NCBI RefSeq assembly: GCF_020023995.1
Contig: NZ_NRRD01000005.1
Span: 62,001-126,000 of the forward strand
Length of the DNA stretch: 64,000 nt
From: Rhodobacter sp. TJ_12
GTDB taxonomy: Bacteria > Pseudomonadota > Alphaproteobacteria > Rhodobacterales > Rhodobacteraceae
Direction of reading: 5' to 3'
Made by a program: the position numbers and the translations under genes. Below, one piece after another: positions 1 through 64,000 of this stretch (position 1 is the first letter of the stretch; each line of letters opens with the position of its first letter). The notes beneath the pieces are model-generated. The model saw only the letters and a program-made list of their open reading frames with translations, ran no database searches and was not told the DNA's origin.

Positions 1-492
1 CTCGCCGCCTGCTTGATGCATTCACCGCAGCTTTTGATGCTGGATGAGCCCACCGCCGGGGTGGACCCAAAGGCGCGGCGCGAATTTTGGGATGAAATTC
101 ACCACCGGGCCGCTGATGGGCTGACGGTCCTTGTCTCGACCCATTACATGGACGAGGCCGAGCGCTGTCAGCGGATCAATTACATCTCTTACGGCAAGCT
201 GATCTCGCATGGCACGGTCGATCAGGTCGTGCGCGATGCCGGGCTGACCACCGTGATCTTGCGCGGGGGGGACCTTGTGGCCGCCCAAAAGCAGCTTTTG
301 GGCCAGGATGGGGTCGATCAGATCGCGCCTTATGGCACCGATCTGCATGTGATCGGGCGCGATGGCGCGGCCCTGCGCCACGCCGCGCAAGCAGTGGCAA
401 AAAACACCGGAGCCAGCGTCACCGATGCCGACACCAGTCTGGAAGATGTGTTCATCCAGCTTATGGGGGCCTCAAAGGACAATATGGAATGA
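1..492 (+). CDS. ABC transporter ATP-binding protein (3' end only)
   Basis: Only the last 163 codons are in the window; the gene starts to the left. The visible part begins just after the ABC signature and shows Walker B plus D-loop (LMLDEPTAGVDP), then the H-loop (STHYMDEAERC) that closes the ATP site. The tail has the small C-terminal domain of exporter ATPases of the YbhF/DrrA kind, ending in the typical SLEDVFIQLMG. It should energise the membrane protein encoded directly downstream: the stop overlaps that start by four bases (ATGA), so the two are co-translated. The substrate cannot be read from the sequence; relatives export drugs, lipids or polysaccharides. Family call is secure, transported compound unknown. 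Confidence 0.93.
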   Translation, partial: LAACLMHSPQLLMLDEPTAGVDPKARREFWDEIHHRAADGLTVLVSTHYMDEAERCQRINYISYGKLISHGTVDQVVRDAGLTTVILRGGDLVAAQKQLLGQDGVDQIAPYGTDLHVIGRDGAALRHAAQAVAKNTGASVTDADTSLEDVFIQLMGASKDNME

Positions 493-1625
493 AACGCTTT
501 CTGTCCTTGCGCCGCTTGATCACCATCATCCGCAAAGAAGCGGTGCAGATGCGCCGCGACCGGATCACTTTCGCGATGATGCTGGGCGTGCCCTTGATGC
601 AGCTTTTGCTGTTTGGTTTTGCGATCAACAATGACCCAAAGGGCCTGCCCGCCGCACTCGTGGCCACGGCGCAAGATCGGTTTAGCCGGTCCATGGTCAG
701 CGCGCTGGAACTGACGGGCTATTATCGATTCACCCATCCTTATGTCTCTGCCGCAGAAGCGGAAGAATTGATGGCCACGGGGCAGGTCAGCTTTGTGGTC
801 ACCATGCCATCCGATTTTGGCACCAAGGTTTTGCGCGGCGAGCATCCGCAGATCTTGATCGAGGCCGATGCCACAGACCCTTCCGTTGCCTCGGGCGCGA
901 TTTCCACTTTGGGCACCGTGGCCGCGCAGGCCCTTTTGCGCGAAAGCGGCTCTAACACGGCTGAAAATGCCACTTCCGCCAACCAAGTCGATGTCGTGGT
1001 GCACCGCCGCTACAACCCCGAAGGTGTCACCCAATACAACATCGTGCCCGGCCTTCTGGGCGTGATCTTGCAAATGACGATGGTGATGATGACGGCGATG
1101 GCGCTGACCCGCGAGGTGGAGCGCGGCACGATGGAAAACCTGCTGTCCATGCCCGTCACGCCGATTGAGGTAATGCTGGGCAAGGTGCTCCCTTATTTTA
1201 TTGTCGGCGCGGTACAAGTCTCGGTCGTGCTGATCGCGGCGCAGCTTCTGTTTGGCGTGCCGTTCTTTGGCAGCTTGTGGCTGCTCCTGCTGGGTGTCTT
1301 CATCTTTGTGATGGCGCTGGTGGTGCTGGGTTATGTCTTTTCCACGCTGGCGCGCACGCAAATGCAGGCGATGCAGCTCACCTTCTTTTACTTCCTGCCC
1401 TCGATCTTGCTGTCGGGCTTCATGTTCCCGTTTCGCGGCATGCCGATTTGGGCGCAATGGCTTGGGGAAACGCTGCCGCTCACCCATTTTCTGCGGCTCA
1501 TCCGGGCGGTGATGTTGAAAGGGGCGAGCCTTGGCGAGGTGGCGCAGCCCCTACTAACGCTGACGGGCTTTGCCTTTGTGTTTTCGCTTCTGGCGCTCAG
1601 CCGGTTTCGCCAAACGCTGGATTGA
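489..1625 (+). CDS. ABC-2 type transporter permease
   Basis: Inner-membrane subunit (378 aa) of the exporter with the preceding ATPase. It has the YhhJ/YbhR layout: one N-terminal transmembrane segment (about residues 29-48), a large extracytoplasmic domain of about 140 residues, then five or six hydrophobic segments in the C-terminal half starting near NIVPGLLGVIL. The sequence TREVERGTMENLLSMPVTP, on the cytoplasmic loop after the second membrane span, is typical of this family. Members usually work as a dimer, or as a pair of homologous permeases; a second permease is not visible downstream because the operon ends here at a strong terminator. Substrate unknown. Confidence 0.93.
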   Translation: MKRFLSLRRLITIIRKEAVQMRRDRITFAMMLGVPLMQLLLFGFAINNDPKGLPAALVATAQDRFSRSMVSALELTGYYRFTHPYVSAAEAEELMATGQVSFVVTMPSDFGTKVLRGEHPQILIEADATDPSVASGAISTLGTVAAQALLRESGSNTAENATSANQVDVVVHRRYNPEGVTQYNIVPGLLGVILQMTMVMMTAMALTREVERGTMENLLSMPVTPIEVMLGKVLPYFIVGAVQVSVVLIAAQLLFGVPFFGSLWLLLLGVFIFVMALVVLGYVFSTLARTQMQAMQLTFFYFLPSILLSGFMFPFRGMPIWAQWLGETLPLTHFLRLIRAVMLKGASLGEVAQPLLTLTGFAFVFSLLALSRFRQTLD

Positions 1626-1652
1626 AAAGGGCCGCCTTTGCGGCGGCCCTTT
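1626..1652. terminator. bidirectional intrinsic terminator between ABC permease and xylA
   Basis: An 11-bp perfect stem (AAAGGGCCGCC / GGCGGCCCTTT) with a 5-base loop sits one base after the permease stop and six bases before the xylA stop. The A-run on one side and T-run on the other make it usable from both directions, as expected for convergent genes. Confidence 0.9.
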
Positions 1653-1658
1653 CGTGGC

Positions 1659-2960
1659 TCAAACGAACCGATTCCAGAGGTTTTCAAGCCGTTCTTGGCG
1701 GCCTGAACGCGGCTCGGGATTGATGCCTTTCTCGCGCACCAAAGCCTCGATACTGGCTAGATCTGAACCAAGCATCGCTTGCGCCTCGGGCGTGTCCCAG
1801 CCCGCATAACGCGCGGCCCTGTTCGCTTCGAGACTGCCATCTTCCAAAAGCGCCGCTGCGGCCTTGAGCGCGCGGGCGCAGACATCCATCGCCCCCGCAT
1901 GGGCCAAGATCAGATCTTCCGCGTCAAGCGATTGACGGCGCAGTTTTGCATCAAAGTTGGTGCCGCCGGTGGTAAACCCGCCCGCTTTCAAAATCTCATA
2001 GTAAGCGCGGGCAATCTCGGGCACAGAATCCGGGAATTGGTCGGTATCCCAGCCCGATTGATAATCGTTCCGGTTCATGTCGATCGAGCCCAAAATGCCC
2101 AGCGAAGCCGCAAGCGCCAGTTCATGCTCAAAGCTATGCCCCGCCAAAATCGCATGGCCCTGCTCGATGTTCAGCTTCACCTCGTTCTCTAGGCCAAAGC
2201 GCTTGAGGAAGCCGTAAACCGTGGCAACATCATAGTCATATTGATGCTTGGAGGGTTCTTGCGGTTTTGGCTCGATCAAGATCGTGCCTTTGAAGCCGAT
2301 CTTGTGCTTATACTCGACCACCATCTGCAAGAACCGCCCGGCATGTTCCGCCTCGCGCGTCAAATCTGTGTTGAGCAGCGTCTCATAGCCTTCGCGCCCG
2401 CCCCAAAGCACATAGTTCTGCCCACCCAGCTTGTGGGTGGCATCCATGCAGGTTTTCACCGTCGCCGCCGACCAGGCAAACACATCCGGGTCGGGGTTGG
2501 TCGCCGCGCCCGACATGAAGCGGCGGTGGCTAAACAGGTTTGCCGTGCCCCAAAGCAGCTTGGTGCTCGACCCGTCCATCTTCTCACCGATGTAATCGAC
2601 GATGGTTTGCAGGTTGCGGGTATTTTCGGCGAAATCCGCGCCTTCGGGGCGAATATCAGCATCGTGGAAGCAGAAGAACGGCGCTTGCAAGATATCGAAC
2701 ATCTCAAAGGCCACATCGGCTTTCAGCTTGGCCAGTTCAATCGTGTCACCAAACCACGGGCGCTGGAAGGTTTGCCCGCCAAACGGGTCGCCACCCGGCC
2801 AAGCAAAGCTGTGCCACCACGCCACGGCAAAGCGCAGATGCTCTGCCATGGTTTTGCCCGCCACGACTTCTTCGGGGTTGTAGTGGCGGAAGGCGAATTC
2901 GTTCGTCGTCTCCGGCCCCTCGTAGCGGATTTGCGGGATACCCTTGAAGAAATCGGTCAT
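1659..2960 (-). CDS. xylA: xylose isomerase
   Basis: Converts D-xylose to D-xylulose, the first step of the isomerase route, in the cytoplasm with two divalent metals. At 433 aa it is a class II (long) enzyme. Visible active-site elements are [13 protein letters not shown] (catalytic His and Asp), the [13 protein letters not shown] stretch with metal-binding Glu, [18 protein letters not shown] and the metal-binding [16 protein letters not shown] near the C-terminus. It is the last gene of the leftward xyl operon. Its start overlaps the xylB stop by four bases (ATGA), and an intrinsic terminator follows. Expression is likely controlled by the ROK repressor at 7778. Confidence 0.98.
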
Positions 2961-4393
2961 GTCAGTCCTCGGATTGCGGCCTGCGCCGCGCGGTAGCGGG
3001 CATGGCCTTCGTCAAATGCCGCACGCAAGCCTGAAACAGGCTCTATTACGGCTGAAATCGTGGGTTGGTGCGCCACTTCGGTGCCTGCGCCCGTGGCGGC
3101 CATCAGGGCCAAACGGGCCGCGCCAAAGGCGCCGCCAAAATCCCCCGCCACGGGCAGAGAAACCGGCGTGCCCAACGCGGTGGCAATCGCCTCGCACCAA
3201 TAGCGCGATTTGGAGCCGCCGCCGACGGCCAGCAGGCTTTCAATCTGCGTGCCCGTCGCCGCCAAAGCATCGCGGCAATCGCGAATGGCATAGGTCACGC
3301 CTTCCAGAACCGCGCGGGTGGCCCCCTCGCGGTCGGTCGCATGCTCAAGCCCGATAAACGCCCCGCGAATGGCGGCATCATTCAGCGGTGTGCGCTCGCC
3401 CCCCAAATAGGGCAGAAACAGGGTCTTTGCCGGGGCTTCCAACGCGTTCAGATCCGCCGTCAACGCCTGCGGTTCGGCCCCTACCAAACGCGCATACCAA
3501 TTCAGCGCATCGGTGGCCGACAAGATCACCCCCATCTGGTGCCATGTGCCGGGCAGCGCGTGGCAAAAGGTGTGCACAGCGGTCGCGGCATCGGGCTGAT
3601 AGCCGTCATTGGCCGCGAACAGCACGCCCGAGGTGCCAAGGCTGACAAACGCCTGCCCCGCCTTCACAACCCCCACACCAATGCCAGAGGCGGCATTGTC
3701 GCCGCCGCCACCGGCGACCACAGCACCAGAAGGAATGCCGAACCGGTCCGCCAATTCCGGGCGGAGTAGACCCGAAACCTCGGCCCCTTCGACCAGTCGC
3801 GGCATCTGATCGCGGCGCATGCCCGAGGCACTAAGCAACTCTTCCGACCAATCGCGTTTGCCAACATCCAGCCAAGCGGTGCCCGCCGCATCGGACATCT
3901 CCGCCACATGCTCGCCCGTCAGCCACAGCCGCAGATAGTCTTTTGGCAAAAGCACCTTGGCGACGCGGGCGAAAATAGCGGGTTCATGCTTGGCGACCCA
4001 AACCAGCTTCGGCGCGGTGAATCCGGGAAAGACGATATTGCCCGAAAGCGCGCGGAAGATCGGCTGCGCATCAAGTTCTGCCGCCTCCACATGCGAGCGG
4101 GTATCGTTCCACAAAATGCACGGGCGCAGCACATCATCCGAAGCATCAAGCAATGTTGCCCCGTGCATTTGCCCCGAAAGGCCGATGCCGCGCAAACTGC
4201 CCAAACCAAACCCAGCCAGCTCCGCCAGCACTTTTTCTGCGGCCCCGATCCAATCTGCCGGCGCCTGTTCGGACCAGCCCTCATACGGGCGCGACACGCT
4301 CAGCGGCGCGGTTGCCTCGGCCAGAACCTTTTGATCCGCGTCGATCAAAATGCCCTTCAGCCCAGACGTGCCCAGATCGAGACCAAGATACAT
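2957..4393 (-). CDS. xylB: xylulokinase
   Basis: FGGY-family sugar kinase (478 aa) that phosphorylates D-xylulose to xylulose 5-phosphate for the pentose phosphate pathway. The N-terminal ATPase fold starts [15 protein letters not shown] and carries [13 protein letters not shown], which is characteristic of xylulokinases; the C-terminal half contains the FGGY-type [14 protein letters not shown] and the adenosine-binding glycine-rich AVGGGSKS. It sits between the transporter ATPase gene and xylA with overlaps at both ends, so it is translationally coupled. The gene contains one exact copy of the dispersed 13-bp palindrome (3035-3047), which encodes the residues IEPVS with unusual codons. Confidence 0.97.
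3035..3047. repeat. dispersed palindrome AACAG-GCT-CTATT, copy in xylB
   Basis: Exact match to the consensus AAYAG-N3-CTRTT inside the coding sequence of xylB. It is the leftmost strong copy of the motif described in the findings. Confidence 0.6.
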
Positions 4394-5154
4394 CAGACCA
4401 TCCCCCCATCTGGTTTTTTGCCCAAGATGATCATGCCCAGAATGTCTTCATCTGTGACCTCATTCACATTCACCGTGCCGACAAGCTGGCCATTCTTCAT
4501 GACCGAGGCGCGGTCGCACAGCTTCATGACGTTATGAATGTCATGCTCAATCAAGAAGATGCCCAAGCCTTGGGCCTTCAGTTCCTGAATAAGCTCTGCC
4601 ACCATCTGGGTTTCATGCGGACCGAGCGCCGCGGTTGGCTCATCCATGATCAGGATCTTGGCGTTGAAATAGACCGCGCGCGCAATCGCCACCGATTGCC
4701 GCTGGCCGCCCGAAAGCGCCTTCACCGGCTCTTTGAATTTGCGGAAATTGGGGTTGAGACGGCCCATGATCTTGCGCGTCTCGGCCTCCATCTGCGCATC
4801 GTCAACAAAGCCCATGGGCGTTACCAACTCACGCCCGAGGAATAGGTTCGAGGCCGCATCGAGGTTATCGGCCAGCGCGAGCGTCTGGTAGATCGTCTCG
4901 ATGTTGTAGCGGCGCGCATCGCGCGGATTACGAATCTCGGCCTTGTTGCCGTTGATATAAATCGCGCCGCTGTCCATTTGATAAGCGCCCGACAGGCACT
5001 TGATCAGGGTCGATTTGCCCGCACCGTTGTGGCCCAGCAGGCCCACAACTTCGCCCGGATAGAGATCAACCGTGACATGATCGACTGCCTTGATCCCGCC
5101 AAAGGCAATGGAAACATCGCGCAGTTCGACAAGCGGGGTTTCTTGAATGCTCAT
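4393..5154 (-). CDS. sugar ABC transporter ATP-binding protein, single domain
   Basis: Cytoplasmic ATPase of the xylose importer encoded by this operon. The 253-aa chain has one complete nucleotide-binding domain: Walker [11 protein letters not shown]-loop in YQTLAL, signature LSGGQRQS, Walker [12 protein letters not shown] and switch His in IEHDIH. Classical XylG/RbsA/MglA proteins are about 500 aa with two fused domains, so this is the half-size form found with alphaproteobacterial sugar transporters such as FrcA; it would act as a homodimer. It overlaps the permease gene by four bases upstream and xylB by one base downstream. Xylose specificity is inferred from the operon only, so I give no symbol. 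Confidence 0.94.
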
Positions 5155-6440
5155 ACCTTTTCCCCCGTGCGCTTGCGGTATTGAATGTCGATCCAGACGG
5201 CCAGCACCAGCACGCCGCCAACCACGATGTTTTGGAACGGCGCATCTACGCCCACCATCGCCATGCCCGATTGCAGCGATTGCATGATGATTGCGCCCAG
5301 AACCGCGCCATAGATCGTGCCGATGCCACCCGCCAAAGCGGTGCCGCCAATGACCGCCGCCGCGATCACGCGCAACTCATCCAGCGTGCCGATATCATTG
5401 GTGTGGTTGGCCAAACGCGCTTGCGCCACCATCGCCGAAATCGCGCATAGCACCCCCATCAGGGTGAAAATCTTCACCGTCAGCATCCGCGTATTGATGC
5501 CCGAAAGCTCTGCCGCATCGGGGTTGCCCCCGGCGGCAAAAATATAGCGCCCCAACCGCGTGCGCTGGGCCAAAAGCGTCATCGCCACGGCAATGACGAT
5601 CAGCAGCAGCACCGAGATCGGCAGACCATAATAGGCGGTGAACCCTTCGGGCATGACCTCGCCCGCTTCGGCGAATTGCCGTTTGAGCCGCCCGATCGGA
5701 ATTTCATAGCTGTTCAGCAGCGCGACAAAGCCCATGATCGACATAACGGCAATGCCCATCAGCACGCCTTCGGCCCACATTGGCTTGACCGGAAATTCAT
5801 GCCGGATCTTGGCTTGGCGGGCCCGCCACAGCACGAACACCGCCAAAACAGAAAAGATTGCGCCCAAAACCCACGACATGGTGGCGCCGATCGTGCCCTC
5901 GACCCCACCGACCAGGCGGAAGGTCGGGTCCAGCGGGCCCAGCGTTTGCCCATCGGTCAGATACCAGCCGACGTTGCGCCAAATCAGCAGCCCCCCCAGC
6001 GTGACGATAAAGGCCGGAATGCGCTGATAGCCGATCAGCCACCCATTGAACGCGCCGATCACCGCCCCGGTCACGATGCCGCCGATCACGGTCAGCGGCA
6101 TGATCAGCGGATGGCCAAGGCCGAAATATTGCGGCAGCAATTGCACCTGCAACACCCCCATCACGGCGGAGCACATGGCCAAAACCGCGCCCACCGACAA
6201 ATCGATGTGGCGCGTCACGATCACGAAAACCATCCCCGTCGCCATGATCGCCACCGAAACGGTCTGGATCGACAGGTTGAAGATGTTGCGGGGGGTCAAA
6301 AAGCGCCCATCGGTGAACACGTTGAAGACAAGGCAGATCAAGACGAAAGCGCCGATCATGCCCAAAAGCCGCGTGTCTACCTCTAGCGATTGCAACAGCG
6401 ACCGCTTCGGGGCCGCCTCTTGCGGGGCCGAGTTGTTCAT
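5151..6440 (-). CDS. xylH: xylose ABC transporter permease
   Basis: Membrane channel subunit (429 aa, BPD_transp_2 family) of the CUT2-type sugar importer. About ten or more hydrophobic segments are visible, including the conserved [13 protein letters not shown] and the [22 protein letters not shown] region near the C-terminus that contacts the ATPase. The length fits XylH better than the shorter ribose permeases (about 320 aa), and the insert around residues 200-250 is typical of XylH. The gene follows the binding-protein gene after 89 bases holding a stem-loop, and overlaps the ATPase gene by four bases. Confidence 0.93.
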
Positions 6441-6495
6441 GGGGGTATCCGATTGCTGACGGGTCGCGCTGCGGCGCCTTTACGGGGCCGAACAA

Positions 6496-6518
6496 GGGCG
6501 GCCCTGCACAGGCCGCCC
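6496..6518 (-). terminator. intercistronic stem-loop between xylF and xylH
   Basis: Perfect 8-bp stem (GGGCGGCC / GGCCGCCC) with a 7-base loop, 11 bases after the xylF stop. It lacks a good T-run on the minus strand. Such hairpins after binding-protein genes commonly stabilise the upstream message and reduce read-through, giving more binding protein than permease; that role is inference here. Confidence 0.6.
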
Positions 6519-6529
6519 CAGGATTCAGA

Positions 6530-7549
6530 TCAGTTGCAGGGCGCCGGGCCGTTGGAAACGCCCTGGCACAGCGTTTCTTGCGAGATCCAGCCCGCATCCA
6601 CGACCACGCTCAGATTGTCTTGGGTGATTGGAACGGGCGCCAAGAACTTGGCCGTCATCATGGTGCCGGAGGGAGAGGTCCATTCCACCGCGCCATCAAC
6701 ATCGCTCATCGCGGCGCCGCCCGCCATCGACACGGCAATTTCGGCCGCCGCTTTGCCCAGCTCGCGCGAGTCTTTCCAAACCGACACGGTCTGCGTGCCC
6801 AGCGCAATGCGGTTCAGCGCGGCGTGGTCACCATCTTGGCCAGAAACCGGAACCACCATACCTTGCGCCGAAAGCGCGGCCACCGCGCCACCGGCGGTGC
6901 CATCGTTCGAGGCCACAACCGCATCGACATTGTTGTCATTCGCGGTCAGGATTTGTTCCATGTTGCGCTGCGCATTCGCGGGCAGCCAGCCATCGGTATA
7001 GGCTTCGCCCACAATGGTGATATCGCCCGCGTCAATCGCGGCTTGCAGCACCTCTTGCTGACCGCCGCGCAGGAAATCCGCGTTCGGGTCGGTGGGCGAG
7101 CCCTTGATCATCACATAATTGCCGGTGGGCGCTTTTTCGAACACGGCACGCGCTTGCATCCGGCCCACTTCGACATTGTCGAAGGTCAGGTAAAAGGCGC
7201 GCGGGTCTTCGATCAGACGGTCATAGGCAATGACCGGAATCCCTTCATCGGCCGCCGCTTGCACCGCCGGGCCAATGGCGGCCGTGTCTTGTGCCAGCAC
7301 GATCAGCGCATCCACACCCTGCGCCATCAAAGATTCAATATCCGACAATTGCTTGGCCGAGGACGATTGCGCATCGGCGGAAACATAGGTCGCACCGGCA
7401 GCCTCCAATGCCGATTTGATCGCCGCTTCATCGGTTTTCCAGCGCTCTTCTTGAAAGTTTGACCAAGACACGCCAACGGTCATGTCGGCATAGGCTGTGG
7501 TGGCAAGGCCGGCCGTCAGCGCGACGGCAGCCAAAAGGGGTTTATACAT
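6530..7549 (-). CDS. xylF: xylose-binding periplasmic protein
   Basis: Periplasmic sugar-binding component (339 aa) of the ABC importer, Peripla_BP_4 family. The start is ATG at 7549: it has a GGGAGGAAGA ribosome-binding site and gives a clean signal peptide (MYKPLLAAVALTAGLATTAYA, cleaved before DMTVGVSW). A longer frame continues upstream without a stop, but it would cross the divergent promoter region. XylF-like sequences include NFQEERWKTDEAAIK near the N-terminus, VIAYDRLIED in the middle and AVVASNDGTAGGAV in the second lobe. First gene of the xyl operon, and so likely the one most directly controlled by the operator region upstream. Confidence 0.95.
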   Translation of the reverse strand: MYKPLLAAVALTAGLATTAYADMTVGVSWSNFQEERWKTDEAAIKSALEAAGATYVSADAQSSSAKQLSDIESLMAQGVDALIVLAQDTAAIGPAVQAAADEGIPVIAYDRLIEDPRAFYLTFDNVEVGRMQARAVFEKAPTGNYVMIKGSPTDPNADFLRGGQQEVLQAAIDAGDITIVGEAYTDGWLPANAQRNMEQILTANDNNVDAVVASNDGTAGGAVAALSAQGMVVPVSGQDGDHAALNRIALGTQTVSVWKDSRELGKAAAEIAVSMAGGAAMSDVDGAVEWTSPSGTMMTAKFLAPVPITQDNLSVVVDAGWISQETLCQGVSNGPAPCN

Positions 7550-7623
7550 GTCTTCCTCCCGTTTTTGGCCCTTGCGAGCCGACCGGCGGATTCGCCGGAA
7601 TACAAAAAGGATGGGCGCAATAA

Positions 7624-7643
7624 TTTTAGTTGTCAAAATAAAA
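7624..7643. promoter_or_regulatory. candidate operator/promoter between xylF and the ROK repressor gene
   Basis: The 228-base divergent region has one markedly AT-rich stretch with an imperfect dyad: TTTTA at 7624-7628 and TAAAA at 7639-7643 separated by 10 bases. On the minus strand the spacer contains TTGACA (7636-7631), a perfect -35 hexamer directed at xylF; no convincing -10 lies 17 bases further on. A repressor bound to the dyad would cover that -35. This is a candidate only. Confidence 0.4.
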
Positions 7644-7777
7644 ATACGCGCCAAGAATGACAGAATGCGGTATTTCCCGACAATAACGCTGCGTCGCGGC
7701 ATATTTCTGGCGCTTTTCAGGGCGCATCTTGCTGCAAGCGCATTGTTTTGTTTACTTGGCGAAAGAAAGATGCGGGC

Positions 7778-9046
7778 ATGAGAAAGGTTTCCACCATCGG
7801 GCGCGGCTCTGTGGGCTGCGGCCCGCTGATCCAGCCGCTCTCTGATACCGGGCGCCCGCTGCGCCAGCAGATCTTTGAGCGTGTCCGCGCCGCGGGCCAA
7901 ATGGCGCGGGTCGGACTGGCCAAGGAATTGTGCATTTCCCCCGCCTCGGTCACCACGATCACATCGGAATTGATCGAAGCTGGGCTGCTCGAAGAGGTGC
8001 AGGCCAGCCGTGATGGTGAAACCGCGCGCGGACGCCCCGCCGTGGCGCTGCGCGTGCCCCCAAACCGCCGGCTTGTCGTGGGGATCAAACTTTCTGACCG
8101 CGAGCATACCGCCGTGCTGGTGGATTTCGCAGGCAATCTGATCGCGGGCGAGGCGATCCCGCGCAGCCCGGGCGCACTGGCGCTGGATTCGATCTTGGAC
8201 GCCGCCGAACGGCTTTTGGATCGGGTCTGCGCCAAAGGCGGCGTCTCGCGCGACCGGATTGAGGCCTTGGGCCTCGGCGTGCCCGGTTTCGTCGATGGCG
8301 ACAGCGGCGTGGTGCATTGGTCGCCCATTCTTTCCAGCCGCCATGTCGCGCTTCAGGCCGCCTTGCACGCGCGTCTGGGGCTAAGTGTTTTCATCGATAA
8401 TGACGCCAATCTTGTGACACTGGCCGAACTGTGGTTCGGCGCCGGACGGCGATTGTCTGACTTTGCCGTGGTCACGATTGAACATGGCGTGGGCATGGGC
8501 TTTGTGATCAACCACCGGCTCTATCGCGGCGCACGCGGCATGGGGATGGAATTGGGCCATACCAAGGTGCAATTGGATGGCGCCTTGTGCCGGTGTGGCC
8601 AGCGCGGTTGCCTAGAGGCCTATATTGCCGATTACGCGCTGGTGCGCGAGGCGCAGACCGCGCTGAACCTGCCCTTGGGCGAAATGCAATCCGTGGGCGT
8701 GATGCTGGAAAGCCTGTTTGATCATGCCAAGGCGGGCAATGCGGCGGCGCGGTCAATCTTTCGCCGCGCGGGGCGCTATTTGGCGGTGGGGCTTTCCAAT
8801 ATCGTCAACCTGTTCGACCCGGCGCTGATCATATTGTCGGGCGAGCGGATGCGGTATGATTACCTTTATGCCTCCGAAACGCTGTCGGAAATGCATGCGA
8901 TGATGCTCGATACCGGGCGCGACGCACCGCAGATTGAAACTCATGCTTGGGGCGATCTGCTTTGGGCGCATGGCGCGGCGGCGCTGGCCCTGCATGAGCT
9001 GACCGAACAATGGCTGGGCCCCAGCCGGGATATGGCGGCGCAATGA
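7778..9046 (+). CDS. xylR: ROK-family transcriptional regulator, probable xylose repressor
   Basis: Predicted DNA-binding repressor of the divergent xyl operon. The N-terminal winged helix-turn-helix covers about residues 25-75 (ARVGLAKELCISPASVTTITSELIEAGLL). The ROK sugar-kinase-like domain follows, starting LVVGIKLSDREH. The zinc-binding signature CRCGQRGCLEAY is present, as in Mlc/NagC/XylR, and supports inducer-controlled DNA binding. I chose ATG 7778 (422 aa) with GAAAGA upstream; a TTG 30 bases earlier would keep the frame but has poorer spacing. The stop overlaps the next gene by four bases, so the secreted propeller protein may be co-transcribed with the repressor. Specificity is inferred from position; symbol given on that basis. 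Confidence 0.88.
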   Translation: MRKVSTIGRGSVGCGPLIQPLSDTGRPLRQQIFERVRAAGQMARVGLAKELCISPASVTTITSELIEAGLLEEVQASRDGETARGRPAVALRVPPNRRLVVGIKLSDREHTAVLVDFAGNLIAGEAIPRSPGALALDSILDAAERLLDRVCAKGGVSRDRIEALGLGVPGFVDGDSGVVHWSPILSSRHVALQAALHARLGLSVFIDNDANLVTLAELWFGAGRRLSDFAVVTIEHGVGMGFVINHRLYRGARGMGMELGHTKVQLDGALCRCGQRGCLEAYIADYALVREAQTALNLPLGEMQSVGVMLESLFDHAKAGNAAARSIFRRAGRYLAVGLSNIVNLFDPALIILSGERMRYDYLYASETLSEMHAMMLDTGRDAPQIETHAWGDLLWAHGAAALALHELTEQWLGPSRDMAAQ

Positions 9047-10530
9047 AACGCTTCGCGCTTTGCCTGATCGCTGTGCCGGCCTGTGCCGATCCGGTTTTCG
9101 TGGATGAAGCGGCGAGCCTCCCGCATTCGCAAATTTATGCGGGCGGGTGGGAGCATTTCGTGGGCGGCGGGGTCGCCGTGCTGGATTGCAACGGCGATGA
9201 CCGGCCCGACTTGTTTGCGGCGGGCGGCGAAAACCCCGCCGCGTTGTTTGTAAACCAGTCCGCGCCGGGCAGGTCGTTTTACTTCATTTCAGGCAAAATA
9301 GAGCCTGTTTTAGGTGTAACCGGGGCTTATCCACTCGACATAGATTCCGATGGGGTGTTGGATCTGGCCGTGCTCCGTGCAGGCCCCAACCAGCTTTGGC
9401 GCGGTCTGGGCGATTGCCGCTTTGAGGATGCGACCGAAGCTTGGGGCCTGCCTACGCGCGATGATTGGACAACCTCTTTCACCGCCACATGGGAGAAGGG
9501 GCAAAACTTCCCCACGCTCTTCTTTGGCAATTACGTCGACCGCACCAACCCCGATGGCCCGTTCGAGGCCTGTGACAGCAACGCCCTGATGCGCCCAAAT
9601 GGGGCGAATTATGCTGGATTAGAGCCTATTTCCCCGGGCTATTGCGCGCTTTCTGCCCTGATCACCGATTGGCGGCGCAGCGGCGAGCCGGAACTGCGCA
9701 TCTCGAACGATCGCCATTACTATGTGCGCGGCGGCTATGAACAGATGTTCCGCCTGAAACCGCTGCAAGAGCGCAAAGATTGGCCGCATATCTCGCTTTG
9801 GGGCATGGGGATTGCCAGCCGCGACATCACCGGCGATGGCCTGCCCGAGGTGATGATGACCTCGATGGGGGATCAGCTTTTACAGATTAACCGTGGCGAT
9901 CATTTTGAAAACGCGCCTTACGCGCGGGGCACATATGCGCAGCGGCCCTTTGTGGGCGACGATGGCCGCCCTTCCACCGGCTGGCACCCCGCCTTTGGCG
10001 ATGTGGACAATGATGGCTTGGTGGATCTGTTCATCTCCAAGGGCAATGTGGACCAAATGCCCTCAAATGCGACGCATGACCCCAACAACCTGCTGATGCA
10101 GGCGCCAGATGGCACCTTTCACGAGGTTGCCGATACCGCCGGCATTGCCACCACGCATCGTTCACGCGGCGCGGCCTTGATCGATCTCAACGCCGATGGG
10201 CTGTTGGATTTGGTGGTGATGAACCGCCGCGCGCCAATGGAGCTTTGGCGCAATGCCACCGACAATACCGGCCATTGGGCCGAAATAGAGCCTATTCAGG
10301 CAGGCACCAACCCCCAAGCCGTGGGCGCTTGGGTCGAGCTGCGCGTGGGCGAGCGGGTCGAGACGCAAGAAGTCACCGTAGGCGGCGGCCATGCGGGGGG
10401 CGTGGCCGGGCCGCTCCATTTTGGGCTTGGCTCTGCCACGCAAGCCGAGGTGCGCGTGATTTGGCCCGATGGTGCGGTGGGGAACTGGCAGCCCGTCGCG
10501 CTGGATAAGCGCAAAAAGATCACCCGTTGA
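9043..10530 (+). CDS. secreted FG-GAP / ASPIC-UnbV beta-propeller protein (CRTAC1 family)
   Basis: Exported 495-aa protein. The start overlaps the xylR stop (ATGA) and gives a short signal peptide (MKRFALCLIAVPACA). At least five FG-GAP/VCBS repeats with calcium-binding DxDxDGxxD-type loops are visible: DCNGDDRPDLF, DIDSDGVLDLA, DITGDGLPEVM, DVDNDGLVDLF and DLNADGLLDLV. The C-terminal 80 residues form an ASPIC/UnbV domain (EVTVGGGHAGG, then LGSATQAEVRVIWPDG). Family function is poorly known; relatives bind calcium and proteins outside the cell. Its stop codon directly abuts the stop of the di-haem peroxidase gene on the other strand. The gene holds three copies of the dispersed palindrome. 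Confidence 0.9.
   Translation: MKRFALCLIAVPACADPVFVDEAASLPHSQIYAGGWEHFVGGGVAVLDCNGDDRPDLFAAGGENPAALFVNQSAPGRSFYFISGKIEPVLGVTGAYPLDIDSDGVLDLAVLRAGPNQLWRGLGDCRFEDATEAWGLPTRDDWTTSFTATWEKGQNFPTLFFGNYVDRTNPDGPFEACDSNALMRPNGANYAGLEPISPGYCALSALITDWRRSGEPELRISNDRHYYVRGGYEQMFRLKPLQERKDWPHISLWGMGIASRDITGDGLPEVMMTSMGDQLLQINRGDHFENAPYARGTYAQRPFVGDDGRPSTGWHPAFGDVDNDGLVDLFISKGNVDQMPSNATHDPNNLLMQAPDGTFHEVADTAGIATTHRSRGAALIDLNADGLLDLVVMNRRAPMELWRNATDNTGHWAEIEPIQAGTNPQAVGAWVELRVGERVETQEVTVGGGHAGGVAGPLHFGLGSATQAEVRVIWPDGAVGNWQPVALDKRKKITR
9297..9309. repeat. dispersed palindrome AATAG-AGC-CTGTT, copy in CRTAC1 gene
   Basis: Exact match to AAYAG-N3-CTRTT in coding sequence (encodes IEPVL using ATA GAG CCT GTT TTA). 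A one-mismatch copy lies at 9618-9630 in the same gene. Confidence 0.6.
10284..10296. repeat. dispersed palindrome AATAG-AGC-CTATT, copy in CRTAC1 gene
   Basis: Exact match with perfectly self-complementary arms, in frame with the 9297 copy (encodes EIEPIQ). Confidence 0.6.
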
Positions 10531-11868
10531 TCACCGCTCCACTGGCAATCCGCTTGGCACGGTTTCGGGAATCCCAAGCCGCCCCTTAAGCGCGACCGGG
10601 TCCGAAAGCGTCTCTAAAAAGGCCAAAATCGCCTGCACCTCTTCGGCTGTGAGGTTCAGCCCCGGTGCGGCGGCGGCGCGGATGCGTGCAACCTCGCCCG
10701 GTTGATCCATCTCTGCCCAATCGGGTTTGGTGTTGGGCAGATCGGGCAAGACCGCCTGCGCGCGGTCATAATGATCCAGCGCCGCACCGCGTTGCGCATG
10801 ATCGGCAATGAACGCGGCCAAATCACTGTGGCTGCCCGCATGGCCCCAAGGCCCGGTTTGCAGCACATTGCGCAGGCTTGGCGTGCGGAAGGCAAACAGA
10901 TCTTTGGCCGCGCCGGTCACGCGAAAGCGCCCCTCATCGCGCGAATGGCTTTCAAACCGCTCTGCCTTGCCGGGGCCAAGCTGCGGAGCGCCCATCGCAT
11001 GAAAGCCCTGATCGGTCAGGAACGGGCCGGAATGGCAGGCGGCACAGCCCGCCGATCCATAAAAAAGCTCCGACCCCTTGGCCGCCTTTGGCGAAAATTC
11101 CGCTTCCCCGCGTAAGACCGCATCAAAGGGGCTGGTGTCAGAACGCCACTCAAACGCAATGAACTGCGCAATCGCGTTGGAAATATCGGTGAAATTGAGC
11201 GCCCGGCCCGCTGCAATTTCGGGATAAGCGGCCTCAAACGCGGTTTGATATTCGGGGATCGCGGCCACCCGCGCCGAAATTCGGCTCCAGGCGCCATTGT
11301 CCCCCGTAATGAAGCCCGAACGCACCGCTTTGGACACCTCGTTTTCATTGTAATGCCCGGCCATTTCATCAGGCGACAGCACCGGAAACATGGTCTGTGC
11401 AGAAAGAACCGAGGCGAACCCGCTGACCATTTCCTCATCCATCGGCGTGCGGATGCCCGAGGGGCGCGTGGGGTCCACCCCAATTCGGCCATCATGGAAA
11501 AGATGCGTGAAATCCTTGGCCCCAAGGTTAAAAAGCGCGGGCGAGTTGCGCGGAATGCGCTGTTCGGGCGTGTTTTCCGCACTCACATGCCGGTCTACCC
11601 CCAAGCCGGTCGCCCCCTCGCCCAGCCCAAGGCTCAGCCCATCAGAGGTGCCCAAGCGCGGATGGTGGCAAGACACGCAGGCAATATTGCGATTGCCCGA
11701 CAAGATCGGATCATAAAACAACAGCTGCCCCAGCCGCACCTCGTCCATATTAACCGGGGCATAATCGGCATCGGTGAGCGGTGGCGGCAAAGCCTCTGCC
11801 TGCACGGCAGAGGCCAAAAGAAGCCAGAATAGAGCCTGTTTTAGCGGTTTTCCGACGATCGCGCCCAT
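10531..11868 (-). CDS. di-haem cytochrome c peroxidase / MauG-family protein
   Basis: Periplasmic c-type cytochrome of 445 aa. A signal peptide (residues 1-24, ending ASAVQA) is followed by two haem-attachment sites, CVSCH at 64-68 and CAACH at 275-279, one in each half, as in bacterial cytochrome c peroxidases and MauG. FRTPSLRNV and TGPWGHAGSH near the C-terminus are typical for the family. It could reduce H2O2 using a donor cytochrome, or act like MauG on a protein substrate; the neighbouring propeller protein, converging stop to stop, is an obvious candidate partner. The 5' end overlaps the aldo-keto reductase gene by 28 bases, so the two are likely co-transcribed. Confidence 0.9.
   Translation of the reverse strand: MGAIVGKPLKQALFWLLLASAVQAEALPPPLTDADYAPVNMDEVRLGQLLFYDPILSGNRNIACVSCHHPRLGTSDGLSLGLGEGATGLGVDRHVSAENTPEQRIPRNSPALFNLGAKDFTHLFHDGRIGVDPTRPSGIRTPMDEEMVSGFASVLSAQTMFPVLSPDEMAGHYNENEVSKAVRSGFITGDNGAWSRISARVAAIPEYQTAFEAAYPEIAAGRALNFTDISNAIAQFIAFEWRSDTSPFDAVLRGEAEFSPKAAKGSELFYGSAGCAACHSGPFLTDQGFHAMGAPQLGPGKAERFESHSRDEGRFRVTGAAKDLFAFRTPSLRNVLQTGPWGHAGSHSDLAAFIADHAQRGAALDHYDRAQAVLPDLPNTKPDWAEMDQPGEVARIRAAAAPGLNLTAEEVQAILAFLETLSDPVALKGRLGIPETVPSGLPVER
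11828..11840. repeat. dispersed palindrome AATAG-AGC-CTGTT in peroxidase signal-peptide region
   Basis: Exact consensus copy. On the minus strand it encodes KQALF of the signal peptide; it ends one base before the 11841 end of the aldo-keto reductase gene. Confidence 0.6.
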
Positions 11869-12869
11869 AGGTTGATGGCCTCGTCCTGTGCGTGAAGATC
11901 AACCTCGGCCAGTTCTTCGGCGGTGAAGCTCAGGTTCCCCAATGCGCCGACGCAATCGGTGACCTGTTCGGGCCTTGAGGCCCCAATCAACGCCGAGGTG
12001 ATCCCGCCGCGCAAAACCCAAGCAATCGCCATTTGCGCCAAGGTTTGCCCGCGCCTCTCGGCAATCGCATTCAACGCACGGATCTTTTCCAGCGCCTGAT
12101 CGGTCAGCGTCTCGGGGCTCAGCGATTTGCCCTGCGCTGCGCGTGCCCCCTCGGGAATGCCTTTGAGGTATTTGTTGGTCAAAAGCCCCTGCGCCAGCGG
12201 GGTGAAGGCAATCGCGCCCACGCCAAACTCGGCCAAAGTCTCCACCAACCCGTCCCGTTCCACCCAGCGGTTGAGCATATTGTAGCTGGGCTGATGAATG
12301 AGCAAAGGCACGCCCAGGCCGCGCAAAATCTCTACCGCTTCGCGGGTGCGCACCGAATTGTAAGAGGAAATCCCCACATAAAGCGCCTTGCCAGAGCGCC
12401 AGATTTGCTCCAGCGCGCCCATCGTTTCATCCAAGGGCGTGTCCGGGTCAAAGCGATGCGAATAGAAGATATCGACGTAATCAAGCCCCATCCGCTTGAG
12501 CGATTGATCGCAAGAAGCCATCAAATACTTCCGGCTACCCCATTCGCCATAGGGCCCCGGCCACATGTTGTAGCCCGCTTTCGATGAGATGATCAGCTCA
12601 TCACGATAGCCCGCGAAATCGGTCTGCAAAATCTCGCCAAAGGCCTCTTCGGCCGACCCGGGCGGCGGGCCGTAGTTGTTGGCCAGATCGAAATGGGTGA
12701 TGCCAAGATCAAAGGCCGTGCGGCAGATGGCGCGCTTGGTGGCATGGGGCGTATCATGCCCAAAGTTGTGCCACAGGCCCAAGGACAGGGCCGGAAGCTT
12801 TAGCCCAGAGCGGCCACATTTGCGATAAAGCATCCCGTCATACCGGGTTTTCGCGGGGGTATAGGTCAT
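11841..12869 (-). CDS. mgrA: aldo-keto reductase, L-glyceraldehyde-3-phosphate reductase type
   Basis: NADPH-dependent reductase of 342 aa. The N-terminal half is very close to E. coli YghZ: YRKCGRSGLKLPALSLGLWHN, then ITHFDLANNYGPPPGSAEE, which supplies the catalytic Asp and Tyr. YSHRFDPDTPLDETM contains the catalytic His, and the NADP-binding end is ALIGASRPEQV. Family members detoxify L-glyceraldehyde 3-phosphate and other aldehydes such as methylglyoxal. ATG 12869 has a GGAGGAGACC ribosome-binding site; a longer in-frame extension to 13010 would overlap the divergent gene and lacks one. Placed directly before the di-haem peroxidase gene, which it overlaps. Confidence 0.92.
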   Translation of the reverse strand: MTYTPAKTRYDGMLYRKCGRSGLKLPALSLGLWHNFGHDTPHATKRAICRTAFDLGITHFDLANNYGPPPGSAEEAFGEILQTDFAGYRDELIISSKAGYNMWPGPYGEWGSRKYLMASCDQSLKRMGLDYVDIFYSHRFDPDTPLDETMGALEQIWRSGKALYVGISSYNSVRTREAVEILRGLGVPLLIHQPSYNMLNRWVERDGLVETLAEFGVGAIAFTPLAQGLLTNKYLKGIPEGARAAQGKSLSPETLTDQALEKIRALNAIAERRGQTLAQMAIAWVLRGGITSALIGASRPEQVTDCVGALGNLSFTAEELAEVDLHAQDEAINLWARSSENR

Positions 12870-12966
12870 GGTCTCCTCCAACTGCGGCAAGCAGACCACA
12901 GCCCCAAATGTTGCGCAAGCGGCGTGAGGCGCTAGGTTAAAGCGGGGCGCAACGAAAGGAGCCGCC

Positions 12967-13773
12967 ATGCTGTTTTTGATCGGATTGCAGAAAAGACTGA
13001 CTGAAACCAATATTTTCCTGATTTCCGCAGGCGTCGCCTTTTACGCGATGCTGGCGGTGTTTCCGGGGCTGACCGCCACAATTTCGATCTGGAGCACGGT
13101 CGCCGACCCGATCGTGATCCGCGATTATCTGGAAGTCGCCGACAATTTTATCCCACCCGAGGCCTATGCGATCTTGGATGCGCAGGTCAGCGGGTTGGTG
13201 AACGGGCCGCGCGACGCGGTGGGCTGGGGCACGGTGATTTCGATCCTGTTTGCCCTTTGGTCGGCCCGCGCGGGGGTGAATGCGCTGATCAAGGGGCTGA
13301 ACGTCATCCATGACAGTAATCCGCGCGCGACACTGGCCAGCCTTGTGTTCGGCCTTGCGATGACGGCGGCGCTTGTCGGCGTGATGCTGGGCGCGATGGC
13401 GACGATTGTTGCAGTGCCTTTCATCGTCAACTTTCTGCCGTTTCACGGGCTGCTGACTGCCGCGCTGACATGGTTCCCGTGGCTTGCGATGATCGGGCTG
13501 ATGCTGTCGGTGCTGGGGGTGATCTATCGCTTCGCCCCACACCGCCCGCTGCACCGCGCCCCGTTCTTTTCGCTTGGCGCGGTGGTGGCCACGCTGTTGT
13601 GGGGCGCGGCCTCGCTGGGGCTGACCTATTACCTGACGAATTTCGGCAGCTACAATAAGGTCTATGGCTCGCTTGGTGCGGTGATTGCGCTTTTGATGTG
13701 GCTCTATCTTGGCGCGTTTTCGGTTTTGTTCGGCGCGGCGCTCAATGTCGAACGCGCGCGCACCAGCCGTTAG
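12967..13773 (+). CDS. YihY/BrkB family inner-membrane protein
   Basis: Membrane protein of 268 aa with about six transmembrane segments. The N-terminal [19 protein letters not shown] is the conserved YihY motif, and [28 protein letters not shown] near the end is diagnostic. An AAGGAG site precedes ATG 12967. Molecular function is not established; the older annotation as ribonuclease BN is known to be wrong and the link to Bordetella serum resistance (BrkB) is loose. The stop overlaps the stop of the convergent acyl-CoA dehydrogenase gene by three bases. Confidence 0.9.
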
Positions 13774-14978
13774 AAAAACGCCTGAAGCCCGGTGATCGCG
13801 CGCCCCAAAATCAGCGCATGCACATCATGCGTGCCCTCGTAGGTATTCACGGTTTCTAGGTTCACCATGTGGCGGATCACTTGAAACTCTTGGCTGATGC
13901 CGTTGCCGCCATGCATGTCGCGCGCCATCCGCGCCACATCCAGCGCCTTGCCGCAATTGTTGCGCTTGATGACCGATATCATCTCGGGCGCGGCATTGGC
14001 TTCATCCATCAACCGGCCCACCTGCAAACAGCCCTGCAGGCCAAGGCTGATCTCGGTCAGCATATTGGCAAGCTTAAGCTGGTAAAGCTGGGTCTGCGCG
14101 AGCGGCTTGTTGAATTGCTTACGATCAAGCCCGTAATTGCGCGCGGCCTGCATGCAAAACTCTGCCGCGCCAAGCACACCCCAAGCAATGCCATAGCGCG
14201 CACGGTTGAGGCAGCCAAACGGCCCCTTCAGCCCCTCCACATTGGGCAAAAGCGCGTCTTCGCCAACCGCGACATCCTTCATCACAATCTCGCCGGTGAT
14301 CGAGGCGCGGAGCGAAAGCTTGCCCGCGATCTTCGGGGCCGACAGCCCCTTTAGGCCCTTTTCCAGCACAAAACCGCGAATTTTACCGCCATGCGCCTCG
14401 GACTTAGCCCAAACCACAAAGACATCGGCAATCGGCGCGTTGGAGATCCACATCTTTGTGCCCGAAAGCACGTAGCCATTTGCCGTTTTCTTCGCCACGG
14501 TCTTCAGGCTGGCCGGGTCCGACCCCGCATCGGGTTCAGTAAGCCCAAAGCAGCCGATCCATTCACCGCTGGCCAGCTTGGGCAGATATTTCTGCCGCTG
14601 TTCTTCGGACCCATAGGCATAGATCGGATACATCACGAGGCTTGATTGCACCGACATCATCGAGCGATAGCCGCTATCCACCCGCTCAATCTCGCGCGCA
14701 ACCAGCCCATAGGCCACGTAAGACGCGCCAAGCCCGCCATATTCCTCGGGGATCGTGACCCCCAACAGCCCCATCGCGCCCATTTCGCGGAAGATCGCCG
14801 GATCGGTCTTTTCCTCGGCAAAGGCTTGGATCACCCGCGGTTGCAGCTTTTCTTGCGCATAGGCGCGGGCCGCATCGCGCAGCATGCGTTCCTCTTCGGT
14901 CAGTTGCGCCTCAAGCCGAAACGGGTCTTCCCAATCGAACCGGGCGAGGTCGGGGGCATCTTTGGGTTTCAGCGCCAT
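13770..14978 (-). CDS. gcdH: glutaryl-CoA dehydrogenase
   Basis: FAD-dependent acyl-CoA dehydrogenase (402 aa) that oxidises and decarboxylates glutaryl-CoA to crotonyl-CoA in lysine, tryptophan and aromatic degradation. [17 protein letters not shown] at the N-terminus and [18 protein letters not shown], with the substrate-binding Arg specific to this enzyme, separate it from other family members. [12 protein letters not shown] is the FAD/substrate loop, and [18 protein letters not shown] holds the catalytic Glu. I chose ATG 14978, which has AGGAGGAGCCC upstream, over an ATG seven codons earlier. The divergent LysR gene 90 bases away is the likely regulator, a common arrangement in this family. 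Confidence 0.96.
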
Positions 14979-15005
14979 GGGCTCCTCCTTGCGTTTCATG
15001 CTTTA

Positions 15006-15024
15006 TGCGCGATGATACGGCGCA
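15006..15024. promoter_or_regulatory. candidate LysR operator between gcdH and its divergent regulator
   Basis: An interrupted dyad, TGCGC-N9-GCGCA, lies in the 90-base gcdH/lysR intergenic region. Its size suits a LysR-type site, but the arms are short and GC-rich, so it could occur by chance. Confidence 0.3.
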
Positions 15025-15068
15025 AAACTACCGCCATTCTGGCCGCAAATCATGCATGGAACACATAG

Positions 15069-15959
15069 ATGAGCCTGCCGCGCCGCTATATCCCCTCGGT
15101 CTCATTGCTGTCCGCCTTTGAAGCGGTGGTGCGCACGGGCTCGACCGCCGCTGCCGCGCGGGAGCTTTCGCTGACCCAAGGGGCGGTCAGCCGCTTGGTA
15201 CAAAACCTTGAGGGGCAATTGGGCGTGCAACTGTTCCGGCGCGAGGGGCGGCGGCTGGTGCCGACCGAGGCCGCGCAATCTTATGCCCGCGATGTGCGCA
15301 AGGCGCTGGAACTGATCGCGCGCGCGTCACTCGGGCTGCGGGCGAACCCCGGCGGCGGGGTGCTGAACTTAGCCATTTTGCCGACCTTCGGCACGCGTTG
15401 GCTTGCCCCGCGCCTGGCCGATTTTCTGGCCGAGCATCCCGGCGTCACGCTTAACCTTGGCACGCGGATGCGGCCCTTTGATTTTGCGAGCGAAAGCTTT
15501 GACGCGGCCATTCACTTTGGCACGCGCCCTTGGCCCGATGCGGACCATCTGTTGCTGTTTGAAGAACGGCTGATCGCCACCTGTTCGGCGGATTACGCGC
15601 GTGAAAACGCGCTGAAACAGCCCGAAGATTTGCTGAAACAGTCTCTATTGCAGCTCGAATCGCGCCCGAATGCCTGGAACGCATGGTGCGCGCATCATGG
15701 CCTTTCTGCCCCCGCCCAGCGCGGGATCATGTTTGATCAATTCGCACCAATGATGCAGGCGGCCGCGCATGGGGTGGGGTTGGCGCTTTTGCCCGAATTC
15801 CTTGCCAAGCCCGAAATTGCCGAGCGCCGGTTGGTCGCCGCCCCCGGCGAAATTGTCTCGGGCGTGGGGGCCTATCACCTTGTTTGGCCGGTGGGGGTTA
15901 CCCCCGCCCCGGCGCTGGTGGCGTTTCGCGAGTGGATCGCCCGCGCCGCGGCTCAGTAA
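15069..15959 (+). CDS. LysR-family regulator (GcvA-like), probable regulator of gcdH
   Basis: Transcription factor of 296 aa. The N-terminal winged helix (SLLSAFEAVVRTGSTAAAARELSLTQGAVSRLVQNLEGQLGV, cut here for length by its two halves) is followed by a GcvA-type effector domain with RWLAPRLADFLAEHPGV and the conserved GVGLALLPEFLA. It diverges from the glutaryl-CoA dehydrogenase gene, and LysR proteins usually control their divergent neighbour, here presumably in response to glutarate or glutaryl-CoA. The 3' end overlaps the convergent tamB stop by seven bases. An exact copy of the dispersed palindrome lies at 15637-15649, encoding KQSLL. Confidence 0.92.
   Translation: MSLPRRYIPSVSLLSAFEAVVRTGSTAAAARELSLTQGAVSRLVQNLEGQLGVQLFRREGRRLVPTEAAQSYARDVRKALELIARASLGLRANPGGGVLNLAILPTFGTRWLAPRLADFLAEHPGVTLNLGTRMRPFDFASESFDAAIHFGTRPWPDADHLLLFEERLIATCSADYARENALKQPEDLLKQSLLQLESRPNAWNAWCAHHGLSAPAQRGIMFDQFAPMMQAAAHGVGLALLPEFLAKPEIAERRLVAAPGEIVSGVGAYHLVWPVGVTPAPALVAFREWIARAAAQ
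15637..15649. repeat. dispersed palindrome AACAG-TCT-CTATT, copy in lysR
   Basis: Exact consensus copy inside coding sequence, with the extended left flank GAAACAG. Confidence 0.6.
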
Positions 15960-18900
15960 TCTTTCTCAAAAAACAGCCCCAAGGCGCTCGCCCCATCCGA
16001 GCCGACCGAGCCGCGTGCGGTCAGTTGCTTGGTGATATCAAGGTTCAGCGTGACCTCTGCCTCCCCGTTGCTATCAACAGACACGTCCGAATAGACGTTT
16101 TCCGCGATATATTTTCCCGCACGCACCGTGGCATTGCCGCTTTCATCGGTGCCAATATCCAGATCATCCAGCCCAAAGCCTTTGCGCAATTTGGATACGA
16201 TCCCTTCGCCGCCCTTGCCCGCCAGCGTTGCCACCGCCGTAGCAAGCTGCGCCGCTTGCAGCGCGGAAAGGTTCGTCAGCCCCTTGTCAAACAGAAGCCG
16301 TGCCAGAACCTCTTCCTCGGGCAATTCGGGTGAAGACGCGATCGAAAGCCCCGGTTCCGAGGCCGCCCCCTCCAGCGTGAGCGTGATGGCCGTGTCATCT
16401 TGATCGGTGGTGGCTGCAAATTTCACCCAAGGCGTCAGTGCACCTTGCAGCGCTACCTGCCCCTCGGCCAGATTGAAGCGCTTGCCCAAAACATCGAGCC
16501 GCCCCCGGATCAGGTTAAACTCGCCCATCGGGACGATATCCGCCGTGGTCCCGGTGACGCGCAATTGGCCCCCCAGTTCGGCATCCAGGCCCCGGCCCCG
16601 CACGAAAATCTGGTTTGGCGCCGAGACCGAGACATCCAACGCGATGACCCGCCCCGGCCCGCTGCTGTCGCTTTCACTTTGCAACAGGCCGGCGCGCGCA
16701 CGGGTTTGGCGCACGGCAGCGGGCTCATGCAGATGGGTGATATCCGGAATCGCCGCCGCCCCGCCAAGGCCCGAGGACGGAATGCGCAATTCTGTCTCGG
16801 CTAAGCTGAGCGCACCAGAAATGCGCAAATTGCCGGTCAGCCCGCCATCGACATTCAGGTTCCCCGAAACGCGCGTATCGTAAAGCTGCGGATCGCGCAG
16901 CCGCGCACGGTCCAGCACCAGCGACAGGTTGGCGGGGAAAGGGCTGGCCAATCGCACCGGGCCCGACAGCCGCAGCGTGCCGCCACCCTCGAACGCCGCC
17001 TGCCCCGACAGGCTGGCACTACCGCCCGAAAGCTGCGCTTGAAGATCGACGTTTTCAAGCGCTTGCCCCAAGGTCGGCAAGGACACCCGCAACCCTTGGC
17101 CGCGCAACTGACCAGACAGCGCCGACAGCCCCGGCTTGCCGCGCAAGGCCAGATCGAAGGTCAGCGGCCCGCGCACGGATCGCGGCGCGATCAGCCCATT
17201 GAGCAAGGCGGATTCCGTGCGCCCCGCAATCGCCAGATCGGTGGTGGAAAAGTCGCGCGCCGCGCTGCCCTTTACCGTGGCCTCGGTGCCGCCCGGGCCG
17301 GTGCCGCGCAGATCAAGCCCGAAACTGTTGGCGCGCTGATCCACACTGCCCGAAAGCGTGACCGGACCGGGAAAGCCCGGCGCCAGAAGCGCGGCATTAT
17401 AAAGCCGCAGCGCCACATCCAAAAGGCTTTCCTTGCCCGTGCGCGCCGTTGCGCTGGCGGTCAGCTGCGACGTGTTCAGATCCAGATCGGCCAGTTGAAA
17501 CGCGCCATTTCGTTCCGCCAAGCTGACCGAAAAGCGGCTCTGACCTGCCAGAATATGGTTCAATTGTGCCTGTGCCAGCGACAGGTTCCGCCCCGCACCA
17601 GACAGCGTGACCTGGCGTGCGCCAATCGGACCTTGCAGCACCAGCTTGGCATTGGCCGCGCCATTATAGCCGCCGCCAAGCTTGCCCAAGTCGCGCAACT
17701 CAAGCGTCGCGGTCAAATCATTGGCGTCGCTCGTCAGGTGGCCCTCGGCGTTCAGCGACAGCGCATCGGATTTTGCCACAAGGCTGCGCAGGCGTAGCCC
17801 GGTTTCATCGCGCCGGGCAGAGGCGGTGATTGTCGCGCCCCCGGCCAAAAGCGCATCGGCCTGCGGCTGCGACAGCTGCAGATCAGGCGCGGTGATCGCG
17901 GCATCGGCGTCGAAAGCGCCGCTTAGAACCGTATAATCCCCGCTCAATTCCGCCGAAATAGAGCCTGAAAGCGCGCGCCCCGCGAGTTGCGAGAGGCTTT
18001 GCAGATGGTTGTGATCGGCGCGGATTTTGGCCGTCACCACCCCATCGGCCAAAGACACCTCGCCCGTGGTTTCAAAATCGCGCGTGCGCAGGGTGAGTTG
18101 CGGCAGCTTGAGCGGCGCGCCGTCTTGCCAGAAGAACTGCGCCGTGCCGGTGACAAAACTGCCCAAAGCCTCGGCCAGCGCGGGGTCAGCCAGCGCCATG
18201 CCCGTTGCGCCAAAATCCACATTGCCACCCGCCGTGGCGCTGCCCTCAACCGGCTGACCAATGCGCCCAGAGCCCGAAAGGCTCACCCGGTCGATCACGT
18301 TTTGTGCTGCGCCCGTCCCTTGGGTCAACCCGGTGATGTCGCCTTGCAGCGCCCAGCCATCGCCCTGCGCGCGATCATAGCCAAGCGAAAGCGTGGCGCT
18401 GCGCAACCGCGTTTCGGGGCCGGAAAGAGGCAGCAAGACAGCCTCTCCCTCCAACCCAACGTCAGCTTGCAGATCGAACCGGTCCGGCAAACCGCTGGGC
18501 AACAGATCCATCGCGCCATTCACCCGCACGGCGGCACCGCTCAGCTCAAACTGGCGCAGTTGCATCATGCCGGTATCGGTGCGGCTGCCCACGGCCACAA
18601 GCCGCGCGTCATCGCCAAAGAAATCGCGGTATTCGGGCGGCAAAAGCGGCGAAACATCGCCCCCCAGCGTGACATTGAAGCCGCTTTCAACCGGCCCCTC
18701 GGTGCCCGGGGGCGTGCCGGTCAGCAACACCTTGCCCGACAGCCGCTTTTGCCCCGCCGTGCCCAATGCAACATCGGCGGCAAAATCTTCAAGCGGACCC
18801 AACCCGCTGAGCGACAGCGACAGCGCAGGCGTGCCAGGCAGGCCCATCAAATTGGCGGCGATACCGTCGGGCCCCTCGCTCAGCAACAGATCGATCAAGG

Positions 18901-19486
18901 CTTCGCGCGTGGTGTTGGCATAGCTTGCATGAAGCGAAAGCTGCCCTTTCGGGCCATCGCTGCGCGTCAGCTTAAGCCGCGTTTCCCCCGCGCCCCCCGC
19001 AAGGCGCATCGATCCCGTCACATTGAATGCAGCCGCCTGCCCCAAAACCGGGGCGCCCAGCGTGACCGATTGCACCTTAAGCGCGCCTATCTTCACCCCT
19101 ACCGGCAGATCAGGCAGCGCAAAGGGCGTGGCTTCGGGGCTTGCAGGCGCGCCCTCGCTTTGTGGCAGGCGCGGCAGATCAATGCTGTCGGCAGACAGTT
19201 CGTCGATCAAAATCTCACCGCGCAACAGGGCGCCCCGATCCCATTGTAGCGCGCCGTTCTGGACGGTGATCCAAACCCCGGTGTCATCGGCAATCGTCAG
19301 GCTGTCGAAGGTGGCGCGCGACGACAGCGCCCCGGCAAACCCCTCCAGCCGCACGGACCGGCCCGCCCCGGACAGGTTATCTTCGATCAGCCCGGTCAAA
19401 TACGACCGGTCGCGTTCGGTTTGATCCTCTTGTGCCAGCGCCTGAAGCGGCAACAGAAGAATAAGAAGAAACGCGAAAATCCGCAT
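15953..19486 (-). CDS. tamB: translocation and assembly module inner-membrane subunit TamB
   Basis: Large AsmA-like protein (1177 aa) that bridges inner membrane and outer membrane and works with TamA in outer-membrane protein or lipid traffic. The N-terminus is an uncleaved signal anchor (RIFAFLLILLLPLQALA). The middle is long and beta-rich with many repeated short strand patterns of the kind LSGSGRIGQPVEGSATAGG. The C-terminal DUF490 domain ends in LLFDKGLTNLSALQAAQLATAVATLAGK and a final FFEKDY, with the aromatic end expected for contact with TamA. The start codon overlaps the tamA stop by one base (TAATG), so the pair is coupled. A half copy of the dispersed palindrome lies at 17957-17969. 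Confidence 0.93.
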   Translation of the reverse strand: MRIFAFLLILLLPLQALAQEDQTERDRSYLTGLIEDNLSGAGRSVRLEGFAGALSSRATFDSLTIADDTGVWITVQNGALQWDRGALLRGEILIDELSADSIDLPRLPQSEGAPASPEATPFALPDLPVGVKIGALKVQSVTLGAPVLGQAAAFNVTGSMRLAGGAGETRLKLTRSDGPKGQLSLHASYANTTREALIDLLLSEGPDGIAANLMGLPGTPALSLSLSGLGPLEDFAADVALGTAGQKRLSGKVLLTGTPPGTEGPVESGFNVTLGGDVSPLLPPEYRDFFGDDARLVAVGSRTDTGMMQLRQFELSGAAVRVNGAMDLLPSGLPDRFDLQADVGLEGEAVLLPLSGPETRLRSATLSLGYDRAQGDGWALQGDITGLTQGTGAAQNVIDRVSLSGSGRIGQPVEGSATAGGNVDFGATGMALADPALAEALGSFVTGTAQFFWQDGAPLKLPQLTLRTRDFETTGEVSLADGVVTAKIRADHNHLQSLSQLAGRALSGSISAELSGDYTVLSGAFDADAAITAPDLQLSQPQADALLAGGATITASARRDETGLRLRSLVAKSDALSLNAEGHLTSDANDLTATLELRDLGKLGGGYNGAANAKLVLQGPIGARQVTLSGAGRNLSLAQAQLNHILAGQSRFSVSLAERNGAFQLADLDLNTSQLTASATARTGKESLLDVALRLYNAALLAPGFPGPVTLSGSVDQRANSFGLDLRGTGPGGTEATVKGSAARDFSTTDLAIAGRTESALLNGLIAPRSVRGPLTFDLALRGKPGLSALSGQLRGQGLRVSLPTLGQALENVDLQAQLSGGSASLSGQAAFEGGGTLRLSGPVRLASPFPANLSLVLDRARLRDPQLYDTRVSGNLNVDGGLTGNLRISGALSLAETELRIPSSGLGGAAAIPDITHLHEPAAVRQTRARAGLLQSESDSSGPGRVIALDVSVSAPNQIFVRGRGLDAELGGQLRVTGTTADIVPMGEFNLIRGRLDVLGKRFNLAEGQVALQGALTPWVKFAATTDQDDTAITLTLEGAASEPGLSIASSPELPEEEVLARLLFDKGLTNLSALQAAQLATAVATLAGKGGEGIVSKLRKGFGLDDLDIGTDESGNATVRAGKYIAENVYSDVSVDSNGEAEVTLNLDITKQLTARGSVGSDGASALGLFFEKDY

Positions 19487-21276
19487 TAGAACGCCTGCCC
19501 TATGCCAAGGTAAATCTGCGCTCCATCCCCGGTGGAGCCGCCCACGGGCCCGGCCACATCCAACCGGATCGGGCCAATCGGCGTCTTGTAGCGCAGCCCA
19601 AGCCCGGCGCCCGATTGCCAATCCCCATCGCTGTCAGAAAAGCTGCCCGCGCCAACGAAACCGGCATCGTAAAAGGCCACAACCCCGATCGACTTGGTGA
19701 CACCCACGCGCAGCTCGCCCGAAACCCCAAGGAAACGATCGCCCCCGGTTTTCAGCGTGCCGCCATTCAGCACCGTCACCCCCAAAGATTGATAGGGCTG
19801 GCCGCGCACCGAGCCGCCACCGCCGGAGTAAAACAGATAATCGCGCGGCGTTTCGGCCAAGTCAGAGCCGAAAACACCGCCAAACTGCGCGCGCCCGGCC
19901 AGAACAACACGCTCGCCCAGCGCGCGATAGGCGCGGAAATCCCCCGCCAGTCGCGCGCCCGTGCCGGTGTTCGACAGCCCGTAAAACGGCATCAGATCGA
20001 TATTGCCGTAATAGCCGCGCGTCGCATCGGCGGTGTTGTCGCGGTTGTCCCATGTCAACGCAAGCGGCAGCGTGACAGTGCGATAGATCGTGCGCCCGGT
20101 GGTATCGGTGATTTCGGACCATTCATAGCCGATCCCCGCCTCGCCGGTCAGACGCGGGTTGAAAATATGGTTGAGCCCAAAGCCCAGACCAAAACCGCGC
20201 TGGGTGTAATCTTCCTCGTCGCTTTTGCTCAGCTCGGTGGTCAGAAACGCCGAAGTGTCGGGGGTGAAGGTTGCGGGCCGGTCAATCCGCGCGGCCAAGC
20301 TGTAATCGGCCCCGCCGGTCGATCCGCCGATCCCGGCCACTTCGGCATCAAAGCGCAGCCTTTCGCCGCCGCCAAACAGGTTGCGATGCAGCCAATAGCC
20401 CGACAACGTCACCCCGTCAGTGCTGGACAGTTCCGCCCCCAGCCCGATGCGGCGCGGCTTCGCCTCCACCACAACCAGATCGGCATCCAAAAGATTGCCC
20501 TCACGCAGGCTGTCCGCCTCGGTCAGCGTGACCGAGGAAAAGATCCCGGTGCGGCGCAGCCGGTTGCGCACGGCGTCCAGATCATCGGGCGAAAAGCGTT
20601 TGCCACTGGGAAAGCCTGCAATTTCGTGCAGCCGCTTCGTGCGCAGCCGCTGTTGCCCCTGTGCCTGCATCTGCCCGAAATAGCTAAGCGGTCCGGGGGC
20701 CAGCGTGACACCGGCGGCCAATTGCTGCGCGCGGTGATCGGCGGTGATGGATTGATCGGCCACGCGCGCCTTGGCATGGCCGATCTCGCGCCAGCCGTCC
20801 ACGCCCGCCGTCGCGGCCTCAACGATCACGCCCGAGCGCGCCACTTCGGGCACCCGATAGCCATCAGGCAGCGCGGTTTGGCGCGCCAGCGGACCGATAG
20901 CTGCCTTGGAAAAGCGAAATACCGGGCCGGGATCGACAGTGATTTCCACCGTTGAAACCGTTGCGGGTGCATCCATCGGGGCGATGGTCGCGGCCTCGCG
21001 CCCATCAAGCCGGATCGAAACCTGACCACCATAATGGCCAGCATCGTAAAGCGCGCCCACAAGCCGCGCGTAGTCGGCCCGCGCCGAAGCAAAGACATCT
21101 TGTGCATTGCTGTCTTCGCCCGTTGCCGCCGCGCGGGTCAAAGAGGCGCTTTCAAGCGCCGCCACCAAATCCTTTTCCGCCCCCGGTGCAGTCAGCCGAA
21201 AGTCGGTTTGCGCCATTGCCGGGGCGGCCAGCGCGGCCCCGAGCAGCAATGCGACAGCAATAGAATGGAGCTTCAC
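19486..21276 (-). CDS. tamA: outer-membrane autotransporter assembly protein TamA
   Basis: BamA/Omp85-family outer-membrane barrel (596 aa). The likely start is GTG 21276, preceded by GAGGAAAGA, giving signal peptide VKLHSIAVALLLGAALAAPAMA; the frame is open for 36 more codons upstream but these look non-coding. N-terminal POTRA domains cover roughly residues 25-270, with RNRLRRTGIFSSVTLTEAD in the last one. The 16-strand barrel starts around LGAELSSTDGVTLSGYWLHRN and ends VAGPVGGSTGDGAQIYLGIGQAF with the C-terminal Phe needed for insertion. The conserved substrate-motif region VRGQPYQSLG corresponds to the VRGY-type loop of Omp85 proteins. Operon with tamB. Confidence 0.92.
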   Translation of the reverse strand: MKLHSIAVALLLGAALAAPAMAQTDFRLTAPGAEKDLVAALESASLTRAAATGEDSNAQDVFASARADYARLVGALYDAGHYGGQVSIRLDGREAATIAPMDAPATVSTVEITVDPGPVFRFSKAAIGPLARQTALPDGYRVPEVARSGVIVEAATAGVDGWREIGHAKARVADQSITADHRAQQLAAGVTLAPGPLSYFGQMQAQGQQRLRTKRLHEIAGFPSGKRFSPDDLDAVRNRLRRTGIFSSVTLTEADSLREGNLLDADLVVVEAKPRRIGLGAELSSTDGVTLSGYWLHRNLFGGGERLRFDAEVAGIGGSTGGADYSLAARIDRPATFTPDTSAFLTTELSKSDEEDYTQRGFGLGFGLNHIFNPRLTGEAGIGYEWSEITDTTGRTIYRTVTLPLALTWDNRDNTADATRGYYGNIDLMPFYGLSNTGTGARLAGDFRAYRALGERVVLAGRAQFGGVFGSDLAETPRDYLFYSGGGGSVRGQPYQSLGVTVLNGGTLKTGGDRFLGVSGELRVGVTKSIGVVAFYDAGFVGAGSFSDSDGDWQSGAGLGLRYKTPIGPIRLDVAGPVGGSTGDGAQIYLGIGQAF

Positions 21277-21400
21277 TCTTTCCTCACCCTCAAGCAGCCT
21301 CCCCCCGATAGATGCAGCTTTGGGCAAAGATTGCCAGAGCCCCCGGGCGGAAAACCGTCCCGGGCCTTGTGAATCGGCGGACAATGACTGTCCGCAAAGC

Positions 21401-21931
21401 CTAGGCGCGCAAGATCGACCCGAAGATCCGGTCGAGATGGCTCGACATGTAAAGGATCATCCATTTCGAAAACCGCTCCGGGTGACGGTTCACCTCGGCG
21501 GCCAGATCGTAAAGCCCGATCCAGCGGAGGTCCGACACCTCCTCGGGATCCGGCACAATCGGCATGCGCGGTTTGGCATAGGCAAGGTAGATATCGACCA
21601 CCTCATGCTCGACCATCCCGCCGCCAACGTCGGCACGATATTCAAGCTTGTCGGTATGCGCCGGATAGACCCCGGTGATGCCCAACTCTTCGCGAAGTCG
21701 GCGCACCGCGCAGACCTCTGGCGGTTCATCCCAGTTGGGATGCGTGCAGCAAGTATTCGCCCACAGACCGCCGGAGTGGTACTTCATATCAGCCCGACGC
21801 TGAATGAGAACCTGCTCCCCGTCCATGACGAAGATCGACACCGCTTTGTGGCGGAGTCCCTTGCGATGCACTTCTGTTTTATCCACCGGAGTCAGCGTGT
21901 CGCCGACCCAGGCGGGAATATGCTCGCTCAT
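21401..21931 (-). CDS. idi: isopentenyl-diphosphate delta-isomerase, type I
   Basis: Nudix-fold enzyme (176 aa) that interconverts IPP and DMAPP for isoprenoids, including quinones and carotenoids. The active-site Cys is in ANTCCTHP and the Glu in EHEVVDIY; the Nudix-like helix is RLREELGI. I start at ATG 21931 (MSEHIPAWVG), since Rhodobacter Idi proteins begin with this same pattern; 13 more codons are open upstream, with no better ribosome-binding site. In phototrophic relatives idi lies with photosynthesis genes; here it sits between tamA and secB. A 7-bp hairpin follows at 21377-21395 without a T-run. Confidence 0.95.
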   Translation of the reverse strand: MSEHIPAWVGDTLTPVDKTEVHRKGLRHKAVSIFVMDGEQVLIQRRADMKYHSGGLWANTCCTHPNWDEPPEVCAVRRLREELGITGVYPAHTDKLEYRADVGGGMVEHEVVDIYLAYAKPRMPIVPDPEEVSDLRWIGLYDLAAEVNRHPERFSKWMILYMSSHLDRIFGSILRA

Positions 21932-22075
21932 TTTTTCGATTCCGACCCAATGGAAACGTCCCTCCAGCATGCGCTTGGGGACGCTCCATGTCAGCAGGTC
22001 ACCTTGTCCCTGAGACAGGTTGACGCGTCGGATCGAGGCGGTTTGTCACCGTTTTGTCATTGACACTGTTAGCGG

Positions 22076-22570
22076 TCACGACACCGGCGCATCGGCGGGC
22101 TTTTCGGTTTCGGCACGGCGCGCCAATTCGGCACGGTAAAGCGCCACGAAATCCACCGGATCAAGGTTGAAGGGCGGGAAGCCGCCATCGCGCGTCACAT
22201 CCGACACGATGCGACGCACAAACGGGAACAATTGGCGCGGGCATTCGATCAAAAGGAACGGATGCATCTGGTCGTCCGGCACGCCCTCGATGTGGAAGAT
22301 CCCACCGTAATCGACCTCAAGCAGGTAAAGCGGCGTTTCGGTCGCCTTGTTGGTGGCGGTGATCTTGAACTTGGTGATCACCTCATATTGGTTTTCCGTC
22401 GGGCGCTTGCGGGCATCAAGGCTCACCTGCACCTGCATCTCGGGCTGCACGTCGGAGCTTTGCAGCCCCTTGAGCGCAACAGCGTTTTCAAACGACATAT
22501 CGCGCACGAATTGCGCGAGGATGCTCATTTTAAGCTGCTGTTGCGGGGCGCCGTTGGGGGCATCGGTCAT
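22076..22570 (-). CDS. secB: protein-export chaperone SecB
   Basis: Cytosolic tetrameric chaperone (164 aa) that holds precursor proteins unfolded and delivers them to SecA. The family core is clear: ILAQFVRDMSFENA at the start, VSLDARKRPTENQYEVITKFKITATNK in the middle, ECPRQLFPFVRRIVSDVTRDGGFPPFNLDPVDF near the end (shown here in pieces of that stretch: ECPRQLFPFVRRIVSDV, then GGFPPFNLDPVDF). The acidic/Ala-Pro rich tail is the variable C-terminus. In many alphaproteobacteria secB follows dnaQ; here its left neighbour is idi, on the same strand. Confidence 0.97.
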   Translation of the reverse strand: MTDAPNGAPQQQLKMSILAQFVRDMSFENAVALKGLQSSDVQPEMQVQVSLDARKRPTENQYEVITKFKITATNKATETPLYLLEVDYGGIFHIEGVPDDQMHPFLLIECPRQLFPFVRRIVSDVTRDGGFPPFNLDPVDFVALYRAELARRAETEKPADAPVS

Positions 22571-22619
22571 GGGTCTCTCCCTATGGTTTGCGCTTGTTTA
22601 GCATCGCGCCCCGATTGCC

Positions 22620-23099
22620 TCAATGGCGAGTCCAGCCCGAATCCCCGCGCGACGAGGGGTTTTTCGGATCAACTTCGAGGAATTCCCCCTCGATCACCGT
22701 GCCCGAACCGTCTTCATCGGCCCGGCGCGGCTGTTGCATGTTGTAGCCTTGCACCACGACCTTGTTTTTCAGCCGCGCAATCGCCAAGGCCCGCACCGGC
22801 GGCAACAGCAGCAAAAGCCCCAGCGTATCGGTAAAGAAGCCCGGCAGCATCAACAGCCCGCCCGCCAGCAAGATCAGCGCTTCATGCGCCAAGGGCACGG
22901 CGGGATTGCCGATCCCCTCCATCGCTGCGCGCAGGTTTGTTTGCGCGCGCGCACCTTGCGAACGCAGCACCGTGGCCCCCAGCATGATTGTCAGCAGCAC
23001 CTCACCCAGCGTGCCCCAAAGCCCCAGCCAGCCGCCAATCTCGACGAACAGGCCGATCTCCAGAAGCGGCAAGCCGAAAAGTGCCAGCAAGACCCACAT
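22620..23099 (-). CDS. fxsA: FxsA family membrane protein
   Basis: Small inner-membrane protein (159 aa) with the FxsA domain: three or four hydrophobic segments, starting VLLALFGLPLLEIGLFVEIG, then TIMLGATVLRSQG, and ILLAGGLLMLPGFFTDTLGLLLLLP. In E. coli, overproduction of FxsA suppresses phage T7 exclusion by F, but the normal role is unknown. The C-terminal 40 residues are polar and variable. It precedes secB by 49 bases on the same strand and diverges from the Tim44-domain gene, an arrangement I know from other Rhodobacteraceae. Confidence 0.9.
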   Translation of the reverse strand: MWVLLALFGLPLLEIGLFVEIGGWLGLWGTLGEVLLTIMLGATVLRSQGARAQTNLRAAMEGIGNPAVPLAHEALILLAGGLLMLPGFFTDTLGLLLLLPPVRALAIARLKNKVVVQGYNMQQPRRADEDGSGTVIEGEFLEVDPKNPSSRGDSGWTRH

Positions 23100-23201
23100 G
23101 TTTTCCTCCGATCGTCTATCGCGGGCATCGGTGGACTTGAATGCCCCGGTCCCTTACATAAGTGCAGAAGGTCGCTATACCACCACCCAACCGGAAAACC
23201 C

Positions 23202-23861
23202 ATGAGCTCAGCCCTTATCGAACTCGTTATCCTTGCGGCCATTGCGCTGTTTCTGATCATTCGGCTCAAGGGCGTTCTCGGAACCCGTGACGGATTCGAG
23301 AATGATATCATGCCAGTAGAACGCCCCAGCCCGCGTGACAACATGCCCTTTGAGGTCATTGAGGGCGGGCCCGACCGCGACATCGTGGACCATGTCCCCG
23401 AGGGGTCCGACGCGGCCGTGGCGCTGGCACAAATGAAACGCGTCGAGCCCGGTTTTGGTGTTGCGGACTTCCTGCAAGGCTCCCGGGCTGCGTATGAAAT
23501 GATCTTGATGGCCTTTGAAAAAGGCGATCTGGAGCCTGTGCGGCCATTTCTCGCACCGGAAGTTTTTGCCGCCTTTGAAGGCGCGGTCGAGGAGCGCAAG
23601 GCCCGTGGGTTGACGGTTCAGGCCGAGTTTCTGGGCCTGCGCGAACTGACCCTGACCGAGGCGAGTTTTGACCCTGCAAGCAACGAGGCAGAGATCACCG
23701 TGCGCTTTGGCGCCGAACTGATTTCGGCAGCGCGCGATGCCGAGGGAACCTTGGTCGAGGGCGATCCGAAAACTCCGCGCAAACAGCGGGATAGCTGGAC
23801 CTTCGCCCGGGTGATGGGCAGCGCAGATCCGAACTGGCAGCTTGTCGCGACCGGCGGCTAA
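23202..23861 (+). CDS. Tim44/TimA-domain putative adaptor protein
   Basis: Membrane-anchored protein (219 aa). One N-terminal transmembrane helix (IELVILAAIALFLIIRLKGVLG) follows a three-residue start, then a low-complexity linker, then a C-terminal Tim44-like domain from about residue 80 (GVADFLQGSRAAYEMILMAFEKGD) to 215. The domain resembles mitochondrial Tim44 and MRPL45. Its bacterial function is not established; a role at the inner membrane in protein sorting is a guess from the domain. ATG 23202 fits the start of the helix; the frame is open well upstream across the fxsA promoter region but without coding character. Confidence 0.88.
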   Translation: MSSALIELVILAAIALFLIIRLKGVLGTRDGFENDIMPVERPSPRDNMPFEVIEGGPDRDIVDHVPEGSDAAVALAQMKRVEPGFGVADFLQGSRAAYEMILMAFEKGDLEPVRPFLAPEVFAAFEGAVEERKARGLTVQAEFLGLRELTLTEASFDPASNEAEITVRFGAELISAARDAEGTLVEGDPKTPRKQRDSWTFARVMGSADPNWQLVATGG

Positions 23862-23905
23862 GCAAACCCCCGCGCCCGACGCGGGATAGGCCCCGGGAGG
23901 CGGGA

Positions 23906-24508
23906 ATGAAACGGCGGCGCCTGCTATCGGCCGAAGATCGCGAGATCTGGGAACGGGTCGCCGCATCGACCCATGCGCTGCATCAACGTGCGCCGATTTC
24001 TGCCGAAACAGAGCCAGAGCGCGCCGAAAAGCCCGGCCATCATCCGCCCAAGAAGCCCCGCTTCGAGATGAAAGATTTTCACATCGGCCAATCGGCGCCC
24101 GATTTGGGGTGGCGGGTGGATATGGCGCCCTCTTTGTCGGAACAATTGCAGCGCCAGCCGGTCACAATGGACCGCAAGACGCATCGCAACATGACGCGCG
24201 GCAAGCTGGAGCCCGAGGCCAAGATCGACCTGCATGGCATGACCATGGCACAGGCCCATCCCGAATTGGTGCGCTTTGTGATGCGCGCGCGCGATCGGGG
24301 CTGTCGGCTGGTGCTGGTGATCACCGGCAAGGGCAAGCGCGGCCCCGATGACGGCCCGATCCCGCAGCGCCAAGGTGTCTTGCGCCATCAGGTGCCACAA
24401 TGGCTGCGCCTGCCGCCCTTGGGCGCCGTGGTGATGCAAGTGACCGAGGCGCATCTGAAACATGGCGGCTCTGGCGCCTATTACGTTTATCTGCGCCGCA
24501 CCCGTTAG
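23906..24508 (+). CDS. Smr-domain protein (Smr/MutS2 C-terminal family)
   Basis: Protein of 200 aa with a stand-alone Smr domain in its C-terminal half, similar to E. coli SmrA/SmrB. The hallmark motifs are KIDLHGMTMAQAH (LDLHG motif), VLVITGKGKRG, and GGSGAYYVYLRR at the end. Family members are nicking endonucleases; SmrB cleaves mRNA at collided ribosomes in E. coli. The first 90 residues are charged and variable. ATG 23906 has GGGAGGCGGG upstream and follows the Tim44-like gene by 44 bases, so they form an operon. A half copy of the dispersed palindrome (24007-24019) encodes ETEPE. Confidence 0.88.
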   Translation: MKRRRLLSAEDREIWERVAASTHALHQRAPISAETEPERAEKPGHHPPKKPRFEMKDFHIGQSAPDLGWRVDMAPSLSEQLQRQPVTMDRKTHRNMTRGKLEPEAKIDLHGMTMAQAHPELVRFVMRARDRGCRLVLVITGKGKRGPDDGPIPQRQGVLRHQVPQWLRLPPLGAVVMQVTEAHLKHGGSGAYYVYLRRTR

Positions 24509-25614
24509 CCGCCGCCGCGCATGCCACCGCCCAGCGCCGTGATCGGCGACAAGATGATCTCGGTCGCGTTTTCCACCGTCATCACCACACCGCTGGCCAG
24601 GTCGGTGCGCGAGGCCTGTTCGCCTTCAAGGATCTGCGCCACCTGCCCGGTGTTTGTCAAAAGCTTGATCAGCGCCGGATTGTTGGCAACGTCAAAATGC
24701 CCGTCGCGGGTGCTGAAGGCCCCAACATCGATCAAGGTCACCTTCAGATCGGCCACCCGCGCCACATCCTCTAGGTTGCCAAGCCGCGCCGCTTCGCCAG
24801 CGATCCGCGAAGACAGCAGCAAGGCCTTATCCTTTTCAGAGGTGAAGATAAGAAACGGCTGCGGCAGCCGCCCGACGCTGCGCGCCTGTTCGCGAAACAC
24901 ATCCACATCGATATCAGGCGAGATCAGCACCACGCCCGACAGCGCCGACAGCGTGTCTTGATCGCCGGAAAGCGCCATCTGGCGCAGGGTTTCCATGCTC
25001 AGCGCAGAGCCCATCGAATGGGCCACAAGCAAAATCCGGCGCGCCCCCGCCCGGCGCATTTGATCCAGAAGCTTTTGCAACCCATCGCGGGCAAATAGCG
25101 CGGAATCACGATCATAGGCGTAGCCCAGAACATGCCCGCGCGAGGGCCACGAATAATGCACCATGGTGTCAGGAAGATCGAAATCCTCGCCAAGTTGCGC
25201 CAGCCGATAAAGGCCTTCGGCAAAATTGGTGTTGAACCCATGCACAAAGACCACCGCATCACCGTGGCTTTGCGCCAAACTGTGGCGCAGATCGGCGCGG
25301 AACCCCGCCGTGGTGGGGTAATCCTGCACCCCGGCAATGGCGAAATCCGTCAACGGATCGATGCGCCGCCCCTTGAGCGGATAGCGCAAGTCGCCCGCCG
25401 CGCGCTGCGGCGGCACCGACACGTCAAACCGCGCCAATTGCAACGTCTCGCTGCGTTCATAGCCGAATTCGGCCCCAGTCTCGGGATCAAGGCCACGGGT
25501 CGAGCCAACGAAAACCGGAAGCAAATCGCCCGGCGCTTGCGCGATAAAGGCCAATTCGCCGCGCGGCGCACAGCTCGCCACCAAAAGCACGAGGGCAAAA
25601 AATATCTTGCGCAT
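24505..25614 (-). CDS. alpha/beta hydrolase lipoprotein (DUF900 family)
   Basis: Predicted exported lipoprotein esterase or lipase of 369 aa. The lipobox LVASC at residues 11-15 follows a short hydrophobic signal. The hydrolase core has the oxyanion region VVFVHGFNTNFAEG and the nucleophile elbow LVAHSMGS, both typical of DUF900 proteins; an Asp (ISPDIDVDVF) and a late His are available for a triad. Substrate is unknown. ATG 25614 is chosen over a start 20 codons upstream because it puts the signal at the N-terminus. The stop overlaps the convergent smr stop by four bases. Confidence 0.85.
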   Translation of the reverse strand: MRKIFFALVLLVASCAPRGELAFIAQAPGDLLPVFVGSTRGLDPETGAEFGYERSETLQLARFDVSVPPQRAAGDLRYPLKGRRIDPLTDFAIAGVQDYPTTAGFRADLRHSLAQSHGDAVVFVHGFNTNFAEGLYRLAQLGEDFDLPDTMVHYSWPSRGHVLGYAYDRDSALFARDGLQKLLDQMRRAGARRILLVAHSMGSALSMETLRQMALSGDQDTLSALSGVVLISPDIDVDVFREQARSVGRLPQPFLIFTSEKDKALLLSSRIAGEAARLGNLEDVARVADLKVTLIDVGAFSTRDGHFDVANNPALIKLLTNTGQVAQILEGEQASRTDLASGVVMTVENATEIILSPITALGGGMRGGG

Positions 25615-25688
25615 GAAAACCCCAAGCAGGGGCCCCCTGACGGAACCCATGCGCAAGATAGCAAAGACCGGCAATGACGCCAGAGGGG

Positions 25689-26993
25689 TCAGAGCACGTA
25701 GCGGCTCAAATCGGCCGATTGCGCCAGCGCGCCGAGGTGTTTTTCCACAAAGGCGGCATCCACGGTGACGGTTTCACCCGCCCGGTCTGGCGCGGTGAAG
25801 GACAGTTCTTCAAAGACCCGCTCCATCACCGTGTAAAGCCGCCGCGCACCGATGTTTTCGACCGAGCTGTTCACCTCGGCGGCGATGCGCGCCAGCGCGG
25901 CAATGCCATCTTCGGGGAATTCGACCGTCACCTCTTCGGTGCCCATCAGCGCGGTATATTGCCGGGTCAGGGCGTTATCGGTTTCGGTCAGGATGCGGAC
26001 GAAATCATCCTCGGTCAGCGGGCGCAATTCCACCCGGATCGGCAAGCGGCCCTGCAATTCGGGCAAAAGATCGGAAGGCTTGGCAATATGGAACGCACCC
26101 GAGGCGATAAACAGAATATGATCGGTTTTCACCGGCCCATGCTTGGTGGACACGGTCGTGCCCTCGATCAGCGGCAGCAAATCGCGCTGCACGCCTTCGC
26201 GGCTGACATCGGCGCCCCGGGTTTCGGCCCGCGCCGCGACCTTGTCGATTTCATCCAAGAACACGATGCCCGATTGGCTGACAGCCTCCAGCGCGGCGTT
26301 TTTGACGGTTTCATCGTCCAAAAGCTTATCGGCCTCTTCCGAGATCAGCACTTCATAGCTTTCGGCCACCGTCATCTTGCGGCGCACCTTGCGGCCTCCG
26401 CCAAAGGCTTTGAACAGATCTTGCAAGCCCTGCATCTGCATTTCCATGCCGGGCGCGCCCCCCAGCATCATTTGCGGCCCGCCGGCCGGTTCGGCCACCT
26501 CTAGCTCGATCTGCTTATCGTCCAACTCGCCATCGCGCAGCTTGCGGCGGAACATTTCGCGCGTGGCTTCACGCGCATCGGTGCCCGCCAAAGCCTCGAT
26601 CACGCGTTCTTCGGCGGCTTTATGCGCCTTCGCCTTCACCTCTTCGCGCATCCGCTCGCGGGTTTCGACCATGGCGACATCGGTCAGATCACGGATGATC
26701 TGTTCCACATCGCGGCCGACATAGCCCACCTCGGTGAATTTCGTGGCCTCTACCTTCAAAAACGGCGCTTTCGCCAGCTTCGCCAAACGGCGCGAGATTT
26801 CGGTTTTGCCCACACCGGTCGGCCCGATCATCAAAATATTCTTTGGATACACCTCGTCGCGCATCTCTTCGGTAAGGCGCTGACGCCGCCAGCGGTTGCG
26901 CAATGCCACGGCCACAGCGCGTTTGGCCTCAGATTGGCCGATGATGAAACGGTCGAGTTCGGAAACGATCTCGCGGGGGGTCAGATTGGTCAT
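25689..26993 (-). CDS. hslU: ATP-dependent protease ATPase subunit HslU
   Basis: AAA+ unfoldase (434 aa) that feeds proteins to the HslV peptidase. Walker A GPTGVGKT, pore loop [11 protein letters not shown] and Walker [16 protein letters not shown] are visible; the intermediate domain lies at about residues 110-230 and includes the Gly/Met-rich [12 protein letters not shown]. The C-terminal tail ends DLSRYVL, the conserved residues that insert into HslV to activate it. The start overlaps the hslV stop by four bases. Length and motifs are normal. Confidence 0.98.
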
Positions 26994-27547
26994 TTCGAAA
27001 GGCTTTCCACCGTCAGGTTGCCGTTGGTGTAAACACAAATCTCGGCGGCAATCGCCATCGCCTTGCGGGCAATGGTTTCCGCATCATCTTCGGTGTCGAT
27101 CAGCGCGCGGGCCGCCGCCAACGCATAGTTCCCGCCAGAACCAATGGCGGCAATGTCATGTTCGGGTTCCAGCACATCGCCCGCGCCGGTCAGCACATAA
27201 AGATCGGCCCCATCGGTCACGATCAGCATGGCTTCCAAGTTGCGCAAATATTTATCGGTGCGCCAATCCTTGGCCAGTTCCACGCAAGCCCGCGCCAGTT
27301 GCCCGGGCGCGGCTTCCAGCTTTTTCTCAAGTCGCTCCAGCAGCGTAAAGGCATCGGCGGTCGAGCCTGCGAAACCCGCCACAACCTCGCGCCCGCCGGG
27401 GGACAGGCGGCGCACCTTGCGCGCGCTGCCCTTAATCACGGTTTGGCCAAGGCTCACCTGCCCGTCACCGGCCACAACAACACGGCCCCCTTTGCGCACG
27501 CCGATGATCGTTGTGCCATGCCAGCCGGGAAATTTTTCGTCGGTCAT
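26990..27547 (-). CDS. hslV: ATP-dependent protease peptidase subunit HslV
   Basis: Threonine peptidase (185 aa) forming the double-hexamer core of HslUV. As in other alphaproteobacteria there is a short propeptide ([11 protein letters not shown]) before the catalytic Thr of [21 protein letters not shown], the SARKVRRL region and [14 protein letters not shown] are family hallmarks. ATG 27547 has GGAGGATCTT upstream. First gene of the hslVU operon, separated from trxA by that gene's terminator. Confidence 0.98.
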
Positions 27548-27631
27548 AAGATCCTCCGTTTGCGCCCATATGTGGGCCATGGCCCGCGCTTGCAAGGTGA
27601 CCGATTGCCCGAAACCCGAAGCAAGAAATGC

Positions 27632-27653
27632 AAAAGGGCGCCCGAAGGCGCCC
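27632..27653 (-). terminator. intrinsic terminator of trxA
   Basis: Perfect 7-bp stem GGGCGCC / GGCGCCC with a CGAA loop at 27636-27653, followed on the minus strand by TTTT (27635-27632). It lies about 20 bases past the trxA stop and separates trxA from hslVU. Confidence 0.9.
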
Positions 27654-27674
27654 CTGCACGGCATGTGAAGCGGA

Positions 27675-27995
27675 TCAGAGTTCCGATTCGATCCACGATT
27701 GCAGCGCCGCTTTCGGGGCCGCACCAATTTTGTTAGAGACCACTTGGCCATCTTTGAACATGAACAGCGCCGGAATGCCACGCACGCCCAGTTGCGCCGG
27801 GCTGTCGGGGTTTTCATCCACGTTGACCTTGACGATCTTCACCTTGCCGTTCATCTCGGTCGCGATTTCCTCAAGCGCGGGGCCGATTTGGCGGCAGGGG
27901 CCGCACCATTCGGCCCAAAAATCGACAACAACCGGGATGTCGGATTGGCGCACTTCGGCGTCAAAGGTGGCGTCGGTAACGGCGACGGTAGCCAT
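27675..27995 (-). CDS. trxA: thioredoxin
   Basis: Cytoplasmic disulfide reductase of 106 aa with the canonical redox site [13 protein letters not shown] and cis-Pro region [12 protein letters not shown]. It reduces ribonucleotide reductase, methionine sulfoxide reductases and others. ATG 27995 has an AGGAG site; five more codons are open upstream. It is the last gene of a long leftward run starting at tsaE and including addB and addA, 54 bases after addA, and is followed by a strong terminator. Confidence 0.97.
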
Positions 27996-28049
27996 GATAT
28001 TCTCCTGCATTTGCGGTTGCGCGGAAGGTAGGGTCCCGCCGGTGTTACG

Positions 28050-31000
28050 TCAAGAACCTGCGGGCAAGGCGAGGGGTAAGGCCAGCGCCGCCTCCATCTG
28101 CGCGGACGACAGCGGCATGATCTCGCCCGTCACGGTCCACAAGAGCAAACACTCCACACCCCGGCCCGGGTAAATCTGGCGCAACGCGGCGCGATAGGCC
28201 GCCATCTGCCGCACAAGGCCCAAAGGCACCTGATCGGCGGTTTCGGGCACCACGGCGTTCGATTTGTAATCCAGCACCCGCACTCGGTCCGGCAGAACCT
28301 GCAAGCGGTCCACAATCCCGTGCAGCTTTTGCCCTCCCAATTCGGGCAAATCGGCGGTTAGTTCCACCTCGGCCAAAGAGACGTCTTCCAGCAGGCCCGC
28401 CTCGGCGACCGCGTGCAAAACCTGCTGCGCTTGCGCCAAAATCGTCTCTATCTCGCCCGGATCAGCGCGATCTTCGCCGATTGCCAGCAGGTCGCGCGCG
28501 ACCTCGGGCCAAGACTCCTTGGACCATTGCGGCAAATGTTCCAATAGCAGGTGCAATTGCCGCCCGCGCCGCAAGGCCTCGTCTTGCGACAAGGCCGCTG
28601 TTTCGCCGGGCAGTGACTTTGCGCCGCCCAGATCAGAGGCAGAAAGCACCTTGGCCGTGCCCGCGCGTGGGGCCACGCGCCGCAAGGCCCAATCGGGCAG
28701 ATCGACGGGGTCGGGCGCTTCTGGCACGGCGCGCGCGCCCGGGGCGGGCCAGTCCCCATGCGCAAAGCGGCGGATCTCGCCCAGCGCCTGCACTTCCGGC
28801 GAAAGCCCCAAAACAGTCTCTGTTCCAGCCTGAGTCATGCCCGCTTCAATCAGCGAATACCAGCTTTCGCCCTTGGTATCTTCATCGCCCGCCTGCGCGA
28901 CGATCAGCCATTTCTCGGCCCGTGTCATCGCCACATACAAAAGCCGCAAGCGTTCTTGGTGTTCACGCTCCAGCCGCGCGTCCTGTGCGGCGGCCAAGAC
29001 CTCGGGTTGCGGTTTGAAACTGCCCTTCCACAGCGCCCCGGCCTCTGCATCGCGCAGGATTTCGCCGCCTTGGGAGGCGTTGCGCGGCGCGGTATCGGGC
29101 ATGATCACAATCGGCGCTTCCAATCCCTTGGAGCCATGCACCGTCATCACCCGCAGCGCTTGACCCGCGCCTTCAAGCTGGCGCTTGATCTCCACCTCTT
29201 CGGCGCCAAGCCACGCAAGGAACCCGGTCAGGCTTGGCACCTCGGTGCTTTCATAGGCCAAAGCCTGCGCGATCAGCGCATCGATCCCCTCTTCCGCCTC
29301 GGGGCCAAGCCGCGCGACCAGCTTGCGCCGCCCCTCATGACGGATCAGCAGCCGCGCAATCAAGTCATGCGGGCGCAGGAAGTCGGCTTGATCGCGCAGA
29401 TCGTGCAAGACCTCCAACACGTCTTCATGCGCACTTTCGCGCAACGCCTGCCACAAGAACCCCTTGCGGCCATGCGCAAGCGCAAAAAGCGCCGCCTCCC
29501 CCAAACCAAAAAGCGGCGAGCGCAAGGCTTCGGCCAAGGCCAGATCGTCTTCGGGCGTCGCCAAAAAGGCCAAAACAGAGACGATATCCTTCACCGCCAA
29601 CTCGCCGCCCAATCGCAAACGGTCGGCCCCGGCCACCGCGATGCCGCGCGCCTTGCACGCCCGGATCACCTCATGAAACAGTTCCTTGCGGCGTTGCACC
29701 AGCACCAGAAAATCGCCCGCATGCACCGGGCGCGGGCCGTTTGGATCTGGAATCTGCACCCCGGCGTCGATCATCGCGGCAATCTCTGCCGCCACCGCGC
29801 GCGCCAAAACCACCGGCGCCGTATCTTCGCCCGGCAGATCGACGGGTTGTTCCCAATCTTTGCTTTCGGCGGTTTCGGGCTTGGGCACAACCGGCCATAG
29901 ATCGACCCGGCCGGGCAGATCTTCGTGAAAGGCCAGGTGTTCGGGCGCGCCCCCCACCCCCGCAGCGGCCGCACCCTGAAAGGTCAGATCCACCAAGCGC
30001 AAGATCGCCAAAGACGAACGGAAAGAATGCAGCAAGGCCGCGTCTTGCAGCGGGCGCTGCACAGCTTGAAACTTTTCCGAAAAGCGGCTCTTGACCGCCT
30101 CAAAATGCTCCAGATCTGCGCCTTGGAAGGAATAGATCGATTGCTTGCGGTCGCCCACCACAAAGATCGTGCGTTCCTGCCCGCGCGCGCCGACCCCAGC
30201 CGTAAATTCATCGGCCAGCCGCTCGATCACCTGCCATTGCCCCGGCGAGGTATCTTGCGCCTCGTCGACCAAGATGTGATCGATCCCGCCATCCAGCTTG
30301 AACAGCACCCATTGCGCGGTTGTGGGATTGGACAAAAGCACCCCGGCGCGTTCGATCAGATCGTCGAAATCAAGCCAGCCGCCTTGCGCCTTTTGCGCGG
30401 CAAGGCGCGGTAAAAGCACCCGCGCAAAGCGATGCAGCGCCAAAGTGCGATCAAGCGCCTGAAGCGCGATTTCCATCTGGCGCGCGGCAAAGACCTGATC
30501 GGCCAGTTCCCGAAACGCCTCGCAAACCGCTTCGCCCGCGACATCGGCAGGGCCCTTGTTCAAAAGCTTTTTCAGAACATGCGTGCCCTCTTTCACAATC
30601 ACCAGATCGGCCAAAGCGGCAAATTCCGGCAGGCCCGGATCGCTGAAATCGATTGCCGAAAGGCCCGCCACCAACTTTTTCATGGTTGTGCCTTTGTCGG
30701 TCTTGGCAGCGGCAATCACCGCTGAAATCAGCGCCGGGGTGGCCGTATCAAACACCAGTGCGGGCAGGTCTTGCAGGGTCAGCCCGGCTGGTATCTGCAA
30801 GGCGCGGCGCAGCGCGGCCTCGTCGACTTCACGCTCAAAAACGGCTCTGTTTTGGCTGATTTCATCGATGACTTTGGCCAATTCCGCGCCGGTGAAATGG
30901 CGCAAGAACGCATCGAGCACCGGCCTGTCCGGTCCATCGGCGATTTTTTCCAGCACCTCTTCGCGCATCCGCCGAGCGGAGCGTTCATCCAGCTCGACAA

Positions 31001-31433
31001 AGCCATGCGACACGCCCGCCTCCAGCGGGAACCGCCGCAAAAGTGCGCCGCAAAAAGCGTGGATCGTCTGGATCTTCAGCCCGCCCGGCGCCTCGATCGC
31101 CTGTGCGAACAGCCGCCGCGCGCGGGCAAGGCTTTCGCCATCCAGCGCCCCTTCGACGCCCAGCGCCTCCAATTCGGCGCGCAGCGCGGCGTCTTCCAGC
31201 ATCGCCCAGCCGCCCAAGCGTTTCAAAAGCCGGTTCTGCATCTCGGCAGCGGCGGCTTTGGTATAGGTCAGGCACAGCACCTTTTGCGGCTCTGTTCCGG
31301 CAAAAAGCAGCCGCGCGACGCGGTCGGTCAACACCCGCGTCTTACCCGAACCCGCATTTGCGGCCAGCCAGGTGGAGCGGCCCGGATCGGCGGCCCGCAC
31401 CTGCCGTTCGGTGGCATCGTCACGACGGCTCAT
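28050..31433 (-). CDS. addA: double-strand break repair helicase-nuclease AddA
   Basis: UvrD-type 3'-5' helicase with a C-terminal RecB-family nuclease (1127 aa), the alphaproteobacterial counterpart of RecBCD with AddB. Helicase motif I AANAGSGKTRVL (about residues 25-36), LCLTYTKAAAAEMQ, Walker B DHILVDEAQDTS and motif III VVGDRKQSIYSFQGAD are present; VMTVHGSKGLEAPIVI is motif V. The nuclease site is in VDRLQVLPDRVRVLDYKSN near the C-terminus. The start overlaps the addB stop by four bases. It contains an exact copy of the dispersed palindrome at 28812-28824 and several half copies. Confidence 0.97.
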   Translation of the reverse strand: MSRRDDATERQVRAADPGRSTWLAANAGSGKTRVLTDRVARLLFAGTEPQKVLCLTYTKAAAAEMQNRLLKRLGGWAMLEDAALRAELEALGVEGALDGESLARARRLFAQAIEAPGGLKIQTIHAFCGALLRRFPLEAGVSHGFVELDERSARRMREEVLEKIADGPDRPVLDAFLRHFTGAELAKVIDEISQNRAVFEREVDEAALRRALQIPAGLTLQDLPALVFDTATPALISAVIAAAKTDKGTTMKKLVAGLSAIDFSDPGLPEFAALADLVIVKEGTHVLKKLLNKGPADVAGEAVCEAFRELADQVFAARQMEIALQALDRTLALHRFARVLLPRLAAQKAQGGWLDFDDLIERAGVLLSNPTTAQWVLFKLDGGIDHILVDEAQDTSPGQWQVIERLADEFTAGVGARGQERTIFVVGDRKQSIYSFQGADLEHFEAVKSRFSEKFQAVQRPLQDAALLHSFRSSLAILRLVDLTFQGAAAAGVGGAPEHLAFHEDLPGRVDLWPVVPKPETAESKDWEQPVDLPGEDTAPVVLARAVAAEIAAMIDAGVQIPDPNGPRPVHAGDFLVLVQRRKELFHEVIRACKARGIAVAGADRLRLGGELAVKDIVSVLAFLATPEDDLALAEALRSPLFGLGEAALFALAHGRKGFLWQALRESAHEDVLEVLHDLRDQADFLRPHDLIARLLIRHEGRRKLVARLGPEAEEGIDALIAQALAYESTEVPSLTGFLAWLGAEEVEIKRQLEGAGQALRVMTVHGSKGLEAPIVIMPDTAPRNASQGGEILRDAEAGALWKGSFKPQPEVLAAAQDARLEREHQERLRLLYVAMTRAEKWLIVAQAGDEDTKGESWYSLIEAGMTQAGTETVLGLSPEVQALGEIRRFAHGDWPAPGARAVPEAPDPVDLPDWALRRVAPRAGTAKVLSASDLGGAKSLPGETAALSQDEALRRGRQLHLLLEHLPQWSKESWPEVARDLLAIGEDRADPGEIETILAQAQQVLHAVAEAGLLEDVSLAEVELTADLPELGGQKLHGIVDRLQVLPDRVRVLDYKSNAVVPETADQVPLGLVRQMAAYRAALRQIYPGRGVECLLLWTVTGEIMPLSSAQMEAALALPLALPAGS
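28812..28824. repeat. dispersed palindrome AACAG-TCT-CTGTT, copy in addA
   Basis: Exact copy with perfectly self-complementary 5-bp arms. On the coding strand it encodes TETVL with ACA GAG ACT GTT TTG. Partial copies in the same gene lie near 28440, 29574, 30847 and 31290. Confidence 0.65.
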
Positions 31434-34369
31434 TCCACATCCTCCGGCACCGACGGATCGGTGATATCCCATTCCCCAAATCGCGAAAGATGATCGTAAT
31501 CGCTGGGGTCTTTGATGCTTTGCGGCGCGCGGCGCGCCACAAACCCCTGATCTTGGTCGTGATACCGCGCGATCAGCGCCTGCAATTTCACCCAAGTCTC
31601 TTCGATCTCGTCCGGGCCCTGTTTCAGCGTGCGCGTTTCACCCGCCCCTCCCAGCCGAATATAGCGCATGGCGGAAACGGCGCGCGGACCGATCGCGTCA
31701 AAGGCGCCGCGCGTGACCATCGCGGCCTCAAGCGGCAATTGCTTGTCGAAATGATCAACCTCTGGATCGGTGGGCAATCGGCCGGATTTGTAGTCGTAGA
31801 CAACCGCGCTGCCATCATGCAGCACATCGATCCTGTCGGGCTGGGCGGTCAGCGTGAAATCGAGCCCGGGCAGCGCCAGTCCAGCCCGGCTTTCCACCAC
31901 GGCGGGCGCGCCCTCTTGGCGACGCAGAAATTCTTGCGCCACGAAAGTCGGCGCGATCCGCACCATATTGGCCAGCCACATCCGTTGTGCCGAGGGCCAA
32001 GGAATGCGCGCCGAAAACACTTGTTCGGCAATCTGCAGCAGGGCTGCTTGCGCCTGTTCGGGCGATTGCTGCGGGTCGAATTGTTCGACGAACTTTTCCA
32101 CAACGGCATGCAAAGCCTCGCCGCGCAGCCGCGCATCGGGCACGGGGCTCAGCGGATCGAGCGGTTTGAGCCGCAAAATGCTGCGGGCGTAAACCGAATA
32201 GGGATCACGGATCAGCCGCTTGATCGCTGTGACCGACAATTTCCGGGGTCGGGCCTTAACGGGCGGACGCGGGGCTGGCCGCGCCGCCGGAGGCACCGGC
32301 GCAGCGGGCCGCTCTATCGCCTCGGCCAAGGCCAGCCAGCGCGCGCCCCTATCGCGCATCTGATCCAATGCCTTGGGCCCGCCTTGGTCGGGCAAACCGC
32401 CCATCAGGTTCAAAAGCCGGTTGAGCCAGCGCGCGGGCACCGTTTCTGCCTCGGCATCGCGGCGCGCGCGGCTCAGCACCACCTGCCCTGCCGCAATGGC
32501 TTGCTGAAAGTCATGCGCCGCCAAGCCAATCTGCCGTTCAGGCAGCAAAAGGCCGGAATCGAGCCGCATTTTTCGGCTCAGCCATGGGTCGGGCGCAGGG
32601 GCCTCGGGCCAGCTTTTCTCGTTCAACCCGGCCAAGATCACCAGATCCGCGCCATGGGCGCGCGCCTCCAGCGTGCCCAGAAAGCTGACTTGCGGATGCG
32701 CGGCCAGCGGGTTGCGCACCTGCCCCGCGTCAAGAAGGGAGTCGATCAGATCGGCGTAATTCGCCGCCGAAACCGCCAGATCAGGGCCCGCCTCGGCCTG
32801 CAAATCCGCCACGATCCGTTGACAGGCCTGCCCCGCCGCGCCCAGCCACAATTCGCTGGCCGCGACGCTGCCTTCTGGCCCAGCGCAAAATCCTTCGAGC
32901 AAAGTCTGATGCGCCGCGAGCCAATGCGGGATGGTTTCGCGGCCCGGTGGCACGATCTGCGCCAACAAATCGGCCAGCCAGGCGCCCCAAAGCGCCTGTT
33001 CGGGCGGGCCAGCCGCACCCCAAGAGCGGATATCCTCTGCTGTGGGGAAGGCCGGGCCATCGCGGCGCAGTTTCAACTCCAATTCGCGCGTCAGGCGCAA
33101 ATGCGTGCCGCGTCTGGCCGAGCCGGTGGCGACCAGCGGATGTTTCAGCACGACCAGCAGGCTTTCAAGCGTCAGCGGGCGCCCCAAGAGCCGCGCAAGA
33201 TGGCGCAACAGCCGCCCCGGCGCGGTTTGCGCCAAGGGCTGGCCTGCGGAATCATCGGGAATAATCGCCCACCGGTCCAGCGCCGCCGCGACCCGGCGCG
33301 TCAGCATCCGGTCGGGGGTGACAAGCGCTGCGGTTTGCCCCCGCTCCACCGCGTCCCGCAAGATCAGCGCCAGCGCAAGGGCCTCTTGCCGCGGATCGGC
33401 GGCCTCCAGCAAGGTGATATCGGCGCAGCGCGCGGGCAGATCGTCCAAAGCCTGGCCTTCGCGCATCCATTGATCGGTCACGGGCGAAGGGCGCAGGGCC
33501 AAAGACACAAGCGCATTGCGCCCCGGCGCGGGTGGGGCAGCGGCGGTCCAAGGCTGCACCTGCGCGGGCCCCATGCCAAGCCCTTCCAAAAGCGCAAGAA
33601 AGCGATATTGCGGATGATCTTCGATCGGAAAAGGGCCAGAACAGAGACTGTTCCACGCCGCATCGGGCATATCGAAATCAAACCCCGGCAGCACCAGCGC
33701 GCCTTGCGGTAATTGCGCCACCGCCTGCATCAAAAGCCGCGTCGCACCCCGCGACCCGGTAGAGCCCGCCACAATCACCCGCCCCGGATCGGGCGTTTCC
33801 GCCCAGTTTTGCACCAGATATTCAACGACATGACGCTGCCGTGCCTCGGGGTCGGGCGTGGTGTCATTTGCAAAATACCGCGCCACGATCTGAATGAAAC
33901 GCAGGCTTTGGTGCCAATGCTCGGCGTGGGAGTCATGGATATCTAGCTGTTCGAGCGCCTCGGGCGGCACGCCTTCGCTGTGCATCTCATCCATCAAGGC
34001 GGCCAAACTGTCAGTCAGGCTGAAAATGCCGCTGCCGGTTTCAAAGGCGGGCAGACCGCGCGCCAAACCCTCGACCAATTGCGCCAGTTCCAGCTTGCGG
34101 CGCAACGGCGGCATGGCGGGCGGAAGCCCCGGCACCGGAAAGCGCACCAGATCCGAAATAAGCTGCAAACGCGGCAAAAACCGGGTGCCGCGGCGGTCAA
34201 ACGCTTCGCGCACACGGCGCTGCATCCGGCCCGAGTTGAGGTAAAGCCGCGTGCGCGCCATCTCTTCGGGCGGGGCGTCGGACAGCCGATCGATCAGCCC
34301 ATCAACCAGTTCCGTTGCGAAATCCACCCCGCAGGGCAGCGCGAAAACCTTTGGCTCAGCTTGCGGCAT
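31430..34369 (-). CDS. addB: double-strand break repair protein AddB
   Basis: Partner of AddA (979 aa); the alphaproteobacterial type. It starts MPQAEPKVFALPCGVDFATE and I see no intact Walker A in the N-terminal region, consistent with a degenerate helicase fold. A RecB-type nuclease domain occupies the C-terminal 250 residues with DRIDVLHDGSAVVYDYKSG as the catalytic core. ATG 34369 is internal to a longer open frame that runs into the murU sequence; the 14-base overlap with murU suggests coupling. An exact, perfectly symmetrical copy of the dispersed palindrome is at 33640-33652. Confidence 0.95.
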   Translation of the reverse strand: MPQAEPKVFALPCGVDFATELVDGLIDRLSDAPPEEMARTRLYLNSGRMQRRVREAFDRRGTRFLPRLQLISDLVRFPVPGLPPAMPPLRRKLELAQLVEGLARGLPAFETGSGIFSLTDSLAALMDEMHSEGVPPEALEQLDIHDSHAEHWHQSLRFIQIVARYFANDTTPDPEARQRHVVEYLVQNWAETPDPGRVIVAGSTGSRGATRLLMQAVAQLPQGALVLPGFDFDMPDAAWNSLCSGPFPIEDHPQYRFLALLEGLGMGPAQVQPWTAAAPPAPGRNALVSLALRPSPVTDQWMREGQALDDLPARCADITLLEAADPRQEALALALILRDAVERGQTAALVTPDRMLTRRVAAALDRWAIIPDDSAGQPLAQTAPGRLLRHLARLLGRPLTLESLLVVLKHPLVATGSARRGTHLRLTRELELKLRRDGPAFPTAEDIRSWGAAGPPEQALWGAWLADLLAQIVPPGRETIPHWLAAHQTLLEGFCAGPEGSVAASELWLGAAGQACQRIVADLQAEAGPDLAVSAANYADLIDSLLDAGQVRNPLAAHPQVSFLGTLEARAHGADLVILAGLNEKSWPEAPAPDPWLSRKMRLDSGLLLPERQIGLAAHDFQQAIAAGQVVLSRARRDAEAETVPARWLNRLLNLMGGLPDQGGPKALDQMRDRGARWLALAEAIERPAAPVPPAARPAPRPPVKARPRKLSVTAIKRLIRDPYSVYARSILRLKPLDPLSPVPDARLRGEALHAVVEKFVEQFDPQQSPEQAQAALLQIAEQVFSARIPWPSAQRMWLANMVRIAPTFVAQEFLRRQEGAPAVVESRAGLALPGLDFTLTAQPDRIDVLHDGSAVVYDYKSGRLPTDPEVDHFDKQLPLEAAMVTRGAFDAIGPRAVSAMRYIRLGGAGETRTLKQGPDEIEETWVKLQALIARYHDQDQGFVARRAPQSIKDPSDYDHLSRFGEWDITDPSVPEDVE
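33640..33652. repeat. dispersed palindrome AACAG-AGA-CTGTT, copy in addB
   Basis: Exact copy; the symmetry extends one base on each side (GAACAG / CTGTTC, 33639-33653). On the coding strand it encodes NSLC. Confidence 0.65.
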
Positions 34370-35048
34370 CGGCCAACATCTCCTCGGCAAGCGCAATGCA
34401 GTCGGGCCGGCCCACATCGCACCAGCCGCCCGAGTGCACAACACCATAGGCACGCCCGGCCGCGATGATCTGGTTCCATAACAAATTAAGCGAAAAAGCC
34501 TGTTCTGAAATCGTCTCTAATCCAGCGGGATCGAGGATTTGCGCGCCAGTGTAAACATAGCCCGGACCGCGCCGGATTTGCCCATCGGGCAGAAGCGTGA
34601 AATCCCCCTCCCCTTGATACCCCCGCGCCGCCGCAACCGGCACAAGCGCCAAAAGCGCCGACATTCGAGCAGGCTCCCAAGCCGCGCGCAGGGTTTGCAG
34701 CACATTCGGCCCGGTCCAAGCCGCATCGGTATTGAGCGTGAAGACCGGCCCCGGCCCCAAAAGCGGCAGCGCCTTGCGCAAACCGCCCCCGGTTTCCAAA
34801 AGCGCATCGCTTTCCTCCGACACCACGACATCGCGCCCCGCCAGATGCGCGGCAACCTGATCGCCAAGATAATGCGTGTTGGCTACGACGCGGCCGATCT
34901 GCGCGCCCTGCACCAGCGCCAAGGCATGATCGATCAAGGGGCACCCCGCCACCGCGATCAACGGTTTGGGCCGGGTTTCCGTCAAATGCTTCATCCGCGT
35001 GCCGCGCCCGGCCGCAAAAAGCATCAGCGCATCGGGTGGTGTCCGCAT
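34356..35048 (-). CDS. murU: N-acetylmuramate alpha-1-phosphate uridylyltransferase
   Basis: Nucleotidyltransferase (230 aa) that converts MurNAc 1-phosphate and UTP to UDP-MurNAc in the cell-wall recycling route that bypasses de novo synthesis. The nucleotide-binding signature is LMLFAAGRGTRMKHLTETRPKPLI; the metal Asp lies in VFTLNTDAAW. The next gene upstream is the AmgK-type kinase, which makes its substrate, so function is well supported by context. It overlaps amgK by 25 bases and addB by 14 bases. A related nucleotidyltransferase activity cannot be ruled out from sequence alone. Confidence 0.88.
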   Translation of the reverse strand: MRTPPDALMLFAAGRGTRMKHLTETRPKPLIAVAGCPLIDHALALVQGAQIGRVVANTHYLGDQVAAHLAGRDVVVSEESDALLETGGGLRKALPLLGPGPVFTLNTDAAWTGPNVLQTLRAAWEPARMSALLALVPVAAARGYQGEGDFTLLPDGQIRRGPGYVYTGAQILDPAGLETISEQAFSLNLLWNQIIAAGRAYGVVHSGGWCDVGRPDCIALAEEMLADAAS

Positions 35049-36022
35049 TCGCGTTTCATCCTCTCGATCAAATCGGCATCGGGCGGCGGCAGCGCCGCAT
35101 CGACGGCGTCGCGCAGCGGGGACAAGCGCGGATGGGCCAGATTGCGCTGCAACGCCCCCCAGACCCGGGGCATCAGCGCCAGATAGCCGGGCTTGCCCAT
35201 CGCAAGGCAGAGCCGCGCAAAAATACCCAAAATCCGCAAAGCGCGCTGCGCGCCCAAAAGCGCATAGGCAAATTCGAAAGTATCAAGGTCAACCCCACGC
35301 AGCCGGGCATAGCGGGCGCGTTCGGCCGCCTCGATTACGGGGGGCACATCGCGGCGTGCATCTTGCAAAGCAGAGACCAGATCATAGGCTGGATGGGCCA
35401 CCACCGCGTCTTGAAAATCCAGCAGCCCCAACCGGGCTGGGCCAGAGCGCTCCGGTAGCCAGATGACGTTTTCGGCGTGAAAATCGCGCAAAGCCAAAAC
35501 CGACGAAACAGGATCTGTTTCACCATAAAGCTGGGCAATCAGCGGCGCCAGTTCCGCAGCGGCGTCGCTGTTGTGCACCGGATACCACTCCGGCAGTAAC
35601 GTCACCAGATCCCCCAGCGCCGGGCCATCCAACACCGGCACGATGTTGGGCGCGGGGATTTGATGCAGCGCCAGAAGGAAATCTGTGATCGCAGCATAAT
35701 ATGCGGCCTCCTGCGCGGGCTGGTCGCGCAAAAGCCGCGCCAAAAGCGCATCGCCAAAATCTTCAAGCAGCATCAACCCCAGATCGGGCGCACTGGCCAA
35801 AAGACGCGGGGCGGAAAAGCCCTGTTCTAAAAGCCACGCATCAATGCGGCAAAAGCGGGTGAATTCCACCCCCGGGGCGGCAACCATCAAGACCGCCGTC
35901 TGCGCATCTAGGTGTAGCCGCTCATACCGGCGGGCCGAGGCATCCCCCGCCAACGCAGACCGTTGCGCCGCGCCCCATCCTGCGCCCGCGACGAAGGCGG
36001 TGATTTCGGCCTCAGTTGCCAT
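35024..36022 (-). CDS. amgK: anomeric MurNAc/GlcNAc kinase
   Basis: APH-fold kinase (332 aa) expected to phosphorylate the anomeric hydroxyl of MurNAc and GlcNAc released in wall turnover. The catalytic loop is LRDFHAENVIWLPE and the metal-binding loop LGLLDFQDAV. N-terminal LAGDASARRYERL is the phosphate-binding strand region of this subfamily. ATG 36022 overlaps the 3' end of tsaE by 11 bases. The gene has the most symmetrical copy of the dispersed palindrome (35505-35521), encoding ETDPVS. Confidence 0.88.
   Translation of the reverse strand: MATEAEITAFVAGAGWGAAQRSALAGDASARRYERLHLDAQTAVLMVAAPGVEFTRFCRIDAWLLEQGFSAPRLLASAPDLGLMLLEDFGDALLARLLRDQPAQEAAYYAAITDFLLALHQIPAPNIVPVLDGPALGDLVTLLPEWYPVHNSDAAAELAPLIAQLYGETDPVSSVLALRDFHAENVIWLPERSGPARLGLLDFQDAVVAHPAYDLVSALQDARRDVPPVIEAAERARYARLRGVDLDTFEFAYALLGAQRALRILGIFARLCLAMGKPGYLALMPRVWGALQRNLAHPRLSPLRDAVDAALPPPDADLIERMKRECGHHPMR
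35505..35521. repeat. 17-bp dispersed palindrome GAAACAG-GAT-CTGTTTC in amgK
   Basis: Best copy of the motif: 7-bp perfectly complementary arms around a 3-base centre, inside coding sequence and not followed by a T-run on either strand. Confidence 0.7.
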
Positions 36023-36500
36023 GAAAACCCGCCTCAAGCGAGTCCAGCCGGGCAGCCCAGTCCGGCCCACCGCAAAGCCGCACGCGCCGCGAGGCCCCGC
36101 CATTTTCAAGCGAAAACCGCAAGGATAGAGCCTTTTCGGGCTGATCTTGGCCCAACCGCTCGGGCCATTCGACAAGGCAGATCGCGGTGTCAAACGCCTC
36201 GTCCAGACCCAGTTCGATCGCCTCATCGGGATGGGTCAGCCGGTAAAGATCGGCATGCCAGATTTCGGGCTCCGCCCCATAGGTTTGCACCAGCGTGAAG
36301 GTGGGCGAGGGCACATCTTCCGCCGATCCCAGCCGTGCGCGGATCAGGGCGCGCGCGAAATGCGTTTTGCCTGCACCGATCGGGCCATCAAGCAGCAGGA
36401 CATCGCCCGGCAGGACCAGCGCGGCAAAGGTTTCGCCCAGCCGCGCAGTGGCATCGGCATCGGGCAGATCGAGGGTGAAAAGATCGGCATCATCGGGCAT
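36012..36500 (-). CDS. tsaE: tRNA threonylcarbamoyladenosine biosynthesis ATPase TsaE
   Basis: P-loop ATPase (162 aa) of the TsaBDE complex that makes t6A37 in ANN-decoding tRNAs. Walker A is DGPIGAGKTHFARAL, followed by the conserved PSPTFTLVQTYG and WHADLYRL. Length and order are normal. It heads the leftward run tsaE-amgK-murU-addB-addA-trxA, an arrangement shared with other Rhodobacteraceae, and lies 40 bases after the PAS-protein gene. Confidence 0.95.
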   Translation of the reverse strand: MPDDADLFTLDLPDADATARLGETFAALVLPGDVLLLDGPIGAGKTHFARALIRARLGSAEDVPSPTFTLVQTYGAEPEIWHADLYRLTHPDEAIELGLDEAFDTAICLVEWPERLGQDQPEKALSLRFSLENGGASRRVRLCGGPDWAARLDSLEAGFHGN

Positions 36501-36540
36501 GGCCGCACTCTAGCGGCAACGCCCCGCGCGGCAAGCCCCC

Positions 36541-38160
36541 TCAGCGCAGCACAAGCTCGGCACTGTCTTGCGCGGCGGCCCGCGTCGCGCTGGGCGCGGC
36601 GATCAGCGCGGGATTGCGGGGCGTGAAGCTGGCCATCATCGCGCCACCGGCCATCGGCACGAAGCGGCAGGCAATCACCTCGCCATCGCGTTCACGGATC
36701 ACCTCCCCCTCTACCAGACGCCGCTCGCCCAGCGTGGTGTTGAAGCTGCGCGCCGCAGCCCAAACTTCGGTCGGGGCGCATTGTGCCTGCCACAGCCGCA
36801 CCGCCTCTTGGATCGTGCCTTGCGCCACCACATGGCGGCTGTCGACACCCCAAAGCCGGTCATAGGCGGCGTTTGAAACGGTCATCTCGCCACCGGGCTG
36901 AAACACGGCCACGGCTTCGACAAGATGATCCAGCAAATCCTGACTTTGTTCCAATTCCGTCCGGAACCGGCGCGTCAGCGTGGTTTCAGAGGAAACATCT
37001 TCGAACAAAAAGGCCACGGCACCATCGGGATGGGGCCGCCCCGTGACCCGATAGGTCTGCCCCGAGGGCAATGTCCAGGTTTCACTATGAAACCCTGTCG
37101 CCGCCGCCTGTTCCAGCTCGGTCATTTGTAACCGCCAGCTTCGGTAATCCTTGGGTTCGGGCATCATCCGCGCTTCGCGCAGCCGATCCCAAAAAGCGTA
37201 AAGCGTGGGCCGTTTGGATAGAAAATCCGGGCCAAGCTGCATCAGATCGATCAGCGCGGGATTGAACAATTGCAATTGCCGCTGCCGGTCAAAGACCGCC
37301 AGACCAATGGGCAAATCGGCAAAAGTCTTGGTCAGCGTCTGCACGAAATCACGCAGCGCCTTTTCGGCGCGCACCGTCGCATCGGCGGGCAGCGCAAAAT
37401 GCAGCGTGCCACGCTCCAGAGGGTGGGAATGGCAATCGAACCATGCGTTTTTGTCTAAGCCGTTATCCCCAGCATCCTCCAGCCGCATCCGACGCGGGCC
37501 GGTGGCGCGCGCGACCGGGTCGAGGTCGAACAATCGCGGCAAAGGCCAAACCAACGCCTCGTCACTGTCGCAAAACGCCCCCGAACGCAGCACATAGGCG
37601 CGATTGGCCCAAGTGATCTGCCCGGTTTCATCTTCGCGCCAAACCAGAGCCGGCGCGCGATCCAGCGTCACCCGCAAAAGATCCAGCTCATCTTCCATGG
37701 CACGCTGTGACAGCCCATCGACCAAGATCCCGCGACCCTCGGCCTCGGGATCGATTAAGGTGATGCGCGCCAGACCGTTCACATCCTCGGCCACAAGGCG
37801 CAAAGGAGGCGACTGCCCGCTTTCGGATTTTGACAGCATCTCGATCCGACCGCGCGCCGCCAGTTGTGCGATGTTTGCGTCAAAACCCTTGAAGCGCGGG
37901 GCGAGAAAGGCTTGCAGCCGCGCCCAATCGCTCCCGGCCATCGGCGCGGCATCTAAAAGCGTGCGCGCCGGGGCCGTGGCATCGATAAGATCGTGATCGT
38001 CAAACAAAAACACAGTCTGTTCCAGCACCGGATGCACCGGGGCCGGGGCGGTTTTGCGCGCTTTGCGGGCGGTAAAAGCCGCCACAGCTAACAGCGCCAA
38101 GGCCGCAGAAACGACCGACGTCGCAGCGATCAGCATCGCCTGAAAAAAATCCATCTGCAT
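36541..38160 (-). CDS. membrane-anchored PAS-domain protein without kinase domain
   Basis: Sensor-like protein of 539 aa. It has one N-terminal transmembrane segment (AMLIAATSVVSAALALLAVAAFTA) and then at least two PAS domains: one around residues 170-260 (APALVWREDETGQITWANRAYVL) and one around 290-460 (PIGLAVFDRQRQLQLFNPALI, then the PAC-like YRVTGRPHPDGAVAFLFEDVS), plus a final PAS-like part from LLDHLVEAVAVFQPGGEMTV. No HisKA or HATPase motifs follow, although the coiled region before the last PAS resembles a degenerate dimerisation helix. Start ATG 38160 has GAGAGG upstream. It lies beside regB and may feed a signal to it; that is a guess. Confidence 0.85.
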   Translation of the reverse strand: MQMDFFQAMLIAATSVVSAALALLAVAAFTARKARKTAPAPVHPVLEQTVFLFDDHDLIDATAPARTLLDAAPMAGSDWARLQAFLAPRFKGFDANIAQLAARGRIEMLSKSESGQSPPLRLVAEDVNGLARITLIDPEAEGRGILVDGLSQRAMEDELDLLRVTLDRAPALVWREDETGQITWANRAYVLRSGAFCDSDEALVWPLPRLFDLDPVARATGPRRMRLEDAGDNGLDKNAWFDCHSHPLERGTLHFALPADATVRAEKALRDFVQTLTKTFADLPIGLAVFDRQRQLQLFNPALIDLMQLGPDFLSKRPTLYAFWDRLREARMMPEPKDYRSWRLQMTELEQAAATGFHSETWTLPSGQTYRVTGRPHPDGAVAFLFEDVSSETTLTRRFRTELEQSQDLLDHLVEAVAVFQPGGEMTVSNAAYDRLWGVDSRHVVAQGTIQEAVRLWQAQCAPTEVWAAARSFNTTLGERRLVEGEVIRERDGEVIACRFVPMAGGAMMASFTPRNPALIAAPSATRAAAQDSAELVLR

Positions 38161-38246
38161 GACTGCAGCACCTCTCGCCTGTCCCGCAGTCATAATTGAT
38201 CAAGAAAGGTTAATGAGCCGTTAAATAGCCCCGGTGCGATTCACCA

Positions 38247-39650
38247 TTAGCTTTTGATCTGCATATTTTCGCCCAGCGGCCCAGCCTCGGGGGCCAGCAA
38301 ACGGCCGATATGCCAGCGCAATTCCACCACCGCCCCCGAGCGACGCGGCACCGGCGCGTTCTTTTGATACGGCTCTGTTCCGTTGGTAAAGCGCAGTTTT
38401 GCCCCTGTCCGCTCCAGCAGCGTCTTGGCGATGAACAGACCCAATCCCATGCCTTCATATTCGGGCCGCTCCATCTTGTTGGAGCCGCGGCTGGAGATGA
38501 ACGGATCGCCGATGCGGTTGATCACGCTGGGCGCATAGCCCCGGCCATCGTCGCAGACCCGCACGATGATGCTGCGGTCGGTCCATTCGGCATCGACCCA
38601 GACTGTGGTCTGGGCGAAATCGACGGCATTCTGAATAAGGTTGCGCAGCGCATGCACCAGTTCGGGATAACGGTAAATCGTCGGCTGACGTTCAGAGCCT
38701 GCCACGCCCGGAACACAGTCGAAATAGATCATCTTGCCCCGGTCCATATGCGGCTCTGCGGCCTCACGCAGCACCGCCAGAAGCGGCGCGGTGCGCAGAT
38801 GCACGTCATCCTTGCCCGCGCGCCCCATCGACCGCAAAATATCGCGGCAGCGGTCGGCCTGATCGCGGATCAGCACGGCGTCGTCATAAAGCTCTGGATC
38901 ATCCGAAAGCTCATCGGCCAATTCAGACGACACCAGCTTGATCGTGGCCAGCGGGGTGCCCAGTTCATGCGCGGCAGCGGCCACCACGCCGCCAAGGTCG
39001 GTCAGTTTTTGTTCGCGCGACAGCGCAAGTTGCGTGGCAAAAAGCGCATCCGACATGGAATGGATTTCCTGCGCGATCCGGTGCGCATAGGCCCCAAGGA
39101 ATACAACGCCGATCACGATCGCGACCCATGTTCCGAATTCGATCTGCATCGGAACGGAAATGATCGACCCGTCCTTGGTGGTCAGCGGTTCGGCCACCAG
39201 CGCGACAAGGGTGATCATCAAGATCGTCGCGCCGCCCAAAAGCAGCGTCGGGCGCAGCTTCAGCGCGGTTGCGGCAATCGTCACCGGCACAAGGATCAGC
39301 AGCGCAAACGGGTTGTTGAGCCCGCCAGTCAGCGTCAGCAAAACCGCAAGTTGGGCCGTGTCAAACAGCAAGGTCGTCGTGACCTCGGCCTGCGACAGGC
39401 GCCGCGATTCCGGGTAAAGCTTGATCGCCGCGATATTGGCCACCACCGCCGCGCCAATGGTCACAAGACACAGCGGCAGGTTAAGGTGGATATCAAAGAA
39501 GGTCTGCGCGATCACAAGCGCCGCAAGCTGGCCGAAAATCGCCGCCCAGCGCAGCAAGATCAGCGTGCGCACCCGCACCCATTCCTGATGGCTCAACGTG
39601 GCCGAAATATCGAGTTCCACCCGATCGGGCGCCCGCAGCAGATCGGCCAT
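38247..39650 (-). CDS. regB: redox-sensing histidine kinase RegB/PrrB
   Basis: Global redox sensor kinase (467 aa). Six membrane helices cover about residues 30-190 and include the ubiquinone-binding LTGGLNNPFALLILVPVTI. The H-box AAAAHELGTPLATIKLVSSELA and the redox-active Cys region QADRCRDILRSMGRAGKDD are as in R. capsulatus RegB, and the ATP site includes LVHALRNLIQNAVDFA and YEGMGLGLFIAKTLLERTG. Under low oxygen it phosphorylates RegA, which then controls photosynthesis, CO2 and N2 fixation, and respiration genes in relatives. ATG 39650 starts MADLLRAP. Divergent from senC-regA-hvrA. Confidence 0.97.
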   Translation of the reverse strand: MADLLRAPDRVELDISATLSHQEWVRVRTLILLRWAAIFGQLAALVIAQTFFDIHLNLPLCLVTIGAAVVANIAAIKLYPESRRLSQAEVTTTLLFDTAQLAVLLTLTGGLNNPFALLILVPVTIAATALKLRPTLLLGGATILMITLVALVAEPLTTKDGSIISVPMQIEFGTWVAIVIGVVFLGAYAHRIAQEIHSMSDALFATQLALSREQKLTDLGGVVAAAAHELGTPLATIKLVSSELADELSDDPELYDDAVLIRDQADRCRDILRSMGRAGKDDVHLRTAPLLAVLREAAEPHMDRGKMIYFDCVPGVAGSERQPTIYRYPELVHALRNLIQNAVDFAQTTVWVDAEWTDRSIIVRVCDDGRGYAPSVINRIGDPFISSRGSNKMERPEYEGMGLGLFIAKTLLERTGAKLRFTNGTEPYQKNAPVPRRSGAVVELRWHIGRLLAPEAGPLGENMQIKS

Positions 39651-39739
39651 GACTGAAACCCTCGCCTTCCCCAAAATCCCCAGGCTCTTGATATTCCCGA
39701 TGGGCTGGGCAATCAATGGGCCGCTCGAAAGGAGGCGTT

Positions 39740-40381
39740 ATGCCGATTTCCGCGAAAACCGCTGCGGCCGGTGCCGCGCTTGCCATCGTGGCCGTTTTGG
39801 GCGGCACATGGGCGCTCACCTTGGGAAGCGGGGCCAATGATCCGTTCAAGGACTGCCGGGTTGGCGCACGCGCTGGCGCAGCGCAGATCGGCGGGCCCTT
39901 CACGCTTTTGTCGGAAACCGGCGAAACCGTGACCGACCGCGAGGTGATCACCAAGCCAAGCCTTGTCTATTTTGGCTATAGCTGGTGCCCCGATGTCTGC
40001 CCTATCGATAACACCCGCAATGCGGCCGCCGCCGATATGCTGGATGCGATGGGCTATGATGTGACACCGGTGTTCATTTCGGTCGATACGGCGCGGGACA
40101 CGCCCGAAAGTCTGACCGAATACACTGATTTGATGAGCCCGAAGATGATCGGGCTGACCGGAACCGAAGCGCAGATCGATGCGGCGGTAAAGGCCTATCG
40201 GGCCTATTACAAGGTCGCCGACCCCACCGATCCGCAGACCTTGATCGATCATTCCACACAGACCTATCTGATGGATCCCGAACGCGGCTATCTGGATTTC
40301 TATGATCGCGATACGCCGCCTGAAGAAGTGGCACGCTCTGTTGCTTGCTTCATCGATACGCTGAAAACAAACGACAAATAA
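39740..40381 (+). CDS. senC: SCO1/SenC/PrrC family copper chaperone
   Basis: Membrane-anchored thioredoxin-fold protein (213 aa) that helps insert copper into cytochrome c oxidase and affects redox signalling. An N-terminal helix (AGAALAIVAVLGGTWALTL) anchors it, and the copper site is CPDVC (in SWCPDVCPID) plus a distal His in DHSTQTYLMDP. An AAAGGAGG site precedes ATG 39740. It lies between divergent regB and regA, exactly as in Rhodobacter, 78 bases before regA. Confidence 0.96.
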   Translation: MPISAKTAAAGAALAIVAVLGGTWALTLGSGANDPFKDCRVGARAGAAQIGGPFTLLSETGETVTDREVITKPSLVYFGYSWCPDVCPIDNTRNAAAADMLDAMGYDVTPVFISVDTARDTPESLTEYTDLMSPKMIGLTGTEAQIDAAVKAYRAYYKVADPTDPQTLIDHSTQTYLMDPERGYLDFYDRDTPPEEVARSVACFIDTLKTNDK

Positions 40382-40402
40382 TGCGCATCTGAGCAAGAAA
40401 AA

Positions 40403-40431
40403 TTGACCAACGCGACAGATCGTCTTAGAAC
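40403..40431 (+). promoter_or_regulatory. candidate promoter upstream of regA
   Basis: TTGACC (40403-40408), a 17-base spacer and TAGAAC (40426-40431), 28 bases before the regA start. This could give regA its own transcript besides read-through from senC. Sequence match only. Confidence 0.45.
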
Positions 40432-40459
40432 CTCACAAAAGGGTGTATAGGGAAAGACC

Positions 40460-41014
40460 ATGGCCGAAGAAGAATTCACCGAACTGGGCAGCGATCGCAC
40501 GCTTCTCTTGGTCGACGACGACAATGCCTTCCTCACCCGGCTTTCCCGCGCGATGGAGAAGCGCGGCTTTCAGACCGAAATCGCCGAAACCGTGGCCGCT
40601 GGCAAAGCCATTGTGCAAAACCGGGCCCCGGCTTTTGCGGTGATCGACCTGCGTCTGGAAGACGGCAACGGGCTGGAAGTCGTGGAAGCTTTGCGCGAAC
40701 GCCGCCCCGAAGCACGGATTGTGGTGTTGACCGGATATGGCGCCATTGCCACCGCCGTTGCCGCCGTGAAGATGGGCGCGACCGATTATTTGTCGAAACC
40801 GGCGGATGCGAACGATATTTCGAACGCGCTTTTGGCAAAGGGCGAAATGCTGCCACCGCCGCCGGAAAACCCGATGAGTGCCGACCGTGTGCGGTGGGAA
40901 CATATCCAGCGGGTTTACGAATTGTGCGACCGCAACGTTTCGGAAACAGCACGCCGTTTGAATATGCACCGCCGGACCTTGCAGCGGATTTTGGCCAAAC
41001 GCAGCCCGCGATAG
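40460..41014 (+). CDS. regA: redox response regulator RegA/PrrA
   Basis: DNA-binding response regulator of 184 aa paired with RegB. The receiver domain covers about residues 10-125 with acidic pocket VDDDNAFLTRLSRAM, phospho-acceptor Asp in VIDLRLEDGNGLEV, and Lys in LSKPADAND. A proline linker (LPPPPENP) leads to the C-terminal FIS-type helix-turn-helix, ETARRLNMHRRTLQRILAKR. The protein is very strongly conserved in this order, so the call is firm. Followed after 66 bases by hvrA. Confidence 0.98.
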   Translation: MAEEEFTELGSDRTLLLVDDDNAFLTRLSRAMEKRGFQTEIAETVAAGKAIVQNRAPAFAVIDLRLEDGNGLEVVEALRERRPEARIVVLTGYGAIATAVAAVKMGATDYLSKPADANDISNALLAKGEMLPPPPENPMSADRVRWEHIQRVYELCDRNVSETARRLNMHRRTLQRILAKRSPR

Positions 41015-41026
41015 CTTTCGCATAGC

Positions 41027-41055
41027 TTGCATTATTCAATATAGTATTAGATATC
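41027..41055 (+). promoter_or_regulatory. candidate hvrA promoter
   Basis: An AT-rich stretch between regA and hvrA contains TTGCAT, a 17-base spacer and GATATC. The -10 match is poor; the local AT-richness is the main reason to note it. Confidence 0.3.
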
Positions 41056-41080
41056 CGCTGAAACCCCGAAGGAGGCTTCA

Positions 41081-41392
41081 ATGGATATCGACCATCTTTC
41101 CCTGAGCGAACTGAAAGCGCTGCGCTCCAAAGTCGAAAAAGCAATCGACAGTTATGAAGAGCGCAAAAAGAAAGAAGCGCTTGCTGAACTGGAAGATGCG
41201 GCGCGCAAAATGGGCTATTCGCTGTCTGAACTGACCGCTTTGGGCGTTAAGAAAGCCCGCAAAACGGTGGCACCGAAATATGCGAACCCGGAAAACGCCT
41301 CTGAAACGTGGACTGGGCGTGGGCGCAAGCCGAAATGGGTTGAAGCCGCGTTGAATGCGGGCAAATCTCTTGAGGATCTGTTGATCAAGTAA
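41081..41392 (+). CDS. hvrA: H-NS-like trans-acting regulator HvrA
   Basis: Small nucleoid-associated protein (103 aa) of the H-NS family. The N-terminal coiled-coil (LSLSELKALRSKVEKAIDSY) mediates oligomerisation, and the C-terminal DNA-binding motif is TWTGRGRKPKWVEAAL. In R. capsulatus HvrA, encoded next to regA, controls light-harvesting and reaction-centre genes in dim light and affects nitrogen fixation genes. A GGAGG site precedes ATG 41081. Photosynthesis genes themselves are not in this window, so its targets here are unknown. Confidence 0.93.
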   Translation: MDIDHLSLSELKALRSKVEKAIDSYEERKKKEALAELEDAARKMGYSLSELTALGVKKARKTVAPKYANPENASETWTGRGRKPKWVEAALNAGKSLEDLLIK

Positions 41393-41408
41393 ACCCGCGC
41401 TTTGCGGA

Positions 41409-42287
41409 TCAGGCTTCGGCCTTGAGCCAATCAATAAATGTTCTGGCCGCCGCGTTCACCGGACCCGGCGGCCGAACAATGTAATACCCCAAGCTTTCAT
41501 CGCTTAATTCGTGAATTTTCACGAGCCACCCCAGATCCAGATCCTCCAAAATCAACGCTTCGGTTTCCAGATGCAGGCCGATCCCCTCGCGCGCGGCGGA
41601 AAGCGCCAATTCCTCATTCGGGAAATCAACGAATTTCAAAGCGGCCGGTTGCAGCCCGATACTTTCAAGCAATTGCATTTGTTCGGGCCAATCGCCTTCG
41701 CGGATCCAAGGCAGCATCGCCATTTCGCGCAAGGAAAGCTTTGTGCGCCCCCCCAAAAGCTCGGGTGCGGCCACCACGACCTGCGGCGCGGCGGTCAGAA
41801 AGTCGGCCTCCACGCCCCGCCATGTTCCGGTGCCAAAGCGCAAGCCGATATGGGCGCCCGCCTCGCGCAGGTCGACCACGCGCGCCTCTGGCAACAATGA
41901 CAGCGCAATATCGGGGTGCTTTTTCCAAAACCGCGCCAAGCGCGGCATCAACCATTCCGAGGCAAAGGCCGGCGGCACCGTAACGGCGAGCGGCTTTTCC
42001 GCCCCATTGGCGCGCAGGTTTTCAACAGCCAACTGAAAGGCGGTGAACCCCTCGCCCAGGGCTTCGGCAAAGCGCGCACCTTCGGGGGTAAGCGCAAGAT
42101 GCTTGCCATCGCGAAACAAAAGCGCCGTGCCCAGATCGGATTCCAGCGCGCGCACCTGTTGCGCAATCGCAGCGTGGGTAACGTTCAGTTTGCGCGCAGC
42201 AGCGCTAAAGCCCCCCTCGCGCGCCGTTGCTGTAAAGGCGCGCAGGGCTGTCAGCGGCGGCAGCCGTTTCCAATCGATCTCGCTCAT
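41409..42287 (-). CDS. LysR-family transcriptional regulator (GcvA-like)
   Basis: Regulator of 292 aa. The N-terminal helix-turn-helix is ALRAFTATAREGGFSAAARKLN followed by VTHAAIAQQVRALESDLG; the effector domain contains FASEWLMPRLARFWKKHPDI and GIGLHLETEALI, as in GcvA relatives. A perfect dyad (TGTTAG-N5-CTAACA) lies two bases before its start, and a 30-codon gene with a strong ribosome-binding site runs the other way. It may therefore regulate itself and that small gene. Effector unknown. Confidence 0.9.
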   Translation of the reverse strand: MSEIDWKRLPPLTALRAFTATAREGGFSAAARKLNVTHAAIAQQVRALESDLGTALLFRDGKHLALTPEGARFAEALGEGFTAFQLAVENLRANGAEKPLAVTVPPAFASEWLMPRLARFWKKHPDIALSLLPEARVVDLREAGAHIGLRFGTGTWRGVEADFLTAAPQVVVAAPELLGGRTKLSLREMAMLPWIREGDWPEQMQLLESIGLQPAALKFVDFPNEELALSAAREGIGLHLETEALILEDLDLGWLVKIHELSDESLGYYIVRPPGPVNAAARTFIDWLKAEA

Positions 42288-42288
42288 A

Positions 42289-42305
42289 TGTTAGCTCACC
42301 TAACA
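42289..42305. promoter_or_regulatory. LysR-type binding dyad TGTTAG-N5-CTAACA
   Basis: Perfect 6-bp arms around CTCAC, containing the T-N11-A LysR box (TTAGCTCACCTAA). It lies between the divergent lysR gene and a small ORF, two bases from the lysR start codon, a good position for autorepression and activation of the divergent gene. Confidence 0.7.
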
Positions 42306-42382
42306 AGATGCGCAAAATTCCTGACTCGCTTTGCCCCGCGCGTCAAGGCAAAGCAAAGGCCGGAAGAACAAGGAGATCCGAC

Positions 42383-42475
42383 ATGTTCCGGATGCTTGGC
42401 GAAGTGATGCAACTGGCCATCGGCGGTTATGCGCCGCGTGCGCGCAAGGCGGGCGAATATAAATTCAACCGCTAA
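42383..42475 (+). CDS. small protein of 30 aa divergent from lysR
   Basis: Short gene MFRMLGEVMQLAIGGYAPRA followed by RKAGEYKFNR, with a near-ideal AAGGAG ribosome-binding site eight bases before ATG 42383. It lies divergent from the LysR gene behind the perfect dyad, so it is probably the regulator's target. The sequence has an amphipathic helix-like N-terminus and a basic tail. The last 11 bases overlap the convergent HD-hydrolase gene. Function unknown; coding status rests on the ribosome-binding site and context. Confidence 0.55.
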   Translation: MFRMLGEVMQLAIGGYAPRARKAGEYKFNR

Positions 42476-43055
42476 GCGTGGCCAAAAGCAGTTGGTAGCG
42501 CGCGGTAAACTCTGTGCGCACCTCGGCGGGCGGGCGCAGGCGAATGGCCATGCCCCGCACCAGCACCGGATCAACCTTGCCAAAGATCCGATCCGCTTCC
42601 GTTTTTGAAAAACCGGCGATCTGCTCGGCCTCAAGCCGGGCCGAAACCGTATCGGCAGCCTTGATCGCTTTCTTGATCGGGGCGGGCAGCGCGGCAGGCA
42701 GACCAAAGCGCAGATGCACCGCCGCCGTCAGCCGGGCATCCAACTCGCCATAGCCGTCACCAATCGCCGCCTTCACCGGGCTGATCATATCGCCCAACAC
42801 ATATTCGGGCGCGTCATGCAGAAGCGCCGCCAGCCGCCAACGCGCGCCTATGCCCGGATTCATGCGCGCGAACAACTCTTCGACCAAGATCGAATGCTCG
42901 GCCACGGAATAGGCATAATCGCCCACAGTTTGCCCATTCCAGCGCGCCACGAAAGCCAGCCCATGGGCGATATCCTCGATTTCGATATCCATTGGCGTCG
43001 GGTCCAGCAGATCCAACCTGCGCCCCGAAAGCATCCGTTGCCACGCCCGTTTCAT
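42465..43055 (-). CDS. HD-domain phosphohydrolase (YfbR 5'-nucleotidase-like)
   Basis: Metal-dependent hydrolase of 196 aa. The HD signature is split as YSVAEHSILVEELF and LAALLHDAPEYVLGDMISPVK, followed by KAIKAADTVSARLEAEQI with the distal Asp. This is the YfbR-like layout; YfbR dephosphorylates deoxynucleoside 5'-monophosphates. ATG 43055 (MKRAWQRML) is preferred to a longer open frame. Substrate is inferred from family only. Confidence 0.87.
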   Translation of the reverse strand: MKRAWQRMLSGRRLDLLDPTPMDIEIEDIAHGLAFVARWNGQTVGDYAYSVAEHSILVEELFARMNPGIGARWRLAALLHDAPEYVLGDMISPVKAAIGDGYGELDARLTAAVHLRFGLPAALPAPIKKAIKAADTVSARLEAEQIAGFSKTEADRIFGKVDPVLVRGMAIRLRPPAEVRTEFTARYQLLLATLSG

Positions 43056-43175
43056 GCCACCCTCCAAAACCTGCCCTCTGCTAGCCAAAGCGCGCCGGGC
43101 TGTAAACGGCACAGGGAACCACAAAGCTGCATCTGACGTTTCTCTTTCGACCATGCCATCGAAAGGGGGCCTTCC

Positions 43176-43679
43176 ATGTCGATCCACAGCACAAAGATCA
43201 TCGCCGCCGCGAGCCTTGTCTCGGTGACCGTGCTGGCCCCGGTGACGGTCGCCTTTTCCAGCATCGATCCCGATGAAATCAGCCGGTCCAACGCGCAGGC
43301 ACGGATGACGGCACTGCCCGAGGGGATGGGCCGCCCGATGGACGATCTGGGCCCCGATATCGCTTATGGCGATCTAAGCGTCTTTGACGCGATCGAGGAA
43401 ACCGGCGCCGCGCAATCGCCCGATGTGCCCTATTGCGACCGGCAACCAGCGGTCGCGGCCACGCTGTCCCATGATTTTGGCGAACATCCGCGGGTCAAAT
43501 CCCCGCTGCCCGGGGAGCGCGCGGTGACGCTTTGGGCCTCTGATCTGATGGGAACCTGGACGGCAGTCTATACCCGCGCCGATGGTGTGGCCTGCGTCGT
43601 TTCCTCTGGCATTGACTGGAAAAGCAGCACGAACCCCGTCGCACTTCTGGAATCCGAAGGGTTTTTGCAGGCCGGATAA
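43176..43679 (+). CDS. hypothetical exported protein
   Basis: Protein of 167 aa that I do not recognise. A hydrophobic N-terminus (IIAAASLVSVTVLAPVTVAFS) is a probable signal peptide. Only two Cys remain after it (YCDRQ and VACVVSS), about 77 residues apart, and could form a disulfide. No lipobox and no further membrane segment. It ends two bases before the ahcY leader element and may share its promoter region. Confidence 0.7.
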   Translation: MSIHSTKIIAAASLVSVTVLAPVTVAFSSIDPDEISRSNAQARMTALPEGMGRPMDDLGPDIAYGDLSVFDAIEETGAAQSPDVPYCDRQPAVAATLSHDFGEHPRVKSPLPGERAVTLWASDLMGTWTAVYTRADGVACVVSSGIDWKSSTNPVALLESEGFLQAG

Positions 43680-43680
43680 A

Positions 43681-43732
43681 GGCGCGACGACAGCTACATT
43701 GCTGTAAGGGTGATTGAATGGTAGACAGCGCC
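43681..43732 (+). promoter_or_regulatory. ahcY leader: possible promoter and alternative RNA pairing
   Basis: The 78 bases before ahcY hold an outer pairing GGCGC (43681-43685) with GCGCC (43728-43732). Inside, GCTGT (43701-43705) can pair with ACAGC at 43690-43694 or with ACAGC at 43725-43729, not both. The same stretch also reads as a promoter, TTGCTG (43699) - 17 bases - TAGACA (43722), in which case the RNA pairing would not be transcribed whole. It does not match the SAH riboswitch consensus I know. Confidence 0.4.
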
Positions 43733-43757
43733 AACCGAAATTTAAAAGGAAGGCGTA

Positions 43758-45149
43758 ATGGTCGATTACATCGTCAAGGATATCAAGCTGGCCGACTACG
43801 GTCGCAAGGAACTCGATATTGCCGAAACCGAAATGCCGGGCCTGATGGCTTGCCGCGAAGAATTCGGCGACAGCAAGCCGCTCAAAGGTGCCCGCATCGC
43901 CGGCTCGCTGCACATGACGATTCAAACCGCCGTGCTGATTGAAACCCTCAAGGCGCTGGGCGCGGATGTGCGCTGGGCCTCGTGCAACATCTTCTCGACC
44001 CAAGACCACGCCGCCGCTGCGATTGCTGCGGGCGGCACGCCGGTCTTTGCGGTGAAAGGCGAAAGCCTTGAGGAATACTGGTCCTACACCGACAAGATCT
44101 TCCAGTTCGAGGAAGGCACCTGCAACATGATCCTCGACGATGGCGGGGATGCGACGCTTTACATCTTGCTTGGCGCGCGCGTCGAAGCGGGGGAAACCGA
44201 TCTGATCGCCACGCCCACCTCAGAAGAGGAAGTGTGCCTGTTCAACCAGATCAAAAAGCGCATGGTGGAAACCCCCGGCTGGTTCACCAAGCAGCGCGAA
44301 GCGATCAAGGGCGTTTCGGAAGAAACCACCACCGGCGTGCACCGTCTTTATGACCTGCACAAAAAAGGCCTGCTGCCCTTCCCGGCGATCAACGTAAACG
44401 ACAGCGTTACCAAGTCGAAGTTCGACAACAAATATGGCTGTAAGGAATCGCTGGTCGATGGCATCCGCCGCGCCACCGATGTGATGATGGCGGGCAAAGT
44501 GGCCGTCGTCTGCGGCTATGGCGATGTGGGCAAAGGCTCGGCGGCCTCGCTTGCGGGTGCTGGCGCGCGCGTCAAAGTCACCGAAGTGGATCCGATCTGC
44601 GCGCTGCAAGCGGCGATGGATGGGTTCGAAGTCGTGACGTTGGAAGATGTGGTGTCGGATGCCGATATCTTCATCACCACCACCGGCAACAAGGACGTGA
44701 TCCGCATCGAGCATATGCGCGAGATGAAGGATATGGCGATCGTCGGCAACATTGGCCACTTCGACAACGAAATCCAAGTCGCTGCGCTGAAAAACCACAA
44801 ATGGACCAACATCAAGGATCAGGTGGATATGATCGAAATGCCCTCGGGCAGCCGGATCATCCTTCTGTCCGAAGGGCGTCTGTTGAACCTTGGCAACGCC
44901 ACGGGCCACCCGAGCTTTGTGATGTCGGCCTCGTTCACCAACCAGGTGCTGGCGCAAATCGAGCTGTGGACCAAGGGCGAGGAATACCAACCCGGCGTCT
45001 ATATCCTGCCCAAAGCGCTGGATGAAAAAGTGGCCCGCCTGCATCTGAAAAAGATCGGCGTGAAACTGTCCGAGCTGCGCCCCGATCAAGCCGAGTACAT
45101 CGGCGTTAAGGTCGAAGGCCCGTATAAGCCGGAACATTACCGCTATTGA
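43758..45149 (+). CDS. ahcY: adenosylhomocysteinase
   Basis: Cytoplasmic NAD-dependent enzyme (463 aa) that hydrolyses S-adenosylhomocysteine to adenosine and homocysteine, removing the inhibitor of methyltransferases. Substrate-site residues are in [14 protein letters not shown], and the NAD-binding Rossmann loop is [13 protein letters not shown]. The C-terminal conserved [21 protein letters not shown] completes the fold. The usual 40-residue bacterial insert is present (about 155-195). AAAAGGAAGG precedes the start and a strong terminator follows. Confidence 0.99.
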
Positions 45150-45170
45150 TCCCAACCGGATCACAGATCG

Positions 45171-45198
45171 AAACGGGGCCCCAAAGGGCCCCGTTTTT
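45171..45198 (+). terminator. intrinsic terminator of ahcY
   Basis: Perfect 10-bp stem AACGGGGCCC / GGGCCCCGTT with a CAAA loop and a T-run, 22 bases after the ahcY stop. Confidence 0.95.
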
Positions 45199-45327
45199 CA
45201 TTCTGGCGCCCTAATTTGCGCCTTTCCCTTCTGACCCTGCCAAGAATTTTCTTTGTTCACGCCCCTGCGCGGCTTAGGCTTTGCCGACCATCATCAGGGG
45301 CTCGCAACAGCGGGAAGGGAGAGAGAC

Positions 45328-45669
45328 ATGGGCAAACGGGATGAATTGATCGCGAAATATGCCGAAGACCTGAAAAGCAAATGCGGCATGGAACCGGATA
45401 TGGATTTGCTGACCAAGGTCACAATCGGCTGCGGCCCGGCCATTTACGACGCCGATGCGGAAACCGTCGCAGGCACGCAAAAATCAGAGCTGGAAACCGT
45501 GCGCAAAAATTTCCTCGTCAAGAAACTTGGCCTGAAAGACGGGCCAGACCTCGACGATGCGATTGACGCGGTGATCGAAGCCTATGGCCGGTCAAATCCG
45601 CATAAATACCGCGCTGTGGTCTATTACATGCTGGTCAAGCATTTCCACAAGGAAGCCGTTTACGGCTGA
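45328..45669 (+). CDS. DUF2853 family protein
   Basis: Small acidic cytoplasmic protein (113 aa) with the DUF2853 pattern: KRDELIAKYAEDLKSKCG at the start and HKYRAVVYYMLVKHFHKEAVYG at the end. A four-helix protein by prediction of its alternating charge pattern. Function unknown in the family. A GGGAAGGGAGAGAGAC leader precedes ATG 45328, and an intrinsic terminator follows, so it is a single-gene unit. Confidence 0.88.
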   Translation: MGKRDELIAKYAEDLKSKCGMEPDMDLLTKVTIGCGPAIYDADAETVAGTQKSELETVRKNFLVKKLGLKDGPDLDDAIDAVIEAYGRSNPHKYRAVVYYMLVKHFHKEAVYG

Positions 45670-45686
45670 TACCTGCGTCCTATTCC

Positions 45687-45713
45687 AACGCCCGGGATCT
45701 GCCCGGGCGTTTT
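45687..45713. terminator. bidirectional terminator between DUF2853 gene and crotonase gene
   Basis: Perfect 10-bp stem AACGCCCGGG / CCCGGGCGTT with a 5-base loop and TT after it. It lies between convergent genes. Confidence 0.9.
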
Positions 45714-45726
45714 CGTGTTGCGGACC

Positions 45727-46338
45727 CTAGATCAAAACTTTGATCGAGGCGATATGCGCCGGATCGGCCACTTTAACATCGGCCACCAAGGTTTCCAGCT
45801 CCGCATCAAAGCCTTCGGGCGCAACGATCCGATCCACCAGCCCCCAAGACAGGGCTTCTTGCGCGGTGATTTTTTGCCCCGCCATCAGGATCATTTTCGC
45901 ACGCGACGGCCCAACCAGATTGGCCAAACGCTTCGGATCAGAGGGCTGCGGCAGGAAGCCAAGCTTCATCACCGGATAGAAGATTTTCGCCTCGGGCACC
46001 GCGATGCGCAGATCGCAGGCCACCGCCATGCCGATCGCGCCCCCCGCCAGCGTGCCATTCAGCGCCGCAATCGTCAGGCAATGCAAAGAGGAAATCGCCC
46101 CAGAGAGCTTTTCCCAAACCCAATCGGTTGCCAAACCCGCGCGCGCCTCATCCAGATCGGCGCCTGCGGAAAACACTTTGCCGTTACCACGCAAGATGAA
46201 GGCATGCGCATCGGCACGTTCGGCGGCTTCGGCCGCCTCAATGATTTGCACCAACATCTCGCGGGTTAGCGAATTGGCCTTCTCGGGGCGGTCGATCGTT
46301 ACCGTCCAGATGCCCTCGGACTGTTTCACATGGATCAT
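45727..46338 (-). CDS. enoyl-CoA hydratase/isomerase family protein (short)
   Basis: Crotonase-fold protein of 203 aa. The oxyanion-hole regions are GKVFSAGADLDEARAG and LNGTLAGGAIGMAVACDLRIA. The usual family length is about 255-260; here the C-terminal helical part is missing, so the chain ends soon after LSWGLVDRIVAPEGF. The catalytic Glu of hydratases is not evident in the second region (FYPVMKLGFLPQPS), so it may catalyse another CoA-ester reaction. Not obviously frameshifted. Confidence 0.85.
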   Translation of the reverse strand: MIHVKQSEGIWTVTIDRPEKANSLTREMLVQIIEAAEAAERADAHAFILRGNGKVFSAGADLDEARAGLATDWVWEKLSGAISSLHCLTIAALNGTLAGGAIGMAVACDLRIAVPEAKIFYPVMKLGFLPQPSDPKRLANLVGPSRAKMILMAGQKITAQEALSWGLVDRIVAPEGFDAELETLVADVKVADPAHIASIKVLI

Positions 46339-46445
46339 CGCACTCTCCTCGATTGCCTGCTCTCTCCTAGCAAGCCCTTATCCCCTTGACCATTGCCAAC
46401 GCGCGACCGAGGATGCGCCAATCCGTTTTCCACAAGAGGTCCCTT

Positions 46446-47948
46446 ATGGCACGGCTCCGGTCCGCTGGCACCACGGCATTCTTCACCCTTCTTCTAAGCA
46501 CCACGGCCCTGCGCGCGGATGTCACGCCCGAGCAGGTCTGGGAAAGCTGGCAAAAGCAATATGCATCCTATGGTTTTGAGGTTAGCCCCGGCAGCGTCGC
46601 GCGTGAAGGCGACACGCTCGCAATCCGCGATGTGACCTTTACCTCTGAGATGGCGGCGGATGACGGCCCCGAAAGCGCGACGACGGTTCTTAATGTCCCC
46701 GCGCTGATGCTGCGCGATCAGGGCGATGGCACGGTCAAAGCCTCGGTCGAGGGGGACATCACCGGCACCAATATCGCGCAGACGCCGCAAGGGCCGGAAA
46801 CTGCCCAGATCATCATTCGCAAAACCGGAGCAACGGCGGTGGTGTCTGGCACGCCCGAGGCGATGTCCTACCTTGTGGATGCGCCCGCGATTTCGCTTGA
46901 AGTGATGACAGAGGCCAGCACGGCCAATGCCGAGCCGGTCGCGCTTGCAATGCAGATGACCGGCCTTGCCGGCACTCAGCAAGTGACCGCCGATGCCGCC
47001 GGCCAAGCGATGAAAACCGATCTTAAGGCCACTGGGCTGACGCTGCATATGACCGGAACCGACCCGGAAGAAGGCACCGATGTGCAGGCCGATGTGTCTG
47101 TCACCGATCTGGCGATCCGGGGCGAGAATGTGATGCCCGAAGGCGCTGACACCACCGAAATGGGCGCGGCCATTGGTATGGGTCTGCGCACCGATATGAC
47201 CATCAGCTATGGCGGCGCGACCTATGCGATGGAAGCCGTGACCGAAGACGGGCCGGTTAATATTTCGGGCACATCACAAGGCGGGCAGACAGCCGTCGCG
47301 CTGGGTAGCGACGCGTTCCGCTATATGGTTGCGGGCGAAGGCACCTCGCTTTCGGTGCAAACCGCGCAATTCCCGATGCCGGTTTCGGCGCAGATCGAAC
47401 GCAGCGAGATCGACCTTGCCCTGCCGCTTTCGGCCACGCCCGACGCCCAACCCGTCACCGCCAAGATCGTGCTCGACGGGCTGACCGTGTCCGACCAGCT
47501 TTGGGCCATGTTCGACCCGCAAGGCCATCTGGGCCACGGCCCCGCCACGCTGGTGGTTGATTTGAGCGGGAAGGCCAAAGCTTTGATGGATCTGTATTCG
47601 CCCGAAGCGGCGCAATCGCCGGTGCCGCCGATCGAAATGGAAAGCCTTGATGTGAACAAGCTGCAACTGACCGTCGCGGGCGCGGATCTGAGCGGCAAAG
47701 GCGCACTGACCTTTGACAATTCGATGGGTATGCCAATGCCGATTGGCGCGATCGACCTGCAATTGTCGGGCGCGAACAAGCTGATGGATGGGCTCGTCGC
47801 GATGGGGATGATGCCGCAAGATCAGGTGATGTTCGCCAAGATGATGATGGGCCTTTACGCGGTGCCCAAAGGCGAAGACCTGATGACCTCGACCATCGAG
47901 TTCAAGGAAGGCGGGCGCATTTTCGCCAACGGCCAGCCGATCCAGTAA
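46446..47948 (+). CDS. DUF2125 domain exported protein
   Basis: Secreted protein of 500 aa. ATG 46446 gives a signal peptide (ARLRSAGTTAFFTLLLSTTALRA, cleaved before DVTPEQ). The rest matches DUF2125, an alphaproteobacterial family: VTPEQVWESWQKQYASYGFE, many beta strands, and the repeated VTAKIVLDGLTVSDQLWAMFDPQ type segments. Met-rich C-terminus (LVAMGMMPQDQVMFAKMMMG). Function unknown; the beta-rich pattern resembles lipid-transfer proteins of the AsmA/TamB type. Followed by an intrinsic terminator. Confidence 0.85.
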   Translation: MARLRSAGTTAFFTLLLSTTALRADVTPEQVWESWQKQYASYGFEVSPGSVAREGDTLAIRDVTFTSEMAADDGPESATTVLNVPALMLRDQGDGTVKASVEGDITGTNIAQTPQGPETAQIIIRKTGATAVVSGTPEAMSYLVDAPAISLEVMTEASTANAEPVALAMQMTGLAGTQQVTADAAGQAMKTDLKATGLTLHMTGTDPEEGTDVQADVSVTDLAIRGENVMPEGADTTEMGAAIGMGLRTDMTISYGGATYAMEAVTEDGPVNISGTSQGGQTAVALGSDAFRYMVAGEGTSLSVQTAQFPMPVSAQIERSEIDLALPLSATPDAQPVTAKIVLDGLTVSDQLWAMFDPQGHLGHGPATLVVDLSGKAKALMDLYSPEAAQSPVPPIEMESLDVNKLQLTVAGADLSGKGALTFDNSMGMPMPIGAIDLQLSGANKLMDGLVAMGMMPQDQVMFAKMMMGLYAVPKGEDLMTSTIEFKEGGRIFANGQPIQ

Positions 47949-47966
47949 CGTAGCGCCCCTATTCCC

Positions 47967-47996
47967 AAGCCGCCCGATCGACACCGGGCGGCTTTT
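47967..47996 (+). terminator. intrinsic terminator after the DUF2125 gene
   Basis: Perfect 10-bp stem AAGCCGCCCG / CGGGCGGCTT with an 8-base loop and a short T-run, 18 bases past the stop. Confidence 0.88.
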
Positions 47997-48010
47997 CACT
48001 TGAGGATCCC

Positions 48011-49357
48011 ATGCCCCCAATCCTGTCCGACCTGACCCAAGCTTTGCTCGATGCCGCCAAAACGGCGGGGGCCGAGGCCGCCGATGCACTGGCGGTCGAC
48101 GGCCGCGCGGTGGCGATTGATGTGCGCGGCGGCGCGCTGGAGCAGGCCGAACGCTCCGAAGGCGTGGAAATTGGCCTGCGGGTGCTGATGGGCGGGCGGC
48201 AGGCCTGCGTTGCCGCGTCTGACATTTCCGCGCGCACCATGGCGGATATGGCGGAACGCGCCGTGGCGATGGCGCGTGAGGCGCCGAATGATCCCTATGC
48301 CGGGCTCGCCGATCCCGCGCAATTTGCGACGGATTGGGACATTGCGGCCTATGAAATTGCTGATCCCAGCGCAGAGCCTGCCCCCGCCGCACTGGAAGAC
48401 GATGCCCGAGGCGCCGAAAGTGCCGCCTTGGCCGTCGCTGGTGTGGCACAGGTGCAATCGGCCTCGGCCTCTTGGTCCGGGCGCAGGGTGCATTTTGCCA
48501 ATTCCAACGGTTTTTCCGGCGGGTATGAGCGTACTTCGCGCTCTGTCTCGGCGGTGGCCATCTCGGGCGAAGGCAGCGGGATGGAGCGCGACTGGGCTGC
48601 GGAATCGCGCGTTTTTCAAGCCGATTTGCCCGCAGCCGAAACCATCGGGCGCTTGGCGGGCGAACGTGCCGTGGCCCGTGCGAACCCGCGCCGTCCGAAA
48701 ACCGGCGCCTATCCGGTGCTGGTCGATGAACGTGTCGCCTCCAGCCTGATCGGGCATTTGCTGTCCGCGATCAACGGCACGGCGATTGCGCGTGGCGCCT
48801 CGTGGTTGCGCGATGGGCTGGGCACGCAGGTTTTGCCCAAAGAGCTGAGCCTGATCGAAGACCCGTTCCGCCCACGCGTGTCGGGCTCGCGCCCGTTTGA
48901 TGCCGAGGGTCTGCCGACGCGACGCCGGGCAATTGTGGAAAACGGGATTTTGACGGGTTGGACACTGGATCTGGCCACGGCGCGCAAACTGGGCATGGAA
49001 AGCACGGCCAGCGCTTCACGTGGAACAACATCGGCCCCCAGCCCGACCACCGGCAATGTGGCGCTGACGCAAGGCACACGCACGCGCGAGGATTTGCTGC
49101 GCGACATGGGCACCGGGTTGCTGATCACCTCGTTCATCGGTGCGACGATCAACCCGACAACCGGGGATTATTCACGCGGGGCCAATGGCTTTTGGGTAGA
49201 GGGCGGGGAAATCCGCTATCCGGTGAATGAATGCACCGTGGCGGGCAACCTGCATGAAATGCTGCGCGCCATCACCCCCGCGAATGACGCCCGGACGCAT
49301 TTAAGCCATGTTGTGCCCTCGCTCTTGCTGGAGGGATTGACCCTTGCCGGGGCCTGA
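48011..49357 (+). CDS. pmbA: TldD/PmbA family metalloprotease subunit
   Basis: PmbA-type partner (448 aa) of TldD; in E. coli the TldD-TldE(PmbA) heterodimer processes microcin B17 precursor and degrades CcdA. The N-terminal domain contains GVEIGLRVLMGGRQACVA; the C-terminal domain includes ENGILTGWTLDLATARKLGM and TRTREDLLRDMGTGLLITSFIG. PmbA subunits lack the HExxH of TldD, and none is visible here. No tldD gene is in the window. A degenerate parS-like sequence lies inside at 49012-49027. Confidence 0.93.
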   Translation: MPPILSDLTQALLDAAKTAGAEAADALAVDGRAVAIDVRGGALEQAERSEGVEIGLRVLMGGRQACVAASDISARTMADMAERAVAMAREAPNDPYAGLADPAQFATDWDIAAYEIADPSAEPAPAALEDDARGAESAALAVAGVAQVQSASASWSGRRVHFANSNGFSGGYERTSRSVSAVAISGEGSGMERDWAAESRVFQADLPAAETIGRLAGERAVARANPRRPKTGAYPVLVDERVASSLIGHLLSAINGTAIARGASWLRDGLGTQVLPKELSLIEDPFRPRVSGSRPFDAEGLPTRRRAIVENGILTGWTLDLATARKLGMESTASASRGTTSAPSPTTGNVALTQGTRTREDLLRDMGTGLLITSFIGATINPTTGDYSRGANGFWVEGGEIRYPVNECTVAGNLHEMLRAITPANDARTHLSHVVPSLLLEGLTLAGA

Positions 49358-50132
49358 TTTCAACGCCGATCTGGCGCTTTTGACCGAGGCTGCACGGGCC
49401 GCCGGGGCGCTGGCGCTGCGGTATTGGAAGCGCGCCCCCACGGCATGGGAAAAGGACTGCGGTGCCGGACCGGTCTCCGAGGCCGATCTGGCGGTGAACG
49501 ACCTTTTGGCCGAGATTTTGCGCGACGCGCGCCCAGATTACGGTTGGCTATCCGAAGAAAGCCAAGATGACCCGTCCCGACTGTCGACCAAACGGCTGTT
49601 CGTGGTTGACCCGATTGATGGCACGCGCGCCTTTTTGGCCAATGAGCCGGGCTTTGCCCATGCGATTGCGGTGGTCGAGGCGGGCAAGGTTGTGGCGGGG
49701 GTCGTGCATCTGCCCGCGCTGCACCAAACCTATGCCGCCACCCGCACGGGCCCTGCGCTTCTGGATGGCCAACCTATCCAGACCGGAGCAACCCAAGACC
49801 TTGATAACAGTTCACTTTTGACCGTGCGCGCGGTGGATGAGCCGTTTCATTGGCGCGGTCCGCGCCCCAGCTACAAACGCAGCTTTCGCCCCTCGCTTGC
49901 ATGGCGTCTTTGCCTTGTTGCTGAGGGCCGTTTCGATGCCAGCCTGTCGTTGCGCCAAGCGTGGGAATGGGATGTGGCCGCGGCAAGCCTGATTGCCGAG
50001 CGCGCGGGCGCCATCACCACCGACCGGACGGGCGCGCCCTTGTGTTTCAACACCCCCTCGGCACGGGCCGACGGGCTGTTGGTGGCAAACCCCGTTTTGC
50101 ACCAAAAATACCTTGAAGCGCTGCGGCCTTAA
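49344..50132 (+). CDS. inositol monophosphatase family / CysQ-like phosphatase
   Basis: Metal-dependent phosphatase of 262 aa. Metal sites are in GYGWLSEESQD (as YGWLSEES), VVDPIDGTRAFLANEP and WEWDVAAASLIAERAGA. The family includes CysQ (3'-phosphoadenosine 5'-phosphate phosphatase), SuhB and histidinol phosphatase; I cannot tell which from sequence. The start is TTG 49344, with GGAGGGA ten bases upstream, overlapping the pmbA stop by 14 bases; no ATG is close. Confidence 0.87.
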   Translation: MPGPDFNADLALLTEAARAAGALALRYWKRAPTAWEKDCGAGPVSEADLAVNDLLAEILRDARPDYGWLSEESQDDPSRLSTKRLFVVDPIDGTRAFLANEPGFAHAIAVVEAGKVVAGVVHLPALHQTYAATRTGPALLDGQPIQTGATQDLDNSSLLTVRAVDEPFHWRGPRPSYKRSFRPSLAWRLCLVAEGRFDASLSLRQAWEWDVAAASLIAERAGAITTDRTGAPLCFNTPSARADGLLVANPVLHQKYLEALRP

Positions 50133-50182
50133 CCCCCGAATTCGGGGCGTTGATTACCGGTTATAAACCTTCTTTGCCTAGG

Positions 50183-50218
50183 TTCACCCTCAGCAAGAAC
50201 TGCTGATCGAAGGGTGAA
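50183..50218 (+). promoter_or_regulatory. leader hairpin covering the sltF ribosome-binding site
   Basis: Stem TTCACCCT-CAGCA, loop AGAAC, TGCTG, five-base bulge ATCGA, AGGGTGAA: 13 base pairs in all. The 3' arm contains the AGGGTGAA just before ATG 50223, so the fold would mask the ribosome-binding site of the first flagellar gene of this operon. It could also be a protein-binding dyad in DNA. Confidence 0.55.
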
Positions 50219-50222
50219 GCCC

Positions 50223-51035
50223 ATGCCAAAAGTTTGGCTTTTATCATTATTTTCCATGCTTTGCGTGGGGTTCACGGCGCTGCCCTTGGCTGCGTCCGAC
50301 TCGGCAACCACAATTTCGGCCACCTGTGAACGAGTCGCCGAAGAAGCCGCAAGACGCAGCGGCGTGCCGGTCTCTGTTCTTAAGGCGATTTCGCTGACCG
50401 AAACCGGCAAACGGATCGAGGGCAAACTGCGCCCTTGGCCTTGGACCGTGAACATGGAAGGCGCCGGGCATTGGTTCGACACGCTTGATGAAGCGCGCGC
50501 CTATGTATTCAAGGAATTCAAGCGCGGGGCGCGCAGCTTCGACGTGGGCTGCTTTCAGATCAATTACAAATGGCACAACCAGCATTTTACCTCGATCGAT
50601 GAGATGTTCGACCCGCTTTCGAACGCGCTTTATGCCGCGAAATTCCTGACCGAGCTTTATAACGAAAAAGGCTCGTGGAATGGCGCGGCGGGGGCCTATC
50701 ATTCGCGCACCAAGGAATATGCAGACCGCTATACCGCCCGTTTTGCCGAATTGCGCCAGCGCTTTTTGGCCGCCGATGGCGCGATGGAGGCGGTGGCGCT
50801 GAACGATGTCAGCCTTCAACAGCCGCTGCCGCAAATGCAACAACCCGCGACAGGCGATATTCCGGAAATACCCGATATCGTCGCGGCTTTGAACGGCCCC
50901 GCCGCGCCGCAAAGACCGCCGCGTGTGAACAATTATCCGCTGCTGCAACGCTCTGGCACCGTGTCGCCGCCCTTGGGGGCGGCACCGGGCGCGAGCCTTT
51001 TTGCCATGTCGCTGAACAAAGGTGAGGGCAACTAA
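50223..51035 (+). CDS. sltF: flagellar soluble lytic transglycosylase (SltF-like)
   Basis: Exported muramidase-like enzyme (270 aa) that opens the peptidoglycan for the flagellar rod. A signal peptide (VWLLSLFSMLCVGFTALPLAAS) is followed by an SLT domain with catalytic Glu in ISLTETGKRIEG and the GCFQINYKWH substrate region; NGAAGAYHSRTKEYADRY completes the fold. R. sphaeroides SltF is a separate enzyme that takes the place of the FlgJ muramidase domain, and the gene's coupling to flhA here (stop and start share one base) supports this assignment. ATG 50223 or GTG 50214 could be used; the Pro-rich tail is not needed for the fold. Confidence 0.87.
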   Translation: MPKVWLLSLFSMLCVGFTALPLAASDSATTISATCERVAEEAARRSGVPVSVLKAISLTETGKRIEGKLRPWPWTVNMEGAGHWFDTLDEARAYVFKEFKRGARSFDVGCFQINYKWHNQHFTSIDEMFDPLSNALYAAKFLTELYNEKGSWNGAAGAYHSRTKEYADRYTARFAELRQRFLAADGAMEAVALNDVSLQQPLPQMQQPATGDIPEIPDIVAALNGPAAPQRPPRVNNYPLLQRSGTVSPPLGAAPGASLFAMSLNKGEGN

Positions 51036-53122
51036 TGCCGAAACTGACGTTGCAAACGATCTTCCAGCCCACGATCCTGTTGGCGTTGGCGCTGATGGCG
51101 GTGATCGTGATGATGATCATGCCGGTGCCAAGCTGGGTGCTGGATGTGGGCTTGGCGGTGTCTTTCGCCCTTGCCATCCTGATCTTTACCGTCACCCTGT
51201 TCATCGAGCGTCCGCTCGATTTTTCTGCCTTTCCGACGGTGCTTCTGGCCTCGCTGATGCTGCGGCTGTCGCTGAACGTCACCTCGACCAAGCTGATCGT
51301 CGGCCAAGGTCATACCGGCACCGGCGCGGCGGGCGAGGTGATCGAAGGCTTTGCCAATTTCATCATGGGTGGCTCGGTGATGATCGGGCTGGTCGTCTTT
51401 ACGGTTATCTTGATCGTCAACTTCATCGTGATCACCAAAGGCGCGGGCCGGATGGCCGAAGTGGGCGCGCGCTTTGCCCTGGACGCGATGCCGGGCAAAC
51501 AGCTTGCCATCGACAGCGATATGAATGCGGGCGCCATCGATCATGCCGAGGCCCGGGCGCGGCGCGAAAAGGAACAGGCGGAAACGACCTTCTTCGGCTC
51601 ACTCGATGGTGCATCGAAGTTTGTTAAGGGCGATGCCATTGCCGGACTTTTGATCACGCTTCTGAACCTGATCGTCGGGCTGATCATCGGTTCTGTCGTG
51701 CATGGAATGCCACTTGATCGCGCCTTGGAAACCTATGCGATCCTGACCGTTGGCGACGGCCTTGTAAGCCAGATCCCCGCCGTGATCATTTCCATCGGGT
51801 CGGCGATCTTGCTGTCGCGCGGTGGGGCGAAAGGCTCCACCGATGCGGCGCTGTTTGAGCAGCTTTCGCGCTATCCCTCGGCGCTGATGACCGTTGGCAT
51901 CTTGATGGCGCTTTTCGCGCTGGTGCCGGGCCTGCCCTTCCTGCCCTTCATGTTCGGCGCCAGCGTCTTGATTGGCACATCCATCATGGTGCAGCGAAGC
52001 ACCGCCAAGAAGGCCGCACGCGAGGCGATGAAAATGCCCGCCCCGGCCGAGGAAAAGAAAAAGAAATCGATCGGCGATGTGCTGGATATCGACGATATCC
52101 ATGTCGAGTTTTCGCCCGACCTTGTGGCGATGGCGCTTGATCCGGCGACCGGGCTGGATGCGCGCATTTCCAACATGCGCAACCATGTGGCGGCAAGCTA
52201 CGGGCTGATTTTGCCCGAAATCCGCCTGACCGATGATTCCACGCTGGAGCCGGGGTGCTACCGCATCCGCATTCAGGGTGTGGAACAGGCCAAAGACCGG
52301 CTGTTCCCCGAACAGGTGCTGGCGCTGATTTCGGACAACCGCGATTTCCTGCCCGAAGGCAAAGATGTGCGCGAACCGGTCTATGGCGCGCCCGCGCGCT
52401 GGCTTCCCGCTTCGCAACAAGAAGATGCCGCGCTGGCGGGATCGACCGTGGTCAGCCCGACCGAGGTTCTGGCCACCCACCTTTTGGAGGTGATCAAACG
52501 CAACTTTGGCCGCTTGATGACCCTACGCGCGCTGCGCCGCCTGCTGGAAGAGGTGTGCAACCTGTCCGATCCGGTGCGCGCCGATGCCAACCGGCGCCTG
52601 CTGGACGAATTGATCCCCGACAAAGTGCCGACCGATCTGTTGCTGGCGGTGCTGCGGCTGCTACTAGAGGAGCGGGTGTCGATCCGCAACCTGATGGTGA
52701 TTGTCGAGGCGATTGCCGAGGTGCGCGGCATGAACTCGCCCGAAGCGATCTGCGAACATGTGCGCCAACGTCTCGGCTTCCAACTGGTCGCCGAATTCCG
52801 CCGCGAAGATGGCACCTTGCCGCTTTTGCAACTGGCACCGGAATGGGAAGATACTTTCTCTTCCTATCAGATCGCGGGCGAGCGCGGCCAAACCGATGTT
52901 GCCCTGCCGCCCGATAAGTTCAACCGGCTGGCCAATAACGTGGCCGAACGGGTGGCCCGCGCCGGGGAATCGGGGATTTTCCCCGCCATCGTTACCTCGA
53001 CCCGGCGGCGGCGGTTCCTCAAGACCGTGCTGGGGGCCAAGGGGATCGCGGCGCCGGTGCTCAGCTTTGAAGAAATCGGGCTGGATGCGAAACCCTCGAT
53101 GGTGGGGGTGGTGCCCGCATGA
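51035..53122 (+). CDS. flhA: flagellar export apparatus protein FlhA
   Basis: Inner-membrane export gate protein (695 aa) of the flagellar type III system. Seven or eight transmembrane segments fill the first 320 residues, with the conserved RFALDAMPGKQLAIDSDMNA and RREKEQAETTFFGSLDGASKFVKGD pattern. The cytoplasmic C-terminal domain (360-690) binds export substrates and chaperones. Length is normal. The start shares a base with the sltF stop (TAATG), and the stop overlaps fliR by four bases. Confidence 0.98.
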   Translation: MPKLTLQTIFQPTILLALALMAVIVMMIMPVPSWVLDVGLAVSFALAILIFTVTLFIERPLDFSAFPTVLLASLMLRLSLNVTSTKLIVGQGHTGTGAAGEVIEGFANFIMGGSVMIGLVVFTVILIVNFIVITKGAGRMAEVGARFALDAMPGKQLAIDSDMNAGAIDHAEARARREKEQAETTFFGSLDGASKFVKGDAIAGLLITLLNLIVGLIIGSVVHGMPLDRALETYAILTVGDGLVSQIPAVIISIGSAILLSRGGAKGSTDAALFEQLSRYPSALMTVGILMALFALVPGLPFLPFMFGASVLIGTSIMVQRSTAKKAAREAMKMPAPAEEKKKKSIGDVLDIDDIHVEFSPDLVAMALDPATGLDARISNMRNHVAASYGLILPEIRLTDDSTLEPGCYRIRIQGVEQAKDRLFPEQVLALISDNRDFLPEGKDVREPVYGAPARWLPASQQEDAALAGSTVVSPTEVLATHLLEVIKRNFGRLMTLRALRRLLEEVCNLSDPVRADANRRLLDELIPDKVPTDLLLAVLRLLLEERVSIRNLMVIVEAIAEVRGMNSPEAICEHVRQRLGFQLVAEFRREDGTLPLLQLAPEWEDTFSSYQIAGERGQTDVALPPDKFNRLANNVAERVARAGESGIFPAIVTSTRRRRFLKTVLGAKGIAAPVLSFEEIGLDAKPSMVGVVPA

Positions 53123-53895
53123 ACCCGCTTTATGCAGAGCTGCTTCAATCGGTTCAGGGGCTTCTCTGGACCGGTTTCATCGTTTTCCTGCGTGTTGGCG
53201 GGGCGATGCTGGTGCTGCCTGCCTTTGGTGAAATGCTGGTGCCGGTGCGGGTGAAACTGGTGCTGACGCTGGCCTTCACGCTGATCGTTCTGCCCGGCGC
53301 AATGCCCTATATCACCCGCCCCGAGCCGGGCCTGCCCACCCCGGTCTGGCTGTTTGCCGAAACCTTGATCGGCTTGGCAATTGGCATGTCGATGCGGCTG
53401 TTCGTTTTGTGCCTGCAAATCGCTGGCATGATGGCGGCGCAGTCTGTTTCTTTGTCACAACTGTTCGGCGGCACAACCGGTGAGCCGCAGCCGGCGGTGG
53501 GTCAGCTTTTGGTGCTGGCCGGGCTCGCTGTGGCGGTGAATATGGGTCTGCATATCCGCGTGACCGAGATTTTCATCGGCTCTTATCAAGCTTTTCCACC
53601 CGGTGTCTTTCCCGATGCCAATCTGATCCGACAATGGGAGCTTAGTGGCGTCGCCCGGGCCTTTTCTTTGGGCTTTTCGATTGCCGCGCCTTTGGTGATT
53701 GGCGGGCTGATCTATAACATCGCGCTGGGGGCTATCAACAAAGCCATGCCGCAATTGATGGTGGCCTTTGTCGGTGCCCCCGCGCTGACGCTTGGCGGGC
53801 TTGCGCTTTTGATGATCGCCATGCCCAGCGGGCTGATTGTGTGGCATGATGCCTTTGTCACCTTCCTGTCCAACCCGTTTGAGGTGCGCCTATGA
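53119..53895 (+). CDS. fliR: flagellar biosynthesis protein FliR
   Basis: Core of the flagellar export gate (258 aa) with FliP and FliQ. About six hydrophobic segments, including FIVFLRVGGAMLVLPAFGEMLVPVRVK near the N-terminus, quoted here only as the conserved region (FLRVGGAMLVLPAFGEML), and NIALGAINKAMPQLMVAFV late in the chain. Four-base overlaps on both sides put it in one operon with flhA and flhB. Confidence 0.96.
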   Translation: MNPLYAELLQSVQGLLWTGFIVFLRVGGAMLVLPAFGEMLVPVRVKLVLTLAFTLIVLPGAMPYITRPEPGLPTPVWLFAETLIGLAIGMSMRLFVLCLQIAGMMAAQSVSLSQLFGGTTGEPQPAVGQLLVLAGLAVAVNMGLHIRVTEIFIGSYQAFPPGVFPDANLIRQWELSGVARAFSLGFSIAAPLVIGGLIYNIALGAINKAMPQLMVAFVGAPALTLGGLALLMIAMPSGLIVWHDAFVTFLSNPFEVRL

Positions 53896-54980
53896 GCGAA
53901 GACAGCGACGAATCAAAGGAATTCGACCCAACACCCCACAAGATCGAAGAAGCCCGACGAAAGGGTGACATCGTCAAATCGACCGAGGTCACGGTGGCTG
54001 CGGTCTATGCGGGGTTTGTGGTCACCGCGCTGGCCTTTGGGGTCTATTCGCTCACGAGCTTCGGCACTTGGGCCAGTGTCTTGCTAGATCAGGCAGACAC
54101 GATTTCAGCGCAAATCCTGGGCGGCGGACCCACGGTCGCGGGCGGGATTTTCTTTCAATTGCTGCTATCGGTCGGACCTTGGGTCGTTTTGCCGGCTGCA
54201 GCGGTGATTGTTGCGCTGGTGGCGCAGCGCGCGATCGTTGTGGCACCCGACAAACTGATGCCGAAACTCAACCGCATCGACCCGATCCACAACGCCAAGC
54301 AGAAATTCGGCCGCTCAGGCCTGTTCGAATTTGCCAAAAGCTTCGTCAAGCTTTTGATCATCTCGGTCATTCTGGGCTATTTCATGCTGCGCGAATTACC
54401 GATCATGCTGATGACGCAGCAATTCGAAGCCCCGCTTGTTGCCGGGGAATTCTTGCAGATGATCGTCGAATTTCTGCTGCTGATGCTGCTTTTGGCGGGC
54501 GTGATCGGCGCCATCGACTACCTGTGGCAACGCGCCGAATTCATGCGCCGCAACCGGATGAGCCGCAAAGAACTCACCGATGAGATGAAGCAATCCGAAG
54601 GGGACCCTCATATCAAGGCGCAGCGTCGGCAAAAGGCCATTGAAATTGCCACCAGCCAGATGGTGTCCGACGCTGCGAACGCCGATGTCGTGATCGTCAA
54701 CCCGACCCACTATGCGGTCGCGCTGAAATGGGAACGTGGCGCGAAACGCGCGCCGGTCTGCGTGGCCAAGGGTGTCGATGAAATTGCTGCGCGTATCCGC
54801 GAAGTGGCCGCTGAAAACGCGGTGCCGATCCATTCGGACCCGCCAACGGCGCGCGCACTGCATGCCAGCGTTGAAGTGGGCGAGGAAATCCGGCCCGAGC
54901 ATTACCGCCCGGTTGCCGCCGCAATCCGCTTTGCCGAAAACATGCGCCGCCGCGCCAAGGAAAGAGGGGGCCGTAGATGA
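53892..54980 (+). CDS. flhB: flagellar export switch protein FlhB
   Basis: Specificity-switch protein of 362 aa. Four transmembrane segments (residues 30-210) are followed by a cytoplasmic autoprotease domain with the NPTH cleavage site (VIVNPTHYAVALKW), where self-cleavage after Asn switches export from rod/hook to filament. DEIAARIREVAAENAVPIHSDPP (shown as DEIAARIREVAAEN) follows. Overlaps fliR upstream and the next small gene downstream by four bases. Confidence 0.98.
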   Translation: MSEDSDESKEFDPTPHKIEEARRKGDIVKSTEVTVAAVYAGFVVTALAFGVYSLTSFGTWASVLLDQADTISAQILGGGPTVAGGIFFQLLLSVGPWVVLPAAAVIVALVAQRAIVVAPDKLMPKLNRIDPIHNAKQKFGRSGLFEFAKSFVKLLIISVILGYFMLRELPIMLMTQQFEAPLVAGEFLQMIVEFLLLMLLLAGVIGAIDYLWQRAEFMRRNRMSRKELTDEMKQSEGDPHIKAQRRQKAIEIATSQMVSDAANADVVIVNPTHYAVALKWERGAKRAPVCVAKGVDEIAARIREVAAENAVPIHSDPPTARALHASVEVGEEIRPEHYRPVAAAIRFAENMRRRAKERGGRR

Positions 54981-55348
54981 GCCACAAACGGCTGACCGCG
55001 CTGACCGATCTGGCATCGATGGTCCGCGACCGCGAAATGGCAGAATTGGCCAAGCTGACCCATGCGCGCCAGCGGCTTGAAGCCGAACGCACGCGGCTGG
55101 GCGAACAGGCCAAAGCCGCGCGGCTGGAAGGTCAGGAAAACTTGATGCTGGCGCGATCGGCCGAGCAGTTTAGCGCCTGGAGCCGCGGACGCGAGAAACA
55201 GATCACCGATCTGATCGCGGAAATGCAGGCCCCGATTGATGCGCAAAAGGCTCGTACCGCCAAAGCGGTGGGCCGACATGACAACCTTGGCAAGATTGCC
55301 AGCACGCTGAAAGCCGCGGCGGTGAAGAAGGCCAATAACAAAATATGA
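54977..55348 (+). CDS. small coiled-coil protein in the flagellar operon, FliJ-like
   Basis: Protein of 123 aa, almost entirely heptad-like helix: VRDREMAELAKLTHARQRLEAE with further Ala/Glu/Arg-rich turns, no membrane segment. It is translated with flhB (ATGA overlap) and ends the operon. FliJ, the central stalk of the export ATPase, has a similar size and coiled-coil pattern, but the sequence is too simple for firm assignment. Last 19 bases lie in the 55330-55360 inverted repeat. Confidence 0.7.
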   Translation: MSHKRLTALTDLASMVRDREMAELAKLTHARQRLEAERTRLGEQAKAARLEGQENLMLARSAEQFSAWSRGREKQITDLIAEMQAPIDAQKARTAKAVGRHDNLGKIASTLKAAAVKKANNKI

Positions 55349-55360
55349 CTATTATTGGCC
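55330..55360 (+). terminator. inverted repeat at the end of the flagellar operon
   Basis: Perfect 9-bp arms GGCCAATAA / TTATTGGCC with a 13-base loop, spanning the stop codon at 55346-55348. A second short hairpin (ACACT-N6-AGTGT, then TTTTAT) lies at 55367-55386. Together they probably end transcription from the left before the convergent parB gene. Confidence 0.55.
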
Positions 55361-55383
55361 ATTTATACACTAAATAAAGTGTT

Positions 55384-56283
55384 TTATCCCGCTTGGCTTA
55401 GTGCCTGGCAAAGCCGATCCAGATCATCCAGCGTGCTATAGGCGATGCTAACCCGTCCGCCTTCTTGCCCGTCATGATCAATGCTGACTTTCATGCCAAG
55501 GGTCGCGGAAAGATCCGCCTCCAGCGCGCGAGTGTCGGCATCTTTTTCCGCGCCCCCTGCCCCGGGCCTGCGCGCACCGCCTTTTTGGCCGACGGGGCCA
55601 GTGCCCTTGACCAGCTTTTCAACCTCGCGCACCGACAGGCCCCGGTCGATCACCTCGCGTGCCAAGCGCACCGGATCATCGGCCGTGATCAGCGCGCGGG
55701 CATGCCCGGCGCTCAGCTTGCCTTCGCGCAACGCGCCCTGCACCTCTTCGGGTAGGGTCAGCAAACGCAGCAAGTTCGCAATATGGCTACGGCTTTTCGA
55801 CAGCGCCTCGGCCACCTTTTCTTGCGTATGGCCAAAGCGATCCATCAATTGACGATAGCCCATCGCCTCTTCCAACGGGTTCAGATCGGCCCGCTGGATG
55901 TTTTCGATGATTGCGACTTCCAGCACCTCGGTATCGGTGAACTCCCGAACGATCACCGGAAGTTCGTGCAATTTTGCCAATTGCGCGGCGCGCCAGCGGC
56001 GTTCCCCCGCCACAATCTCGTAATGATCGGCTTTCTGGGTGTGCCGGCGCACAATCAGCGGCTGGATCACGCCCTTTTCCGCGATCGAGGCGCGCAATTC
56101 CTCCAGTGCCTCTTCGGAAAAGCTGCGCCGCGGCTGGTCCGGATTGGGCACAATATGTTCGATCGGGATCAGCATATCGCGCCGCACTGGCGTATCGTCG
56201 GTGTCCTCGACCGCCGATTGCACATCTGCCATCAGGGCCGAGAGTCCACGCCCCAGCCCACGCCGTTCTGGCTTTTTGCTCAT
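55384..56283 (-). CDS. parB: chromosome partitioning protein ParB
   Basis: CTP-dependent DNA clamp (299 aa) that loads at parS and spreads. LIPIEHIVPNPDQPRRSF at the N-terminus leads to the CTP-binding GERRWRAAQ, then the helix-turn-helix (FGHTQEKVAEALSKSRSHIANLLRLL) and a C-terminal dimer domain. It lies beside parA and within 1.4-3.3 kb of two parS sites. The start overlaps the parA stop by four bases. Confidence 0.98.
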   Translation of the reverse strand: MSKKPERRGLGRGLSALMADVQSAVEDTDDTPVRRDMLIPIEHIVPNPDQPRRSFSEEALEELRASIAEKGVIQPLIVRRHTQKADHYEIVAGERRWRAAQLAKLHELPVIVREFTDTEVLEVAIIENIQRADLNPLEEAMGYRQLMDRFGHTQEKVAEALSKSRSHIANLLRLLTLPEEVQGALREGKLSAGHARALITADDPVRLAREVIDRGLSVREVEKLVKGTGPVGQKGGARRPGAGGAEKDADTRALEADLSATLGMKVSIDHDGQEGGRVSIAYSTLDDLDRLCQALSQAG

Positions 56284-57101
56284 CCTGCCACCTTTGTTTT
56301 TGTGCCCATATGCCGCGCCAACAATTCCCGCGCCAGATGACGATAGGCCACCGCCCCTTTGGACGAACCGTCATAGCTTAGCACCGGCAACGCAAAGGAA
56401 GGCGCCTCGGAAATCCGCACATTGCGCGGGATCATCGTGCGGAACACCAATTCGCCCAGCGTCGCCCGCGCATCCGATTCCACCTGCTGCGACAGGTTAT
56501 TGCGCACATCATACATAGTCAGCACGATGCCCTCGATCCGCAGATCCTTGTTCGCATTCTGGCGCACTTCGCGGATCGTCAGCATCAATTGCGACAAACC
56601 TTCCAGCGCGAAAAACTCTGCCTGCAAGGGCACCAACACCGATTGCGCCGCGACCATCGCATTTACCGTTAGCAAGTTCAGCGACGGCGGGCAGTCGATC
56701 AAAACATAATCGAAGCCCCAAGCATCGATATCGACCTGCCGCAGCGCGTCATACAGCAGGTAGCTGCGCTTTTCCGCCGACACCAGCTCCATATCCGCAG
56801 AGGAAAGATCGGTCGTCGCCGGTGAAATCCAAAGCCCGTCAAAATCGGTTTTGCGGATCACATCCGACAGCGGCGCCTCGCCGAAGATCAGATCATAAGT
56901 CGAATAGCGCCGTGCATTGGTTTCCACGCCCAAACCGGTGGAGGCATTGCCCTGCGGGTCCAGATCGACCAGCAGGATGCGCTGGCCCTGTTCGGCCAAG
57001 GCCGCAGCAAGGTTGATGGTGGTCGTCGTTTTTCCGACCCCGCCCTTTTGGTTTGCGACTGCGATGATTCTCGGCCCCGGCGGCCGCGTCGGATCAGACA
57101 C
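56280..57101 (-). CDS. parA: chromosome partitioning ATPase ParA
   Basis: Deviant-Walker ATPase (273 aa) that moves ParB-parS complexes. NQKGGVGKTTTTINLAAAL is the P-loop with the signature Lys, DLDPQGNASTGLG holds the second Asp, and DYVLIDCPPSL the Walker B. The start codon is GTG 57101, and the first eight bases overlap the end of rsmG. Length and order (rsmG-parA-parB) are standard for the family. Confidence 0.98.
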   Translation of the reverse strand: MSDPTRPPGPRIIAVANQKGGVGKTTTTINLAAALAEQGQRILLVDLDPQGNASTGLGVETNARRYSTYDLIFGEAPLSDVIRKTDFDGLWISPATTDLSSADMELVSAEKRSYLLYDALRQVDIDAWGFDYVLIDCPPSLNLLTVNAMVAAQSVLVPLQAEFFALEGLSQLMLTIREVRQNANKDLRIEGIVLTMYDVRNNLSQQVESDARATLGELVFRTMIPRNVRISEAPSFALPVLSYDGSSKGAVAYRHLARELLARHMGTKTKVAG

Positions 57102-57717
57102 GTTCCAAACCCCTGATTTTCAAGACAACCGCCTGCGGATCGGTGAGGCTTGTCCGCGGCTCACAGCTAAAGGACCATGAAGCCTGCGCCAAAGCAACCT
57201 CCTCTTTCCAGCGCTCCCCTTTTGGAAACAGCGCTGTGCCATCGGGGCCTAGATGTTGCGCGGCAAACTCCAAAAGTTTCGGCAAAGCGGCCAGCGCGCG
57301 CGCCGAAACCACATCGGCCTGGAGGGGCGTGACCTTTTCGATCCGCTCGGCCTTCACCTTTAGACCCAAGCCGAGTTCACGCGCCGCATTGATTAAAAAT
57401 GCCGATTTGCGCTTATCGCTTTCGACCAAGGTCAGCGCCATCTCGGGCCATTTTTCTTTGGCCAGAATACCGATCACAAGACCCGGAAAACCGCCGCCAC
57501 TGCCCAGATCGGCCCAGCTTACCGGCGGAGCGTCGATACATTGAAAAATCTGCGCCGAATCGAGGAAATGGCGTCCCCAGACATCGTAGAGCGTTTGCGC
57601 CGACACAAGGTTGATCGCCGGATTCCATTTTTTTAACAGCGTTTCCAGCGTGCGAAGCCGCTCCAATGTTTCACGTGAAACATCGATCTGCGCGGTGAAG
57701 CGTTCCGCCCCACTCAT
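57094..57717 (-). CDS. rsmG: 16S rRNA (guanine-N7)-methyltransferase RsmG
   Basis: SAM-dependent methyltransferase (207 aa) for m7G527 of 16S rRNA, formerly GidB. The SAM-binding loop is [36 protein letters not shown] is the conserved catalytic-region motif. The stop of mnmG overlaps its start (ATGA). A perfect parS lies in codons 12-17 of the gene and is translated as FHVKH-like SRET: here [10 protein letters not shown]. Confidence 0.97.
57667..57682. other. parS site inside rsmG
   Basis: Perfect match to the bacterial consensus TGTTTCACGTGAAACA, a 16-bp palindrome, near the 5' end of the rsmG coding sequence. ParB nucleation site. Confidence 0.96.
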
Positions 57718-59585
57718 TTCGCCGCTGCCCGCTTTTGTTGCCGCAGATGCGCCAAGATCAACGCCAAGGCCGCCGGCGTCGCGCCATCGACGCGCCCGGC
57801 TTGCGCCAAGGTTTGCGGCCGCGCCCGGGTGAATTTTCCGCGGAGTTCTTTTGACAGCCCCGGAAGCGCATCATAATCGAAATCGGTCGGAATCTCCCAA
57901 TGCTCGTCGCGGCGCATCGCTTCGACATCTTGTCGCTGCCGTTCGATGTAATTCGCGTAAAGCGCATCACGCGAAAGCTGTTCGGCCACCGCTGTCGGAA
58001 CCGCCGCCAATTCCGGCATCACCGCCGCCAAGGTTGCAAAATCAATCTCGGGGAAAGACAGCAATTCGAAGGCCGAACGCTTGGTGCCATCTTGGTTCAC
58101 CCGCAGACCACGTTCTTTGGCTTGCTTTGGCGTCAACACCAAAGATTGCAAAACATCTCGCCCGGCGCAAAGCGCCTCCATCTTCGCCTCAAAGGCCGTG
58201 CGACGCGCCTGCCCGACGCAGCCCGCGGCAATCCCCAGCGGCGTCAGCCGTTGATCGGCATTATCCGCGCGCAAAGCCAAACGGAATTCAGCGCGCGAGG
58301 TGAACATACGATAGGGTTCCGAAACACCGCGTGTCACCAGATCGTCGATCATCACGCCGATATAGCTATCGGTCCGACTAAAAATAACCGGATCACGCCC
58401 CAAAACTTGGTTGGCCGCATTCAGCCCAGCCACCAAGCCTTGTGCTGCTGCCTCCTCATAGCCCGTTGTGCCATTGATCTGCCCGGCAAGGAACAGACCC
58501 GGCTGCGCCTGCACCTCTAACCGCGGCGTCAACGCGCGCGGATCGACGAAATCATATTCGATCGCGTAGCCGGGCTGCAGGATTTGCACCGCCTCTAACC
58601 CGCGAATCGACCGGACATAGGCTTCCTGCACCTCTTGCGGCAAGGAGGTGGAGATCCCGTTTGGATAGACGGTGTGATCGTCCAGCCCTTCGGGTTCCAA
58701 AAACACCTGATGTGCGGTCTTCTCTGCGAAACGCACCACCTTATCTTCGATTGAGGGGCAGTATCGAGGCCCGACCCCTTCGATATGGCCGCCATACATC
58801 GCAGAGCGTTGCAGGTTGGCCCGAATCACCTCATGCGTCGCTTCATTGGTATGGGTAATGCCACAGGCGATCTGGCGCACAAAGGGCGCATGATTGAGGA
58901 AACTGAACAAAGCCGGATCGTCATCCCCCGGCTGCATCTCCAAAATATCCCAGTTGATCGTGCGGCCATCCAAACGCGGCGGGGTGCCGGTTTTCAGACG
59001 CGCGATCCGAGGTTCCAGATCGCGCAACCGCTGCGCCAACCGGATCGAGGGGGCATCGCCCACCCGCCCCCCTTCGGAGCGCTGGTCACCAATATGCATA
59101 ATGCCGTTGAGAAATGTCCCGGTGGTCAGGATGACGGCACCGGCCATCACCTCGGCCCCGTCTCCTAAAACGACCCCAGCGATCTTGCCATTGTCCAAGC
59201 GCAGATCCGTGACCTCGCCCTCGATCACGGTCAAATTGCCTTGGGCCTCGGTCAGCGATGCCATCGCCTCCCGGTAAAGCTTGCGGTCGGCTTGCGCGCG
59301 CGGCCCCTGCACCGCCGGACCTTTGCGGCGATTAAGCAGCCGAAACTGAATCCCCGCGCGATCGGCCGCCTGCCCCATTACACCATCCAGCGCATCGATT
59401 TCGCGCACAAGATGGCCTTTGCCCAAACCGCCAATCGCCGGATTGCATGACATCACGCCCAGATCGGTGCGGCGCATTGTGATCAACGCCGTTTTTGCCC
59501 CGACACGGGCGCTGGCATGCGCCGCCTCGGTGCCCGCATGGCCACCTCCGACCACGATCACATCAAAATGTTTCACGTGAAACAC
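57714..59585 (-). CDS. mnmG: tRNA uridine 5-carboxymethylaminomethyl enzyme MnmG
   Basis: FAD-dependent subunit (623 aa) of the MnmEG complex that makes (c)mnm5U34 in tRNA. FAD loop [19 protein letters not shown], then [20 protein letters not shown] and the [20 protein letters not shown] catalytic-Cys-region hallmark; the C-terminal helical domain contacts MnmE. The start is GTG 59585, and the first five codons (FHVKH) are formed by a parS site, so start codon and centromere overlap. Three bases separate it from mnmE. Confidence 0.98.
59569..59584. other. parS site at the mnmG start
   Basis: Perfect TGTTTCACGTGAAACA, immediately downstream of and overlapping the GTG start codon of mnmG. It lies 3.3 kb from the candidate origin. 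Confidence 0.96.
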
Positions 59586-59588
59586 TCC

Positions 59589-60872
59589 TCACTTGCCGAT
59601 GCAGAAGCTCGAGAAAATCTCATCGAGCAACGCCTCGACATCGACCCGACCCAGCAAAGATTCCAGCGCCCGCGCTGCGTCGCGCAGATGTTCCGCCGCC
59701 AATTCCAGCCGGTCGGCCCCAAGCGCCACCTCGGCTTGTGCCGCATCTAGCGCATTTTGGGCGCGGAGCAAACAATGGCGATGCCGTTCGCGCGTCATCA
59801 CCCCCGCGCCTGCCGCGTGATCGGCGAGCCGTGCGGTCAGAAGGCGCACCAGCTCGTCCAGCCCTGCCCCGGTTTTGCCGGAGACGCAAAGCCCCTGCCC
59901 CGTGGCCAAATCGGCCTTGCCCTGCACAATCAGGTCTTCGGGCTTTGGCACCAGCAAAGGCACATCATCGCCATCAAGCAAAAACACGCGCAGATCCGCG
60001 GCTTCGGCCCGCTGCAGCGCACGTTCCACGCCAATCGCTTCGACACGATCTTCGGTTTCGCGCAGACCAGCGGTGTCCAAAAGCGTCACCGCCAGACCGG
60101 CAAGATCCATCCGCACTTCGATCACATCGCGGGTGGTGCCGGCAATTTCTGAGGTGATGGCCGCATCGCGCCCTGCCAATGCATTCAAAAGCGTGGATTT
60201 TCCCGCGTTCGGGCGGCCGACAATGGCGACCTCAAACCCTTCGCGCACGCGTTCCGAAGCCGAAATCCGCCCCACTTCGCGCGCCAAATCGCGCTGCACC
60301 TCGGCCAAAAGCGCGCCAACTTCGGGCCCGACATCCTCGGGCACTTCTTCATCGGCAAAATCGATCGTCGCTTCCAAAAGCGCGGCAGCCCGGACCAGCT
60401 TAGCCCGCCAGCCTTCGACCAATTGACCAACCCCGCCCGATAGAACCGCCAAGGCTTGCTTACGCTGCGCCTCGGTCTCGGCCTCGATCAAATCCGAAAG
60501 CCCTTCCACTTGTGACAGATCCAGGCGCCCGTTTTCCATCGCGCGGCGGGTAAATTCGCCCGGCTCGGCCAAACGCAGCCCCGGTTGTGCGGCCAATGCC
60601 TGCAAAACCGCCTGCACCGTGGCCATCGCCCCATGCACCTGCAATTCGGCGCAATCTTCCCCGGTGAAACTGGCGCCTTTTTCAAAGCACAATACCAAAG
60701 CCTCGTCGAGAAAATCACCCGCGTAACTTAGCCGTCGCAGCCCAGCTTGACGCGGCGCGGGCAAACGCCCCGCCAAAGCGGAAACGGCCTCCCAGGCTTG
60801 GGGCCCGGAAAGCCGAATAACTGCCACGCCCGCTTTGCCGCGGCCGCTGGCCTGTGCGAAGATCGTCTCCAT
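59589..60872 (-). CDS. mnmE: tRNA modification GTPase MnmE
   Basis: Potassium-dependent GTPase (427 aa) that works with MnmG. The N-terminal formyl-THF-binding domain is followed by G-domain motifs G1 [15 protein letters not shown]2/G3 [12 protein letters not shown] and [13 protein letters not shown]; the C-terminus ends with the catalytic-Cys motif CIGK. It is the middle of the rho-mnmE-mnmG-rsmG-parA-parB leftward block, 39 bases after rho. Confidence 0.98.
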
Positions 60873-60911
60873 CGAAAACCCTTTGGGTGCCAGAACGCGG
60901 CCCTTGATACC

Positions 60912-62180
60912 CTAGCCGTTCATCGAATCGAAGAATTCGCCGTTGGTTTTCGTCTGCTTGAGCTTGGAAATCAGGAATTCGATCGCATCTGTGGTGCCCA
61001 TCGGGTTCAGGATGCGGCGCAGCAGATAGGTTTTTTGCAGGTCTTTTTGTGCCACCAGCAAATCTTCTTTCCGGGTGCCGGATTTGAGAATATCCATCGA
61101 CGGGAAAACGCGTTTGTCGGCCACTTTGCGGTCCAGCACGATCTCGCTGTTGCCGGTGCCTTTGAATTCCTCAAAGATCACCTCGTCCATCCGCGAACCG
61201 GTGTCGATCAGCGCGGTGGCGATGATGGTGAGCGAGCCGCCCTCTTCGATATTCCGCGCCGCGCCAAAGAAACGCTTGGGCCGTTGCAAAGCGTTGGCAT
61301 CCACACCGCCGGTCAGAACTTTGCCCGAACTGGGCACAACAGTGTTGTAAGCGCGTCCAAGTCTTGTGATCGAGTCAAGCAAGATCACAACATCTCGTTT
61401 ATGTTCAACCAGACGCTTGGCCTTTTCGATCACCATCTCGGCCACGGCAACGTGGCGGGTGGCCGGTTCGTCGAAGGTCGAGGAAATCACCTCCCCTTTC
61501 ACCGAGCGCTGCATATCGGTCACCTCTTCGGGGCGTTCGTCGATCAGCAGAACGATCAGATAGCATTCGGGATGGTTCGTCTCGATGCTATGCGCGATAT
61601 TTTGCAACAGAACGGTTTTCCCGGTGCGCGGCGGCGCCACGATCAGCGACCGCTGCCCCTTCCCGATCGGCGCAACCAGATCGATGATCCGGGCGGAGCG
61701 ATCCTTGATGGTGGGATCTTCGATCTCCATTTTCAGCCGCTCATCGGGGTAAAGCGGGGTCAGGTTGTCAAAGCTGACCTTGTGACGCGCGCGCTCGGGC
61801 TCTTCGAAGTTGATTTTTTCAACGGCGGTCAGCGCGAAATACCGCTCGTTCTCGCCGGGCGCACGGATGATCCCCCAAACGGTATCGCCGGTGCGCAGGC
61901 TGTATTGGCGGATCATATCGGGCGAAACATAGATATCATCCGGGCCCGGCAGATAGTTCGCCTCGGGCGAGCGCAGAAAACCAAACCCGTCTTGCAAAAC
62001 CTCCAGAACGCCATCGCCGCCGATTTCAACGCCATCCTCGGCATGCTCTTTCAGGATCGAGAACATCATCTCGCCCTTGCGCATGGTGGAGGCGTTCTCA
62101 ATCTCCCATTCCTCGGCCATCGCCAAAAGGTCTTTGGGGCTTTTCGCCTTGAGATCGGAAAGGTTCAAACGTTCGGTCAT
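60912..62180 (-). CDS. rho: transcription termination factor Rho
   Basis: Hexameric RNA helicase (422 aa) for factor-dependent termination. Rho N-terminal and RNA-binding domains cover residues 1-125 ([22 protein letters not shown]). ATPase motifs are [18 protein letters not shown] (P-loop), [14 protein letters not shown] (Walker B/Q-loop region) and [26 protein letters not shown] 62180 follows a structured leader of 156 bases after hemJ; the 17 open codons upstream lack coding character. Confidence 0.98.
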
Positions 62181-62200
62181 CTCGCATCCATCCGCGAAAG

Positions 62201-62281
62201 GCGCCACAGCCCCGAGGGCGCGGCGCAGCATGGGTCATATCTGGGCAAAACCGGTCGGCCGGACGGCCGGGGCTGTGGCGC
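62201..62281 (-). promoter_or_regulatory. long inverted repeat in the rho leader
   Basis: Perfect 14-bp arms (GCGCCACAGCCCCG at 62201-62214 and its complement at 62268-62281) enclose a 53-base loop that has its own GC-rich symmetric stretch (62251-62270). The lower end of the stem is 20 bases before the rho start. Strong candidate for an attenuator or for autoregulation of rho; it could also end transcripts from hemJ, although only CTTTC follows. Confidence 0.6.
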
Positions 62282-62336
62282 GGATACGCCCAAAAGGCTC
62301 ACGAGTCAATGAAACAACGCAGATCGCGCCGACAGA

Positions 62337-62822
62337 TCAGAACTTCAAGATCACGGCAAGGACGATCAGCACCATCAACAGCGTCGGAATTTCGTTCATC
62401 ATCCGCCATTGGCGGCCCGCCAGATTGTTGGTGCCATCGATGAATTTGAAACGGGCCTTCGCAAGGTAAAGATGGAAAATCGTCATCGCGATGATCCCAA
62501 ACCCTTTCGCATAGGGCCAGATCGAATCCCACCAGACGATGCCCGGCGTGAACACAAGGCACAGCCCAAAGAACCAGGTCGAAATCGCCGCCGGATGCAT
62601 GATCGCCTTCATCAGCAAGCGTTCTTGATGCTGAAACAGCAGATCCATGTCGCTGCCGCGGGTCACGCCCTGCTTCTTTAGCCCTTCAACGTGATAGACG
62701 TAGAGCCGCGGCAGGTAGAACAGACCTGCCATCCACGCCAGAACCGACATCACATGCAACGACTTGTTCCAAAGATACATGTTGGAAAGGTAGTCGAGCA
62801 CCAAATCAAGAATATCGGTCAC
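62337..62822 (-). CDS. hemJ: protoporphyrinogen IX oxidase HemJ
   Basis: Membrane protein (161 aa) for the last oxidation before haem in bacteria without HemY/HemG. Four transmembrane segments; the essential His and Lys/Arg are in SLHVMSVLAWMAGLFYLPRLYVYHV, quoted in part (HVMSVLAWMAGLFYLPRLYV). The start is GTG 62822 with AGGAGG seven bases upstream; an ATG two bases before it is out of frame and stops at once. Flanked by rho and the candidate origin. Confidence 0.94.
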   Translation of the reverse strand: MTDILDLVLDYLSNMYLWNKSLHVMSVLAWMAGLFYLPRLYVYHVEGLKKQGVTRGSDMDLLFQHQERLLMKAIMHPAAISTWFFGLCLVFTPGIVWWDSIWPYAKGFGIIAMTIFHLYLAKARFKFIDGTNNLAGRQWRMMNEIPTLLMVLIVLAVILKF

Positions 62823-62898
62823 ATGGGCCTCCTGTTGTCTGCCCTTCTTCTTTAAGAGAAAATATTAAGAAAAGAAAAGATGATGATTATGATTGCCC

Positions 62899-62916
62899 TG
62901 TGGATAGTGTGGATTA
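62899..62916. promoter_or_regulatory. dnaA box: tandem DnaA-box pair
   Basis: TGTGGATAG and TGTGGATTA in direct repeat without a gap, each one base from the consensus, between two AT-rich tracts. Strongest part of the origin candidate. Confidence 0.75.
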
Positions 62917-63113
62917 TGCCGTTTTCCCCAACTTACAGGTCTTGGGTATAGTCGCCGGTATGTCACGCTGAAATTCTGTGGAAAATCTAATTTTTTCAAT
63001 TTTTTTCAGTAATTTGTGCTCTTGAACACTGTGGAGGAAAACAGGGGAAGATCGATCTCGGGCCTGTGGGCTGCGGCGCTTTCCCACACCGGCGGGTTTG
63101 GGGTCTCCACATG

Positions 63114-63129
63114 TTAAGAAACCATTTAC
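63114..63129. promoter_or_regulatory. CtrA-like half-perfect site
   Basis: TTAA-N7-TTTAC, one base from the full CtrA consensus TTAA-N7-TTAAC, inside the origin region. CtrA binds the Caulobacter origin; in Rhodobacterales CtrA mostly controls motility and gene transfer, so relevance is uncertain. Confidence 0.35.
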
Positions 63130-63223
63130 TTTTCTTGACAAACCCCCGTCAGACCGGGGAGGAAATACCGCCAACACCCCTGCCCACATGCCTGCCCCCG
63201 GGCTTTTCCCATCGGTTGTCCAC

Positions 63224-63823
63224 ATGCCCCCCGCCCTTGTTCTTGCCTCCGCTTCCGAGATCCGCGCCAATCTGTTGCGTGCCGCGGGTCTTGAGGTGGC
63301 TGCCACCGCCGCGCGCATTGACGAAGAGACGATCAAGGCCGCGCTGTTGCTGGATGGGGCCACGCCACGCGATATTGCGGATGCTTTGGCCGAGGCAAAG
63401 GCGGCGAAAATCGCGCGTCGCGTGCCCGAAGCGTTGGTTTTGGGTGCCGATCAGGTGTTGGAGTTGAAGGGAGAAATCTTCTCCAAACCCGAAACGCCGC
63501 AAGAGGCGGCCGATCATTTGCGCCGCCTTTCGGGGCAAACGCATAAATTGCTGTCGGCTTTGGTGGTCATGCGCGGAACCGAACCACTTTGGCGCCATGT
63601 GGCCGAGGTGCGGCTGCGCATGCATCCGCTGACCGAGCCCTTCATCGAAGACTACGTTGCGCGCAATTGGCACAGCATTCGCCACGCTGTGGGCTGCTAC
63701 AAGCTTGAAGAGGAAGGCGTTCGGCTTTTCTCCTCTGTCGAAGGCGATTACTTTGCCGTTCTGGGCCTGCCCCTGCTTGAATTCCTCAATTGGCTGCGTG
63801 CCCGCGGAGAGCTGACCACATGA
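63224..63823 (+). CDS. maf: Maf-like nucleotide pyrophosphatase
   Basis: House-cleaning NTP pyrophosphatase (199 aa), acting on dTTP/UTP or modified nucleotides. [20 protein letters not shown] at the start replaces the usual LASASPRR, which suggests a subfamily specificity; the catalytic Asp is in [13 protein letters not shown] and the [34 protein letters not shown] motifs follow. ATG 63224 is preferred: upstream codons lie in the origin region and read as non-coding. The start overlaps a TTGTCCACA DnaA-box-like site, and the stop overlaps aroE. Confidence 0.92.
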
Positions 63824-64000
63824 CCGATCATGCGAAAATTCCTCTGGCCGGCGTGATTGGCCATCCGATCGCGCATACCCGTTCGCCCGCATTGCATGGA
63901 CATTGGCTGAAAACCTATGGGATCAAGGGGCATTACGTGCCCATGGATATTGCCCCCGAGGATTTGGAGCCCACCTTGCGCGCCCTGCCCAAGGCGGGGT
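63820..64000 (+). CDS. aroE: shikimate dehydrogenase (5' end only)
   Basis: First 60 codons of the NADPH-dependent enzyme of aromatic amino-acid synthesis; the gene continues past the window. [22 protein letters not shown] is the N-terminal shikimate-binding motif (quoted as [16 protein letters not shown]). ATG 63820 overlaps the maf stop by four bases, so the two are co-translated, the usual maf-aroE order of alphaproteobacteria. Confidence 0.95.

Follow-up and report, generated by a model that had tools for sequence, protein, structure and literature searches.

The window analysed here, a stretch of 64,000 nucleotides from Rhodobacter sp. TJ_12, contains the chromosomal partition genes, two copies of the sequence TGTTTCACGTGAAACA, which we take to be the canonical parS consensus, and an intergenic gap resembling oriC. 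This gap is a candidate replication origin, its placement being inferred from parS, parAB and the DnaA-box-like sequences. An earlier note on this DNA overlooked the two parS sites, parAB and the gap. They are listed here as context, and parB carries no claim to bind the sites described below.

55384..56283, minus strand: parB, chromosomal partition protein
56280..57101, minus strand: parA
57667..57682, no strand: parS, TGTTTCACGTGAAACA
59569..59584, no strand: parS, TGTTTCACGTGAAACA
62823..63223, no strand: oriC-like intergenic gap with four DnaA-box-like 9-mers, flanked by UPF0093 (hemJ-like) and maf-like genes

The window also contains a family of pseudo-palindromic sites of about 30 bp with the core AAYAG-N3-CTRTT. 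All eight exact copies that the earlier note had reported lie where it placed them, as does a one-mismatch copy at 9618. The half copies are also present, those at 30847 and 31290 being on the minus strand and that at 36124, GATAGAGCC, being one letter off. The sites were scored with a PWM built, like the profile used below, from the exact-core sites of seven genomes, the scanned genome being left out of training.

3035..3047, minus strand: exact core, FGGY-type sugar kinase gene (xylB-like), 30.1 bits
9297..9309, plus strand: exact core, FG-GAP/UnbV_ASPIC (CRTAC1-like) gene, 31.8 bits
9618..9630, plus strand: one-mismatch core, same CRTAC1-like gene, 29.3 bits
10284..10296, plus strand: exact core, same CRTAC1-like gene, 36.7 bits
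11828..11840, plus strand: exact core, di-haem cytochrome c peroxidase gene, 33.3 bits
15637..15649, minus strand: exact core, LysR-family gene, 31.6 bits
17957..17969, plus strand: half or weak site, 16.1 bits
28440..28452, minus strand: weak site, addA, 21.5 bits
28812..28824, minus strand: exact core, addA, 32.8 bits
29574..29586, plus strand: half or weak site, addA, 17.5 bits
30839..30851, minus strand: weak site, addA, 20.5 bits
33640..33652, plus strand: exact core, addB, 31.0 bits
34509..34521, minus strand: weak site, nucleotidyltransferase (murU-like) gene, 20.4 bits
35507..35519, minus strand: exact core, amgK-like kinase gene (Pfam APH), 27.7 bits

The core is a 13-bp palindrome, as first described, but the motif is longer and its centre is asymmetric. 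The exact cores are embraced by a pseudo-palindrome of approximately AWTYnnGCYGR-AAYAG-AGM-CTRTT-YYnGC, in which the centre is mostly A-G-A/C. The right arm has A in place of G in 31% of cases, and in most of the genomes examined the sites on either side of parS use both strands (these scans of base composition and orientation included the scanned genome in training). The arms are palindromic, the sites have no consistent polarity, and they occupy reading frames 0, 1 and 2. Some sites carry CTGTTTC/GAAACAG, of which TGTTTC is common to parS. An RNA hairpin was rejected as a reading, the window giving no Rfam match at gathering scores and the folding of five sites giving z-scores of -0.2 to -1.9.

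The window holds its eight exact cores against a mean of 0.02 and a largest count of 1 in 100 dinucleotide-preserving shuffles. The whole 158.7-kb contig holds 10, against a mean of 0.18 and a maximum of 1 in 100 codon-preserving shuffles, a comparison made at the scale of the contig rather than the genome. Exact copies are absent from 36.2 to 64 kb, as the earlier note had found, but they resume just outside the window (at window-equivalent positions 68077 and 68584), so the cluster is not a feature of one half of it. Weaker copies lie at -2130 and about 64.9 kb, and the cluster thus extends beyond both ends. In a genome-wide search with a 33-bp profile, for which 150 of 756 first-look candidates were scored, 16 of 17 matches fell on the contig that bears both parS sites, parAB and the oriC-like gap. 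The position of the cluster makes sense because the window holds these landmarks.

On this contig 17 of the 18 sites of at least 15 bits lie inside genes. The statement that no copy is intergenic is correct for the window, but beyond it the site at C5:59870 is intergenic. Our own crude gene caller, used for all gene calls, makes the contig about 94–96% coding, so that finding every copy in the window inside a gene says little. Synonymous codons within the sites are retained much more often than expected: where the core is exact, the identical codons number 39 of 43 in one relative (22.7 expected), 32 of 38 in a second (13.7 expected) and 25 of 32 in a third (10.7 expected). Together with the codon-preserving shuffles this bears out the suggestion that DNA rather than protein is selected. 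These two comparisons are the ones that the earlier note had named as able to refute it, and the motif withstood both. The 3035 site has an orthologous site of at least 25 bits in G002, G008, G012, G045 and G006, which are all the other genomes where the position aligned, and the 10284 site has an orthologous site in the same five.

The sites are found throughout most of the genus Rhodobacter, with profile matches in 17 of 18 genomes (genomes used for training were among those searched, and the E-values are approximate). In the 14 genomes with usable assemblies, 100 of 104 matches are on the parS contig. This count leaves out G001 (two matches, no parS match), G004 and G013, which are very fragmented (2 of 12 and 2 of 7 matches on the parS contig), and G016, which has no profile match and just two sites, both weaker, over the 40 kb scanned around parS, by a PWM scan in which the scanned genome was not left out. 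All eight matches of G010 (two contigs, 3.9 Mb) lie no more than 54 kb from parS, and all eight of G014 (contig C1, 3.46 Mb) no more than 144 kb; the single match in G003 is off its parS contig. With the scanned genome left out of training, eleven origin regions, from Rhodobacter and some other genera of its family, each contain 10–26 sites of at least 15 bits, nearly all inside genes and roughly within 150 kb of parS, and the reversed-sequence control gives 0–1. Strong sites coincide with site positions of the window genome in 12 of 15 cases in G002, 10 of 13 in G012 and 9 of 19 in G008; rearranged blocks differ in site positions between genomes.

Clusters also occur in at least four further genera of the family, and none was seen in a class-wide sample outside the family, 59 or 50 candidates per genome being scored in these searches. 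The refined 13-mer alone is present in 67 of 149 family genomes, and its backwards control in about 50. Besides these 13-mer counts and the exceptions G003 and G016, several observations count against an origin-domain reading: 59 of 120 family genomes have no profile match, and strong sites are absent over about 25 kb across regBA-parAB-oriC in the window genome. In G107 one of four matches is near parS, and in G173 two of three are within about 185 kb of it. That the sites track distance to parS was rejected as a general rule. The ortholog table has a site in 17 of 38 cells more than 120 kb from parS against 5 of 28 at 85–120 kb, and strong sites persist 112–145 kb away in the addAB-side block of G006 and G014. 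The rule holds for three gene positions, chosen after the table had been seen, where 14 of the 21 cells no more than 40 kb from parS have a site and 0 of the 9 at 86–111 kb.

Two candidate binders were rejected at a threshold of E<=0.001. A Noc-like ParB_N paralogue does not fit G049, in which a cluster of 26 sites of at least 15 bits occurs with one PF02195 match, its chromosomal ParB. An H-NS/HvrA gene sits within the cluster, but G113 and G020 carry clusters with no PF00816 match. Ten off-cluster matches in four genomes, examined for promoter location and for a clue from auto-regulation, were all inside called genes. Among the cluster-flanking genes matched in all six comparison regions, a partial survey by eye found none resembling a new DNA-binding protein; the Pfam scan behind it covered 20 window ORFs, six of them antisense to later-called genes, and nine more.

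We consider it likely, from the distribution and conservation of the motif, that these are recognition sites of a dedicated protein that marks, condenses or anchors the origin domain. It is unlikely that they are instead secondary, divergent sites of the chromosomal ParB that widen the partition complex. The shared neighbourhood, the TGTTTC of parS in some sites and the single ParB_N protein of G049 would suit ParB, but compared with those of parS the arms are turned outwards, the A for G in the right arm breaks the TGTTTC match and the motif centre is unlike that of parS. As far as is known, ParB retains its parS specificity across the class, and 30 of the 31 genomes tested have parS unchanged, while motif clusters were not seen outside one family. 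We give a similarly low chance to sites for a condensin/SMC loader or another folding factor of the origin domain, acting without anchoring; the sites are dense, non-polar and restricted to a domain, which would suit such a factor, but Smc-ScpAB loading generally goes through ParB.

The palindromic, dimer-type motif would also suit operators through which a transcription factor controls a local regulon, a reading that the intragenic position of the contig sites and of the ten off-cluster matches makes very improbable; the earlier note had likewise argued against a simple operator. Its further options included a site for a nucleoid or segregation protein, which fits, and uptake, modification or Chi-like repair sites, which do not, because these would be expected genome-wide and the matches are confined to the origin region with inconsistent orientation. 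Short recurrent intragenic motifs with addA and addB among their hosts do recall polar signals for replication or repair, of the Chi, KOPS or Ter kind, but a genome-wide or strand-biased distribution was sought and not found, the arms are palindromic and in most genomes each flank of parS has sites in both orientations, so that this whole class is highly improbable. Least probable of all, to the point of being negligible, is chance, codon usage or relics of repeat elements; it has nothing in its favour beyond the small initial sample, and both kinds of shuffle, the synonymous conservation and the recurrence in other genera oppose it.

Under the reading as recognition sites, a dedicated and probably dimeric DNA-binding protein would recognise the sites and coat or bridge the origin domain. 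This putative binder would mark, condense or anchor the domain alongside the ordinary ParAB-parS system and separately from ParB-parS, with anchoring at the cell pole or a division-positioning mark as example outcomes. The OriC1 of R. sphaeroides shows transient tight polar localisation, which in the portion of the report consulted is taken to suggest attachment to a polar factor, suggested there and not identified (PMC6315104). We tentatively propose, at somewhat less than even odds, that Rhodobacter and part of its family have a second centromere-like system besides ParABS, in which a dedicated protein with 10–26 mostly intragenic sites supplies the missing polar anchor or division-site mark. 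With the motif as an exact bait, a protein that organises the chromosome could be sought in a photosynthetic model group in which the position of the origin has been followed by imaging. To our knowledge, apart from parS, the families of origin-domain sites that have their own binding protein come from Bacillus, and an alphaproteobacterial case would reveal how systems of this kind originate and turn over within coding sequence. In open-licence PMC full text six core 13-mers returned one irrelevant paper, and the titles and abstract openings found there for Rhodobacter or alphaproteobacterial palindromes, ChIP-seq, macrodomain, nucleoid motif and Hi-C held no report of the sites, which is not proof of absence because the scope was open-licence PMC only.

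The sites resemble parS in being palindromic and origin-proximal, but two exact parS copies coexist with them in the genome, and sequence and geometry differ; a genome-wide search for TGTTTCACGTGAAACA at up to two mismatches found the two parS sites only and none of the new sites. In MatP-matS of Enterobacteria the site is a 13-bp palindrome whose arms are separated by three bases, present in many copies in the terminus domain. The core here has the same layout, copy number habit and restriction to one chromosome domain, but matS marks the terminus whereas these sites surround parS, and the sequence differs. ZapT of Caulobacter, also from the alphaproteobacteria, binds DNA in a domain-specific way, at sites that mostly lie within ORFs; its 10 positions are terminus-biased and, in the part of the report consulted, have no consensus motif (PMC7188993), whereas the sites here flank the origin. 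The mode of action may best be likened to RefZ-RBM or RacA-ram of Bacillus. The ram sites are likewise concentrated near the replication origin but are also spread over the rest of the chromosome, and their sequence looks, we presume, unrelated to the motif. The RBMs of RefZ, according to the part of the report consulted, are near-palindromic, lie near oriC and on both arms, bind one protein and are conserved in location across the genus (PMC6657595). Origin-concentrated, near-palindromic sites are found here too, with 10–26 sites subject to gain and loss in place of five RBMs, and with a putative binder in place of RefZ, a TetR-family protein that acts in sporulation.

The palindrome AAYAG-N3-CTRTT had been noticed in an earlier note as a cluster within one half of the window. 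This cluster is confirmed (8 copies), and it extends to an origin-domain site family in the genus Rhodobacter and some other genera, a conclusion that is very well supported. There are exactly eight exact copies in the window, each where the note placed it (3035, 9297, 10284, 11828, 15637, 28812, 33640 and 35507), against 0.02 in dinucleotide-preserving shuffles; with up to one mismatch there are 11 (1.94 expected). The half copies are also present. Contig C5 (158.7 kb) has 16 occurrences of their 9-mer, AAYAGAGMC; 60 codon shuffles gave a mean of 3.65 and a maximum of 8. All 16 occurrences fall at 58-131.5 kb and none in the other 85 kb. The whole genome has 16 exact copies, ten of them on C5, and three of the motif read backwards. 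The first base of the centre, suitably oriented, is A in 10/10 C5 copies and in 0/6 copies elsewhere. Three off-cluster copies in G000 (C4:57008, C4:156106 and C38:9562) read AACAGCGCCTGTT on one strand, and all three lie within called genes; their centre differs from that of the clustered sites and they are probably chance occurrences.

The wider consensus is AWTYnnGCYGR-AAYAG-AGM-CTRTT-YYnGC, from 50 exact-core sites in seven origin regions and 138 sites of at least 20 bits in eleven regions. The arms are palindromic and the centre is asymmetric, with A in 98% of sites at -1 and A or C in 99% at +1; the left half is the stronger one. Judged from its sequence, this looks like a dimer-type site with an asymmetric centre. 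Both orientations are found on either side of parS in most genomes, the skew being greatest in G014 (left side, 10 plus and 2 minus).

The window is C5 positions 62001-126000 in a genome of 3.58 Mb and 114 contigs, whose assignment to Rhodobacter is supported by the named relatives of one protein (R. aestuarii, 72% identity; R. capsulatus, 60-62%). Only two parS matches with up to two mismatches exist in this genome, both on C5, which also encodes parB, parA and dnaA-dnaN-recF-gyrB-like genes at about 47-53 kb (the latter named from N-termini and gene order). At window 62.8-63.2 kb the contig has an oriC-like gap that includes four DnaA-box-like 9-mers. The site cluster is therefore origin-proximal, and it continues beyond both window ends:

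C5 59870, site before the window
C5 about 126.9 kb, site after the window
C5 130077, site after the window
C5 130584, site after the window

Some 76 kb separate the dnaA-like gene (window -14941 to -13583, C5:47059-48417) from the oriC-like gap (window 62823-63223), and the bulk of the cluster lies between them. A regB/senC/regA/hvrA/hvrB/ahcY-like redox-regulation gene set (window 38247-45149) falls in the part of the origin domain that lacks strong sites; H-NS, LysR and HD were assigned by domain match, and the remaining names are presumed from N-termini.

A 33-bp profile built from exact-core sites of seven genomes gave 17 matches in the window genome at E<=1, 16 of them on C5. At E<=0.05 it matched 17 of 18 genus genomes, 125 times in total. 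In 14 of these genomes the parS contig carries 100 of 104 matches; this count leaves out G001 (no parS match, two profile matches), G016 (no profile match) and the very fragmented G004 and G013 (2/12 and 2/7 matches on the parS contig). G010 and G014, the two assemblies nearest to completeness, have every match near parS (8/8 within 54 kb and 8/8 within 144 kb, respectively). One profile match in G014 is at 330 kb. At a weight-matrix score of at least 15 bits, G014 has no sites in 1-60 kb, the final 40 kb of contig C1 or 240-260 kb, and none were found at +100 to +224 kb of parS in G002 or +60 to +212 kb in G012. A refined 13-mer matched 67 times in the 18 genomes, versus 5 for its backwards control. 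In G016, a scan of C16:1-40000 picked up two weaker sites, scoring 17.0 and 19.8 bits and lying some 5-6 kb away from parS; its reversed control gave none.

Codon-preserving shuffling, suggested in the earlier note, was applied to C5 with a matrix trained without the window genome. Site counts at thresholds of 11, 15, 20 and 25 bits were 26, 18, 16 and 11, above the 5.0, 2.7, 1.35 and 0.1 of 100 shuffles at all four. Called genes contain 17 of the 18 sites of at least 15 bits, and all three reading frames are used. Synonymous conservation in relatives, also raised there, was above expectation: where the amino acid is conserved under exact cores, codons are identical in 39/43 cases in G002, 32/38 in G012 and 25/32 in G008 (from 10, 9 and 8 cores, respectively, out of ten). 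With codons matched, 22.7, 13.7 and 10.7 identities would be expected, and the observed values were reached in 0/100,000 simulations. The 18-site set gave 76/86, 58/76 and 45/65 (expected 48.5, 32.5 and 25.7); the exact-core test is cleaner because this set came from a matrix that included those relatives.

Strong sites occupy positions of window-genome sites in 12/15, 10/13 and 9/19 cases in the same three relatives, and in 3/8 (G045), 4/17 (G049) and 1/8 (G113) in other genera. Near C5:15729, 28069 and 33360, positions chosen after the table was seen, a site is present in 14/21 genome cells where parS is at most 40 kb away, and in 0/9 at 86-111 kb, these nine coming from three genomes of one genus and possibly reflecting one rearrangement. 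Over all 39 positions, sites are present in 97/244 cells within 60 kb, 14/35 at 60-85 kb, 5/28 at 85-120 kb and 17/38 beyond 120 kb. In G006 (C60) and G014 (C1) the addAB-side block, 112-145 kb from parS, keeps many strong sites, giving two separate site blocks; together with the 39-position counts this argues against a simple distance rule.

In the family, 61/120 genomes have a profile match at E<=0.1, counting the window genome and one genus-mate. Clusters linked to parS occur outside the genus in G045, G049, G113 and the single-contig G020, where 7/8 matches (E<=1) are no more than 143 kb from parS when the contig is treated as a circle. Other cases are uneven (G107, 1/4 near parS; G173, 2/3 within about 185 kb), and G155 and G078 have four matches and one, counted without placement relative to parS. 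The refined 13-mer is in 67/149 family genomes and its backwards control in about 50, so that by itself it says little at this level. In the class, 36/142 genomes match at E<=0.1 (window genome counted), exceeding the nominal one in ten. As the window genome alone among these 36 exceeds three matches and the other 35 have one to three, clusters are seen solely in Rhodobacteraceae among the genomes sampled, which do not exclude others.

We infer the function of the family from these properties: the palindrome is non-polar, mostly intragenic, origin-restricted and DNA-selected, as the target of a chromosome-domain protein would have to be. Among candidate binders, a second ParB_N match is absent from the cluster-bearing G049, and a search for H-NS/HvrA gave no match in two genomes that carry the cluster. 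PMC6315104 describes R. sphaeroides OriC1 as tightly confined to the pole for a short time, and its authors take this to suggest attachment to a polar factor. Such polar attachment of the origin would be a natural candidate role for the sites. Their closest working analogues are RefZ with its RBM sites (PMC6657595) and RacA with ram (PMC6593407).
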